A stretch of 64,000 nt of DNA from Orobanche coerulescens. Its lineage: Eukaryota; Streptophyta; Magnoliopsida; Lamiales; Orobanchaceae. A program made the translations under genes and the position numbers. The notes beneath the pieces are model-generated. The model was not told the DNA's origin. It did not search any database and saw only the letters and a program-made list of their open reading frames with translations. The stretch spans positions 111,709,501 through 111,773,500 of the forward strand of contig CM065811.1 of NCBI GenBank assembly GCA_033398695.1, in the 5' to 3' direction. Below, one piece after another: positions 1 to 64,000 of the stretch; position 1 is the stretch's first letter, and each line of letters starts with the position of its first letter.

Positions 1-6
1 AAGGAG

Positions 7-2118
7 GTGAGGAGTTTTCTGGGTCTTGCCGGCTATTACCGCAGATTCGTTGAGGGACTTTCTAAGATCGCTAGACCACTCACTCAGTTGCTCCAGAAAA
101 CTCAGAAGTTCGAGTGGACTGTAGACAGGCAGGACAGCTTTGACGAGTTAAAAAGACGTCTGACTACCGCACCCGTTTTAGCATTGCCTCAGGGGAACAA
201 GGATTTCGTAGTGTATAGTGATGCTTCGGGCCTTGGTCTAGGATGTGTTTTGATGCAGAGAGACAGAGTGATTGCTTATGCGTCCCGCCAATTGAAACCT
301 TATGAAGTAAATTTTCCCACGCACTATTTGGAGTTAGCTGCGGTCGTTTTCGCCTTAAAGATCTGGAGGCATTACCTCTATGGGTCATCGTGTAAGATTT
401 TTACGGATCACAAGAGTCTGAAGTACATCTTCAGCCAGAAAGAGTTGAATATGAGGCAGCGTAGGTGGTTAGAGCTAATTAAAGATTACGACCTCGAGAT
501 ACTTTACCATCCGGGTAAGGCCAACGTAGTGGCTGATGCGTTGAGCCGAAAACCGATGGCTTTGCAGATGTTAGAAGTACTTACACCGCAGAGTAGGATC
601 CAGCGAGATTTCATCTGTCAGAATATTGAGGTTTGGGTTCAGAGAGTTCAGGGCCAGTTATGTGCGTTAGAGATCACTTCGTCCTTGACTGATGATATCA
701 GGGCGAAGCAGTATGACGATCCGTTTTTGGTCCAGTTGAGGGAGGATGTGAGGAAAGGGAAAGCCCCTGGATTTGTGGTTCACGATGATGGAGTTTTGAG
801 GTTTCGCGGCAGACTTTGTGTACCGAGTGATATTGAGCTGAGACAGAAAATCTTGAGTGAAGATCATGCTACACCTTACTCCATACATCCTGGTACGAGT
901 AAAATGTACAAGGATGTGAGGAGCAACTACTGGTGGAGTAATTTGAAGACAGACGTTAGTAAGTTTGTGTCGAGGTGTCTGACCTGTCAGCAGGTTAAGA
1001 TCGAGCATCAGTGACCCGCCGGACTGTTACGACCACTTCCTATCCCGGAGTGGAAATAGGAGGATATCTCTTTGGATTTCATTACCGGTATGCCTAAGAC
1101 TCGGACGGGAATGAACATGATTTGGGTCGTTGTTGATCAACTAACCAAATCAGCTCATTTTCTAAGTATTAAGGACACTTGGGGGCCGGAGAGGCTTGCA
1201 CGAGTGTTTGTGGCGGAAATAGTGAGATTGCATGGGACCCCTAAGAGTATTGTTTCGGATCGTGATGGCCGGTTCATATCACATTTTTGGCAGGCCGTTC
1301 ATAGAGCTTTGGGAACCGAGTTGAGACTTAGTACATCCTACCACCCTCCTCAGAGACGGACGGGCCTGAGCGGACGATCTGAGACGCTAGAGGATATGTT
1401 ACGAGCCTGTGCTTTAGATTGGAAGGATGATTGGGAGACACACTTGCCGTTGATCGAGTTCACGTACAACAATAGTTGGGATGCCTCGATCAAAATGGCA
1501 CCATTCGAAGCGTTGTATGGGAGGAGGTGCAGATCGCCGTTGTGTTGGGATGATATGTCTGAGCTAATCGGTACCGAGCCCGACATGATAGTTGAGACGA
1601 GGGAGAAGGTTACCCTGATTCGTGGTAGATTGCTGACGGCCCAGAGTCGGCAGAAGTCTTATGCCGATACACGTCGCCGACCGTTGGAGTTTGAGGTGGG
1701 AGATCACGTCTTGCTTAAGGTGTCGCCGACACGGGGAGTTTACCGCTTCGGTCGGAAGAGTAAACTTAGTCCGAGATATATCAGGCCATTTGAGATTTTA
1801 GATAGAGTTGGAGAGCTTGCGTATCGGTTAGGCTTGCCGCCGTCCTTGAGCCACGTGCATGACGTATTTCATGTTTCCCAGCTTAGGAAGTACGTATCGG
1901 ACCCTAGCCATATTATTGATTTTGGAGAGATCGAGTTGGGGCCCGACATTACCTTCGAGGAGAGGCCGATTCAGATCTTAGAGCGTCGAGTGAAGCAACT
2001 CAGGCACAAAACCATTCCTTTAGTCAAAGTGCAGTGGTCGAGTCATGGATCCGAGGAAGCCACGTGGGAAACGGAGGAGAGTATGAGGTCGAGATACCCC
2101 GAGTTATTCGTGTTGTAA
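7..2118 (+). pseudogene. G1 pol polyprotein: RT end, RNase H, integrase, chromodomain
   Basis: One reading frame runs through the segment, broken by a TGA at 1012-1014 and a TAG near 1057. Residues 1-60 are the RT thumb/connection ([11 protein letters not shown]). RNase H follows with YSDAS and [11 protein letters not shown], then the H2C2 integrase finger ending [12 protein letters not shown]. The integrase core shows MDFI and VSDRDGRF, carrying two catalytic aspartates. The third catalytic position is scrambled: around 1345-1380 the expected SDGQSER motif is replaced through compensating indels, so the catalytic Glu is out of place although the frame recovers. The end (about 1960-2110) is a chromodomain (VKVQWSSHGSEEATWE), which in this family targets integration to heterochromatin. 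It would encode the enzymes for replication and integration but is clearly inactive. The first base of the true ORF is outside the window. Confidence 0.9.
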
Positions 2119-2141
2119 GTTTCGGGATGAAACTTATTTTT

Positions 2142-2153
2142 AGGGGGAGATAA
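2142..2153 (+). other. G1 polypurine tract
   Basis: A purine run (agggggagataa) sits immediately before the TG of the 3' LTR. In LTR elements this primes plus-strand DNA synthesis. Its position 24 bp after the pol stop codon supports the LTR boundary at 2154. Confidence 0.8.
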
Positions 2154-2533
2154 TGTAATACCTGGTTGTAATTCATTCATTTTCATTCAGTAATTATCAG
2201 TCTGTAATTGTCACTCAGTGTATTTTCACTCAATTATAATCATTCATCAATCATGTTCATTCACCGTGTTCACCGTTCGGAAAAACTTCGAGTTGTGTAT
2301 CATTATTGTTCATTGTTTCAACTTTCCTCTTATGAGTTCGACTTTGTTAGATCACCATTAATTTTTGGTAACTCCAAAAATTCTAAATCTTTGCAATATT
2401 ATAGAGCATCGAATTAGCTTTCCAATGGTTCAAACGGTGAGTCAATCGGAGTCCGGACGAGAGAGTTATGGTCGTTTTAGCTCACCTGCTCATTTTTTTC
2501 AGTTATTGGCCGATCACTGCCGACCAAACTCGG

Positions 2534-2799
2534 CCGTGTCGTCCGACACGGCCCGTGCCGTACTCGTCCGGAAATGCCGAAGTCTCTGCCTCAGGACCCG
2601 ACCGTGTCATCTGGCACGGCCGAGTCGAACTCTTCCGGATAAGCCAAAACCGACTGCCCCGACGCCCGACCGTGTTCCAGGACACGATCGAGTCATGCCG
2701 AGTCGCTGTCGGACGGGTCACTATCGGAAGGCCCCTCCGCGCCGAGACCGTGTCAGGCGGACACGGTCGAGTCTGTCAGACGAGTCAACCCCTATAAAT
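2534..2799 (+). promoter_or_regulatory. G1 LTR promoter: four 18-bp dyads plus TATA box
   Basis: Four inverted repeats of the form CCGTGTC-N4/5-GACACGG start at 2534, 2602, 2670 and 2748, spaced 68, 68 and 78 bp. The second and third are imperfect. A TATA box (tataaat) follows at 2793. The GC-rich dyad block stands out from the AT-rich flanks. It probably forms the U3 enhancer and core promoter; which protein binds it is unknown. Confidence 0.65.
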
Positions 2800-3431
2800 T
2801 CGTTTTTTGAGCATTTCAGCTCATTTCTTTCCCTTTTCTTCACCTACAACCGAGAGAGAGAGCTTGAGGGAGGGTTTTTCCTTCACAAATCATTTGAGTG
2901 TTTTATTTTCTTCATCCTCCTTCGATTGTGTAGCTCGGATTGTGGATCTAGCACGTGTTCTTCGGATTATAGGGCTTGAATCTTCAAGAGGTAAGAACTC
3001 CTTCAACCCTAGTATGATTTTGGGGAGGGTTTGGTGGTGATCTTGTGTTTTAATTCGAATTAACCGATGTTGTTATTAGATTTTGATAGTATTCACGCGA
3101 CCCATGGTTTTCTTATTTTTGACTGGGATGAAATCCCGTTGTTATACCATTGACCGATTTCATTTCCTTATGCACTCTTGGTGTCCGATGAATTGTCCCA
3201 ACGAGTAGAATTAGGATTAATTCTTACCTTTCCGCATTAGTGAGACTTGTTGTATACCGTTTTTGTGTTAGGAGCGGATTTGGGAGGATTGTTCGGACCA
3301 AAACCTATTCCTTCGTTGTTTCCCTTGTTTCATCGTGTTCAAGGCAAGTACATGTATTACATTTCGTTATGTATATTGTGATTCTCGAAATGAATGATGA
3401 ATGGTGATTTTTGGGTGTGTGAGTTGTGTTC

Positions 3432-3650
3432 CTTCCACCCGGAGTGTCCGACGGGATGTCTGGGGGTCGATACTAAGGGATACGGCCGCGGAAGTGGACT
3501 TGAGTGCGTGCGTGATTGAACTTCCACCCAGAGTGTCCGACGGGATGTCTGGGGTCGATACTAAGGGGTATGGCCGCGGAAGTGGTATCCCACCCGGAGT
3601 GTTCGACGGGATGTCTGGGGGTCGATACTAAGGGGTACGGCCACGGGATA
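3432..3650 (+). repeat. Three tandem repeats in G1 LTR
   Basis: Three copies of a roughly 60-65 bp unit begin near 3432, 3520 and 3588. Each contains the core TCCGACGGGATGTCTGGGG followed by TCGATACTAAGGG (TTCGACGGG in the third). The G2 LTR has a related tandem block with TCCGACGGGATCATCGGGGG at 10550-10650, so this module is shared among Tekay-type LTRs here. Confidence 0.8.
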
Positions 3651-3800
3651 CCAGTTGTGATTTTGTGATATCGTAATGACTGAAAATCGATGTGATTGCC
3701 AATGTAGTATTCCGGAATATTTATGGCAAATGATTTCTGATTGAGATGAATGAGTAAAACCGTTTTTGTATATAATGTTGTGTAATTGTGTACTTGCACT

Positions 3801-3832
3801 AGCCATTCGAATGCTAACCCCTTAAATAGGGG
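3801..3832 (+). other. Two consecutive stem-loops in G1 LTR
   Basis: Downstream of a conserved ACTTGCACT, an AGC...GCT stem around ATTCGAAT is followed at once by CCCC-TTAAATA-GGGG. The same two hairpins, with different loop and stem bases, occur at the same LTR position in G2 (10828-10856), F1 (37327-37368, minus strand) and F2 (62764-62805, minus strand). They lie downstream of the TATA box, so they should be transcribed. Confidence 0.55.
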
Positions 3833-4200
3833 AAATGCGTCTTATGCATTTAGTCAACGGAGGAGTGAGGAGCAGGCACGGGACACGCACGCAAAGAATG
3901 GGCTGGCTTGATGATGTGGCTCGAGTCTACATTTTTATGTTTTGTCATTGCATGGTCGAGTATTGAAGTTAGACTGTCCATTTTAAAACTTGGTTTAAGT
4001 CCCCTGCGTGGGCAATAAATTGGTATTTAACCTCTGTTCATGTATTACGTTAAAAATGTTTTGGCCGAGGCCACGGCCTTATTTACTTTTGAGTGCATTA
4101 TTCGGGACTACATTGTGGTTTATATGTCATGTGTTAGCCTGGTAGACCTCACGAGGGTTCTACGGCGTGTAATGTCCCAGTTGTGAATTGGGGTGTTACA

Positions 4201-5298
4201 ATTTCTAGATCTGGCCATAACACCAATAAGTTAGCTATATACAAGCTTCTAAAATCATTTTAACCGGTAAAAAAATTTTGTATATTCCAATTTTTTTTAA
4301 TCCTTAATCTCTCTTTCCAAGCCTTGTAGTTATCATTTAAAATCGAGTCATTCGTTACCTTGAGAAAAGAAGAATTAGTCGGTTGCTGAAAAATAGAACT
4401 GAAATTTACTTAATTTGTGGAGTTTTTGATTTTTTGATGCTTAACTAATAAATGATTTTCTACAAAAATTCTATTCCCAAAAAAAAAAGTCATTGGTGAA
4501 AGGAATCTAGTTGAAAATACGGGAGAGGTGTTGAGCAGCAACAACTGCCTAATTTTTGGGGTCCTAAAATTTTGCGAAAAATAAACAACTAACCATTGTT
4601 GGTGCATATCTTCCGTCTCACACGAGATGGAAATTGTGTAGGTGAAAAGAGCTACATGTTAGCAAATAACGGTGTGAAAGCTATCACCTAAAAATTAAAA
4701 AATGGATATTGTGTTGGTGAAAAGAGCTACACGTTAGCAAATAACGGTGTGAAAGCTATCACCTAAAAAAAATGATGAGTAGACTATCGAAATTATGTTG
4801 GTTAAAAGAGCTACACGTTAGCAAATAACGGTGTGAAAGCTATCACTAAAAGGGATGTTGTTTATGAGCAGATTTGAATTAATTAGCGTCTGAATTTTAA
4901 TACACTCAAATTCGTGAACAATCACAATATTTGATGACGCCAATGAAATTCTTCTTCATATTGAGTCGAAATATAAACGAGTGATCGAGAGCAACCATTA
5001 AAGGGAGTCGTGTGTGTCACGAGTGGGAAAGAAATAATCAACCTTTTGGGGGGAAACCTTGCATTTTGGAATTACAAAATAAAACCGTGTTCTAACTTCA
5101 AAATCATTAGTAGATTTATTTTGAATCTTGATTCATACTATCTACTGTATAAAGCTGGTTGTTGTGTATTAATAGATTTTGATCTCCGTTTCTCTTTTTA
5201 TATGATTATTTTTCTTAATTTATGTGTGTATTATTATTTTATTTTTATTTTTGGAGTGTGATTAATAAAGAGTCTTGCTCGGGACTAGCAAGAATTCA
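4201..5298. other. Noncoding AT-rich segment, probably 3' UTR of a Tat/Athila-like element
   Basis: There is no convincing coding region. The segment ends in a polypurine tract (tttgggggtg at 5301-5310) directly before an LTR-like start, which suggests that it is the 3' untranslated tail of a gypsy element whose coding part is missing. It contains the tandem hairpin repeats listed separately. The short ORFs in it have low-complexity, AT-driven composition. Confidence 0.4.
4641..4847. repeat. Three dispersed tandem copies of a 50-bp hairpin unit
   Basis: Near-identical 50-bp units start at 4641, 4716 and about 4800, separated by unrelated AT-rich spacers. Within each, ACACGTTA-GCAAA-TAACGGTGT forms an inverted repeat with one bulge, flanked by AGCT on both sides and by GGTGA / TCACC at the ends. 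The first copy has acatgtta and the third has eroded ends (gttaa/cacta). The inner dyad is the best-conserved part. Confidence 0.75.
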
Positions 5299-5310
5299 AG
5301 TTTGGGGGTG

Positions 5311-6897
5311 TGATAAGTATCAGTTTTATACACTTATCCATGGTTTGAATCGATATATTTCACCCATAATTGAGCTAGTCTACTCGTTTTTGCTTAGAAT
5401 TAATTAACTTTTAATAATTTTATTATTTATTAGATGAAGATGTAAATTTAGTCTTAATCGGATTGAATTACTGAATTACTCAAGAAATAACATGTTTATA
5501 AAATATTCTCTTTATTGAGTTTTTATGTATTCATGTTGTAGGGCTTTCCGAGACGAGTTCGGCAGTCTTTCCGGATTCAAAATGAGAGTTATATATATCA
5601 AAAGTTATCATTCGAAGAAGATTTGGGGCAAAAACACAAAGTTTAAGAAATTCTGGGCTGAAAACGTAACACACAAAGCAACCAGTATACAAAAAGCCGA
5701 AGCAATGTTACGGCCGTAACATCTGAAAGTTATGGCCGTATGACCTCAATGTTACGGCCGTAACCGTTGCAAGTTACGGCCGTAACTCTTGACAGATATG
5801 TGATCATTATCCAATTTTTTATACTTTTGGTCTATTATTGAGGGGATGGCTGGCATTGATCCGATCTATTGTAATATGGCTGAAGTTTTGGAGCTATTAG
5901 ATGACTTTAGGTGTATAAATAGACCCCTTAGATCCATCATTATTCATGATTCATCTTATATTTTTCCACTTTTTGTAATATTTTCTTTTTGTGTGAAGAA
6001 CACACTTGTGTTCTTGAGTGATTTGTGTAATAGTGGTATAGCATACATTGTTAAGGGAGTTTATTGCTTCTTTCTCCTTTATCTACTAAGGGAGTTAGGA
6101 TCAATTCTTTCTCTTTTTCAACTAATAATGACCACTCAAGCTTGTATTATGTTTATTAAACCCTTAATGGGCTAAGTTACCTTAGTTGGGATTATAAACA
6201 AGGTTAGTCATGTTATTTAAGTTTGTATAAAGATCTATTATGAATTACTTATTATTGTGTGTGATTTTCATTGTTTTAACAATCTTTATTTATTTGGCCA
6301 ATAAATGACGATATTTATGGTCTTCATATGTTTCGAAAGAAAATATGTTTGATTAGATCAGATGATCTTCACTCTAAGTTTTTCTAGGGGATAGAAATAT
6401 ACCTCTATACCTTAGATGGTTCTTTGAGTTATTTTCATAAAAACCTAATGTTATGTATTGAAGCCAATCAACATAGAAATATAGTGGATTGATTCAATAT
6501 ATAAGGGGCGTTTTATAGTTCGAAAGAGAAACCGTCTTTTTAAGAAAAATCGAATCTACACAACATAATAAGTACATTCATCTTATGATCTCCTACACAT
6601 CTTCGATAACTAATGATGAACTAAGTTTGTAATCCCAACTATTTTATTATATCTTTTATTAAAATATTATTAGTGCAATCTTATATTTCCTTGAATTTTA
6701 AAACTATTATTGCATTTTCATTGCAATTGTCAAACCAAACTCTAAAATTGTGTGTTTCAATCATATTAATCCCTATAATAAATAGTTAAATAGTGCATAA
6801 TTCAATATATAACCTAACTTTCTCGTGGGATCGATAAACCGGACTCAAAAAGTCCACTTACTACTTGATACGATATCGTGCACTTGCGATTGTTACA
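5311..6897 (+). repeat. Tat/Athila-like gypsy LTR
   Basis: It starts TGATAAGT straight after a polypurine tract (5299-5310) and appears to end TTGTTACA near 6897, following a stretch (tcgtgggatcgat near 6823) typical of the 3' end of Tat-type LTRs. A palindrome array (5707-5786) and a TATA box (5914) mark the promoter. The 3' boundary is uncertain: the sequence runs directly into copia A gag coding sequence, so the LTR is either a solo LTR, or the rest of the element was lost. No partner LTR is in the window. Confidence 0.5.
5707..5920 (+). promoter_or_regulatory. 22-bp-phased palindrome array and TATA box in Tat-like LTR
   Basis: GTTACGGCCGTAAC, a perfect 14-bp palindrome, occurs at 5707, 5751 and 5773, with a degenerate copy (gttatggccgtat) at 5729. 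Starts are exactly 22 bp apart, and the spacers differ in sequence. A TATA box (tataaat, 5914) follows about 130 bp downstream. This is probably a U3 enhancer with regularly spaced protein-binding dyads. Confidence 0.7.
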
Positions 6898-8830
6898 CTA
6901 AAGACGTGTCAGCACTCGACTCCGAAAACAATATCGAGGTAAGTTCTAAACTTAATGATGATGAATATGATACATTCGATTTTTGCGATTCACAAGAAGT
7001 TCATCATAACGATGAGTTATTAAGTGCATTTGAATCTTTGAACATAGAATACAATGAGATGGTTAAATTAAATATGTCTTTAAAGAGGAAAATAAAATCT
7101 TTAGAACTCGAAAAATCCTCTCTTCAAAACAAAGGAAAAACTATCGAACTCGGCCATACCTTATGCCTTGAAAAAGAAAACGTTTTGAAAATTGAGTTGA
7201 CGAAAACTCAAAAGGAGCTAAAATATATTTTGAAAAAATTTACTCTCGGAAACGAAAAATTCGAAAAGCTCTTATCCATTCAAAAATCCCCATTTTTAAA
7301 ACACGGTCTTGGTTTCGACCCGTTTAAAAGGGAACAATCCCTTATCAGTCTTGACAAAATAAAGAAAACCGAAGCCGAGAATTCAAAAACTCCTTTCAAA
7401 CAACGAGTTCATGATAATGTTCGTTCAAAGTTGAGAACCATCAAAGTTAAAAAAATATGGGTTCCAAAAGGGACAATTGTCCCGAATGCTATAAGTATCG
7501 TTAACTTTAGAGGACCCAAAAGGGCTTGGGTACCGAAACAACCGAGAAACACTATTTTTGTAGGTACCGGCACCAAGAAAAAGCAAGTGGTACATTGATA
7601 GCGGATGCTCAAGGAACATGTGCGGCTCCGAGGACTTGTTTGAAGACCTCGAATATCAAGAACAAGGACATGTAACCTTTGGCAACAATCAAAAGGGAAA
7701 GATTAAAGGCATCGGAAAAGTCAGTAAGGAACATTCCCCCTCTATCAACAAAGTATTATTTGTTGAAGGTTTGCATCACAATTTACTTAGCGTTTCTCAA
7801 CTATGCGATGAAGGTTTTAAAATTCTCTTTGAACAAACTCATTGCACGGCATTTAGAAATAATAAAATTGCATTCATTGGTTTGAGATGTGGAAACATTT
7901 ATATTGTTGATCTTAATGATAAAAGTTCATTTAATGAAAAGTGCCTTATTACTTTGGATGATAATGCATATTTATGGCATCGTAAAGTGGGGCATACATC
8001 TCTACCCATCATTTCTATTTTATCGAGACACGATCTTGTCCGTGGTTTACCCAAACTAAAATTTGATCGGAAGCATTTGTGTGAATCATGCATAAAAGGG
8101 AAACATACTCGAGAATCTTTCAAACCAAAATTCGAGGTTTCCACTAGCCGTATTCTTGAACTTGTGCATATGGATTTGATTGGACCATCTTGATATGTTA
8201 GTCTAAATGGTAAACTTTATACTTTGGTCATTGTTGATGATTATTCCCGTTTTACTTGGGTTAGATTTCTTGCTCATAAAGATGATACATTTTCCGAGTT
8301 TTCCAAATGATGTCGTTTGGTGCAAAATTAGAAAAATCTTTCTATAATTTCTATTCGCACCGATCACGGAGGTGAATTTGATTGCACTCTGTTTGAGCTT
8401 TTATGTGACAAATATGGTATTAATGACAATTTTTCGGCTCCTAGTACGCCTCAACAAAATGGGGTTGTTGAAAGGAAAAATCGATCTTTGGAAGAAATGT
8501 CAAGGACTATGCTTAACGAATATTCTCTTCCACAATATTTTTGGGCCGAAGCAATTTTTACGGCATGCTATGTGATTAACCGAGTTCATGTTTGTAGAAC
8601 TAACCTTAAAACTCCGTATGAATTATGGAAGGGCAAAAAGCCAAATATATCTTACTTCCACCCTTTTGGTTGCATTGTATTTATCCTAAATAATGGTGAG
8701 GATAACTTGGGGAAATTTGATGCTAAATCCTACTCCGGAATATTTCTTGGTTATGCTACAAATAGCAAAGCATATCGTGTTTATAACATTAGAACAAATA
8801 AAGTTGAAGAATCCATTCATGTTAAATTCA
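6898..8830 (+). pseudogene. Copia A gag spacer, protease and integrase
   Basis: The first part (to about 7580) is a Lys/Glu-rich coiled-coil spacer between gag and protease. A frameshift near 7588 changes frame. The protease motif WYIDSGCSRNM begins at 7588, with the catalytic DSG. The GAG-pre-integrase finger follows near 7975-8110 (LWHRKVGH, then CESCIKGK). The integrase core has aspartates at HMDLIGP and RTDHGGEF and the glutamate at VVERKN. At least three in-frame stops (8191, near 8308, and near 8329) fall in the integrase; at least two look like TGG-to-TGA or CAG-to-TAG transitions, as expected from methylated-C deamination. Coding is cut off at 8835 by the G2 insertion. Early gag and its zinc knuckle are absent. 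Confidence 0.85.
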
Positions 8831-8990
8831 ACGATTGTAATATCCGGATTTATTGCGGTGTATTTCATATGTATTCAAATCATGTATTATTCGGATTGAT
8901 GGTTTTGATTTTCAGAATATGATATTTCGTGCATTGACATCATTGTACATAAGTATAGAAACTTGCAAAATTGTTCAAGCAACCTCGTGA

Positions 8991-9244
8991 TAGCGCACGC
9001 TAAGAATGTATCTTAACGCGCACTATCAAGCCATCATTAGCGCACGCTATGCAGGTATGAGTAACGTGCGCTAAGGACTCAATTATTGAGCGGGACAGCT
9101 AGCTCATGCGCCAGCGGGACATGGGTCCGGATAAGATTCCCGCTGACGCACCCGGACAAATTATGAAGTCAACCATTATTAGCGCACGCTAAGGGATGCT
9201 TAGTAGCGTGCGCTAACTTGTCAATAATGCAGAATATTATAAAT
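8991..9244 (+). promoter_or_regulatory. G2 U3 dyad array and TATA box
   Basis: 12-bp quasi-palindromes start at 8991, 9014, 9038 and 9062 and again at 9180 and 9204. Examples are TAGCGCACGCTA, TAACGCGCACTA and TAGCGTGCGCTA. Start-to-start distances are 23, 24, 24, then 24. Spacers are 11-12 bp and share no sequence. TATA (tataaat) is at 9238, 23 bp after the last dyad. The array is repeated in the 3' LTR. Confidence 0.75.
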
Positions 9245-10065
9245 GGGACAACAACCGCTTGGGCTTTCATTTCCTTCGTCTATACTTCATCTTTGAGAGT
9301 CCAGAGAGCAAGAATCTCCCTTCTAAACACTTAGAACATTTATGAGTGATCATTGAATGATTGAGTATCACTTGTGAGTGATCATTGAAGAGAAGTAACA
9401 CCTTGGAGGGGCACATAACCAACCGGAGCCGGATTACACCTTGTGGTTCAGTGATTTCGGCATATTAAGGTATGTTCAACCTATCACCGATCTTAGATTT
9501 GGATTTCCAATGGGTATGATGATCATGTTAACGAGATATTGAATTTCATTAGTGAATTATTTCAACAACTTCATGTTTAGAAGATTGGGATGTCTACAAT
9601 TACGATATTATTGTTGGAACCTTGAAGTTGGAATCCTAGTACTTCAAATGATGAGAGAAATATTCGGAAGTTAACAATCCATATGATTTATATTATCTTT
9701 GTGATCATGATTTGGAAAAGATATTGTAAGAACTTAAAGGAAGAATCATCTTAGGAAATATTCTTTCGTATAAGTCGGAATTGTTAGTTCACCTCAAGAT
9801 GAAGTCTGAATATGTATAATGATAGTAGCATCTAATACATCAACCGGAGATCACCAACTTTGCATGAGAATTGTAATCAAGATGGATTATGGTGTCATGA
9901 TGATTATACGTATATTTGCATCTTGAAATTGATATCATCATGGAGATCATTCATAAGAGTAAGAACTTGGTATTCATGGAAGTAACATGAATTATCACGA
10001 AGGATTTCATTGTTTCGAACATGGCAAGAAAGCGATTCTTGCTCAGCGATGGCGCCATGCAGAGA

Positions 10066-10281
10066 TAGCGCACGCTATGATATGCAGTTTAACGTGCGCT
10101 ATCGAGTACTAGTTATCGTGCGCTACGTTTGGTACGTAACGTACGCTAGACCATCATTCGAGTCAGTTGGCTGATCAGTGAAGTACTTACCATGCGTAGT
10201 TAGCGTGCGCTAGTCTTTGTTGTTTGCATGCGCTATCGGGTAGACGTAACGCACGCTACACAGAATACTTAGCGTGCGCTA
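10066..10281 (+). repeat. Second dyad array in G2 LTR, downstream of TATA
   Basis: Eight 12-bp dyads start at 10066, 10090, 10114, 10137, 10201, 10224, 10247 and 10270, giving steps of 24, 24, 23, then 23, 23, 23. Consensus is as in the upstream array. Because this block lies 0.8 kb past the TATA box it should be in the transcript, where neighbouring dyads could pair. In the 3' LTR the equivalent block (about 17306-17523) is partly eroded. Confidence 0.75.
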
Positions 10282-11214
10282 AGCTATTCGGGCAGATTGC
10301 AGTTTATGAACTTTTAACCGTTAATCGAATTGTTAAACATTTGTACGACGTGAGATAAATCCTATATTATTTCTTTTGTTAAGGTTTGGTCTAGTTACGT
10401 GATTGATTGAGGAGGACGATCGTCGAGTGTTCATTTCCGTGGAAGTGTTATTATTGTCTTCAAATCGAGGCAAGTACCTTAATTGTTTTACGTATTGTTG
10501 TTATACATATTGTCGTGCATGTATGTCGTTATTGTATGTCCACCTCGTGTTGGTCCGACGGGATCATCGGGGGATCTATGCTAGCGTGCGCTGGATCATC
10601 GGACGGGTTTTTCCACCACGGGTTGGTCTGACGGGATCATCGTGGGTTCTAGGCAGTGAACGCTGGATCGATGGAATTACCATGAGTATGTATTGATATC
10701 ATGTTGTGATTATCAGTTGTGTATGTTATGTTTGAGTTTCTCGTAGGAGAAGACTCGTTGGTATTTTGTTGTTTACGTTATTATTATTCACCGTGAGATA
10801 TGAATAATATGTTGTGGTACTTGTACTAGCATCGTTGTGCTAACCCCTTCGGGGGTGAACATTTTGTTTGTGTTCAGGATCCAGGAGAGCGGGGAAACAA
10901 TCACTGGGCGTATAACGACGAGGGTGCAGAGTGATGTCCCGACCGGGTTTATTTATCTGTTGTTTATTCGTTATTTCAATAAGTACTCGAGTACAAAGTC
11001 ATTTGTGATGATTTGGATTTGTTGATGTATTATTGAGTTCTGTTGAACAATTGTACTGTTTCTGTATTTGGTCAGAACTGATGTACTGTAATTCCGTTAT
11101 TTTCATTCGTTAGTACCTTTTTATGCTTGTTCAATTCTTCAGCCTTGTAGATCCTTATGTAAAGGATTTACGGCGCTGTAATATTCCCGAATATATTGGG
11201 GGTGTTACAGAATA

Positions 11215-11230
11215 TGGTATCGGAGCTAAG
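11215..11230 (+). other. G2 primer binding site (initiator Met tRNA)
   Basis: TGGTATCGGAGCTAAG lies 5 bp after the 5' LTR. Except for one base in the first 12 it matches the complement of the plant initiator tRNA-Met 3' end, the usual primer for this lineage. F1 and F2 carry the same TGGTATCGGAGC variant, so that base is a family character here rather than decay. Confidence 0.85.
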
Positions 11231-11443
11231 ATTATGGATATCTTGGCCGTTGGGTTAAAATAGGGGTCATTTATGTCTTTTGGGGTAACCGGCCGTGAAT
11301 GACATCACTGCACTGCCTACGTCTTCATGCGAACAGTGGTTGTAAGTTCCTAAACTCTATCGCGTTCTTTACATATTGTATCTCTTTATACTCGAATATT
11401 AGAACGATGTTGTTTCCTGTATATTGAGTATTTATGCTTACAG

Positions 11444-12300
11444 CATGTTGAGAGGCGGACGTGGACGTGGTCGCGGTCGTGGGCCTTGACGAAGAAATGC
11501 CGAAAGGAGGCGTCGCCTTCTAACTGAGCCGATCATAGCTCGGGCGAGCCGCGGCAATCTATTAATAATGAACCGAGATCTGCTTGTACGAGAGATCCTT
11601 CGTCAAGTGGTGAACCAGATGACTCGGTTCGCCTGTGTCGTGGACCGAATGCAAGTGGCGGTGGGACTACGGCAGGGAGAGAGAGGCAGCAAGGGTTCCC
11701 GGATATGGGAAATCGAGGTGACCGTGGTCGCAAGAAGTGGCGAAGATGCAACCACCCAAATTGACGGTATTTCGAGACTCCCACCGGATCATTGGTTAAA
11801 GGAGTGGAGAAAATCTTTGCGGAATCAAGCGCCCAGGGCAATAGGAGAGCCTCTATCGCTCAATATTTTCGATAGGGAAGCGTCGAATGGTGGGAAGCCA
11901 TCCGGCGTGTAGACCATGATGCCGATTGACAGAGTTTCGATTGATGATGGAAGCTCGATTGCCCTCGTCTGTGAGGAAGCCAAAGTTCGGGAGTTTTTCT
12001 CCGCTCGGCCTTTCCGATGTGCCGGTATCCTGTGCGATCAAGATGTTTAACCAAAGGTGGCATTTGTTCGACATCCGGTGAGCAGATGCGAAATGATGAT
12101 TCATTTCGATATGAGAATGAAACCAGAAGTCAGGTACATGTCCGGATTCGAATGTACCACACTCCGCCAATACCAGGATAAGGCGTTGGCATATGAGATC
12201 AAGGAAGCGGCCATGGAGAAATTTGCGGAAACCAAGAAACAGAAAGTCTCGGTACTTTTACGAGCACAAGAACAGTGGGGCCCGTAAGGCCCGGTCATCC
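11444..12300 (+). pseudogene. G2 gag, degenerate
   Basis: An ATG at 11444 opens a short Gly/Arg-rich start (MLRGGRGRGRGR) that stops near 11490. Beyond this, fragments in shifting frames resemble a Ty3/gypsy capsid, for example FDREAS followed by GG near 11868-11895, where capsids usually have a WW motif. I cannot see a zinc knuckle with confidence. Numerous indels make the gene unreadable. The identification rests on position after the primer site and on these fragments. Confidence 0.5.
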
Positions 12301-12729
12301 TTTCACTCTTTCAGAAACCTCCGCACCCGACTAGGAGCGGAAAGAACTTGGGCGACATCAACTATTACCGATGTTACCAGGAAATGCTTTAAGCTGCGCC
12401 CAGACGGGCACTATCGACTAATTGCCCCCTTCTGCCGTGACTTGTTTTGATTTGTGGACGAGAGGGACATCGGGCGGTGTTTTGTGAAGAGGCTGCAAAG
12501 TCTTTTAGAGCCCGTACACCACGGCCCGTCTAGAAGAAGGCCGGTATTCCACAGACGCAGCAAAGTGTTCGATGCCTCAGAATTTTGGCCGCGGCGAGGC
12601 AGAGGACAATGGGACCGAAAGGGGACATCGAGTGCGGATCTGCTCCCCACGTCTATACGAGATGAGGAGGACAGACGATCGGATGTCATTGCCGCATCAG
12701 TCTTGTCCAGATCCTTTCCCACCGATTAG

Positions 12730-15700
12730 CGTTTTATTTGATACAGAGCTACACATTCTTTCATATCCTTGTCTTGTGTAAATCGTTTGAATATTTCCGG
12801 TTTTCATGCTTGTGAACCTTATGTGGTTGGGTTACCGAGTGGAGAAAGGATTGTCGGAAATTTAGAAACTAGAAATTTCCTGTATCATTTGGAGGCAGAG
12901 AGTGGCTCTCAAACCCGATCGTGATAGAAATGCAAGGAGATGACTGATACTCGGAGACGATTGGCTTAATCGGTGCGGAGCAATTGTAAACTACCGAAGG
13001 AGGAATATCTCATTGGTCGATGATGGTTCCAGATTCTTTGAGGGATGGAAACCGGGAAGCTCGGAAAGTTGATCAAGGCGATGAAAGTCAAAATTGTTGA
13101 AACAAGGTACATCTGCACCGTGTGGTGTTACGCAATGAAGAAAGAAGACGAAATTGTGGAACTTTCATCCATTCTGTTGTGAACGAATTTCGGATGTGTT
13201 TCTGACGAGTTACGGACTACCTCCACAAAGGGATGTGGAATTTACTATTGGTGGAACCCGGAGCGACACCAATTTCTAAGGCGCCGTATCGTATGGCACC
13301 TACCGAGATGTACGAATTGAAGAAGCATCCGGAGGATTCTTGGACAAGGGCTATATTCACAGCGTTTCACCCCGGGAGCACCGGTTCTTTTGTCCGAAAG
13401 AAGGATGGATCGCTCATTGTGTATTGACTATCGAGAGTGAACAAGATGACGATTAAGAACAAGTATCTGTTGCCACGGATTGATGATTTGTTTGACCGGT
13501 TGCAAGGAGCAACAGTATTTTCTAAGATCGATCCGAGATCGGGATACCATCAATCGAGGATTAAGGAGTCTCGATGTTCCGAAATCGGCGTTCGTAACTC
13601 GCTACGGGCATTATGAGTTTGTAGTGATGCCGTTTGGTCTCACTAACGCACTTGTATTTATGCAATTGATGAACCGTGTGTTCATTGAATTTTGGATAAA
13701 TTTGTGGTTGTGTTTATTGATGACATTCTCGTGTATTCTAAGAGTTCGGAAGAACATGCGCATTTGCGGATTGTATTGGAACTCTTGAGAAACGAGCAAT
13801 TGTACGCCAAACTTTCTAAATGTGAATTCGGCTAAAGGAAGTAATGTTCCTCGGCCATGTGGTGTCGGCTAAAGGAGTCCGAGTAGATCCTCGAAGATCG
13901 AAGCAATATTGGATTGGAAGCCTCCAAAGAATGTGAAAGAGGTCCGAAGCTTCTTAGGACTTGCCGGATATTATCGTCGATTCGTGGAAGGGTTTTCTAA
14001 AATTTCCCGCCCACTTACTCGACTTCTGCAGAAAACTCAAAAGTTTGAGTGGAGCAGTCGTGTCGGACTAGTTTTGATGAGTTAAAGAAGAGATTGACGA
14101 CGGCACCGATTCTATCACTTCCGCAGGAATCGAAGGATTCATAGTTTGATGATGCTTCAAATCAAGGACTTGGGTGCGTGTTGATGCGTAATGATAAGGT
14201 GATCGCTTATGCGTCGCGACAATCGAAACCTTATGAAGTGAATTACCCGACACATGATTTGGAGCTAGCGGCAGTGGTTTTTGCCTTGAAGATTTGGAGG
14301 CATTATCATGACGGGACTCACCTGTCGATCTTTACGGATCATAAGAGTCTCAAGTACATATTCAGTCAGAAAGAGTTGAACATGCGGCAAAGAAGATGGT
14401 TGGAACTGATTAAGGACTATGACTTGGAGATTTTATATCATCCAGGCAAAGCAAATGTAGTGGCCGATGCACTTAGCCGCAAACATGTCTCTATTCAGAT
14501 GCTGGAGACGCTGACATCCCAACTTAGACTTCAACGAGAGATGATTAGTGAAGGAATTGAGGTATGGTTACAAAGAGTCCAAGGACAACTGTGCGTGATG
14601 GAGATAACATCATCTTTAACCGAAGAAATCAAATCTAGACAGGCAGATAATCCTCTGATGATTCGGTTGCATGATGAAGTGATCAAAGGAAAGGCCCCCG
14701 GATTCATAATTCATGACGATGGAGTTTTGAGATTTCAGAACCGACTCTGCGTTCCCGATGTTGATGTTCTGAAACAGACGATTATGAAGGAAGCTCATAG
14801 TTCGCCCTATTCTATCCACCCGGGCACCAGTAAAATGTATAAGGACTTGAAACAGAATTTCTGGTGGGGCAACATGAAGCAAGACGTAGCGGACTATGTT
14901 TCGAAATGCTTGACTTGTCAGCAGGTTAAGATCGAGCATCAACGGCCTGCTGGAATGTTGAAGCCGCTCCCGATTCCTGAATGGAAGTGGGAGGACATAT
15001 CAATGGACTTTATCACTAATATGCCGAAAACCAGGACAGGAATGAACATGATTTGGGTGATAGTTGATCGTTTAACCAAATCGGCTCATTTTCTAGGCAT
15101 TAAGGATACGTGGGGACCAGAGAGGTTGGCACGAGTCTTTATTTCGGAGATAGTTCGATTGCATGGTACGCCGAAGACCATTGTTTCTGATCGAGATGGC
15201 CGTTTTGTGTCTCACTTTTGGAAGGCAGTTCATAAGGCCTTGGGGACCGAATTGAACTTCAGTACAGCTTATCACCCGCAATCTGACGGACAATCTGAGA
15301 GAACTATACAAACGGTGGAAGATATCCTAAGGGCCTGTGCCTTAGATTGGTCAAACGATTGGGAAGTTCATCTACCGTTGATTGAATTTACTTACAACAA
15401 TAGTTGGCATGCTTCCATTAAGATGGCACCGTTTGAGGCATTATACGGAAGGAGATGCAGATCGCCCTTATGTTGGGACGATTCATCGGACTTGATCGGA
15501 ACAGAACCAGAGTTGATCGAGCAGACTCGAGAGAAGATAGCCTTGATTCGTGAAAGGCATTGGCGCCAGTCGCGAAATCCTATGCGGACGTCTGCCGCCG
15601 CCCATTGGAGTTGATCTTGGAGATCACGTACTTTTAAAGGTTTCTCCTACCCGGGGAATCTTTCGTTTCGGAAGGAAAGGAAAGCTGAGTCCGAGATATA

Positions 15701-16038
15701 TCGGACCATTTGAGATCCTCGAGAGAGTTGGGGAGTTGGCATACTGATTAGCATTGCCGCCGTCATTGTGCCATGTTCATAACGTGTTCCACGTATCCCA
15801 GTTGCGGAGATATATACCAGATCCCAGTCATATCATCGATTTCGGCGAGATCGAGGTCGAACAGGATGGGACGTTTGAAGAAAGACCAGTCAAGATACTC
15901 GAGAGTCGAGTTAAGCAACTGAGGAACAAGTCAATCGTTTTGGTCAAAGTTCATTGGTCACGTCATGGAACGGAAGAAGCCACCTGGGAAACGGAAGCTG
16001 ATATGAAGTCCAGATATCCCGAGTTATTTTCGTCTTGA
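12730..16038 (+). pseudogene. G2 pol: protease, RT, RNase H, integrase, chromodomain
   Basis: Protease remnants start near 12733 (VLFDT). RT fragments span 13233-13790 in several frames: APYRMAPTEM, VRKKDGSL, RYGHYEF and VMPFGLTNA are recognisable, and the catalytic aspartate region near 13720 is in a broken frame. From 14178 to 15614 a single 478-residue ORF holds RNase H ([23 protein letters not shown]), the zinc finger ([12 protein letters not shown]) and an integrase core with all three acidic motifs intact ([21 protein letters not shown]). A frameshift near 15560 and a stop at about 15746 separate the integrase C-terminus. The chromodomain (VKVHWSRHGTEEATWE) ends at 16038. Many frame breaks fall where the G1 homologue has CAG or CTG. 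Confidence 0.88.
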
Positions 16039-16060
16039 GTTTCGGGACGAAACTCCTTTT

Positions 16061-16073
16061 TAGTAGGAGAGTA
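16061..16073 (+). other. G2 polypurine tract (degenerate)
   Basis: tagtaggagagta precedes the 3' LTR, where G1 has tagggggagataa. The central G run is interrupted by a T, probably decay after insertion. Confidence 0.6.
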
Positions 16074-18441
16074 TGTAATATCCGGATTTATTGCGGTGTA
16101 TTTCATATGTATTCAAATCATGTATTATTCGGATTGATGGTTTTGATTATCAGAATATGATATTTCGTGCATTGACATCATTGTACATAAGTATAGAAAC
16201 TTGCAAAATTGTTCAAGCAACCTCGTGATAGCGCACGCTAAGAATGTATCTTAACGCGCGCTATCGAGCCATCATTAGCGCACGCTATGCAGGTATGAGT
16301 AACGTGCGCTAAGGACTCAATTATTGAGCGGGACAGCTAGCTCATGCGCCAGCGGGACATGGGTCCGGATAAGATTCCCGCTGACGCACCCGGACAAATT
16401 ATGAAGTCAACCATTATTAGCGCACGCTAAGGGATGCTTAGTAGCGTGCGCTAACTTGTCAATAATGCAGAATATTATAAATGGGACAACAACCGCTTGG
16501 GCTTTCATTTCCTTCGTCTATACTTCATCTTTGAGAGTCCAGAGAGCAAGAATCTCCCTTCTAAACACTTAGAACATTTATGAGTGATCATTGAATGATT
16601 GAGTAACACTTGTGAGTGATCATTGAAGAGAAGTAACACCTTGGAGGGGCACATAACCAACCGGAGCCGGATTACACCTTGTGGTTCAGTGATTTCAGCA
16701 TATTAAGGTATGTTCAACCTATCACCAGTCTTAGATTTGGATTTCCAATGGGTATGATGATCATGTTAACGAGATATTGAATTTCATTAGTGAATTATTT
16801 CAACAACTTCATGTTTAGAAGATTGGGATGTCTACAATTACGATATTATTGTTGGAACCTTGAAGTTGGAATCCTAGTACTTCAAATGATGAGAGAAATA
16901 TTCGGAAGTTAACAATCCATATGATTTATATTATCTTTGTGATCATGATTTGGAAAAGATATTGTAAGAACTTAAAGGAAGAATCATCTTAGGAAATATT
17001 CTTTCGTATAAGTCGGAATTGTTAGTTCACCTCAAGATGAAGTCTGAATATGTATAATGATAGTAGCATCTAATACATCAACCGGAGATCACCAACTTTG
17101 CATGAGAATTGTAATCAAGATGGATTATGGTGTCATGATGATTATACGTATATTTGCATCTTGAAATTGATATCATCCTCGGAGATCATTCATAAGAGTA
17201 AGAACTTGGTATTCATGGAAGTAACATGAATTATCACGAAGGATTTCATTGTTTCGAACATGGCAAGAAACGATTCTTGCTCGCAAGAAGAAGCGCCATG
17301 CGAGATAGCGCACGCTATGATATGCGCTTTAACGTGCGCTTCTCGAGTACTAGTTAGCGTGCGCTACGTTTAATGCGTAACGACGCTATACCATCGATCG
17401 AGTCGGTTGGTGATCGGTGAAATCTTGACCATGCGTAGTTAGCGTGCGCTAGTCTTTGTTGTTTGCGTGCGCTATCGGGCAGACGTAACGCACGCTACAC
17501 GTAATACTTAGCTGCGCTAAGCTATTGGGCGGTGCGATTTATGAACTTTTGACCGTTAATCGAATTGTTAAACATTTGTACGACGTGAGATAAATCCTAT
17601 ATTATTTCTTTTGTTAAGGTTTGGTCTAGTTACGTGATTGATTGAGGAGGACGATCGTCGAGTGTTCATTTCCGTGGAAGTGTTATTATTGTCTTCAAAT
17701 CGAGGCAAGTACCTTAATTGTTTTACGTATTGTTGTTATACATATTGTCGTGCATGTATGTCGTTATTGTATGTCCACCTCGTGTTGGTCCGACGGGATC
17801 ATCGGGGGATCTATGCTAGCGTCATTTGGATCATCGGACGGGTTTTTCCACCACGGGTTGGTCGACGGGATCATCGTGGGTTCTAGGCAATGAACGCTTG
17901 GATCGATGGAATTACCATGAGTATGTATTGATATCATGTTGTGATTATCGATTGTGTATGTTATGTTTGAGTTTCTCGTAGAGAAGACTCATTGGTATTT
18001 TGTTGTTTACGTTATTATTATTCACCGTGAGATATGAATAATATGTTGTGGTACTTGTACTAGCATCGTTGTGCTAACCCCTTGAGGGTGAACATTTTGT
18101 TTGTGTTCGGGATCCGGGAGAGCGGGAAACAATCACCGAACTGTATGACGATGAGGGTGCAGAGTGATGTCCCGACCGGGTTTATTTATCATTGTTTATT
18201 CGTTATTTCAATAAGTACTCGAGTACAAAGTCATTTGTGATGATTTGGATTTGTTGATGTATTATTGAGTTACATTGAACAATTGTATCTTGTTCGTATT
18301 TGGTCAGAACTGATGTACTGTAATTCCGTTATTTTCATTCGTTAGTACCTTTTTATGCTTGTTCAATTCTTCAGCCTTGTAAATCCTTATGTAAAGGATT
18401 TACGGCGCTGTAATATTCCCGAATATATTGGGGGTGTTACA
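16074..18441 (+). repeat. G2 3' LTR
   Basis: It pairs with 8836-11209 and ends directly against the acgat target duplication. The first 1.1 kb or so shows only a handful of differences from the 5' copy. The rest, from about 17265, differs at many sites, mostly where the 5' copy reads CAG or CTG. TATA and upstream dyads are intact. Confidence 0.95.
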
Positions 18442-18446
18442 ACGAT

Positions 18447-20223
18447 ATGATCTCACCCCCGAAAAAGGTAGAATGTTTTGATGATGCAGGTATTTTTCCG
18501 GATTCTCATCCCTCAAACAAAATGGAGAAAATTTCGTATATCCAAAAGAAGACAATCGAGAGTCTACCGAAATATTGGAGGCACATCAAAGACCATCCAA
18601 AACATCTCATGATTGGAAACATAGAAGACGGTGTTCAAACTCGAAGGAGAACCACCGAATATATGGCTCATTGTGCTTTGGTATCCGAAATTGTTCCCAA
18701 AAATATATCCGAGGCTCTTGATGATGAAAGTTAGATGATGGTAATGCAAGAGGAGCTCGTTCAATTCATGCACAATAACGTATGGAATTTAGTTCCCGCC
18801 CTAAAGATAAAACCATTATCGGAACTAAATGGGTGCACAAAATCAAGTGTGACGAAGATGGTTACCCAATTCGAAATAAATCTCGTTTGGTCACACAAGG
18901 GTATAATCAAGAATAAGGTCTTGATTACGAAGAAAGTTTTGCTCCCGTGGCTCGACTCGAAGCCATCCATTTGTTATGTGCATTTGCCGCTTACAAAAAG
19001 ATCAAGCTATTTCAAATGGATGTGAAAAGTGCATTCTTGAATGGCAATATTCAAGAAGAAGTTTATTTCAAGCAACATCCCGGTTTTGAAGATCACCAAT
19101 TCCCGGATCACGTCTACAAGCTCAACAAGGCGCTCTAAGGTTTGAAACAAGCACCCCGAGCATGGTATGATCGTTTAAGTCAATTTTTAATTGTAAATAA
19201 TTATAAAAGAGGTAAAGTCGATAATACCTTGTTTGTGAAAATATTGGATAATGATATACTTGTTTGCCAAATCTATGTTGATGACATTGTTTTTAGGGCT
19301 ACTAACGAATCATTGTGCCAAGATTTCTTTAATCTTATAAAGGGAGAGTTCGAGATGAGTATGATGGGAGAATTAACATTCTTCCTCGGTCTTCAAATCA
19401 AGCAATGCGAAGATCGAATTTTTATTCATCAAACAAAGTACTCAAACGATCTCCTCAAGAAATTCAAAATGGAGAGTAGCAAAGTAATTTCAACGTCAAT
19501 GTCTTCATCATTCAAATAGAAAAAGATGAAAATGGCAAATCTATAGATCAAAAATTATATCGAGGTATGATCGGGTCTTTGCTATATTTAACTGCTTCTA
19601 GGCCAGACATAATATTTGCTACATGCTTATGTGCTCGATTCCAAGCTAATCCAAAGGAATCCCATTTAATTGCTTGTAAACACATTTTTCGTTACTTGAA
19701 TGGGACCATCGGTTTAGGTCTATGGTATCCTTCTTGCTTGGATTTTAATTTAATTGCATATAGTGACGCCGATTTCGGCGGATGTAAAATTAAGAAAAAG
19801 AGTACTAGTGGTACATGCCATTTCATTGGCTCATGCTTAATATCTTGGGGAAGTAAAAAGCAAACCAGTGTAGCGTTGTCTACAGCTGAGGCCGAATACG
19901 TTGCTGCAGGGAGTGCCTGTGCTCAGGAATTATGGATTAAAAATCAACTCCGCAACTACGACATTTATTTTGAAAATACCCCTATTTTATGTGATTATAC
20001 TAGTGCAATTAATTTGAGCAAAAATCCCATATTGCATAGTAGAACTAAGCATATAGATATTAGACATCATTTTTTATGCGATCATGTGCAAAAGAAAGAT
20101 ATTTGCTTAATTTTTGTCGGGACGAAAGATCAACTAGCTGATATATTTATGAAACCTCTTCCCGAGGAATCATTTAACACTATTCGTTTGCAATTTGGTA
20201 TGGGACATCTTGACAATTTTTGA
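18447..20223 (+). pseudogene. Copia A linker, reverse transcriptase and RNase H
   Basis: Coding resumes directly after the G2 target duplication. The linker (HPKHLMIGNIEDGVQTRRR) is followed by RT in changing frames: [22 protein letters not shown] and the catalytic YVDD (near 19275) are all visible. Stops fall near 18732, 19136 and 19519, with frameshifts near 18810-18950 and about 19520. RNase H runs intact from 19567 to 20223 with ASRPDI, YSDADFGG, KKSTSG, LSTAEAEYVAA and the ADIFMKPL ending typical of copia elements. It would copy the RNA genome into DNA, but the gene is broken. Confidence 0.9.
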
Positions 20224-20272
20224 AATTAGTTATCTACTCGAGAAATTAATCTATTAGAAAAGTACCATTCGC

Positions 20273-20500
20273 TAGCGCGCGCTAGCTTTATCCTTTTAAC
20301 GCACGCTAACTTCCCACTCCTATACGATTTTGTCTTCGATAGCGTACGCTAACCCCTTATCACTTACGTACGCTAATTAAAATCCTCTTATTTCGATATA
20401 TGCTACTGGATAGTCCAGTAAGCTACCTATATATTCATAACGTATGCTATTCCTACATTCTTTGCGTATGCTAATTAAACCATTTCATTTCCCTATATAA
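20273..20500 (+). promoter_or_regulatory. Dyad pairs and TATA box between pol and extra ORF of copia A
   Basis: Three pairs of 12-bp dyads start at 20273/20297, 20340/20364 and 20438/20462. Each pair is exactly 24 bp apart with an unrelated 12-bp spacer (for example TAGCGCGCGCTA then TAACGCACGCTA). A TATA-like tatataaac at 20494 follows 32 bp after the last start, and the extra-ORF ATG is 150 bp further on. The layout copies that of the LTR promoters, so this is probably an internal promoter for the downstream ORF. Confidence 0.6.
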
Positions 20501-20643
20501 ACCCTGAATAGCCCAGAAAATCATTCTCCATTTCATAACGCACGCAATCGCTCAGATCCCCTTTCACAGCAAGAACCCTAGCCAAAATCCGATTCATATA
20601 ATCCCGATTTCTTTCTTCAAATCTTTCAATTCCTTTCATATTC

Positions 20644-21897
20644 ATGTTGAGCAAGGGCAGAAAAGCTATGGAAAAGGCTTACAAAAGCACAAAACGTACC
20701 CGCGAACCACAATATGATGCATCTCGCTTCTTGTCATATACAGCTTCCAAGGTATTTTCGGAAATTCTCCCTCAGGAACACTTGACGGACTGCTACTACT
20801 TCAATTTCCACAGCCTGGAACGGGTGAATGTTGTTATTTCGGATTTCTTCTCTTCTATTGAAATTTCCCATTTTGTTGAATGTAAAGAACCTATCTTTCC
20901 CGAGTTAGTTCGCGAATTCTACGCGAATATTCATATTGATGAGAGTGAAGGATCCTCATCCTTAGTTTTAGGGAGTTTGGTTGGCGGAACTGTAGTGAAA
21001 GTCTCTTCGGAGATTTTGACTCAATTATTTGGTTTGTCGTCGGATGGCTTTTCTTGTTCCGGGAAATCGATCACTGAAAAATCTGGAGTTACCAAGCTTG
21101 ATGTCAAGGAATTAATGAGCTCGAAATCCGTCATCGACATCACCGATGAGGTCTTCGAGAACAACGATTTTGGGATTAATATTCGACTCCTTTCGGTCGT
21201 ACTCACCAAGTGTATAATGCCTAAGGTCAACACGCAGCATAAGTTGGTTGGAATAGACAAACATGTGGTGTACCGAATGCTAAATAATGACAGGATTGAC
21301 TTTGCCGCGATTGCCACAAGCTAGATGAAAGTCAAGGGCGACCTCTTTCGGTCAAAGAATTTCACTTCATGGTGCCGCAAGGCTGGAATGCCATACGGCT
21401 CCATCCTAACGGCGATCTTCAAATTTCATCAAGTAGATTTAACAAAGGACAAAGCCGTTCCCGTATCCATCGGCCATGATATTTCCGATTACTCTCTCAA
21501 GGACAAGCATTATGTACGAACGATCAACCGGCGCTGGATTCTCTTTCCGTACCTTAATGAAGACGATCAAGTGGAGAAAGGGACTCGAATGCCGACACCG
21601 TAAGAGTGAATTACTCGACAAGGGCCGCACAGCCTTCGAGAAATGCAAACAGGAGAGTTTGTGAGGAAGCCTACTTCTAAGGGCAAACGTCTGATGAGAG
21701 AGACACTTGACGAGGAAGAGGAGAGTGACCTCATTTCCCGGATCCGCAGCATCGAGACTTCACAGCTGGAGATCCGTGAAGATGTTCGTTCTCTCCGCTC
21801 CGAGGTTCAAGGAGTGCGCGGGCTACTTGAAGATTTTATTCATTTCACTCATCCGTCTTTCCCGCTTCCACCCTCCTCATCCGAGCACGCACCTTAG
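20644..21897 (+). pseudogene. Copia A extra ORF downstream of pol (SIRE 'env-like' position)
   Basis: A single frame runs from ATG 20644 to 21897, broken by TAG at 21322, TAA at 21601 and TGA near 21607. The first 300 or so residues resemble the conserved 'putative plant transposon protein' domain of such ORFs (FLSYTASKVFSEI, FPELVREFYANIH). The C-terminal part has a coiled coil (ISRIRSIETSQLEIREDVRS) and a Pro/Ser-rich tail. I see no signal peptide or transmembrane segment, so calling it an envelope protein is not supported. The copia C counterpart is at 49017-52197. Function is unknown; a TATA box 150 bp upstream suggests separate transcription. Confidence 0.75.
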
Positions 21898-22277
21898 TTT
21901 TTAGGACATTGATTCTCGATGTAGCGAACTTTTATTTCATATGTTTTGATGTCGTGTGCTTCGGTCATTTCTGTGTAATGTTTGGATCATTTTCAATGAA
22001 ATGCCCATTCCCTTCGGTTGGTTGTCTTGGTTTTCGATGCTCTTCATGATTATTGGTTATGTTCGGTTCGTTAATGTTAATTATGTGTTCTGCTTGATAT
22101 TTTGTTATACGCAACATTTCAGGGGGAGTCCTTTTTGTTAATGTCAAAAAGGGGGACAAACACTCCAAAACCGAAACATACTAACATATCGAACAAGTTA
22201 CTTTGATTCGAAATTTTTTAAACATTTTTGCATGTATATATTAAATGTTTTGACATCATCAAAAAGGGGGAGATTTT
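21898..22277 (+). other. Copia A 3' untranslated region and polypurine tract
   Basis: AT-rich noncoding sequence follows the extra ORF. Two purine runs, caaaaagggggac near 22145 and tcaaaaagggggaga at 22258-22273, share the same core. The second is adjacent to the presumed LTR start and is the likely plus-strand primer; the first may be an upstream duplicate. Confidence 0.6.
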
Positions 22278-22539
22278 TGACTTAAAGTATTTTGATGATG
22301 ATTATATTCAAAACATTTAAACAAAATCTATCCCATCGAGCTATTACATTGAAGGAAAATCATGTTCCTAGCGCACGCTACAGATAGACGTACCTGGGCT
22401 TTCAGGCCCGCCGGTTTTGGCCCTAAACCGGCCCTAAGTCAACGGTTTTAGCCCGGGACCGCCGGTCAACGGGCCCGAACCGGACCGGGACCGAAAAGCT
22501 AGGGTCGGGCTAGGGTCGGGGGAATTGGAACCGCAGACC

Positions 22540-25500
22540 TGTAATACCCGGATTTTTAGTATAAATTTTTCGCGTTATTTTATCTGAGTATACTGTACAG
22601 TTTGGCATCTATACAGTATGGATAAAATAAATTGAGAACCGAGACAGTTATACTGGTGTGATTATCGTTTTTGATTGACAAATATATTCAGGATATGTTG
22701 TATCAGGTTGAACTGATTTGGATATCAGGTATACCGTATGAGAATATTTTTGGATTCAATATGTGTATTCAGTATGCCGTATGTTTGTATTTTGTACGTC
22801 GAGACGTCGGACAGGAACAGTTGGATTTTTGGCTAAGTATAAAAGCCATTACGTACGTTAAGCCTTGGAGCTTACGTACGTAAAATGTGTTAGCTTACGT
22901 ACGTTATATAGTGTACATAACGTACGTAACAAGAGGAATCGGACAGTGGGGCCCGTGGTCGGCAGCTTTCGGCGCAGATGTGGACAGGTGAGTCAACGGA
23001 CGGAGTTACGACGTTATACGGTGTATTACGTGCGTAATCGAGTATTATACTGTAGCAAGTCAACGTACGTATTACGTACGCAACGGATTAAGTGTTACGT
23101 ACGTTACGGAGTAGCCGGTCGAGTCGTGGCCGAGCATGGCCGGTCGTGACTCGTTGGAATGGCCGAGCATGGTCGGCAGTGATTCGTGGGGGTGGCCGAT
23201 CACGGTCGGCAGTGACTCGCTGGGGGCTAGGACTGGCCGATTACGTACGTAAGGCAGTGGCCGGTTACGGCCATAAGGGCCAGTTACGTACGTAAGCCAA
23301 CTGCCGGTTACGTACGTAATGGTTCCCGGCCAGGCGATGGCGTGCCATGGCGATTCGACGTAAGGCGATGGCGATTACGTACGTAACGTGCAGTGGTCCG
23401 CCTATTTAAAGGCCTGGACCGAGTCATCCGGCCATTTTCATGTTTTCTCTTCGTTTTTTGGCGATTTCTTTATCAAAGTGGATGGATTTGAGTAATATCA
23501 TCATCTAGCAACATGTTTTGGAAGTTTTATTCATGGATTAACATCATCTCCACCCGGATCGAAGGTAAGAACACCTAAACTTTTGGTTTTTGGATGTTCT
23601 TGAGATTTCTTGGTGTTTTGGCCGATTTGCTTCGTTTTGATTCAGATTGTTGATTGAAATTGATTGTAAACTCGTAATCATTCAATACTCTTGAAGTTTT
23701 GTGGAAAGAATTCGAGTATTTATTTGAATAATCGATTGAATTGGACTATGCCTTCAAAGTGTTCGATGAAATGTCTCAATGAGTAGAACTTGGAAAATTC
23801 TACACGTTTTCGTATGAATGATGGTTGAAATGATATTGTTGTTATGATTCTTGGTATTTACGAGAATTTTGTTAAGGGAAGATAATGAATTGGTGATCAA
23901 ATGATTCGATTATGTTGTTATGATTATGGAATCGTAGTATTCTCGATGTTCTTGGTGGTTTGTTGCGATTCATGATGTTATGAGAAGTATATGTTGAAGG
24001 ACATGATTGTATACACCTTGAATTATGATTAAGAGTTGTTTAGATGTTAGAAAACATCGGGCTATGTTGTTTTATGGATTATGAACGTGAATTTGTATAA
24101 TTCGTGTTCTTGAAGAACCCTTGAGTTACATGTTATGATTTTGGAAGGATTTCGGATAATTTTGGAATGTGATTATTCATGATAATAATCGGTAAATTGT
24201 TTTCTACGAATTTACAAGTATGAACAAGAAGGAGTTTTGTCTTCGTATTTGGAGTTGAAGTTGGAATCGAATATGTTATAAAATCCTTAATGTCGAGATG
24301 AATTGATCATTGATTTGATGAATACGTTTTAAAGTGTTGGTGTTTTGGATATGAATATGGAATATTCACATTTAGAACTAAGTTATGTATCTTGGTACAA
24401 TATTCGTATAGGAATACGAATATGATTTCGAGTTTGATGAGAATTATTATTCATGTTTGAATTTGGAAATTCATGCTTATTGAATAAGTGTTCAATTCGG
24501 ATAATGGAATTATTTGAAACCCTTGGAATATGGTTATCTATGATGTTGAATTAATCGGATTGTCCGGATTGATGATGATAACCGGTAATTGGTTTATATT
24601 ATGAATTTACAAGGAGGAAACATGTATCCGTATTTAAGATTGAATTTGGAATCGGTAATGTTAGACCCTTGTTGGTTTAAATTGATTATTGATATGATTA
24701 TCGGATTATGAATTGTGTTATGGTTTTAAATTCGTGATCGATTGATTTGGTTGTTCGGATTTGTGTCTAATCGGGATATGGTGGAACCGTTGGGTTTATT
24801 GATCGGTTATATTGATTATTGAGTTGCGACTTGTATCGTGGATATGGGTTCGTATTTGTTTGAGTTGTATTGTTTGGTTTTGTATATGATCGAGGTTTCG
24901 TTGAACCGTTGAGTTTGTTGGTTGAGTATGTCGGTTATTGATTTTTATCGAATGTGTGTTAATCGGTTATTGCAATAGGTTGATATATTTTGATCGTGGA
25001 TTATGACCGTTGTGTTGCGGTTGAAGTCGAAGAGTTCGTAGATTGCTTTTGGTCGGGGCTAAGGAGCTCGTAGACAAAGGCAATGGATTTTGGTAACGGC
25101 TTCGTGGTATCGGTATCGAGGCAAGTTTATACTTGTTCAGTTTATAATATTTGATGAATGGTTTCGTTTTCATTTCATTTATAATTCATATAGCAATGTT
25201 GTTAGAAATGTAAGTTGTCGGGATAATGGTTTGTATATCGTGCTCTGGTTGTATTAAATCATAAGGTATATGATTTAATTGTGTTCAGGGAAGACGTGAG
25301 TTATTTTTGGTCAAGGATATAGAATATCGGATATCGAGGATAGTTATCGTGATGACATAAGTATCGGGATAAAGGTTTTTGGTATTTAATGGATGGTACC
25401 TTATTTGAGATTATTTGTATAACTCTGTATTCGTTCAGGGATGTTGTTCGTGGAAAGGATGTTGTCTTCGGCTTGAGGTAATCTAAGTATTTGTTCAGTC

Positions 25501-27163
25501 ATGTGGATAATTAGTATGTTGAGTTGTTGTATATGTTGAGGTTTCGTATAATGAGTTTCGTATCGGTTATTCGTTGAGGGATGTTGATCCCAGGACTGTT
25601 GTATTGAGATCGTAGATCGTGTTGGTCATTCATTTGGGGATGATGATCCCAGGATTGATGTTTTGGATATTGACTAGTCATGTCGACTTTTCATTGTCGG
25701 TCTGTTGTTGTTCACTTCGGTGAGTCTTTTGATCCTTATTGGATATGTGTTTCTTTGAGTTTCGTTTTCATGTTGCATCGTGACATATCTCGAGTCATAT
25801 CTGCGTGCCGATTGGTTATTGTGTAGGATTTTTAGCCGGGCACATGATGGTTATGTGTTGATATTTCCGCATTGAACCGTGCACACGAGACGTAGTTCGT
25901 GAGGCTAATTAGGTACAAGACCACACGTGTATTTGATCGATACCCGGGGTGGCTTGTGCACGGACACATTTCCGGATCGGGCGTACTATGACGTCCATCT
26001 TTGAGCTATATTGTTTGGTCGTTCATCCTCCATTTATGGTTGGGTATGTTCGACAGTTTGTGACTGGTTGTTCATACGCCCGAGGGGTATGTTCGACAGT
26101 CGGAGTTATTTCTTGAGATCCATTATTGTTGATCATTTGGAGTTTACCTTGATGATGGTATTCTCAATTATCGTGATCCTTTATTGGCCGTATTGGAGTT
26201 ATCATGTCGATGATATTCTCAGTTGATTTATCGGTTGATCTGGTTATTGATCGTATAAGCATTCGCACTATACGTCGATGTTCGGGATTTGTTATCATTA
26301 TCATATGGTAGTTGATCTACAGATATGTTGTGTACTGTTGGTTTATCCAGGTTGAGTTTTGATTGTGTAATCCGATGGACAGAATTTGGCACGGATGAAT
26401 TATTTCATGATTATGAGTTATGATGATGTTTTGAGGATTGTTGGTATTTTTGAAATTCAATACAGATAATTGTTGTTAAGTTCATTTCGTCATTCGAGGA
26501 TGCGAAATGTGGATTATGGTAAGGATTGGATTATTATGGATTGGTAAGGTTATAACAGTAAGATTTACTTTGGTAGTATTCTTACTATATTATTACATTG
26601 GTATGTAATTATTTATGATGATGTGATCGGTATCATTATTGAGTATTGTGGCTGACCCCGTCGTGGGCTTTATTTTTAGGTACTCGAAGATCGAGTTAGT
26701 AGCGGTCGTGAAGGGATGAGCTTCCCGATGTGATACTGGCGGTGGCATGTTTTTGAGTATTGAGTATTTATTTCTGGTTGTTTTATTTCCGCTGCAAATG
26801 TGTATTTTAAACTGCTTTATCCGCTGTGTGTGTGTATTTCAAAATGGCCTTTTTGGCATTTTACGAACTTGGGTTATTTTTTGTCAAACTCTTTTTCCCG
26901 AACTATTTTATCGGTACGTTTAAGCGGCGTCTTAACGTACATTTTAAACTGTCGAGATTTGGCACTTCGCCTTGTATTTTCAAATGGTATTTTATGACGG
27001 TATTTCAAAATTAGGCTTTTGAAAATATTTGAGTATTTAAAATATTACCGTCATCGGCCTTTTGGCGCTTTTGAATTGGTTTTGTAAACGGTTTTTAGCC
27101 TGGTGGGTTCCGGCGCGGAACCCACGGCGCTGTAATATCCCGGATGGTTTTGGGGGTGTTACA
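22540..27163 (+). repeat. Solo gypsy LTR S1 (4.6 kb)
   Basis: It starts TGTAATACCC and ends GGGGGTGTTACA, flanked by a perfect 5-bp target duplication agacc (22535-22539 and 27164-27168). There is no primer site, coding region or second LTR inside, so this is a solo LTR left by recombination between LTRs. It shares termini and layout with the Tekay-type LTRs here. TATA (tatttaaa) is at 23403, which leaves about 3.7 kb downstream of the promoter. A splice-donor-like aaggtaag lies at 23563. Confidence 0.9.
22849..23410 (+). promoter_or_regulatory. S1 dyad array (TTACGTACGTAA type) and TATA box
   Basis: 12-bp palindromes start at 22849, 22872, 22895 and 22918, exactly 23 bp apart. Others are at 23026, 23061, 23072, 23095, 23241, 23265, 23284, 23308 and 23375. 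Most read TTACGTACGTAA or one base off. The TATA-like tatttaaa at 23403 follows the last copy by 17 bp. Spacers are not conserved. Confidence 0.75.
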
Positions 27164-27492
27164 AGACCGGCGGTTCAGGCCCTCCGGTCCTAAAAGGCCC
27201 ATCGGTTTGCATCGGCCGGCCCAGGCCGGCCAGCGGGCCTAACGGCTATTCGAGAAAAAATGGCGGATCCAGTGGATCGATCACGCCAATTGCCAACGGC
27301 TATGTCCTTCAAGGAGCCGTTGGCAGCCCCCTTCCCCACCCCCCAACGTCCCCATTAATCCCCCTTTTCCCTACCCATCCCCACTATAAATACTACATCT
27401 TCCTAACTCAAAATTCACCAATAATCACACTCTAATTCTCTCTAAAAATTCAATCTCTACTCTCTCTACTATACTCTCTATTTACTATCTCC

Positions 27493-29848
27493 ATGTCTAC
27501 CTCAAAGAACAACACTAACAAGGGCAAGGGCAAGGCCATTGAACTTGGCCAACGAAGTGGAGGAAGAAATTTTCAACCTCAAACTCAAAGGCCTAGAAGG
27601 GCCGATTTGGCGGAGGAAATTTCTAGACAAGTCGCCGAACGAATTCAAGCCGAAGAAGATGCCCGATTTGAAGAAATGGTTCATACGATGGAGAGCACGG
27701 GATACGAATTTCGTGGCTCAACAAATGATGATGAACATGAAGAGGACAAAGAGCACGAAGAAGACGAACAAAACCAACCTCCTCCTCCGCCAACAAGTAA
27801 GCCTAAGCCTCTCAAGTCCGAAATCTTTGTTAAACATTTTAAAAGAGAATTGGCTCCTATCAACGAAGGAGAACCTCCTTTATCCGATGGTCGAAAGAGA
27901 TTCATTGCTTATTGCAACTATTGCACAAAGCACTACAAATGGATCGAGAAGGGAGGCTACGGAACACTACAAAGGCACATGGAGGGGTTTCATCCATTCG
28001 AGTATGGAATATCTACTACTCAAACGCAAATTCGAGGTACTGCTAGTTCAAATTCGGCGACGGGTATGTCTTCTTCCGCTTTATTTAAATTTGAAAAAAA
28101 TCGATATGAAGATGCTTGTGCTAGATATTGTGCCATGGAAAAACAACCTTTTAATTATGCGGATAGAATAACGTATGAAGCTTCTTATAAAGATGGTTTG
28201 GGGCCTAATGTTAGCAAGGTAGCTAGAACTCAAATGCTTAAGAGAATTAGGAGACAATGCTTTGACAAAAACAAGATTTAATGAAATATTTAGTTCGTTT
28301 GTCTCAAAAAGTTTCTATTTGTGCCGATGTTTGGACCGATGCTTATAATAAAAATAGTTACATGGGAATTACTTGTCATTAGATTGATGCAAAATGGATT
28401 ATGCAAAAACGTTTGATTGCCTTTAGGGAGTTTGAAGAGCCTCACACGGCTCAAAATATTGCTTTAATTATTATTACGGTTTTAAATGAGTATTGTTTGG
28501 TTAACAAGGTATTTTCCGTTGGTTTTGATAATGCATCGGCGAACACCACTAGTATTCCGGAACTTGTTGAAGCATGTGCACCATCATTTGAAGGAAAATA
28601 TTTTCATTCTAGATGCATTTGTCATATTTTAAATTTATGTGTTCGAGATGCGCTTAGTATTTTTCAAGTTTCCGTTGTTCCTATTAAAAATGCCGTTAAG
28701 TATTTGCACAAATCAAAAACATTGGGGAAAAAATGGCAAAAATATTGTCGTGCAAAGGGTATTGTTTATACTTGTTTCAAATTAGATGTATCTCATCGTT
28801 GGAACTCTACTTATGAGATGATTAATAGTACACTAGAGTATAAGAGTTATTTATGCGATTTTTTTAGGAAAGTGTTCTCAAACATGCAATTAGTTCTTAA
28901 TGAGTGTATTTGGTATTCATGTATGGATTTGTATCATTTGTTAAAAGTTTTCATAATGCTACTAAACAATTATCGGGTGTTTATTATTGTACTTCCGTTA
29001 AAGTGTTGGAACATTGCATGTATATTGCCTTGTCTTTTAAGAGTTGTTTTAGTAGGCCAAACATGCAAGGTGTGATTTATTTTATGGTTCAAAAATGGCT
29101 CAAGTATTTTAGGGAGATTCCTATGGTTTTCTTACTTGTTAAGTGCTTAGATCCTAAATGGAAGTATGATGGTGTTTGTCAAATGCTTGGTATTTATTAT
29201 GATGCTTTTGCTCAAATGGACTTGAGTGATGTTGTAATTGATGGTGAAGGGGTCTTCTTTGATCTTCCTTCCGTGCCACAAATCAAGATAGATCTTGATA
29301 GGAGTTTGAGATCTATTTTTCAAGAATATAGATTAAAACATGGTAGTGAGTTTCCTTCTTCTACAATGCCTTCATCTATGATGCCTTCATGTGATTTTCC
29401 TTTTGAGATGAATGAAAGTGATCCTTTAGTTCAACAAATGCATGGAATGATGCAAAATAGAAGCAATTAACTTCCAATGGGGCAAGGTAATAGTGAATTA
29501 GATATGTTCTTGCAAACTCGTTTTGTATTTGGTGTTGAAGATAGTGGTCCGTCGATCGATGTGTTAAAGTGGTGGTCGAAGAGAGAGGAGTACCCAATAC
29601 TCTCCATCATTGCAAAGGAGTTATTTGCCGTCCCGGCATCCACCGTGTCCGTAGAACAAGCCTTTAGCATCGGAGGACTTATGCTAGATCAAAGAAGATC
29701 AAGGATGAAGCCGGCGAACATTGAAGCTACCATGTTGCTCGATGATTGGTGTAGGGCCGACCTTATATCTCAAGAACCGGAATGGGACGATGCAAATGAG
29801 AGCGAAGATGAAGCCTTCACCGAGACGGATCGATCGGATGTGGAGTAG
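27493..29848 (+). pseudogene. hAT transposase (zf-BED, hAT C-terminal dimerisation)
   Basis: The first ORF (27493-28281) has a basic N-terminus, an acidic linker and a BED zinc finger (YCNYCTKHYKW, then LQRHMEGFH). After a frameshift near 28270, the catalytic core follows in another frame with a TAG at about 28380: CADVWTDA carries the first aspartate, and VGFDNASANT and CICHILNLCV are typical RNase H-like fold motifs. A second frameshift near 28900 and a TAA at 29468 precede the dimerisation domain (WWSKREEYPILS, FAVPASTVSVEQAFS, MKPANIEATMLL). The intact protein would bind the terminal repeats and cut and paste the element. Two frameshifts and two stops make it inactive. The domain order matches the RICESLEEPER/DAYSLEEPER group. 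Confidence 0.88.
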
Positions 29849-30381
29849 AGAGCTCAAGTCCTTTATTATTATTATTTTTTCATTTCAAGAATTCAAGTGT
29901 AAAACTTCTTAAATTGTGCTTAACTTATTTGTTGTAATTTTCCTCATTTTTAATGCAAAATTATTGTGTCCTTATTTATTTGCAAAATTATTGTGTCCTT
30001 ATTCATTTGTAATTTTCCTCATTCTTAATGCAAACTTATTTGTTATAATTTTCCTTATTCATTTTTCAACAATTTAATGAGTTTTTAAATATTTAAAAAA
30101 AATCAAAACATTAAGAATTATCATTTTCTATTCATAAAAGTAATAAATATACAAGAATAAAATAAAAAAAATAATAATAAAAGTTAAACAAAAAAAAAAA
30201 AAAGCTGGCGGCCGGCCGTTTTAGCCTGACTACGGACCGGCGGGTTTCTAGCCCGGCACGGGCGGTCGGGCTAGTTTACGGTCCGGGCTCCGTCCCTTGT
30301 TTTGGGGACCGAGGACCGCCGGTTCGAGGCCCAAAACCGGCGGTTTCGGCCCGGCAGCACGTCTAGCTAGAGACTGCATGG

Positions 30382-31213
30382 TAGCGCATGCTATCGAGGG
30401 CAAGTCATCTGCAGTCATGCCAGTAATCTACAGTCAAGTTGGAGTCACCTAATGGATAGCGCACGCAAAGCCTACAATATCAGTGCATGCTAAGTTGTCA
30501 AACTTAGTGCACGTTAACATCTATTTACAGCGCTCGCTATCGCATTTATCTTAATCAAGGCAGAGAGTCAGTGAGGTCAGGATAGAAAAAGGAAAATCCT
30601 CTGCACATGCTACGGAAGTATACTTACGTACGCTATTCAGAGGTCTTAGCACACGTTACATGTCAAACCTTGCGCACGCTACCGGAAATCATATTTGTAG
30701 TCCAGTAGGCTCTGGATTCAAATCAAGGAAGCAATTACGTACGCTAAACAAGCTAACGTACGTTATCTGGAAAAGTTGTAGCGCACGCTACAATACATTT
30801 GTTAGCGCACGCTAAGCGTTCGAAATCCTACCGTTAGTCAACTTATCCGTTGGAACGCAATGGTCAAAAAGGAGATCCGTAAAATCAAGAAAGCTAATAT
30901 AAAATAATACTAGCGCACACTAATGTATCAGTACTAGCGCACGCTAAGTACTTTTTTATCCGTTGGAAAAGATACGTTGGGGAGACAAACCAACAAGATT
31001 CAACAGTCAAAAGTGAAGACCTATTGACCGACAATAACGCACACTACAGAAGACCGACTAGCACACACTAGACGTGTATTATGACTGTTGGTACAGTTTA
31101 ATGACCGTTCAGTTCAGTCAAGTCAAAGCTCGATAACGCACGCTATGAAGGATTATTAGCGCACGTTAATAATACGTTTTTCACCATATGAAGAAGGACT
31201 TGACACTATAAAT
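30382..31213 (+). promoter_or_regulatory. Copia A U3 dyad array and TATA box
   Basis: At least 19 12-bp quasi-palindromes lie upstream of a TATA box (tataaat, 31207). Starts with regular steps are 30457, 30481, 30505, 30528; 30601, 30624, 30647, 30670; 30779, 30803; 30911, 30935; 31035, 31059; 31134, 31157. Steps are 23 or 24 bp. The copy at 22369, left of the hAT, is exactly 24 bp from 30382 once the hAT and one target duplication are removed. Typical copies are TAGCGCACGCTA, TTACGTACGCTA and TAACGCACACTA. Confidence 0.78.
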
Positions 31214-31815
31214 ACCCATATCGCTTGGGTGTCTCAACACACAACTTCAAGCATTCAAGTATTCAAGCATTCAAAGCATTCTTGAGCTCAGATTACTATT
31301 TATTATTGCATTCTAAGTTGTGAGAGAAAAGATACAAGAGTGATACACATTGTAATATCTATTATACTTTGTATTCTTTTCATTTGGTTATGAGTGTTGC
31401 ATCACTCATACACGAGCATAATAGAAACGAATTAAGAGTCACTAATTCGGTGTTATTAGGATCTTTGATCCAGCATTGTTAGGATTACACTCCAATATTC
31501 GTAAGTAAGGATTATCTCGTTCCGATAGAACACTAGACACAAAGTTTATTTTGAGAGTGGTTGTGCTTGGACCAATAGAAGACAAGCGGTCGTAACGGTT
31601 GTTGTTCTCGGACCGATCGAAGACTAGACAAGTGTGTGGTTGTTCTTTAGCCAATAGAAAAAGTAGTCGGAGAGAGGACGTAGGCAAGATGCCAAACCTC
31701 TATAAATCTTTGAGTCTTTTACTTTCAGCACATTTTATCTTTATTCGCGAGAAAGTTCGATATTCCGCATTACCACTATTCAACCCCCCTTTTAGTGGTG
31801 AATTTATCTCTTCAA

Positions 31816-32154
31816 ATTTAACATCGGTTCTCTCAGAACCGATGTTAAATTAAAAATTAACAACGATTTTTCTAAAAACCGATGTTAAATTCTTAAAATT
31901 AACATCGGTTATTTCAATATCGATGTGAAATTGAAAAATTTAACATCAGTTCTCTCAGAACCGGTGTTAAATGAAAATTTTAACATCGGTTTTTACTAGA
32001 ACTGATGTTAAATGACAATTTAACATCAGTTTTTAGCATAACCGATGTTAATTTTCTTTAAAAATTTCAATTATGCCACCGCGTCTTTTTAAACATCGAT
32101 TTTTCCAAAACCGATCTTAGATGAGCGATGTTAAATGTCTTTTTTGTAGTAGTG
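31816..32154. mobile_element. CACTA (En/Spm) transposon end, truncated
   Basis: The right end reads ...TTTTTTGTAGTAGTG at 32154, the complement of a CACTACTACAAAAAA terminal repeat. Upstream, TTTAACATCGGTT and its complement AACCGATGTTAAA alternate about a dozen times, forming back-to-back short hairpins typical of CACTA subterminal repeats. No left CACTA terminus or transposase is seen, so this is a truncated copy or a small non-autonomous derivative. It lies between the end of the copia A LTR and copia B gag. Confidence 0.75.
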
Positions 32155-32190
32155 ATCATAAATGAGTTTGAAAGATAATATGAAAATACT

Positions 32191-33856
32191 TTGAAAAACT
32201 CAGCTGAAAATACCACAGCTGAGGTTCATGAGCTAACTATTTTGAATAGTGAAAAGTCAGCTGCACTTGCTCATATCAAAACTGAGCTTTCAAAATTGGA
32301 ACAGATAAACAGTGCACAATCTAAAGAGATAACATCTCTGAAAGCATCTATAACTCTTGATGGTTTGTGTATAAACCAGAGGCCACTATATTTGAAAGCA
32401 CGCCTTGGATATGACCCCAACACTCCCTCTAGTTCAAAAACCACTTTTATCAAGGGAGAAACTTATGTCCAGACTGCCGAGCCTATAAACCAACCTGTAT
32501 TTCAAAATAGGCAACATCCCAATCAAAAGTTTAGGCAGCAACCAAGGTTCATAAGGCAGCCACATAGACAGGAGACTAGGCAATGGCCAAGGCAGAAGCA
32601 ACAGTCAAAACATTATTCTACATATTACCAAAGACTCCCCAAAAACAGATTTCAAAATGTGAGAGGTAAATGGAAACCACAAGGTTATCCAAAATTTCAA
32701 AATGAACAGGTTTGGAGACCTCAAAATTTAATAAATGGTCTCACCCAAGATTTAGAAATGGCCCACACCAAAACCATTTTAAGTCATATCCTATATACAA
32801 ACCAGATCAAGGATATAGACCAAGACGTCATGCACCCCCTAGGAATAGCCAACATAATTTTCAAAACACCAGGAGAAATCAATTCTCCAGGAAGCCCACT
32901 AACCCCAAAGGACCCACTCAAATTTGGTACCTAAATATCTGCTTGTCTGATTGCAGAAAAGGTAGAAGGACTACTACCATGTCACCTCAAGCTCAACCAG
33001 TAGGAGGTGCAGAATGGTTTGTAGACTCTGGATACTCAAGGCACATGACAGGAAACAAGAAGATTCTATCAGAATATGTTAAACAAAGAGGTCCAGATGT
33101 AACCTTTGGAGATAGTTCTCTAGGTCAAACCAAAGGTCATGGGAAGCTGCTCAGAGAAAATATAATCATTACAAAGGTGCATTATGCCAAAGGGATCAAA
33201 TACAATCTCCTAAGTATAAGCCAATTCTGTGATGAGAACTCCTGATAGTCTTTACAAAATAGAAATGTATGGTGATTGATCTGCTCTCTAGATAAGTGAA
33301 GCTACAAGAATACAAAAGGAGAGATGTCTACCTGAAAGATTGGAAATCAGTATTACCAAATACTTGTTTCTTATAAAAAACAACTATTGAGGATGGATTG
33401 ATCTGGCACAAAAGACTATATCACCTGAACTTTAAAGCCATCAACCAAATAAGTTCTCAAAAATTGGTCAGACGACTTCCAGCAGAAGTATTCAAGAAAG
33501 AGACTCTTTGTGATGTATGCCAGAATGGAAAGCAAACCAATGCATCTTTCAAATCAATTCAGCCAACCACACTCACCACCAGAATCTTGGACCTACTCCA
33601 TATGGATTTATCTGGTCCTATCAAGCCAAGAATATTGAGTGGAATGAAGTATGCCTTAGTAGTCGTGGATGACTACTCCAGATATACATGGGTTGTCTTC
33701 CTCTATATAAAAAGAGTGAAACATTAACAAAGCTTCATGAGCTGATAAGAAAGATTGAAAATGATAAATCCCTCTTCATCATAAAGATCAGATATGACAA
33801 AGGAGGAGAATTTTTGAACAAGGCAATCACTGAATACAGCGATAAGAATGGAATCC
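32191..33856 (+). pseudogene. Copia B gag spacer, protease and integrase N-terminal part
   Basis: A coiled-coil spacer (32191-32470) passes into a basic, Gln/Arg/Pro-rich stretch. A frameshift near 32850-32930 leads to the protease (WFVDSGYSRHMTG, near 33016), with its DSG active site. After a disrupted stretch (33240-33390), the GAG-pre-integrase finger (IWHKRLYHLN, CDVCQNGK) and integrase start follow at 33398-33727 (LLHMDLSGP, VVVDDYSRYTW). A frameshift near 33720 precedes the second aspartate (IRYDKGGEF). The coding is split at 33857 by F1, and resumes at 39797 as the same codons. Confidence 0.85.
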
Positions 33857-34369
33857 TGTAACACCCCCAATCCGCTCAGGGATATTACACGCCGCAGAAC
33901 CTTTCCTCAAGGTTCTACCAGGCTGGTAACAAAACCGAACAACTCAACAATGCCTTTAAGGCTAAAATGACTCAGTAGACCGATTTGGTCTTTTAATAAA
34001 TACATATAACTCAATTACTATACATGCCCACGCAGGGGTCGAATACAACACACTCCCGTACAACGGGGAAAGAATACTGCAGCGGAAATAAAATACAACT
34101 AAACCAAAGACCTCATATGGATCCTCGTGTGATTAGTATCGTTCATCTTTCATCATCCTTCATGCCGACCCTGTGCTCTGCTCCAAAACCTGAATGCAAT
34201 ACAGACATCCACCTCCCGAAACTCAACAAAACGACACCGAAATGAGCTCGGATGACAAAAAGTGCAGAATTAATCATTCTCGGAATGACGAAACGGTCAT
34301 GAGCGAGTCGTCAAAATGGACTTTCTCCGAAAAAAGAAATTACCGGAAATCGAAATTACGGGTATTACA
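33857..34369 (-). repeat. F1 3' LTR, internally deleted
   Basis: It is only 513 bp versus 2821 bp for the 5' LTR. It matches the start of the 5' LTR up to acatccacc (near 34213) and then jumps to cgaaactcaacaaaa (34217 on), which lies near 39640 in the full copy. About 2.3 kb, including the promoter and stem-loops, was therefore lost, probably after insertion. Confidence 0.9.
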
Positions 34370-34382
34370 TTCTACCCTCCTT
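34370..34382 (-). other. F1 polypurine tract
   Basis: On the minus strand the sequence reads aaggagggtagaa immediately before the LTR start TGTAATACCC. It is preceded by the motif TTTCGGGACGAAACTTC, which G1 and G2 also carry between pol stop and polypurine tract. Confidence 0.8.
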
Positions 34383-36949
34383 AAAAGAAGTTTCGTCCCG
34401 AAACTTAAAATAAGTAGGGAGAAGAAATATCCTGCTAGGAAAAACTCAACGAGATACACAAGAAGCGCGTAACTTATGCCCATCGGTGAAACGTTACAAG
34501 CAACGTAAAGGAATATACGGCGTGAAAACACGCTCCACGACGACCAACACAAGATCGCCATTAGAGACACAATAAAACCAACAAGTGACAAGCGTCATCA
34601 AACAGATAATCAACACGCGAGCCACTCGCTGAACAAATATGGAATTCCACCGCCCAAGGGTTGAAGATCGTAAACGAGCCAATTAGGAAGGAGTCTTGAA
34701 CGTTCAACAATCACGAAACGAGATCAACAAAAACCGAACAATCAAACGATCGAACCACAACGATCGAGACAACAAAAATCGAACACTCATGTTCGAATCA
34801 CGAAGAACAATAAAATTCAAACAACATTCCAAGGTTCGCATCTCGACTCGAGACAATATATGATCCGGTGAAAACAACAAGATGTGCATTCACATAAGAT
34901 CCACAGGAAAGGGAATAGCAATTGAAAAATCACAACAACAAACGAGTTATTCCGAAACAATACCACACTCGTTCGATCAATAAAAGCAAGGGGCAGGACA
35001 AGCTCAGAAAATGTCAACGAACATAAACGAGTCGACAGAGTCAAAAATACAGAAGTTCAAAATCTGATCCACTTCGAATAAAAGAACTAGTAGAACCAAA
35101 AGATGTTACTTCCGAACAAGGTTCACAAGAATTGAACCGGACTCGGAAAAGTCACAGCGATAACCAGACCGACCCAAAACGAGATCACAGCTCGTTCGAA
35201 CGACGAAACCGAAATACAGAACAAGTTAAGAAAGTATCAACGAACACGAGCGAGTCGATAGACATGAGAAAGAGTAAATGCGGAAGTCAAAACGATACGG
35301 GCATTACATTCGACCTCTTATAAAAGAAATGTCATTCCCGCAAATCACAACAACTGGAGTAAGGTGACAACACAAAAAGCAAACGACAGAAACATCTCTC
35401 ATGGGCCTCTCAGAGCCGATCCTCATATCTGTACTGAAGTTCGCGCCCCGAAAGACTCGGAACCCAACTCGCAAAACTGGATCCTATGTCTCTCGGGTCC
35501 ACACTTGAAAAGCGTTACTAACGAGAAGGACAATTTGCACGTACATGCCCCCAGCACAACACGTTCGAAATGCCTCGGCTCGGCATATCAAAAATACAGA
35601 TGCTAGATACAATGGAACATAACTCCGCAAAACAACATACTGGAGATGCCAACTCAGCATAACATATCAACATATACAAAAATCACAACAACGGCATCGT
35701 TCGACGATTACAACGGCCCGAACGATAGCCAGCACACAATTATAAACATCATGAAAAAATCACCAATGTGCATAAACGCACAAAAATCCAAGCTTTAACA
35801 GCTCACATAGGTGCGATAACACGCAAGCCACCACGAAATGACAACATCAAAGATCATCATCACACCTCCCACAACGGGCTAACAAAACATATGCGTGGCG
35901 AACGACTCAACGTTCACACCACCAATTCAATCACAATTCGGAGGGCTAACACCCTAACAACAATACCAACACCGTACACACCTTCTCCGACCACAAGCAG
36001 GAAATGATGGGTTTTAAAAACGAAAACCACCTTTTGAAAATAATTTAAAAAAAAACACCGGTTGATCTTGAGTATCACCTTTCAAAAAAAAAAGTACAAA
36101 CGTGAAACATCGTTATCGAGACTTTGGAGAACCATTTCGCATTTGATAAAAATGAGGACACTTTCTCTTAGTGAAAAACTTTCAGAAATATTCGACCCTC
36201 GGGTCTAAGTAAAAGTGTTTCTAAATCAATGAAAATATCTCAAAACATTTTGGTCCTCGAGGTAGAAGAATTTTGAAACATATTGTGGCATCTTGGAAGT
36301 ACCACTACAAAACGATTCATTTTAAAAGTATGTCTCGAAATTTATTTTCTAAGATACTCACGGTTTTCAAAAATAATTCAACGGGTTAGAATGCCCAAAA
36401 ATTTCAGGTAATTACATGGAATGTTATAACGCCGTGGGCCCCACGCCAGAACCCACCAGGCTAAAAACCATTTACAAAATACTAAATATCGTCATAAGAA
36501 TTTCGCCAAAACGATCAAGCCCATAATGCCAAAAACTCGGTTAAGAGAATCGGTTTTCGAAATAAAACTCAGTCGGTAAAATAACGAAAGTCATTACAAA
36601 AGAACTCACGCAGCGGATAAAAGAAATACAGTTCAACATGCACAATCCAGCAACACTACTCCTCATATGAACGAAATATGAGAGTCAAATAACCACATAT
36701 CACGAAATCAAAATCCATAAGAGGATTCTGTCACTTAACAAATAATCATAAAAATAGCTCGTGTCACACGAGGCACAACACAAAGAAGGGAGACTTACAT
36801 CCACAGGTCACACGAAGATGATGATCGCCCACGATACTAATTACGACCAACAAACTCAGACGACGCGTCGCGACACGACTCAGTCAGATAAAATCCGACG
36901 AAACAAGACTCAAACAACACGACTTGACCTGCAGCCTAGGTTTCCACAA
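34383..36949 (-). pseudogene. F1 internal region with gag remnant, pol deleted
   Basis: No long ORF exists on either strand. On the minus strand GHVRANCPSR (35521-35550) is a degenerate half of a gag zinc knuckle. About 200 bp further along is a second polypurine-like site (35309-35322) followed by TGTAATGCCCG, which resembles an LTR start, and then 0.9 kb to the real polypurine tract. Near 36420-36480 a fragment resembles the end of the S1 LTR (CCCACGGCG...AACCCACC). The deletion thus runs from the zinc knuckle to the element's 3' end, and LTR-like pieces were retained inside. Confidence 0.6.
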
Positions 36950-36966
36950 CCTAAGCTCCGATACCA
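36950..36966 (-). other. F1 primer binding site
   Basis: On the minus strand TGGTATCGGAGCTTAGG lies 4 bp inside the 5' LTR. It is complementary to initiator tRNA-Met with the same single variant base as G2 and F2. Confidence 0.85.
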
Positions 36967-37737
36967 TTTATGTAACACCCCCAATCCGCTCAGGGATATT
37001 ACACGCCGCAGAACCTTTCCTCAAGGTTCTACCAGGCTGGTAACAAAACCGAACAACTCAACAATGCCTTTAAGGCTAAAATGACTCAGTAGACCGATTT
37101 GGTCTTTCAATAAATTCATATAACTCAATTACAATACATGCCCACGCAGGGGTCGAATACAACACACTCCCGTACAACGGGAAAAGAATACTACAGCGGA
37201 AATAAAATACAACTAAACCAAATACCTCATATGGATGCTCGTCTGATTAGTATCGTTCATCTTTCATCATCCTTCATGCCGACCCTGTGCTCTGCTCCAA
37301 AACCTGAATGCAATACAGACATCCACCCCCCGAATACTCGGGGGTTAGCAAAACTCCACTATTTTGCTAGTGCAAATACAAAGTGCAAATACGAGCCATA
37401 TAATTCAAGTTCCAAGAATAACAATAACTAGGAATCCTCAAAGATTCAAATATAACGAAACGAATACTTCCCGAGGCAAGAGTTTGAGTAAAACTTTCCA
37501 AATCTGAAAGATCACAATTAACGAGAACGGTTTGCAAAATGGTCTAAAATACCCTCGAGAGTTTTAATAGAAAACAACTTAGGATTATCAATCCTTATCA
37601 TTTCTAAAAATCAACAGGGGTCACAGCCCAAAGGTTTTGTTTTCACAAATAGAAAACCGACAACAATTCACAGGGCCAGAGCCCAACATCACGTGTCCTC
37701 GACGGACATAAAAATCAACACAATGTAATCACGCACG

Positions 37738-38136
37738 CGCATCGCCTAGGACCGGGACGAAGCCACAGATCCCACTCGAGGCCTCGATGGACCCTCCCGA
37801 GCTGGCTAGCGAAACAAATCACACACACGCATCGCCTAGGACCAGGACGCCACCATGAATCCCACCCGAGGCCTCGAAGGACCCTCCCGAGCTGGCTAGC
37901 GAAACAATCACAACATCTCACGGTTGGATCAATCACTTGATGCATCCTGGCCACATGATCGCATGCCATGTGCCACCATAGATTAACTTTGGCGCTCACG
38001 GTTGGATCAATCACTTGTTGCATCCTGGCCACATGATCACATGCCATGTGCCACCGTAGTTTTTCTTAGGCTCTCACGGTTGGATCAATCGCTTGTTGCA
38101 TCCTGGCCACATGATCACATGCCATGTGCCACCGTT
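37738..38136 (-). repeat. Two sets of tandem repeats in F1 LTR
   Basis: Positions 37738-37907 hold two copies of a unit of about 80 bp containing atcgcctaggacc and gaccctcccgagctggctag. Positions 37917-38136 hold three copies of a unit of about 80 bp containing ctcacggttggatcaatc and catgccatgtgccacc. A related first-type unit appears inside F2 at 61805-61940. Confidence 0.8.
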
Positions 38137-39076
38137 GGCCCCGCCCACATTCACACAATCACATATATAGCACCATACAACAAAGATATCCAAACAATTC
38201 ATCCAGAGGCATCAACACTTAGCAAAACACCACGTCAACCCACAACGCACCGAAAGGAAATAATATACGTCAACACGCAATACCAAGTGCAACATCAACA
38301 CCAAACATATCCATAGAGTTCACATAGTCATTCTCAAACCACACCATTCACAAAACACACGCGTTTTGAAAGCAAGCCTTTAACAAGGCTAAACCGAATC
38401 TTTTGAAAGTTCAATTTAAACGACCAAACAACCACATTTAGACGATCACTAATTATCATATCCATAGAACAAGAATTATATGGACAAGGTACTTGCCTTG
38501 AAATCGGCACGCAAGTATTCCGACGAACACGGCTCAACCGAAAAGCTTCGAAATGCCCGATTCTTTCGAAAAGGAAAACGACAACGAACAGAAGGGTTCA
38601 ACTTGGTTTCTTCGCAAGAAACTCGACCCTAACAACATATAATTAATAAATCAATGATCATACGAGGAGGAATAATCGTAGAATGTCCGAAAACCCCTCT
38701 AAGACATTTTACCGGACACCTTCAAGGCGTCGGTCAAAAACTCGACCCAAATAACGAATCGATACGATCCAACCATGGAATAACAAGGTAAATGATATAA
38801 TACATCTAAATAATCATCAATACATCACAATCCTAAGTTAAATCGGATTAAAAGGGATGAAAACAACCAAAACACCCAAATTCCCCCAAACTAGATTTCT
38901 AGGAAATCTGACCTGATTCGGTAGATCGGAGGATGTTATAGGATGGATGATTGATGATATGAACTCCAAGACTTCATGGATTGATTGTCCAACAACATAT
39001 TGCCATGATTCCTACACCTCCAGCCGCGGAAGAGAAGGAAGAGAATGAGAAAATGGGTGAAAAACACGCTGCGAGG

Positions 39077-39234
39077 CCTTATATAGCCGGACACTGCCGA
39101 ACGCTTACGTACGTAACCGGCCGGGCCCTTACGTATGTAACCGGCCATGGCCGAAATCTCTGCCCAGAAATTCCGGCATCGTTACGTACGTAACCGGCCA
39201 AGTCTTACGTACGTAACCGGCCTTACGTACGTAA
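39077..39234 (-). promoter_or_regulatory. F1 LTR dyad array and TATA box
   Basis: TTACGTACGTAA-type 12-mers start at 39105, 39129, 39182, 39205 and 39223 (steps 24; 23, 18). In the element's direction they lie upstream of the TATA box ctatataagg (39077-39087). Same motif as in S1. Confidence 0.68.
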
Positions 39235-39796
39235 CTGCTGAGCACTAGCGGTCGTAACTCGGCCGGTCTACTGGGCCTGCATCGCCGGCCATGACTCACG
39301 GGCTAACTCCGACGCCCGAACGACCACGAAACCCGAACTCGAATACGAATCGAAGATACGCTAAGTACTCGCAAAGACGAATTCGAGCACTAAGAGAACA
39401 CACGATTCCAACCACCCGAAGGCTCGAAATTCGACAATGGAAAGTAATTACCCCAAACTTTGGGAAATTACGAAAATGGCCCAAAACGCCCGAAACACAC
39501 GATACGTGATCGAAACACCAAGCCAAAGCTCGTAACATGAATAATAACATTAAATGAACTTACGAGAAACTCGAAACAACAGTTTCGGACGAGATTTGCA
39601 AGAATCGAACTCAAGTGCGGAAAAGTCGCCAAAAAGCACGAAACTCAACAAAAAGACACCGAAACGAGCTCGGATGACAAAAAGTGCAGAATTAATCATT
39701 CTCGGAATGACGAAACGGTCATGAACGAGTCGTCAAAACGGACTTTTTCCGAAAAAAAAAATTACCAGAAATCGAAATTACGGGTATTACAAATCC

Positions 39797-41409
39797 AACA
39801 TGAAGTTTCTGCTGCAAGAGCACCACAACAAAATGGTGTAGCTGGAAGAATAAACAGAACCCTGAAGGAAGCAGCCAGGTCAATGATTGTAGAAGCTGAC
39901 CTACCCAAGAGGTTCTGGGCTGAAGCTGTCAACACAACATGCCATACTCAGAATAGAAGTATGATAGTAGGGAGACACAACAAAATTCCCTATGAGTTTT
40001 GGAATGACAGAATACCAACTGTTGCATATTTTTATATTTTTGACTGTTTCATCCACAACAATGGTAAAACCCAACTGAATGCCTTTAATGCTAAAACTGA
40101 TGATGGTCTCTTTATGAGATACTCATAAATAAGCAACGCATACAGAGTATTAAACAAAAGAACATTAGTTGTGGAAGAAACACATCATGTTGTTTTGATG
40201 AATCTACTGTTGAGTACAGGAAAAAGGTGGAACAAATTGAGAAAAAGCTAAAAACCACCTCCCTAGAAGAAGTCATCATAAATGAGACAGGAATGATGGA
40301 CTCAACTGAAAACCCAACTGTAGATCAGATAGGATCTTCAACCGTAGCTGATCCGACTGCAGCTGATGAAGACCCAACTTCAGATCAGACAGGATCCCCA
40401 TCTACAGCTGACAAAAATACAGCAGAACCAGATGCAACTCAAGATGGCCAAAACCAAGCTGATGCAGAGAGAGACGAAGTCCATCAAAGCAACTCAATAG
40501 GGGGAACAAACCCTGAAGATCAACCTCCAAAAGCTGAAGATGAAGATGAAATTCCTAAATAGCTAAAGGATCACCCTATTCAACAAATCATTGGAAACCT
40601 ATATGATGGAGTCAAAACCAGGAAATCCTTAGAACCAGCAGGAATGGCAATGTTTTCTTGCTTCATGTCTCAAATGGAGCCCAAAACAACAGAACAAGCC
40701 CTGAATGACTATACATGGGTGATTGCAATGTAAGAGGAGCTAAACCAAATGGAGCGAAACAATGTCTGGGAACTAACAGACATACCAGATCACAAGAAAG
40801 TCATAGGCACCAAATGGTTGTACAAAAACAAGTGTGATGAAGATGGAGCTGTTGTTAGGAATAAAGCTAGATTGGTTGCAAAAGGATATGCACAATGCGA
40901 AAATAGATTTTGATGAGACATATGCACCTATAGCAAGACTAGAAGTAATCAGATTATTTCTTGCATATGCAGCATTCAAAGATTTTGAAGTCTACCAAAT
41001 GGACGTGAAAACTGCATTTCTCAATGGAGTACTAGAAGAAGAAGTCTATGCGGAGCAAATCCCTAGATTTGTCAAAGGAGACAAAGTATACAAGCTTCTG
41101 AAAGCTATATACGGACTAAAGCAGGCACCAAGAACATGGTATGAAACCTTATCAGTATTTCTTGAGAAAAATGGATTTAGCAAAGTAAAGGTGGACAAAA
41201 TTCTTTTCAAAATTGAACACGAAGACCACATACTTGTCCAAATATATGTGGATGACATTATATTTGGCTAAACTAAGCCTGAGCTATGTGAAAAATTATC
41301 AACTCTCATGTAAGGAGAATTTGAGATGAGTATGATGGGCAAGCTAAACTTCTTTCTTGGTTTGCAAGTCAAACAAGTTGACAATTGAATCTTCATTAAC
41401 CAAGCAAAG
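39797..41409 (+). pseudogene. Copia B integrase end and reverse transcriptase
   Basis: Joining 33856 to 39797 restores the integrase reading NGI|QHEVSAARAPQQNGV. The third catalytic site reads VAGRIN instead of the usual VAERKN: the glutamate codon has become glycine. An acidic Thr/Asp/Gln linker follows (40227-40562). RT is at 40730-41400 in two frames: [33 protein letters not shown] and YVDDIIFG (41247-41270) are present. Stops fall near 40563, 40731, 41269, 41310 and 41388. The copia C insertion (TSD caaag, 41405-41409) cuts the end of RT. Confidence 0.87.
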
Positions 41410-42603
41410 TGTTGGGATAACAAATACCCAGTATCGAAACTGTTGGGATAAACAATCCATGTATCGATCGTGTTGTCAGAACGTTTTGACAAATATGCCA
41501 AATCTTGTATACCGCTAATAGCTGTATCAAAAAGCTGATCAAGTATCAACCTGTATCGAAGACTTCTCGTAGTCCCACCATACAGTAAATCTATCATACA
41601 GCAAAGAGTTCCGCAAAGCTAAGTATGGAAGCTGTGTCGAAACATTAATATAGCAATCCTTTCATACAGCCCTCAAACAGGACAAGAAGGAATCTTCAGT
41701 ATTCGCTAGAAGTCAAGTCCCGTTTGATAAAGAAGTATTTAAATACTAAAAGATAAAGCATTTAAATAATATAAGTCATCAGAAGAGCTTCAAATCCCGC
41801 AATATACGGATCTCAGTTTATTCAAGTCAACTATCAAGTTGTCACAGAATCTTGCTCAACGGATCTATTTCAACGGATATATTTTAGAGACTATATATAT
41901 CTTCAGAGTTTGAAGATCATAGATAGATACAACACACGACTTACAAACCAACAAGTGCTTACATGAATATTCAGAGCAAAACATATCTCCGAGAACTTTC
42001 TGCTATTCCGATAGAAGAGATATACAATGCTCAAACCGTGAACAACACATCATCAGCTATAAGCTCAGAAAGTCAAAGCTGTTGTCTAAATATTGTTCTA
42101 AACCCTTGAACAAACCCATCAGCCCTGTGTGGACTGAGAATCCTTGCTCTTCCCGAACTGTGTGTGATGGACTTGCATTGAAGAAGACGAAACTTCAGAA
42201 CTGTGTGTGAAGAAGCCAGTCACGTGTTAGCTCAAACCAATCTATGTGAACGGTTGAAAGCTAAGATCTTTATATCAATCTGTGTGAACGATATATTGAT
42301 TAGGTTTGGTTATAATTACGTAGATGTGTATGCAGTAATTATAATAAACTTTTTACTCCTGTGTGGAGGACCAGTGGACGTAGAGAGGTTTACCTTGAAC
42401 CACTTTAAATATTGTGTTATTTACCTTCTGACTTTATTGTTTTATTAATTGTGATTATTTAAGTATATACTGCACACCTAGTTGTTGTATCCTCAGCAAC
42501 TTACTGTATTAAAGACTTCCGCTATGGACTCATATTTGAAAACCGTACAGCCTGTTGTTTCAAACACTTTCCAAGCTGAATCCTGTATACTTAGTGGCCA
42601 ACA
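41410..42603 (+). repeat. Copia C 5' LTR (1194 bp)
   Basis: It starts TGTTGGGATAAC and ends GTGGCCAACA. Numerous ATACAGC or CGTATCG-like motifs fill the U3 region. A TATA-rich stretch (ctatatatatctt, 41891-41903) is the probable core promoter. The 3' LTR matches throughout apart from scattered differences and the inserted solo LTR D. Confidence 0.93.
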
Positions 42604-42605
42604 AG

Positions 42606-42620
42606 TGGTATTAGAGTTGT
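42606..42620 (+). other. Copia C primer binding site
   Basis: TGGTATTAGAGTTGT begins 3 bp after the 5' LTR. It resembles the initiator tRNA-Met complement (TGGTATCAGAGC) with substitutions, as is usual for copia elements. Confidence 0.7.
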
Positions 42621-42713
42621 TGATTCTAAAAAGAATCAGTCGTATTTTTAACCGAATCAGATCCAAAATCACTTATTTTTATAAAACAGTCTTTTTCGTT
42701 CCTACATTCTCAT

Positions 42714-43736
42714 ATGGATACATCAATGATCAACAAAGTTCCTATGTTCTCTATTAATGAGTTTGATGATTGGAGAATCAGGATGGAGGCTCATCTTGCA
42801 GCAATGCACGAAGAGATGATATTTGTAATACAGGATGGCCCCATCAAAATTATGAAGGTAAATCCGGACCCTAGGATTGAAGGCCAAGCTCATGCTGAGA
42901 TGCTTGAAAAAGAGCGCGAACAATGGACTTCTGACGAAAGAAAGCGCGCCAACCTCGACAATGTTGCAAAGAATGCTCTGTTTGTCACCCTTGACAAAGG
43001 CACATTATCTAAGGCAAAGAGCTGTAAATCAGCCAAGGATATCTGGGATAAACTCAAGTTGATTTGTGAGGGAACTGAGCTCTCAAAAGAAAACAAGATT
43101 TCCAAATTAACTCAGCAATTTGAATCTTTTGAAATGAAACCAACCGAAACACTTGAGGAACTTGACCTCAGATTCACTAGAATTGTTGGTGAACTTGAAG
43201 CTTTGGGCAAAATTTATACTCAAAGGGAGAAAAACCTTAAGATTTTCATATCTCTCCCTGCCCGATGGGACATTAAGACCACAGCTATGCGTGTGTCATG
43301 TAATCTTAGTGAAATATCTACTTTTGAGCTCTTTTCGGACCTCAAAGCATTTGAGTACGATATAGACAGGAGAGAGAAAGCTGAAGAATCTCCCACTAGG
43401 ACTATAGCCTTAGCCACTGTATCCAACCCTCGACACAGGATGCCCACCCCATCAAAGTCAAATTACAAGAATGTTGACAGTGACGATGACATCCTTTCGC
43501 AAGACGAAATGGCGCTCCTCATGCACAAGTTCAAAAAGTTCATCAAGAAGTCTGGAAAGACTCCCTACAGGCCCAGGCCTGTTCACAAGGTACGTACTAA
43601 AACCTCCTCTGGCGATGCTAGCCTGTGCTACAATTGCAGGAAACCAGAACATTATGCAAACAAATGTCCTCATCCTAAAGTTCAAAGGTTGCCGGAAGCC
43701 GAACAACAAGAGAGGGATGAACGAAGACGTGCTTGA
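42714..43736 (+). CDS. gag: Copia C Gag
   Basis: An intact 340-residue ORF starts about 95 bp after the primer site. The N-terminal and central part is a copia capsid region (EFDDWRIRMEAHL, AKDIWDKLKLICEGT, LPARWDIKTTAM). Near residues 310-325 a CCHC zinc knuckle (CYNCRKPEHYANKC) binds the genomic RNA. It would assemble the cytoplasmic virus-like particle. The TGA at 43734-43736 is probably a nonsense mutation, since the same frame continues with acidic and Lys-rich sequence and other SIRE elements have one gag-pol frame. Start choice: first ATG in frame, within normal distance of the primer site. Confidence 0.88.
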   Translation: MDTSMINKVPMFSINEFDDWRIRMEAHLAAMHEEMIFVIQDGPIKIMKVNPDPRIEGQAHAEMLEKEREQWTSDERKRANLDNVAKNALFVTLDKGTLSKAKSCKSAKDIWDKLKLICEGTELSKENKISKLTQQFESFEMKPTETLEELDLRFTRIVGELEALGKIYTQREKNLKIFISLPARWDIKTTAMRVSCNLSEISTFELFSDLKAFEYDIDRREKAEESPTRTIALATVSNPRHRMPTPSKSNYKNVDSDDDILSQDEMALLMHKFKKFIKKSGKTPYRPRPVHKVRTKTSSGDASLCYNCRKPEHYANKCPHPKVQRLPEAEQQERDERRRA

Positions 43737-45005
43737 AAAAACAAGCTCAAGGCCCTGATAGGAGAATCAGAAGCCTCCCCCACACCATCTAAATCTGAAG
43801 AATGTCTTCAGGTAGTCACTGACAGTGACTCATTTGACGATTAATTCGAAGATAAGGCATATATGTTCTTTATGGCAAAGGACATTCCGGAAGAAGAAGA
43901 TAGCGATGATGAGGTAAGCTCAACCTAAATTATTCCAGTAAATGCATCGCATACTTTCGAAAACATGATGAATGAATTTAAGAATATTCAAAAAGCCCAC
44001 GAGACTTTGAAAAATGAAAACATCCAGCTTCAACTTTCCAACATAGAGCTGAAAGAAGAAAACGACTTGCTGAAAATAAACTATGAAAATATGTCAATTG
44101 ATTGTGAAAACAGCAAGGTCGAGCATGAAAAACTCATGGAGAGCAATCATCAACTTGCTTATGAACTAAGTGAGACTAAGTCTCAAAATAGAAGCAAGAC
44201 AAATGATTTTGTTATACTTCAAGCAAAATTTAATACTCTCGAAAAGCGAGAAGGCGAACTTGAGACCATTTTGAAATATTTCGAGAAATCACGTAAAAGA
44301 ATGGAAGAAATTCTAAGCACTGGGCAACATGCTTATGATAAAAGTGGCTTAGGATACAACTCATATTCCAACAAAGGGAAAACTAGTACTGTGTTCGTCA
44401 GGAGTGTGGAACACATTCCTGTATCGGAAGAAACTCCAAGTCCTGTGAAGGAACCTGCTGCTCCGCGAAAAACAAAGGCTGCCATTCTGCCCCCGCAATC
44501 CTATTCGAGACAGCGGAATCATAAGCCATTCCAACCTATAAGGCGCACGAAACAGCATGCTCCCCGAGCATATCAACAGCGCCAACAACCGTTCAGAAAG
44601 AAGGCTGTATCCAAATACTAAACGCCCGCACGACAGTACTTTCAGTACATCACGCCTAAGTACTGGATACAGGATCCTCATTATCCATCAATAAAGCAGG
44701 TGTCCGCACAGCATCGACAACAACTTTGGGAATCTAACTGGAAACCCATAAGGCAAGCTATAAGGCCAAAGAAAATGGCTCCACCTCCGAGACGGTATAA
44801 ATACTGGATTAATAATAATAACCCTGATTTTTACATACATAATGATTATCACGGCTACAATAACTACGTACATGCCCCACGTAGATACCGCAAAACTGTA
44901 CCTAATGTAACCTACGGTAATCCAATTGCTGTGAGGAAAATTTGGGTACCAAAAGGCGCTAACATTCATGGACCCAACAATCAAAGGGGACCTAAATCTA
45001 CCTAA
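43737..45005 (+). pseudogene. Copia C gag-pol spacer, coiled coil and basic region
   Basis: This is the same frame as gag, with stops at 43734, near 43842, 43926 and 44619, then open to 45005. Residues 43965-44330 encode a long coiled coil (heptad-like Leu/Ile with Glu/Asn/Lys). A basic, Gln/Arg/Pro-rich stretch (44450-44800) follows, and then the motif RKIWVPKGAN, which copia A also has (KKIWVPKGTI). Such spacers are typical of SIRE-type elements. The exact role is unknown. Confidence 0.75.
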
Positions 45006-45025
45006 TTTGTTTGCTACAGTACATT

Positions 45026-48000
45026 TTGGAGAAGGACATATGGTACTTCGACAGCGGATGCTCCCGGCACATGACAGGAGATAGAAGCAAGCTATCAGAT
45101 TTCATAGAAGGTTGCGGTCCAAAAGTGCGCTTCGGTGATAAATCTAAAGGAAGAACAAGATAAAAAGGAAACCTTCTTGTCGGAAAATTCAAAGTCACCG
45201 ATGTAGCTCATGTTGAAGGCTTAAAGTACAATCTACTTAGTATTAGCCAGTTCTGTGACAAATAGTTCTCGGTGAAATTCTATATAGATCACTGTAGAGT
45301 CAAGAACATCCTGACCAAAGAAGTTGTGCTCACAGGAAGCAGATCAGGTAAAATGTATATTGCTGACTGGATCCCTACGAGCTCCACAATTCCTTATTTT
45401 GTTGCCAAAGGCACTGCAGATCTAAGCAGGTTATGACACAAGAGAATGTCACACGTCAACTTCAAGACGATCAACAAGTTCTCAAGACAGGGACTGGTTA
45501 GAGGATTTCCGAATGTGTCATTCCAAAAACACAGTGTCTGTGGACCATGTCAAAAAGGCAAGCAAATCAAGTCCACCCTGAAGAGCAAATCCTACCTTTC
45601 AACCCACAGAATTCTGGAAATGCTACATATGGATATCTATGGTCCTGTAGACCCGGTAAGTTTGGGAGGTAAGAAATACTGTCTCGTTATTGTTGATGAT
45701 TATTCCAGGTATGCTTGGACAATTTTTCTAAGCAAGAAGAAGGAAACAACATCAAAGCTGCCCGAGCTCCTCAGAAAGCTTCAAAATGAAAAAGGATCGA
45801 GTATCGTGTCCAATCGTTCCGACAGAGGTACATAATTCACTAACCGCTTTATAGAGCAATACTGTTCGGAAAATGGGATACAACACGAATACTCAGCTGC
45901 CCGTACACTTCAACAAAATGGTGTTGCCGAGCGAAAGAACATGACGCTGAAGGAAGCAACAAGGACAATGATTGCCGCAAGCAAGTTTCCACAGCGTTTC
46001 TGGGGCGAAGCAACCAGTACAACGTGCTACACTGAAAACCGCTGTATTGTCAACAAACACCACAACAAAACATCATACGAGGTATGGAACAACAAAACTC
46101 CTTTAGTTTCGTATTTTCACATTTTTGGATGCAGGTGCTATGTGTTGAACAATGGGAATGATCAACTTAGAACCTTCGATGATAAGTCAGATGAAGGAAT
46201 ATTTGTAGGATATTCCTCCATTAGTAAAGCTTACAGGATCTTTAATAAAAGGAAGATGACAATCGAGGAATCAGTTCATGTAGTGTTCGATGAACCTCAC
46301 CATGACCCTACAGGAGTAGAAGCTATTACTCAGAACATCCACCAACTTTCCATCATAGATCCACCAACTCCCATAGAACCCGTCGTTGACCTAGAAATCA
46401 ACCCCGCAGCGGTAAGAATCGACGTAGATGAAGCCGATGCTGTACAAGCTGAATCCGAAACTACAGCAACTCAAGATACATTACGGGACCCTGAATTAGA
46501 ACCCGACCGAAGATGGTTGAGAGATCACCCGCAAGAGATGATCATTGGAAACATTAATGCTGGTGTTTCTACCAGTAGGAGAATACAAAGTACACAAGGA
46601 AATGTACTGTGTGCACAAGAAGAACCAGATATTGAGATATTATCATTTCCTGAATGGAAATCTCAATCCGATCTTAGAAGACTCAATATGTGCACTATTA
46701 CTGTATTCTTAGCCCAGTCCGAACCTGTTTCTACCATAGAAGCTTTCAACAATTCTCATTGGATAACATCTATGGAAGAAGAGCTTATCGGTTTCGAAAG
46801 AAACAACGTCTGGTATCTTGTACCCAGACCTACGCATCAATCAGTAATTGGAACCAAATGGGTATTTAGAAACAAGAAGGATCGAAATGTACTCATAATA
46901 AGGAATAAATCAAGGCTAGTCGCCGAAGGCTATAGACAGGAACAAAGCATAGACTACGATGAGACATTTTCCCCTGTAGCCAGACTAGAAGCTATTAGGA
47001 TATTTTTAGCCTTTGCCGCCCACAAGAGCTTCATTGTATACCAAATGGACGTCAAAAGTGCATTCCTAAATGGAGACCTTTCCGAAGAAGTTTATGTTGA
47101 ACAACCCCCAGGGTTTGCCAACACAGACGGCGTAGACCTAGTATACAGGCTGAGGAAAGCACTGTATGGACTTAAGCAAGCTCCTAGAGCATGGTATGAG
47201 ACCCTGTCCCAGTATCTAACCAATAATAGATTCGAGAAAGGTGTTGTGGACAAGACCTTGTTCAAAATACAGGAAGGCAATGACCTTCCAATGGTTCAAA
47301 TTTATGTAGATGATATTATATTTGGTTCAACTAACATTGCTTTATGTCAAAGGTTCTCTCATCTCATGCAAAGTAAATTTAAAATGACTATGATGGGAAA
47401 ACTTAGTTATTTCCTAGGTTTGCAGGTAAAGCAGTTGCCTACAGGGATATTCATCAACCATGAAAAATACAGCAAGGAGCTTCTCAACAAGTTTGGAATG
47501 AATACTTCCAAATCATCGTCAACCCCCATGAGCACTTCCGTGCAAATTAGTGCCGATGAAGCCGGAAACGCGGTTGACCAATCACTCTACAGGAAGCTTA
47601 TTAGCTCTCTCCTGTACCTAATGGCTCGCAGGCCCGATATCCAGTTTGCTGTAGGAGTGTGTGACATATCAAGTAGCACCCAAAGAATCCCACTTCAATA
47701 CAGTTAAACGAATCCTGAAGTACATCAAAGGAATAGTCGACGTAGGACTATGGTATCCTAAAGAAGGCGGATTCGATTTAGTTGGCTACAACGACTCGGA
47801 TCTTGGAGGCTGCAAGCTAGATAGGAAGAGTACAAGTGGAACTTGTCACTTTCTTGGACCTAGACTTGTATCTTGGTTCAGCAAGAAGCAATTGGCAAAC
47901 TCTCTTTCCACGGCTAAATCAGAGTACTATGCTGCTGGTAGTTGCTGTATGCAAATCCTTTGGATGCAGCAACAGTTGTCAGATTATGGGATTGAAGCCA

Positions 48001-48251
48001 AGGAAATGCCCATTATGTGCGATAGCACGAGTGCAATTGCAATAACACACAACCCTGTATTGCACTCGTGCACTAAGCATATCAACATGAAGCATCATTT
48101 CATCAGGAATCATGTCGAGAACAAGGATGTTCGGCTGGAAAAAGTTCATACATATATCCAGTTGGCCGACATTTTCACCAAGCCTCTCGACACAGCTAGA
48201 TTCAACATGCTTCTACAAGACTTGGTATTGCTACAGCCTGACTCCTTGTAA
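45026..48251 (+). pseudogene. Copia C pol: protease, integrase, RT, RNase H
   Basis: Protease starts at about 45026 in a new frame; its active site is WYFDSGCSRHMTG (45041 on). The pre-integrase finger (HKRMSHVN, CGPCQKGK) and integrase follow, with acidic residues at LHMDIYGP, in a RSDRGT motif, and at VAERKN. Stops are seen near 45160, 45263, 45434 and 45833. From 45941 to 47707 one 588-residue ORF covers the integrase end, linker and RT ([41 protein letters not shown]). A frameshift near 47660 leads to RNase H (47661-48251: DSDLGGCK, KSTSGTCHF, CDSTSAIA, ADIFTKPL). Only about six lesions separate this pol from an open frame. Confidence 0.92.
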
Positions 48252-48277
48252 GTATTTACTGTTTTTACTCAACAATT

Positions 48278-48883
48278 GAGGGGGAATGTTGTGAGTCCCA
48301 AGAATACAGTATCCACTATTAATTATCTGTACACTCAAAGCCTTCAATACAGCACCGTAGGGAATAAAGCGATATGAATCATCCTACAACTGATGTGTGC
48401 AATAATTAAGGGGGAATACAATATGACCCATGAATACAGCATTAATCCAAAAGTTGCTGTATGGAATTGAAACCCATATGTACCTTTTAAGGGGGAACGA
48501 TGTATCGTCGCAGATACAGCACATACTATGGGAAATTGATTCATTATATATTATAATATTTCATTTTAAAACAATTTTTGTCCATGTGCCCTGTTTTCAT
48601 GTCCAACATCTTTTACATTAAATGCTTTACACGACATATGGATAATCGAATCATAAAAGCCGCAATGTTTCAAATTGTTTAATATATTTTATACCGCCGT
48701 CTCAGGCATTAAGGGTAATTTGAAATGTCAGAAGTGGGACCCGCTCCTATTTTAAAATTCAATGGATAAGTGTACTAGTTACACTCAGTCCATCGTAACC
48801 GTTCATTTTAAACACCGGTTCCCATCCCTTAAATCTGACCATTCGTTCTCTGAAAACCCTTCTTCGCCGCCTACTATAAAAGG
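48278..48883 (+). promoter_or_regulatory. Copia C pol-ORF3 spacer: internal PPT/LTR-like start and TATA box
   Basis: Thirty bases after the pol stop, gagggggaatgttg recalls the element's own polypurine tract plus LTR start (aagggggaaattgttggg). Two more purine runs (taagggggaa) lie near 48407 and 48488. ATACAGC motifs, frequent in the LTR, recur here. A strong TATA box (tataaaagg) is at 48875, 142 bp before the extra-ORF ATG. The layout suggests a fossil LTR now serving as an internal promoter. Confidence 0.5.
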
Positions 48884-49016
48884 ACTGTAAATGCCATTAG
48901 AGACTCTTTACGCTTTCTACATATTTTAAGAGTTCTCGAGCATTCAGCCTACAAGATTTTTCTGGGTTTACTACATTTTTCTTGAATCCTTTTCACCGTT
49001 CCTTGAGAAATCATCA

Positions 49017-52000
49017 ATGACGTCTACTCAGACATCTTCCTCCTCTCTCAAGAAATCATTCAACTTCATCGACGGATGAATCTTCTCCAGATCTGTTGTG
49101 CTGGAACGTATTCACGTCGAAGGCGATGACGTCAATTCCATGGAGTTCATCATTACAAGAATCCGTCAGCAAGGCCTCTACCGCCTTGGGAGCCACACCA
49201 TCGAAAAATATGACGTTCATCTAGTTGAGGAATTCTACCTCAACGCTGTAGTTCATTTTCTGTCATTGGCTCTGGGAGGTCATGTCACTGACATCACAAA
49301 CGTTATCCACAGAGTAGAGATCCATGTTGACCAAGAACTTCTCCAGAACATCTTCAGGCTACCTGCTGATGGCCTGACCATGGAAGATCTTGAGACCTTT
49401 GGGTACCAAGAACTCTTGGCTCAGTATTATCTCTTATTCACTGGTTCAGCAACGGTGGAAATGGTTCATACCACTTGCCATAAGAAAAATTTTTGTTTAC
49501 CTTTTGTTTACATACATGATTGTTGCTGCCGTATTATTGAGAACCGAACAGGTGCTTTTGAGATGTGCACAAATCTCAGGTTTAGGATGATAGTCGCGAT
49601 AATGACCTGCGAGAAGGTCAATTGGTGTCAAATCATCCTTAAGCGCGTACAGGAAGATGTGTCTAAGCCTGCTACGCAGAAGAAATCGCTTGGTTTATTT
49701 TTGAACAATAATTTGACGAAGTGCGGACTTCCGCAAACCGCAGAGGCAAAGAAAATTAGTTCACGGATATTCTTAGGAGGCGTCAGGCCTACTGCCTTCA
49801 ACCAGAGCATCCTGATTGCCAACAGACCTTTTATCCGAAATTTGCTTCTATCTGCCGATCCGAAGGACGTTTCTTCTAAGTCCCAAAGTGTTGAATCATC
49901 GAAGAAGAGAAAAAGATCTCACAGCAAAACTCCAGTTGCTGTTGAGAAGCCGAAAAGGAAGCTAAGGAGGCTTAGAAAAGTTAAAGCCACAGAACCCTCT
50001 GAGGATGCTCCTCTCGTGGCTCAACCCACTGATCAAGTCCCCCAGGGCCCAACCCCTTTGGAAGAGATGCCCACTACTGTCGATACAGTAGATCCCGAGC
50101 CCTTGGCGGCTACGACGGATGCTAGGACATCTGCCAACTCTAAAGACTCTGATGAGTCGGCTGTCACTTTGGAGCCAAAAGCTACTTCTCCTATACGGGA
50201 TTCCACACCCGTTCAGGATCCATCTCCTGTAAGGAATCCCTCTCCGATACAGGACTCCACACTTGTAGAGGAACCCATGCCTACAGCGAACCCAGGCGCT
50301 GTACGAAGCCCCTCCCCGGACATAATTATTTCCAAGACCCTGCTTTCCGTGCAAATCGAATAGTCTTACGAGCGGTTTCTCCAATGGAAAAGTTACAGAC
50401 TTGCTACGTACGAAACTCTGTACAACTGGAGTGAATGGAGCAACGAAGAAAAATTTGTTTTGGAAGTGACAGACACTCAAGAAATTGTTGTCCTAATCCA
50501 ATGGGACAACCTATTCGTTAAGGAGCTTATTGGAAGCTATCTGTTTGAAAAGGCCGAAGTACGAAGGAAAGGGAAATCTATGTCCATGGAATCTCCTGAT
50601 AGTCCAAAGTCCGATCCTGATTCAGACAACGATGACGATGCAATCCAGGCTGGTCTGCGGATGAGTCGTGAGGAAGCCCGAGAAATGAGAGATGAAGGGA
50701 CATCTTCGCATCAGTAGCCCCCCTCGCCACAGCAAGACATAGTTCCCGACAATGAGGATTCAGTCCCTCATGTCGTGGAGGAACAATATGTTTCGCAACA
50801 GGCACCCGATCCTGTCGTCGCCCCCGCCAAAGAAAGATCTAGCGCGCGCCATCCAGCAAGAGGAATCAGTCCCTCTGCGGGAGCAGGCGGATGCTGAGAG
50901 ACAGCAGGAGGAATTGATCCCTCCTGTATCCATGTCTTCAGAAACCACTTCGACACAGGATGATGCAGCACCCCCTGTCGCCGAACCCGAATCTGATACT
51001 CCCGCACCATCAACCGCCTTTCAATCCGACGACGGTGCTATACCTGAGGATGTCCAACTCATTTCACGTCCAAATGTGAATTTGAGAAGGTTAAATGGAG
51101 TCGAGGACTTTACCCAGCCAGACTCTCCCAGCACTGCAGCAAGAAAAGAGCGATTACGTTCTCTTGGCCTCTAAACTGTCTTTATTCAGGATGCAGTCAA
51201 TGCTCTACACTCTATAGAAAAAGCTCTTGATTGGATACACACATCTGCCATTTAAGAGATGACCGGACTGAAGCATGAAGTCTCCCAAGTGGTAGAAGCA
51301 TTCACTGTATTACCACACGTCTTCAAGCAGGCCCTGAGCCAACTGCAAGAAAAATAGGAGCAGCTCCTCAGAAAAGAGCAATCAAAGCTACGTGTGTCTG
51401 AGGCCAAGATAGCATCTGCTCTGATCGAATCCAGTTCCCAACTTCGAGCCCGTGACCAAAAAATTAAAGATATGTCCCAGGTGCTGTCCTCCCTTGTTGA
51501 GAGAATGTCTAAAATTGAGACAAAACAGGATGCCTCTTTGCAAATCCTGGAATGCCTTGATGAAAAGGCGTCATACCTTGATGACGCCAAAAAGGGGGAA
51601 GAATCGAGGGAAGCTGCTAGGAGAACGAGGTTGGAGTAAGAGAAAGAAATGTTAGCTCCGTTTGAAGACTCCATCATTGCAGACATAGCCAGTATCTCAA
51701 TGCCGAACGTTAGGATACAGGGAGACCGACCAGCATTCCAGGATCCTAAGTATCCTTGGAAAAGCCTAGTTCGAAAGCCACAATCTATGAACCTCCCGGC
51801 GGACCGACAGCCTACCGCTGCAGAGATCAAGAACTGGAGGAGAAATGAACCGTTAAGATACTTTGTTGTACATATCAGGGTTTCCTCAATTTTCAATAGA
51901 TGCAGAACGGTACAGGAAGCCGCAGAGGAGTTCAAGATGAAGCTGGAAGATGGATTGCTCCCGCTACAACCGCACATGAAGTCAAAGCACAAGAATGGTG

Positions 52001-52197
52001 ACTTGGTTACCCACCCATAGGATTGGATACTAATCTTCGATAAATCATATGAAGGTCGAGCCTTATATCTGAAACGAGACAAGGAAGCACATAAAAACTG
52101 GTGGAAGGCTACCAAGAATGACCCTAAAAGGCCATGGAGGCATTCAGTCTACAAGAGTTATAGCAAAATTTTGTACTCTTCATTTCAATATCAATAA
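49017..52197 (+). pseudogene. Copia C extra ORF downstream of pol (SIRE 'env-like' position)
   Basis: The ATG at 49017 opens the same frame as the long ORF at 49098-50363, broken by TGA at 49077. TAG at 50361 and TAG at 50715 are further stops, and a frameshift near 50730 leads to ORFs ending near 52197. The N-terminal 220 residues match the plant transposon ORF domain also seen in copia A (LVEEFYLNAVVHFL, FRLPADGL). A long Pro/Thr/Ser-rich region with repeated PSPVR/PSPIQ-type units follows (50000-50330), then an acidic region, a coiled coil (51394-51640) and a C-terminal domain (PRPWRHSVYKS-like end). No clear signal peptide or membrane segment is seen, so an envelope role is unsupported. 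Whatever its job, the protein would be over 1000 residues. Confidence 0.75.
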
Positions 52198-52616
52198 AAT
52201 TTTTGCCTGTCTTGAAAGATTACAACTCGTAATCTATTGTGTTCTTGTATGTTTACAAACACTTTATTTATTCTTGCTGTATTCATATTAGGAAACTTAT
52301 CTTAATACACAAACTGTAAGAACTTGTCTGCGAGCAGTTCATAGTTTAAGTTGTATGTATCTAGAATACAATGTAAGATTGTGCCTACGCGCCAATCATA
52401 AGTTTTCAAATGTAACTTTCTTTTGATAAAAGCTGAACTTTCCTGAGAGCATTTCTTAGTGTTAAGCCAAATGTTGAAGGCCAGATCATTCGAAAGACGA
52501 CCAAGAAGTCTGCCCTACTTCAAACCGCTAAGTGTCAAAGTTTTGGCATCATCAAGGATGTTTGGATAACATCATAAGGTTTTAAAAGGAAGACTCGGAA
52601 GGGCTTGGCAAATTAT

Positions 52617-52631
52617 CAAAAAGGGGGAAAT
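52617..52631 (+). other. Copia C polypurine tract
   Basis: caaaaagggggaaat lies directly before the 3' LTR start. It is the same core as in copia A (aaaaagggggaga). Confidence 0.85.
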
Positions 52632-55307
52632 TGTTGGGATAACAAATACCCGGTATCGAAACTGTTGGGATAAACAATCCCTGTATCGATCGTGTTGTCA
52701 AAATGTTTTGACAAATATGCCAAATCCTGCATACCGCTAATAGCTATATCGAAAAGCTGATCAAGTATTAACCTGTATCGAAGACTTCTCGTAGTCCCAC
52801 CATATAGTACATCTATCATACAGCAAAGAGTTCCGCAAAGCTAAGTATGGAAGATGTATCGGAACATCAATACAGCAATCCTTCCATACAGCCCTCAAAC
52901 AGGACAAGAAGGAATCTTCAGTATTCGCTAGAAGTCAAGTCCCGTTTGATAAAGAAGTATTTAAATACTAAAGGATAAAGTATTTAAATAATGTAAGTCA
53001 TCAGAAGATCTTCAAATCCCGCAATATCCGGATCTCAGTTTATTCAAGTCAACTATCAAGTTGTCACATAATCTTGCTCAACGGATATATTTCAGAGGCT
53101 ATATATATCTTCAGAGTTTGAAGATCATAGATAGATACAACACACGACTTACAAACCAACAAGTGCTTACATGAATATTCAGAGCAAAACATATCTCCCA
53201 AAACTTTCTGTTATTCTCATAGAAGAGATATACAGTGCTCAAACCGTGAACAACACATCATCAGCTATAAGCTCAGAAAGTCAAAGTTGTTGTTCAAATA
53301 TTGTTCTAAACCCTTGAACAAACCCATCAGCCCAGTGTGGACTGAGAATCCTTGCTCTTCCCGAGCTGTGTGTGACGTACTTGCATTAAAGAAGACGAAG
53401 CTGTTGGAGAGTAAAACGCAGCAGAAGCGAAGTTTGGGAAAGTTGATAATAGCGTTTTACGTATCTAAAAGCATTAGATCTATTTAGGCATGCTAATTAA
53501 TTAATTACTAAGACTAACAAGCAATTTAAATATTATTTATTATGTATTAATTAAATATGTTGATTAATTAAAATATCCTAATCTAGATCCAAGATCATAG
53601 GATATTACCTTTTGAAGCGCGTTGGTTACTTCCTTCTTGATCGCCTTGTATTTCTACCTTCAGATCTTCTAGAGTATGATCCGCCTTGAACCGGACGTTG
53701 TGTGGGCAACGAGCTACCGGATCTTGCTTGGACACCTTATGGATCGGCCGAATTCTTATGCCTCACAACTCTCGATTTTCTTTTCTTCAAGTAATTCCGA
53801 TATGTAGCAAGAATTAAAGTGTTCTCTCGATTGTGGAATCAAAGACACAAGTCAAGATCCACAATTAAACACTTAGAAGAAAAAATCGAAATTCCTTGTG
53901 TATGAAGAAGCATAAAAACGGCCATCAACCATAATGTCCTATTTATAGGCTCTTGGACTACTACTAGGGATCTAGAGGAGGATTATGGAAGGACTCCCAA
54001 TTAATTCATCTTACCTTATTAGGACTCTTCCTAATATATGATGAATTAATTAATATCAACTTAGTCCACTAAAAAGTTTGATATTGCACTTCCTACCAAA
54101 ATCCCAAATTACGAAATTGGGCTCCTTATTAAATATATTATTTCCGTGTTTAAGATATCGAATGTCCATTAATTAATTATAAGCTACGTGACTTTAATTA
54201 ATTAATATCTTATCCAAGAGTAGTACCACTCGAACCTTATTATTATATCGGAATTAAATCCACTGCGGGGTTTAATATAATAATCATTATCGAGCTCCTC
54301 AAGGGGACATCATCAACCCGCACTTGCAGTCGGGACACGATTTCTAGTAATAATAATAATTGTCGTATAAACAATATTATTGCCCAAGATACGAGGCTTA
54401 TTGAGTCGATCATTTTGACTCTCACCTATGGTAAATCAAAGCAATAATTATTATAAATACACAATTAAATATTATGTACTTAGAATTAAGAAATAATAAT
54501 TATCGGAGATTTACGTTCTTCTTACGATCGATCTGAGAAGACACTATCTCACCTCGATCCTGTTCAACGTATGCAAATACGCTAATATATGCTAATAGTC
54601 AAGACCAACTATTCTCAAGCATACACTGCAACCCTTTATATAATTTGTCTAATAATTATATAGGTTGTGACCTATTATATTATTTTATAAGGCACCGATA
54701 ATGTGATCTTCCGTGTGACACCAACACACCACATTATCTACAATATAAAATAATTAGACATTTCATTTGCATAACCATAACGTGAATTAATATGCAAATC
54801 ATGTGATTAAGTGTAATTAATATCCTCATAGGTAGTAACAGGGAAATTAGGTAATACAAGCATAAAGTATGCTTTGCAGTATACAATCCTAACAGAAGCT
54901 TCAGAACTGTGTGTGAAGAAGCCAGTCACGTGTTAGCTCAAACCAATCTGTGTGAACGGTTGAAAGCTAAGATCTTTATATCAATATGTGTGAACGATAT
55001 ACTGATTAGGTTTGGTTATTATTACGTAGTTGTGTACCCAGTAATTATAATAAACTTTTTACTCCTGTGTGGAGGACCAGTGGACGTAGAGGGGTTTACC
55101 TCGAACCACTTTAAATACTGTGTTATTTACCTTCTGCCTTTATTATTTTATTAATTGTGATTATTTAAGTATAGACTCCACACCTAGTTGCTGTATCTTC
55201 AGCAACTTACTATATTAAAGACTTCTGCTACGCACTCAGATTTGAAAACCGTACAGCCTGTTGTTTCAACCTTTCCATGTTGTATCCTGTATACTTAGTG
55301 GCCAACA
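52632..55307 (+). repeat. Copia C 3' LTR with inserted solo LTR D
   Basis: It matches the 5' LTR over 52632-53401 and 54900-55307, ends GTGGCCAACA and is followed by the caaag duplication. Without the 1493-bp insertion and its 5-bp duplication it is about 1178 bp, against 1194 bp for the 5' LTR. Confidence 0.94.
53402..54894 (-). repeat. Solo copia LTR D
   Basis: It has perfect 5-bp target duplications gaagc (53397-53401, 54895-54899). On the minus strand it starts TGTTAGGATTGTATAC and ends TTTTACTCTCCAACA, normal copia termini. A TATA box (cctataaatagg in minus orientation, 53938-53949) supports this orientation. It has no coding region or primer site, hence a solo LTR. It is AT-rich and the youngest layer in this nest. 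Confidence 0.88.
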
Positions 55308-55312
55308 CAAAG

Positions 55313-56110
55313 TATACCAGAGAATTGATCAAGAGATTTGGCATGTAGAACCAAACCATTAATAGTACCCATGAGCACCTCCCCACACATTGATGCAGAT
55401 GAAAGAGGCATTCCAGTAGATCCAACACACTACAAAGGACTAATTGGTTCTTTACTGTACCTCACTGCAAGCAGACCTGATACTTCATGTGCATTAGGAG
55501 TGTGTGCAAGATTTCAATCCAAGCCAAAGCAGTCTCACGAGGAAGCAGCCAAGAGGATAATCAGATACTTTAAGTCTTCAGTCAATGTTGGATTATGGTA
55601 TCTAAACGACGATGACTTTGAACTCTCAGGATACTCATATGCTGACTTTGAAGGTTGCAAGATTGACAGGAAAAGCACCAGTGGAACATTTCAATTCATT
55701 GGAACCAGGCTAATCTCGTGGTTTAGTAAGAAGCAGGTATCTAACTCAATATCCACAACTGAGTCAGAGCTGCAGGTAGCTGTTATACACAAATTCTGTG
55801 GTTTAGACAACAGCTAAGGGACTACAACATCATAGCAAATGAAGTTCCTATCTGGTTTGAAAAAAATAGCACAATTACAGAAACCAACAATCCAGCCCTA
55901 CACGTAAGAACAAAGCACATAGATGTCAAACATCATTTCATCAGAGACCATGTGCTTAACAAAAGAATAAGAGTGGAAAGAGTTAGCACAGAGTACCAAA
56001 TTGCGGATATATTCACAAAACCTTTACCAGAAGAAAGGTTTCTGGAACTTATCCGGGATCTTAGATTACTAGACTGGGAATCTAGTGAATGGCTGAAGAC
56101 CAGACGATAA
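55313..56110 (+). pseudogene. Copia B RT end and RNase H
   Basis: Copia B resumes after copia C (TRELIKRFGM). A stop at about 55347 and a frameshift precede RNase H, which is open from 55338 to 55817 (TASRPDT, GYSYADFEGCK, RKSTSGTFQF). A frameshift near 55790 splits it. The final part (NPALHVRTKHIDVKHHF, ADIFTKPLPEE) ends with TAA near 56110. Confidence 0.88.
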
Positions 56111-56431
56111 AAGTCACTTGATGTGAAAGAGAGAAAAAAGTCATCTTATCTGAACCAGATAAGGAAAGTCACCTGATCTGGAGACCAAATGAGGAAAAGA
56201 TATCTGATCAGACCAGTCGAGGAAATCCCACCTGATCAGACCAGACAAGGATTCAATAGCACATGTTGGGATAAATAATCCTATTTTGATAATTGTCATA
56301 CAACAAAGAAGTCGAAACTCGCTAAGTCTGGAAGATGTCGAGATCCTACACACAGCGCGGCCATATAGCAAAGATCTATCAAGTCTATCCTACAGTGCCT
56401 ACAGCTACAGCAAGAGACCGTCGGATATAAC
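56111..56431 (+). repeat. Copia B 3' spacer and start of 3' LTR
   Basis: Between 56111 and 56263 a degenerate repeat with CACCTGATC and GACCAGA units occurs three to four times and there is no clear purine tract. TGTTGGGATAAATAATCC at 56264 resembles the copia C LTR start, as does the later cagcaaag-type sequence, so this is the beginning of the copia B LTR. F2 interrupts it at 56432 after ataac. The remainder should lie beyond the window. Confidence 0.65.
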
Positions 56432-58063
56432 TGTAACACCCCCAATCCACTCAGGGATATTACACACCGTAAACCCTTCTCTTAGGGATCTACCAGGCTG
56501 GTAATACAATTAAACATCTCAACATTGCCTTTAAGGCTAAAAAGACTCAGTAGACCGATTTGGTCTTTCAATCAATACATACAACTCAATCTCAATACAT
56601 ACCCATGCAGGGTTCAAAATACAACACACTCCCGTACAACGGGAAAATACTGCAGTGGAAATAAAGTACAACTAAACCAATACGACATCGTATGGATCCT
56701 CATGTGATTAGTACCGATCATCATTCATCAATCTTCATACCAACCCTGTTTTATGCTCCCCAAGGCCCTGCACGTACCTAAATGCAATACATACATCCCC
56801 CTAGTGCAAGTACATAATCATACGAAATGTAACAAACAAATGGAAATCACGAATCGGGTACGACAATTAACTACCAAAGCCTTCCCGAGAGGTTTTACTA
56901 ATTAGAAAGCAATCAATGAAGTGTATGAAAGTAAATTCCTCATCTCGGAGATTTTAAAAGTAGAAACCTTATTAGACCTCAAGTCCTTAGTTGAAAAATA
57001 ACCATTTCGAGACGAATGGGTCTCAGCCCAAAATCACTTTCCATAAAACGACCTTTTTAAAACCGTTGGGATCTCATCACAAATCTCACCAAATCACAGT
57101 ACACGAGAACAATAGAAAGGTCTGTTTTCCAACATCAAAACCCCACGACTAAGGGACTAAACACATACGACAAAACACTCTAGTGCCATCCTAGCCAAGT
57201 AGGCCAAATGAACAGCTTACCTCTTACACAATTAGTCAATGCATGCAATCATGAAAACACCGTTCAAAAACACTCATTTCTGGAAATGCCATAACCTAAA
57301 ACACATTTATAAAATGCACCACAATTAACCGTTGATCCACCCCTCCGTGGACCCCTACCGAGACCCCGTCGGATCTAACCCATAGTAGTTAAAAGCAAAG
57401 CTCGTCAATCCACCCCTCCGTGGACCCCTACCGAGACCCCGTCGGATCTAATCCGTAGTGAGCATACACACACATGTCACTCATGCAATACTAATATGCT
57501 AAGAATGTAAGTTCATTAAGAATACTTACTAGAGATGGCTACTTACCCGACACCATTATCATACTCATAACAATACCTCCATCGTGAACAATCAATCAGA
57601 ACACAACAACATAATTAACACGGAATACATGATTCCATGACATTAAACGAGCAGGGGTATCATTAAAGGCCTCAATGCTCAAAATAATCAAATCATAATC
57701 AATTCACACGAATAATATTCACGAGGATAGACCAACCATCACAAATCCAACATGTAAACTCTATTTGCAGGACACAAGTATAACAAAAATACTTGCCTCG
57801 AATTGATGCTGAAAGCTCCGACGAACACGGATCACCCGATAGATCGATTGAAATCCCAACCCTTATTATAAATACATAATAGATAATTTAATATAAGGTC
57901 CAATTTAATATCTTATAATTATAATGGAATTAGTCTAATATATTACCTCAATTGAGCTCCTTTAAATTATTGATCGGATCAAACGACCAACGATATTCCA
58001 CCCGGTTCTATATCTCGATTTACTTAATGATGGGAATCATAATTCAAATTCCTGATCTATTGT

Positions 58064-58221
58064 CCCGTATATATATATATATATATATATATAAGTGTGT
58101 GTTGTGTGTGTAGTATATATATAAGTGTGTGTGCAGTGGGTGTGATATATATATGTGTGCTGCGTGTGTCATATATATATATATATATATATATTTGTTT
58201 GTTGGGTGTGTACTGTATGTG

Positions 58222-58289
<68 letters not shown>

Positions 58290-58290
58290 C
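58064..58290. repeat. TA/TG microsatellite cluster
   Basis: Alternating (TA)n and (TG)n runs, with (TG) continuous near 58240-58288. The same cluster with its unique flank (gcctacgaatggattcatat) appears in the opposite orientation at 63640-63965. Confidence 0.95.
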
Positions 58291-58785
58291 AGGGAAGATG
58301 GAGACGAGGATGGAAAGTTGTATAAATTAGCCTACGAATGGATTCATATATTGGACTTATGGGATGATTAATTTTTGGGTGAGTTTAGGTCTGTGGTATT
58401 TCATTCCGGTTCTCGGGCGGGTCTCGGATTCACTCGGACCACTAACAACCCTATATGTATGTAATGAATCATTTACTTTTGATTATGTAACTATTTAATT
58501 ACTCCATTCTATTTGCAGAGTTCACTTTTAAAAAAAATAATTTTATTTCAGGAGTCTATTTTTAAAATAAAATATTTAACTAAAATTTATAAAGTAATTC
58601 TTAATTGATTTTGTTATGTTAATAAGAAAAGTGTAGCTTATTGGAAAAAAATAAGCGAAAGTATATGGTTTTAAAAATTAAATTTGTTCAGATGATTAAA
58701 AATAAAAGGTTTTTAAAGTAAATACACATGTGTATGCCTTAGTCTATAGGTTAATGGACTTCTCCTAGCTAGTGTAGGACCAGAC

Positions 58786-59640
58786 CTGTTAGAATATTCC
58801 AGAATATGTAATCTCTCCCCATTCAAAGGACCCCATCAATGAGAATAAAGCTTATCTTCTGTATTAATTCTTGTGTTTTTTCTTTTACTTCAATAGTTCA
58901 TTTATCCAAAAGAAGAGAGTATATACTACACACACAGCCTGTTGGGCCCAAGAAGAAAACCCAACTCCCGCTGTCGCCTCCTACATCACCGAAACTTGGA
59001 TCGTCGACAATCAAACCCATCGGACCTCATCATACATCAAGCCTGACCGTCGGAAACTTGAACGCAGATCAGAAAATTCACCTTGCCGCCGGAAAAACAT
59101 GTCCGACAGATCCACCGCCGCACTCCATCCGCCTCACCGGTCAGACTCGAGCTACAGTCCAGACTCCTTAACCATGGCATCAGTCGCTGAATCCGAGCTA
59201 TCAATAACCCATGGCTGACCCGAGCTCCGTTCTCCTACTTCTGGCCACTCAATACCCAAATCTCCTTCATCGGAATCAACAGGTCAAGAACACATCTGCT
59301 TGATTCCTACTTCTGGCCACTCAATACCCAAATCTCCCACTTCTGGCCGCTCAATACCCAAATCTCCCTCGTCCGTCTCTGAACTGAAGTCGCGTCCATG
59401 GCCAGAGACCATGAAGAAAACCCACCGTCGGAGAAACCCGTCCACTGCCGGTGACCTGCACGGCTCACCTTTGCTATAATCCATCTCCTCGACGATTGCC
59501 CATTCTAGAGCATCGAGTCCCCGTGAAACCAGGACCTTCCACCGCCGCCGCTGCATCGTGAAGGAGAAGAGGATGAATGGTGTTGATGATTGGTGAAGAA
59601 GTCCACGTGGGTAGGTGGGAAAGAAGAACAAAAAAAATAA
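58786..59640. other. Unassigned GC-richer segment, possible copia LTR plus captured sequence
   Basis: TGTTAGAATATTCC at 58789 and the following 110 bp, with aataaa near 58852, resemble a short copia LTR, but no target duplication or partner is visible. From about 58940 to 59640 the sequence is more GC-rich than its surroundings and has open frames of 110-115 residues on both strands. Three 30-bp repeats containing cttctggccactcaatac occur at about 59236, 59312 and 59339. The minus-strand ORF (59631-59284) shows no domain that I recognise. It could be a captured gene fragment or a gag leader of another element. Confidence 0.3.
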
Positions 59641-59710
59641 AAGGGGAGAAAGAGAGAGGAGAGAGTGAACATCAGGAGGTAGAGTGAAAAAAAGAAATAA
59701 ATAAATATCT

Positions 59711-59714
59711 CCCT

Positions 59715-59779
<65 letters not shown>

Positions 59780-59804
59780 TATATATATAATATATATATA
59801 TATA
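59711..59804. repeat. CT and TA microsatellites
   Basis: A (CT)n run of about 14 units is followed by interrupted (TA)n. The ORFs predicted through it are low-complexity artefacts. Confidence 0.95.
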
Positions 59805-60067
59805 GGGAATTGTCTTAGTCGACCCAAATTTTACCAAATTACAGATAAAATTATTCCATTAAAACGAATGAATCTCAAATTAGTTATTCAGTATCCTTGT
59901 TCGATTATCCAATTAATACACTGCGTCATATAACACCAAGACTAACTCGCCAATATTTTAGTCCAACATCTCAGAGTCCGCCCGACTTATAAATAATCAG
60001 CTAATAAAATAAGAGATAAAAAAATTATATCGCCAAAATTCGAGTTTAAAAATTCCCGGATATTACA

Positions 60068-62375
60068 TACTACCCTCCTTAAAAGAAGTTTCGTCCCGAA
60101 ACTTAAAACAAGTAGGGAGAGATAATATCCCACCAGGAACATCTCCACGCGATACACAAGAACCGCGCAACTTATGTCTATCGGCGAAATGTTACAAGAA
60201 ACGCAAGGAACGTATGGCGTGGAAACACGCTCAACGACAACCACGATTGAACCTCAATGATCGAACAACACGATCGAACACAATGATCGAACAAAAACTA
60301 TCGAACAACAACAATCGAACACTAACGTTCGAACAACGATCCCAAAGTTCACACTTCAACTCAAGGTATTAAAGCAACTTCTAGAAACTAAAAGGCGTTA
60401 ATTTCGAACAAGGTTCACAAGAATCGAACTGAACTCAGAAAAGTCACAACGATAAATAGATTGATCCGAAATAAGGTCACACCCCGTTCGAACGATGACA
60501 ACTGAGATACTGAATAAGTTCAGAAAGTATCAACGAACATGAGCGAGTCGATAGAATTGAGAAAGACCAAATGCAGAAGTTAAAAACAATACAGGTATTT
60601 CATTCGACCTCTTTTAAGAGAAGTGTCGTCCCCGAAACTCACAACAACGGAAGCAAGGTAACAACACAACAAGTAACCGACAGAAACATCTTTTAAGGGC
60701 CTCTTAAAGCCGATCCTGACATATGTGGTGAAGTTCGTACCCTAGAAGGCTCGGTAACCAACTCGCCAAACTGGATTTGTGTCCCTCGAGTCCACAATTG
60801 TGACACACTACTGGCGGGGAACGACAATTTGCATGTACATGCCTCGGCACATTGCAGTTGAAGCACCCCGGCATACCGAATATACAACTGCTAGGTACAA
60901 TGGAATATAACATCGTAAAACAATATACCGGAGATGCCAAATCAGCATAACATATCAACGTAAGGCAACCCACATACACAAAATCATAGCAACGATGGTA
61001 TACATTCGGCGATTTCAATGGCCCGAATGATAACCATCACACAATTACAAAACATCATGAAACAATCACAGATGTACACAAACATACAAACCCAAGCTCT
61101 AACAGCTCGCACAGGTGCGATAACACGCAAATCACCACGAAAAGACAACATTCAAGACCAACATCACACCTCTCACAGAGGGCTAACACAACAAATGCGT
61201 GGCGAACGACTCAATGATCACACCACCAATTCAATCACAACTCAGACGGCCAACACCCTAACGACAATGCTAACATTATACACACATTCTCTGACCGCAA
61301 GCCGAAATGATAGGTTTTAAAAATAAAAACCACCTTTTTGAAAATGATTTGAAAACACTAGTTGATCTTTAAGTATCATGTTTCGAAAAAGTAATACAAA
61401 CAACGCCATTGAGGCTTTGAGGAACTGTCTTGCATTTGACAAAAACGAAGACATATTTCTTTTAGATAAAAACCTTCAGAATATTTGACCATCGGTCTAA
61501 GCAAATGCATTTTCTAAATTACTGAGAATATCTCAAAATATTTTGGTCCTCAGAGTAGAAGAATTTTGAAGCATATGGTTGCGCTAGTCGGCGCCTTGGA
61601 AATATAATCCATTTTAAAAGTATGCCTCAAAATTTATTTTCTAAGATACTCAAGATTTTCAAAAATCCAATAGGGCAGAATGCCCCAAACTCACACGTAT
61701 CGACATTCACTTATACATCTCATATTACACGCATCAAATCGTTCGAATTCAAAACAAAACATGTCTTTCCCATAAAACAAACAGTCAATCATCACAGTTG
61801 AAAACCGCCTAGGATCGGTGCGAAACCATGATCCCATTCTGAGGCCTCTAAGGACCCTCCCGAACTGGCTAGCGAACAAGCTTCTGAATCTGGAGTGAAG
61901 TCACGGATTCCCCCGAGGCCTCGTCGGACCCTCCCGAAGTGAGGAAAACACACACATATACATTTCCATTCCATATTAAGCACAAAGATTTCACGAAAAT
62001 ACTTGCAAAACGAGCAAATCATTTTGAAAATCATTAGCAGCGGACAAAAACAACAGTCGAAGAGACATAAATAGCGACAACACTCCTCATATAAAAAAAA
62101 TATGAGAGTCAAATAAACACATATCACGAAACCAAAAATCTACATGAAGATTCCATCTCTAAACAAATAATCATACAAGTAGCTCGTGTCACACGAGACA
62201 CAACACAAAGAAGAGAGGCTTACAACCATAGGTCGTACGAAGATGATGATCGCCCCACGATACTAATCACGACCAACAACTCAAATGACGCTTCGCGACA
62301 TGACTCAATCTGACAAGACCGGACAAACACGACCAAACGATACACGACTCAACCCGACAGCCTAGGTTTTCTCAA
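60068..62375 (-). other. F2 internal region, pol-less
   Basis: It is collinear with F1 34370-36949. On the minus strand a leader after the primer site gives way to noncoding sequence, a gag zinc-knuckle remnant (60779-60865), then a second purine tract (60603-60616) with an LTR-start-like GGTATTTCA, and finally the true polypurine tract. Only about 160 bp separate the zinc knuckle from the second purine tract, so all of protease, RT, RNase H and integrase were deleted. Positions 61805-61940 carry repeat units like those in the F1 LTR. Confidence 0.7.
60704..61018 (-). pseudogene. F2 gag remnant with two zinc knuckles
   Basis: A 104-residue minus-strand ORF contains CFNCNVPRHVHANC, a perfect CX2CX4HX4C knuckle (residues 52-65), and CHNCGLEGHKS, the first half of a second knuckle (residues 72-80 on). 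Ty3/gypsy gag proteins carry such knuckles at their C-terminus for RNA packaging. The preceding capsid domain is not recognisable. F1 keeps only GHVRANC of the first knuckle. Confidence 0.7.
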
Positions 62376-62392
62376 CCTAAGCTCCGATACCA
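62376..62392 (-). other. F2 primer binding site
   Basis: On the minus strand TGGTATCGGAGCTTAGG, identical to F1, lies 4 bp from the 5' LTR end. Confidence 0.85.
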
Positions 62393-62396
62393 TTTA

Positions 62397-63709
62397 TGTA
62401 ACACCCCCAATCCACACAGGGATATTACACGCCGTAAAACCTTGTCTCAAGGATCTACGAGGCTGGTAACACAATTAAACATCTCAACATCTCCTTTAAG
62501 GCTAAAAAGACTCAGTGGACCGATTTGGTCTTTCAATCAATAAATACAACTCAATCTCAATACATACCCACGCATGGGTCAAAATACAACACACTCCCGT
62601 ACAACGGAAAATACTGCAGCGAAAATAAAGTACAACTAAACCAATACGAAACCGTATGGATCCTCATGTGATTAGTACGGATCATCATTCATCATCCTTC
62701 ATACCAACCCTGTGTTATGCTCCCCATGGCCCTGCACGTACCTGAATGCAATACAGACATCCACCCCCGATTACTCGGGGGTTAGCAAAATCCCACTATT
62801 TTACTAGTGCAAGTACATAATCATACGAAATGTAACAAAAAAATGGAAATCACAAATCGGGTTCGACAATTAACTACCAAAGCCTTCCCGAGAGGTTTTA
62901 TTAATTAGAAAGCAATCAATGAAGTGTTTGAAAATAAATTCCTCATCTTAGGGATTTTAAAATTAGAAGCCTAATTGGACCTCAAGGCCTTATTTGAAAA
63001 AATAACCATTTACAGACGAATGGGTCTCAGCCCAAAATCACTTTCATAAAACGACCTTTTCAAAATTGTTGGGATCTCATCACAAATCTCACCAAATCAT
63101 AGTACACGAGAACAATAGCAAGGTCCGTTTTCCAACATCAAAACCCCACGACTAAGGGACTAAACACATACGACAGAACACTCTAGTGACATCCTAGCCA
63201 AGTAGGCCAAATGAACAACTTACCTCTTACACACTTAGTCAATGCATACAATCATGAAAACACCGTTCAAAAACATTCGTTTCCGGAAATGCCATAACCC
63301 AAAACACATTTATAAAATGCACCACAATTAACCGTTGATCCACCCCTCCGTGGACCCCTACCGAGACCCCGTCGGATCTAACCTGTAGTAGTTAAAAGCA
63401 TAGCTCGTCGATCCCAACCCTTATTATAAATACATAATAGACAATTTAATATAAGATCCAATTTAATATCTTATAATTATAAGGTAATTAGTCGGCTAAT
63501 ATATTACCTCAATTGAGCTCCTTTAAATTATTGATCGCATCAAACGAACAACGATATTCCACCCGGATCCATATCTCGATTTATGGGAATCATAATTCAA
63601 ATTCCTGAACGATTGTCCCATATACAGCTCCAAACTTGGGTTCATCCATAAGTCCAATATATGAATCCGTTCGTAGGCTAATTTATACAACTTTCGACCT
63701 CGTCACCAT

Positions 63710-63746
<37 letters not shown>

Positions 63747-63771
63747 AATACAGAACACACCCAAAACACAA

Positions 63772-63820
<49 letters not shown>

Positions 63821-63900
63821 AATATGACACATGCAACACACATATATATCACACCCAGTGCACACACATTTATATATATACTACACACACAGCACACACT

Positions 63901-63932
<32 letters not shown>

Positions 63933-64000
63933 TACTACACACACAGCACACACTTACATATATATGAGAAATGGTAGGACAACACCCTAAACCACACCGC
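62397..64000 (-). repeat. F2 5' LTR, partial
   Basis: It starts on the + strand with TGTAACACCCCC and runs off the window. It carries the double stem-loop: CCCCCGA-TTAC-TCGGGGG at 62764-62781 and AGCAAAAT / ATTTTACT at 62784-62805. It lacks about 0.44 kb present in the 3' LTR and carries the microsatellite cluster in inverted orientation. Confidence 0.85.
63712..63965. repeat. TA/CA microsatellite cluster
   Basis: (TA)n and (CA)n runs, the reverse complement of the 58064-58290 cluster. ORFs reading HTHTHT or YIYIYI here are artefacts. Confidence 0.95.

What the first reader, a model, noticed from the sequence alone, without database searches (positions are those of the whole stretch)
8991..31213. 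Same 23-24 bp phased dyad arrays in copia and gypsy LTR promoters
12-bp quasi-palindromes (consensus about TWRCGYRCGYWA) occur in the U3 of gypsy elements G2, S1 and F1 and of copia A. In each they are separated by 11-12 bp of unconserved sequence, so starts are 23 or 24 bp apart in runs of 2-4. These elements belong to different superfamilies and their LTRs are otherwise unrelated. The conserved spacing with unconserved spacers argues for constraint on motif plus phase, not simple tandem duplication. The motifs are rich in CpG and should decay fast if methylated, yet they persist. Possible roles: binding sites for a dimeric host factor with cooperative spacing, targets of 24-nt siRNA chromatin, or RNA pairing. 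I do not know of a described equivalent.
Basis: partly seen in the sequence, partly recalled or inferred. Interest (0 to 1): 0.85.

Follow-up and report, generated by a model that had tools for sequence, protein, structure and literature searches.

The report
Phased binding-site arrays in retrotransposon promoters
In a large, repeat-rich plant genome related to broomrapes, two unrelated kinds of jumping genes carry the same short mirror-image DNA word, repeated every 23 to 24 letters next to their start signals and found over two million times genome-wide, which looks like a docking array for an unidentified DNA-binding protein that controls them.

Summary
The arrays are real. TWRCGYRCGYWA occurs 53 times in the window (shuffled mean 0.18), with 21 phased neighbours against 0. 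Array spacings are 23 or 24 bp in 33 of 37 cases. Genome-wide there are 2,337,506 exact sites against 21,793 for the reversed control.

Two assignments change. 'Gypsy F1' is the right half of copia A's 3' LTR, split by a hAT whose removal restores a 24-bp step. The 20273-20547 array is not U3: it precedes a third ORF. So one copia carries the word at two promoters.

Arrays end 16-38 bp upstream of a TATA-like box in 5 of 6 promoters. Spacers are little conserved. Neighbours pair no better than non-neighbours, so RNA hairpins are unlikely.

Best reading: close-packed sites for a dimeric DNA-binding protein, probably host-encoded, used by gypsy and copia promoters. No binder is known. A copia-encoded factor (ORF3, VANC-like) is the boldest open rival.

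The parts
8836..18441 (+). Gypsy element G2 (LTRs 8836-11209 and 16074-18441), TSD ACGAT 8831-8835/18442-18446, inserted in copia A pol
   Evidence: LTR pair 96.6% identical; RNase H and integrase domains in ORF 14178-15614; TSD read
8991..9215 (+). G2 5' LTR array a: 6 dyads in runs of 4 and 2 (steps 23,24,24 / 24), TATAAA 22 bp downstream
10066..10281 (+). G2 5' LTR array b: 8 dyads in two runs of 4, downstream of the TATA (an exception to the promoter-upstream rule)
16229..16453 (+). G2 3' LTR copy of array a
17306..17519 (+). G2 3' LTR copy of array b, partly degraded by small indels
20273..20547 (+). Copia A internal array: three pairs at 24 bp plus one single, between pol end and ORF3; TATATA starts 20 bp after the third pair
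20644..21324 (+). Copia A ORF3 (226 aa, then a stop), Transposase_32-like; relatives annotated in Orobanche
   Evidence: PF20167 E 3e-9, below the curated cut-off; 8 homologues, 31 with a profile
22369..22380 (+). First dyad of the copia A 3' LTR, left of the hAT
22385..30365 (.). hAT-like element (terminal inverted repeat starting TAGACGT) splitting copia A's LTR array; carries solo LTR S1
   Evidence: TIR, 8-bp duplication and joined flanks; weak zf-BED match below cut-off
22849..23386 (+). S1 array: 11 exact dyads, mostly TTACGTACGTAA-like, in a gypsy-type solo LTR 22540-27163 (TSD AGACC); TATTTAAA 16 bp downstream
   Evidence: TSD read
30382..31168 (+).
39105..39257 (-). S2 array of TTACGTACGTAA dyads in a minus-strand gypsy-type LTR (36971-39791); TATATA 19 bp downstream on the minus strand
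5708..5785 (+). Related array of another word, TTACGGCCGTAA (one copy TTATGGCCGTAT), 4 dyads at 22-bp steps in a third LTR type (Athila-like by recall, not tested); TATAAA about 129 bp downstream

Best explanation
The arrays are promoter-proximal binding sites, packed end to end, for a protein that binds the 12-bp dyad as a dimer with a footprint of about 23 bp. LTR retrotransposons of two superfamilies (gypsy G2, S1, S2 and copia A) use the same factor to drive transcription of the LTR and, in copia A, of a separate internal gene. Shown: the word, the spacing, little-conserved spacers, TATA proximity, use at two promoters of one element, huge genome-wide abundance of the word. Inferred: that a protein binds, that it binds as a dimer, that it activates, and that it is a host transcription factor rather than an element's own protein. 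The 23-24 bp step is best read as one dimer footprint, so neighbouring dimers touch; at about 2.2 helical turns they would sit about 80 degrees apart, not on one face.
For: Enrichment and phase in the window. Genome-wide 2,337,506 sites against 21,793 for the reversed control, and 41 of 99 consecutive distances of 22-24 bp among the first 100 listed places (contig C1, 0.48 Mb). The array ends 16-38 bp from a TATA-like box in 5 of 6 promoters (4 of 6 with strict TATAWA) against 5.5% (strict) and 6.4% (loose) of random LTR positions. The two copia A promoters share little but the word: 13 of the 15 six-mers most enriched in both lie in it or overlap its edge. S1 and S2 differ at about half their positions outside motifs (194 of 397 alike) yet both keep TTACGTACGTAA arrays beside the TATA. 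Analogue: a phage contig carries 8 such dyads at 22-23 bp steps just upstream of a gene with a match to an Arc-like repressor family (E 1e-4; its best match is a family of unknown function).
Against: No binder, expression or methylation data. G2 array b lies about 830 bp downstream of the TATA. In copia A 18 of 27 centres are CA and none TG, so the sites share an orientation; that points to descent by duplication or a direction-dependent function. Spacers in G2 (0.343 against 0.298, p 0.011) and S2 (0.576 against 0.376, p 0.0075, three spacers) keep some similarity. Since the G2 insertion motif bases have not changed less than the rest (8 of 180, against 9 of 115 in spacers and 59 of 2079 elsewhere). 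The ORF3 TATA was counted from the third pair; counted from the last single motif, there is none (then 4 of 6 loose, 3 of 6 strict); the 5708 array has none within 50 bp. Further TATA-like matches lie elsewhere in these LTRs, some inside or before an array (20428, 22838, 30898). With motifs masked, S1 and S2 motifs do not fall in identical alignment columns. The gypsy LTRs are related, so the sharing between superfamilies rests on about two independent cases in the window.
Confidence: 0.55

Rival explanations
1. The factor is encoded by the elements: copia A's ORF3 protein binds the dyads in its own LTR and its own promoter, as a trans-activator or anti-silencing factor like VANC, and the gypsy elements borrow it.
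For: The array sits directly upstream of ORF3 and in the LTR of the same element. ORF3 belongs to a family with 29 Orobanche entries among 31 hits; a relative shows a basic stretch (P0015) and the model of P0009 a C-terminal helix of about 50 residues. VANC targets are short motifs in tandem arrays in the elements' noncoding DNA, and VANC6 motifs also occur in a transposon unrelated to VANDAL, AT9TSD1 (PMC5735166, passages). In both phage analogues the array adjoins a gene; one of these has a match to an Arc-like repressor family.
Against: No DNA-binding domain found: Transposase_32 is the only clear match (an HTH_3 hit at E 0.26 in one relative is not significant), no PDB fold match with E below 0.001, model confidence moderate (pLDDT 68). 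The parallel case, copia B with its own ORF3, shows only a weak shared word (GCTGTA 4 and 4, which I do not count as significant for the number of 6-mers possible).
Confidence: 0.2
2. The dyads recruit silencing: a host protein bound to them brings Pol IV or methyltransferase, as REM factors do at siren loci, and the arrays are hot spots of 24-nt siRNA.
For: Host factors that read DNA sequence to recruit Pol IV exist (PMC12270911, PMC8752594, passages). Motif CpGs decay to TG/CA (13 of 54 in copia A), as expected if methylated.
Against: The CLSY3 siren motif contains no CG (PMC8752594). Elements gain nothing obvious from keeping silencer sites, so conservation across lineages is hard to explain. 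The 23-24 bp step equals siRNA length only by number; a phage array has 22-23 bp steps.
Confidence: 0.12
3. Neutral tandem duplication: the arrays are old minisatellites with no function.
For: Same orientation of centres in copia A; residual spacer similarity in G2 and S2; no slower change of motifs between the two G2 LTRs.
Against: Motif identity within arrays 0.80 against about 0.35 in spacers; mixed 23 and 24 bp steps; the same word in gypsy and copia LTRs between which only motif-sized matches were found; arrays beside TATA boxes.
Confidence: 0.08
4. RNA-level function: neighbouring dyads pair as hairpins in the transcript.
For: Two of three stretches tested fold better than shuffles (z -5.2 for G2 array a, -3.3 for the ORF3 promoter).
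Against: Neighbours are no more complementary than non-neighbours (G2 9.70 against 9.75 of 12, copia A 8.12 against 8.15, S1 11.20 against 11.00, S2 11.67 against 11.57); a 221-base part of the copia A LTR has z -1.1. Any array of palindromes folds well.
Confidence: 0.05

Closest known systems
VANC target motifs of Arabidopsis VANDAL transposons (PMC5735166, PMC10398659; passages read)
   Same: Short word repeated in noncoding DNA of mobile elements; word differs between related elements; VANC6 words also found in AT9TSD1, which is not related to VANDAL
   Different: Words there are YAGTATTAY and AGTTGTCC/AC, neither palindromic nor containing CG; VANDALs are DNA transposons (recalled); binder known there, unknown here
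Heat response element of ONSEN and stress elements of Rider in LTR promoters (PMC3907296, PMC6762207; passages read)
   Same: LTR promoter carries sites for host stress factors
   Different: [quoted passage not shown] here the word has two CpGs, spans gypsy and copia, recurs at 23-24 bp steps and numbers in the millions
Tto1 13-bp cis-element in the LTR promoter (seen only as a reference title in PMC10794571); Tnt1 BII repeats (recalled)
   Same: Short activator sites in the LTR promoter
   Different: Single family; no shared word across superfamilies known to me
CLSY3/REM siren-locus motif (PMC8752594, PMC12270911; passages read)
   Same: Sequence-specific cue at siRNA loci
   Different: Rare (223 occurrences in Arabidopsis) and without a CG; no array at 23-24 bp in the passages I read
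Phage operator-like array on contig L002
   Same: Eight TTACGTACGTAA-like dyads at 22-23 bp steps
   Different: Contig of a viral collection with phage-like genes; lies just upstream of a small gene with an Arc-like repressor match; presumably convergent

Membership tests
Promoter-proximal cis-regulatory repeat of LTR retrotransposons | Lies in U3 or another promoter, close upstream of a TATA box | tested here: met
   5 of 6 promoters within 50 bp with a loose TATA, 4 of 6 with TATAWA; background 6.4% and 5.5%. G2 array b is an exception
Promoter-proximal cis-regulatory repeat of LTR retrotransposons | Activates transcription through a bound factor | not testable with these tools
   No expression or binding data
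VANC-type anti-silencing target array | Short motif arrayed in noncoding DNA of the element | tested here: met
VANC-type anti-silencing target array | Element encodes the cognate DNA-binding protein | tested here: inconclusive
   ORF3 follows one array, but no DNA-binding domain or fold was recognised
VANC-type anti-silencing target array | Binding causes loss of methylation over the element | not testable with these tools
   No methylation data
CLSY3/REM siren motif | Motif without a CG dinucleotide | tested here: not met
   The dyad holds two CpGs; the paper says its motif has none
Tandem repeat (minisatellite) | Whole unit, spacer included, alike between copies | tested here: not met
   Spacers at chance in three of five arrays, slightly above in G2, clearly above in S2; overall about 0.35 identity against 0.80 in motifs
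RNA hairpin array | Neighbours preferentially complementary | tested here: not met
   four element sets

The most novel reading that the evidence does not exclude
A large part of the LTR retrotransposons of a 3.6-Gb parasitic-plant genome, gypsy and copia alike, is wired to one trans-acting factor through about 2.3 million copies of one dyad word set in arrays of roughly 23-24 bp, and that factor is the copia elements' own ORF3 protein (VANC-like), which the gypsy elements exploit. Related gypsy LTRs can swap the word (TTACGTACGTAA to TAGCGTGCGCTA) while keeping the spacing and the place next to the TATA.
Probability: 0.15. Interest if true: 0.92.

Novelty: new variant of a known kind. Interest (0 to 1): 0.72.

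Why it matters
If right, one DNA-binding protein acts on promoters of unrelated transposon superfamilies across a giant genome, which would make the question 'what lets certain retrotransposons take over a plant genome' testable with one pull-down. It would also be a rare case where motif, spacing and promoter position are constrained together over very many sites, giving a natural data set on how a binding array evolves, and a possible anti-silencing or activation system outside the Arabidopsis VANDAL elements.

Tried and rejected
Shared RNA folding: folds are strong but neighbours do not pair better than non-neighbours. A shared word in copia B's LTR and ORF3 promoter: only GCTGTA, weak. ORF3 structure: first model unusable (pLDDT 38), second moderate (68), no fold match; the 11 PDB sequence hits up to E 1 all lie in the C-terminal part, with the best at E 0.014. 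Known plant factor sites: from recall, NAC (CGT[AG] core), BZR (CGTGCG) and SPL (GTAC) each fit some variants but none fits all; not tested. Literature: the 12-mers themselves (2 papers for one word; 33 papers for six words or word parts, of which 20 were listed and none of these 20 concerns plant LTRs by title or shown abstract; 13 were not seen); LTR promoter motifs (listings); Orobanche repeats (passages of PMC4381496, where 'motif' occurs 0 times). Relatives of the gypsy ORF in viral contigs: none. Phased pair of the TAGCG-type word in prokaryote genomes: 0. A parity rule (runs of 2 and 4) looked striking by eye, but scored runs also have 1s and 3s, so I do not claim it. Genome-wide counts of the paired word and random 10-kb samples were planned but not answered.


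Full report
What the window is. It is a nest of plant LTR retrotransposons. Gypsy-type domains (RNase H, integrase zinc finger, a weak chromodomain in the element at 1-2118) and copia-type domains were found. Copia A rests on gag_pre-integrs and Pol_BBD at 7618-8193 and on 65% DNA similarity of 18774-19439 to the two other copia pol regions; its last pol ORF, 19567-20223, matched no Pfam family. S1 and S2 have no coding evidence that I tested: G2's LTR 3' end is 79-82% alike to those of S2 and a third family, and locus L004 matches both S1 (81%) and S2 (86%). The closest named relatives of copia A's third ORF are proteins of Orobanche hederae, O. minor and O. gracilis (7 of 8 hits; 29 of 31), so the host is probably in Orobanchaceae; the species is not determined. 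The assembly has 3,646,015,169 bases and the window is C11:111709501-111773500. A study of Orobanche repeats reports much gypsy Tekay and the presence of SIRE1/Maximus copia elements (PMC4381496, passages); filing the elements here under those clades is my inference from LTR ends and layout.

The observation. The word occurs 53 times exactly, against a mean of 0.18 (maximum 3) in 200 local shuffles, and 21 consecutive pairs lie 22-25 bp apart against none in any shuffle. A test that ignores the outer letters (CGNNCG only) peaks at 23 and 24 bp (12 and 13 pairs). Degraded partners of strict motifs lie at 23 and 24 bp (8 and 6 of 50 sites) and rarely elsewhere (0-3 per offset). Array steps are 23 or 24 in 33 of 37 (G2 3' LTR left out, members with up to 3 mismatches included).

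Beyond the window. The one answered genome query gave 2,337,506 exact sites, 107 times the 21,793 of the reversed pattern, or one per 1.56 kb. Many are presumably copies of the same families, so they are not independent. In the first 100 places listed (contig C1, 74,643 to 551,256) 41 of 99 consecutive distances are 22-24 bp. One stretch there (C1:82861-83213) has 11 dyads with at least 10 of 12 matches, mostly of TAGCGTGCGCTA type, with steps 24, 51, 23, 64, 23, 21, 23, 64, 24, 24, 12 bp from a minus-strand TATA. DNA about 640 bp away (C1:81390-82224) matches a gypsy-type LTR at window 56969-57802 at 91%. The 3' ends of that LTR family are 81-82% alike to S2's, whose word is TTACGTACGTAA. I read this as related LTRs with different words and the same layout; it rests on few copies.

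Re-drawing the elements. Between 22385 and 30365 lies a hAT-like element with inverted ends (TAGACGT...) and an 8-bp duplication with one mismatch. Joining the flanks gives TAGCGCACGCTA-12 bp-TAGCGCATGCTA, a 24-bp step. Inside the hAT sits S1 (22540-27163, duplication AGACC, no second LTR in the self-comparison), so probably a solo LTR. The array at 20273-20547 lies between the end of copia A's pol and ORF3, with a TATATA at 20494. One copia element therefore uses the word at two separate places, and 13 of the 15 six-mers most enriched in both lie in it or overlap its edge.

Position. The array ends 16-38 bp upstream of a TATA-like box in 5 of 6 promoters (G2, copia A LTR, copia A ORF3, S1, S2), or in 4 of 6 with strict TATAWA; the background in LTRs is 5.5% strict and 6.4% loose per 50 bp. 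S1's box is TATTTAAA, a variant I added. For ORF3 I measured from the third pair; the last single motif lies after the TATA, and from there no box follows. Other TATA-like matches exist in these LTRs. The 5708 array has its TATA at about 129 bp. G2's array b is downstream of the TATA and does not fit.

Constraint or copying. Motifs within an array are 80% alike, spacers about 35%. With each array's own composition as null, spacers are at chance in copia A (both arrays; p 0.85 and 0.10) and S1 (p 0.12), slightly above in G2 (p 0.011) and clearly above in S2 (p 0.0075). S1 and S2 are 49% identical outside motifs in a motif-masked alignment, and their motifs then fall near, not in, the same columns. 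An ordinary alignment gives, with S2 as reference, 36 of 36 motif letters alike (12 more opposite gaps) against 100 of 185 elsewhere, and with S1 as reference 39 of 45 against 97 of 176; motifs help to guide that alignment. For the two C1 copies the gain is smaller (S2 against L004: 38 of 45 against 162 of 205). The two G2 LTRs show no slower change in motifs since insertion, as expected of dead copies.

CpG. The window is not CpG-depleted (observed/expected 0.96), so persistence of CpG words is no argument by itself. In copia A 13 of 54 motif CpGs are TG or CA and none is anything else; the fixed outer T and A changed in 3 of 54 (my count from the rows). That fits methylation-driven decay after insertion but does not prove it.

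Mechanism. I favour a dimeric factor with a footprint of one step, binding end to end beside the TATA. RNA pairing is disfavoured. A host factor is the simplest reading because gypsy and copia both use it. A copia-encoded factor is attractive because the array abuts ORF3 and because VANC shows such systems exist, but ORF3 gave no DNA-binding domain or fold.

Analogue. Pattern searches of viral contigs, meant to find plant relatives, found two phage-like loci instead. One has eight TTACGTACGTAA-like dyads (11 or 12 of 12) at 22-23 bp steps ending 25 bp before a 91-aa gene; its best family is phrog_13890 of unknown function (E 1e-8), the second an Arc-like repressor family (E 1e-4), and two ribbon-helix-helix Pfam models match below cut-off (E 0.02). 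The other has two dyads 23 bp apart just upstream of a gene without a clear family. They suggest that the layout can arise as an operator array; they are not relatives.

Limits. One window, one answered genome query, no expression, methylation or binding data, and no second species.

Noticed in passing
L002:5761-5931 and 5957-6232: Phage-like contig with eight TTACGTACGTAA-like dyads at 22-23 bp steps directly upstream of a 91-aa gene with a match to an Arc-like repressor family (phrog_582, E 1e-4; best match phrog_13890, unknown function)
   Followed up: partly
L001:12696-12730: Phage-like contig with TAGCGTGCGCTA and TAGCGCACGCTA 23 bp apart just upstream of a 299-aa minus-strand gene without a clear family
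   Followed up: partly
window 5708-5785: Different dyad word TTACGGCCGTAA, four copies at 22-bp steps, in a third LTR type
   Followed up: partly
window 2533-2770: Gypsy LTR upstream of a TATA at 2793 with another word, CCGTGTC facing GACACGG, in several copies
   Followed up: no
window 16900-18440 against 9660-11209: The 3' LTR of G2 differs from the 5' LTR by small indels and odd short replacements, also inside motifs; may be assembly error
   Followed up: no
window 20407-20430 and 30695-30715: A second near-shared stretch, about TAGTCCAGTARGCT, in copia A's ORF3 promoter and LTR, read by eye
   Followed up: no
window 31809-32054: Diverged repeats of AACATCGGTT-type sequence, reminiscent (from recall) of a DNA transposon end
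   Followed up: no
window 49098-50360: Copia B also has a third ORF with a weak Transposase_32 match (E 6e-4, below cut-off) and a basic stretch followed by a proline-rich tail
   Followed up: partly
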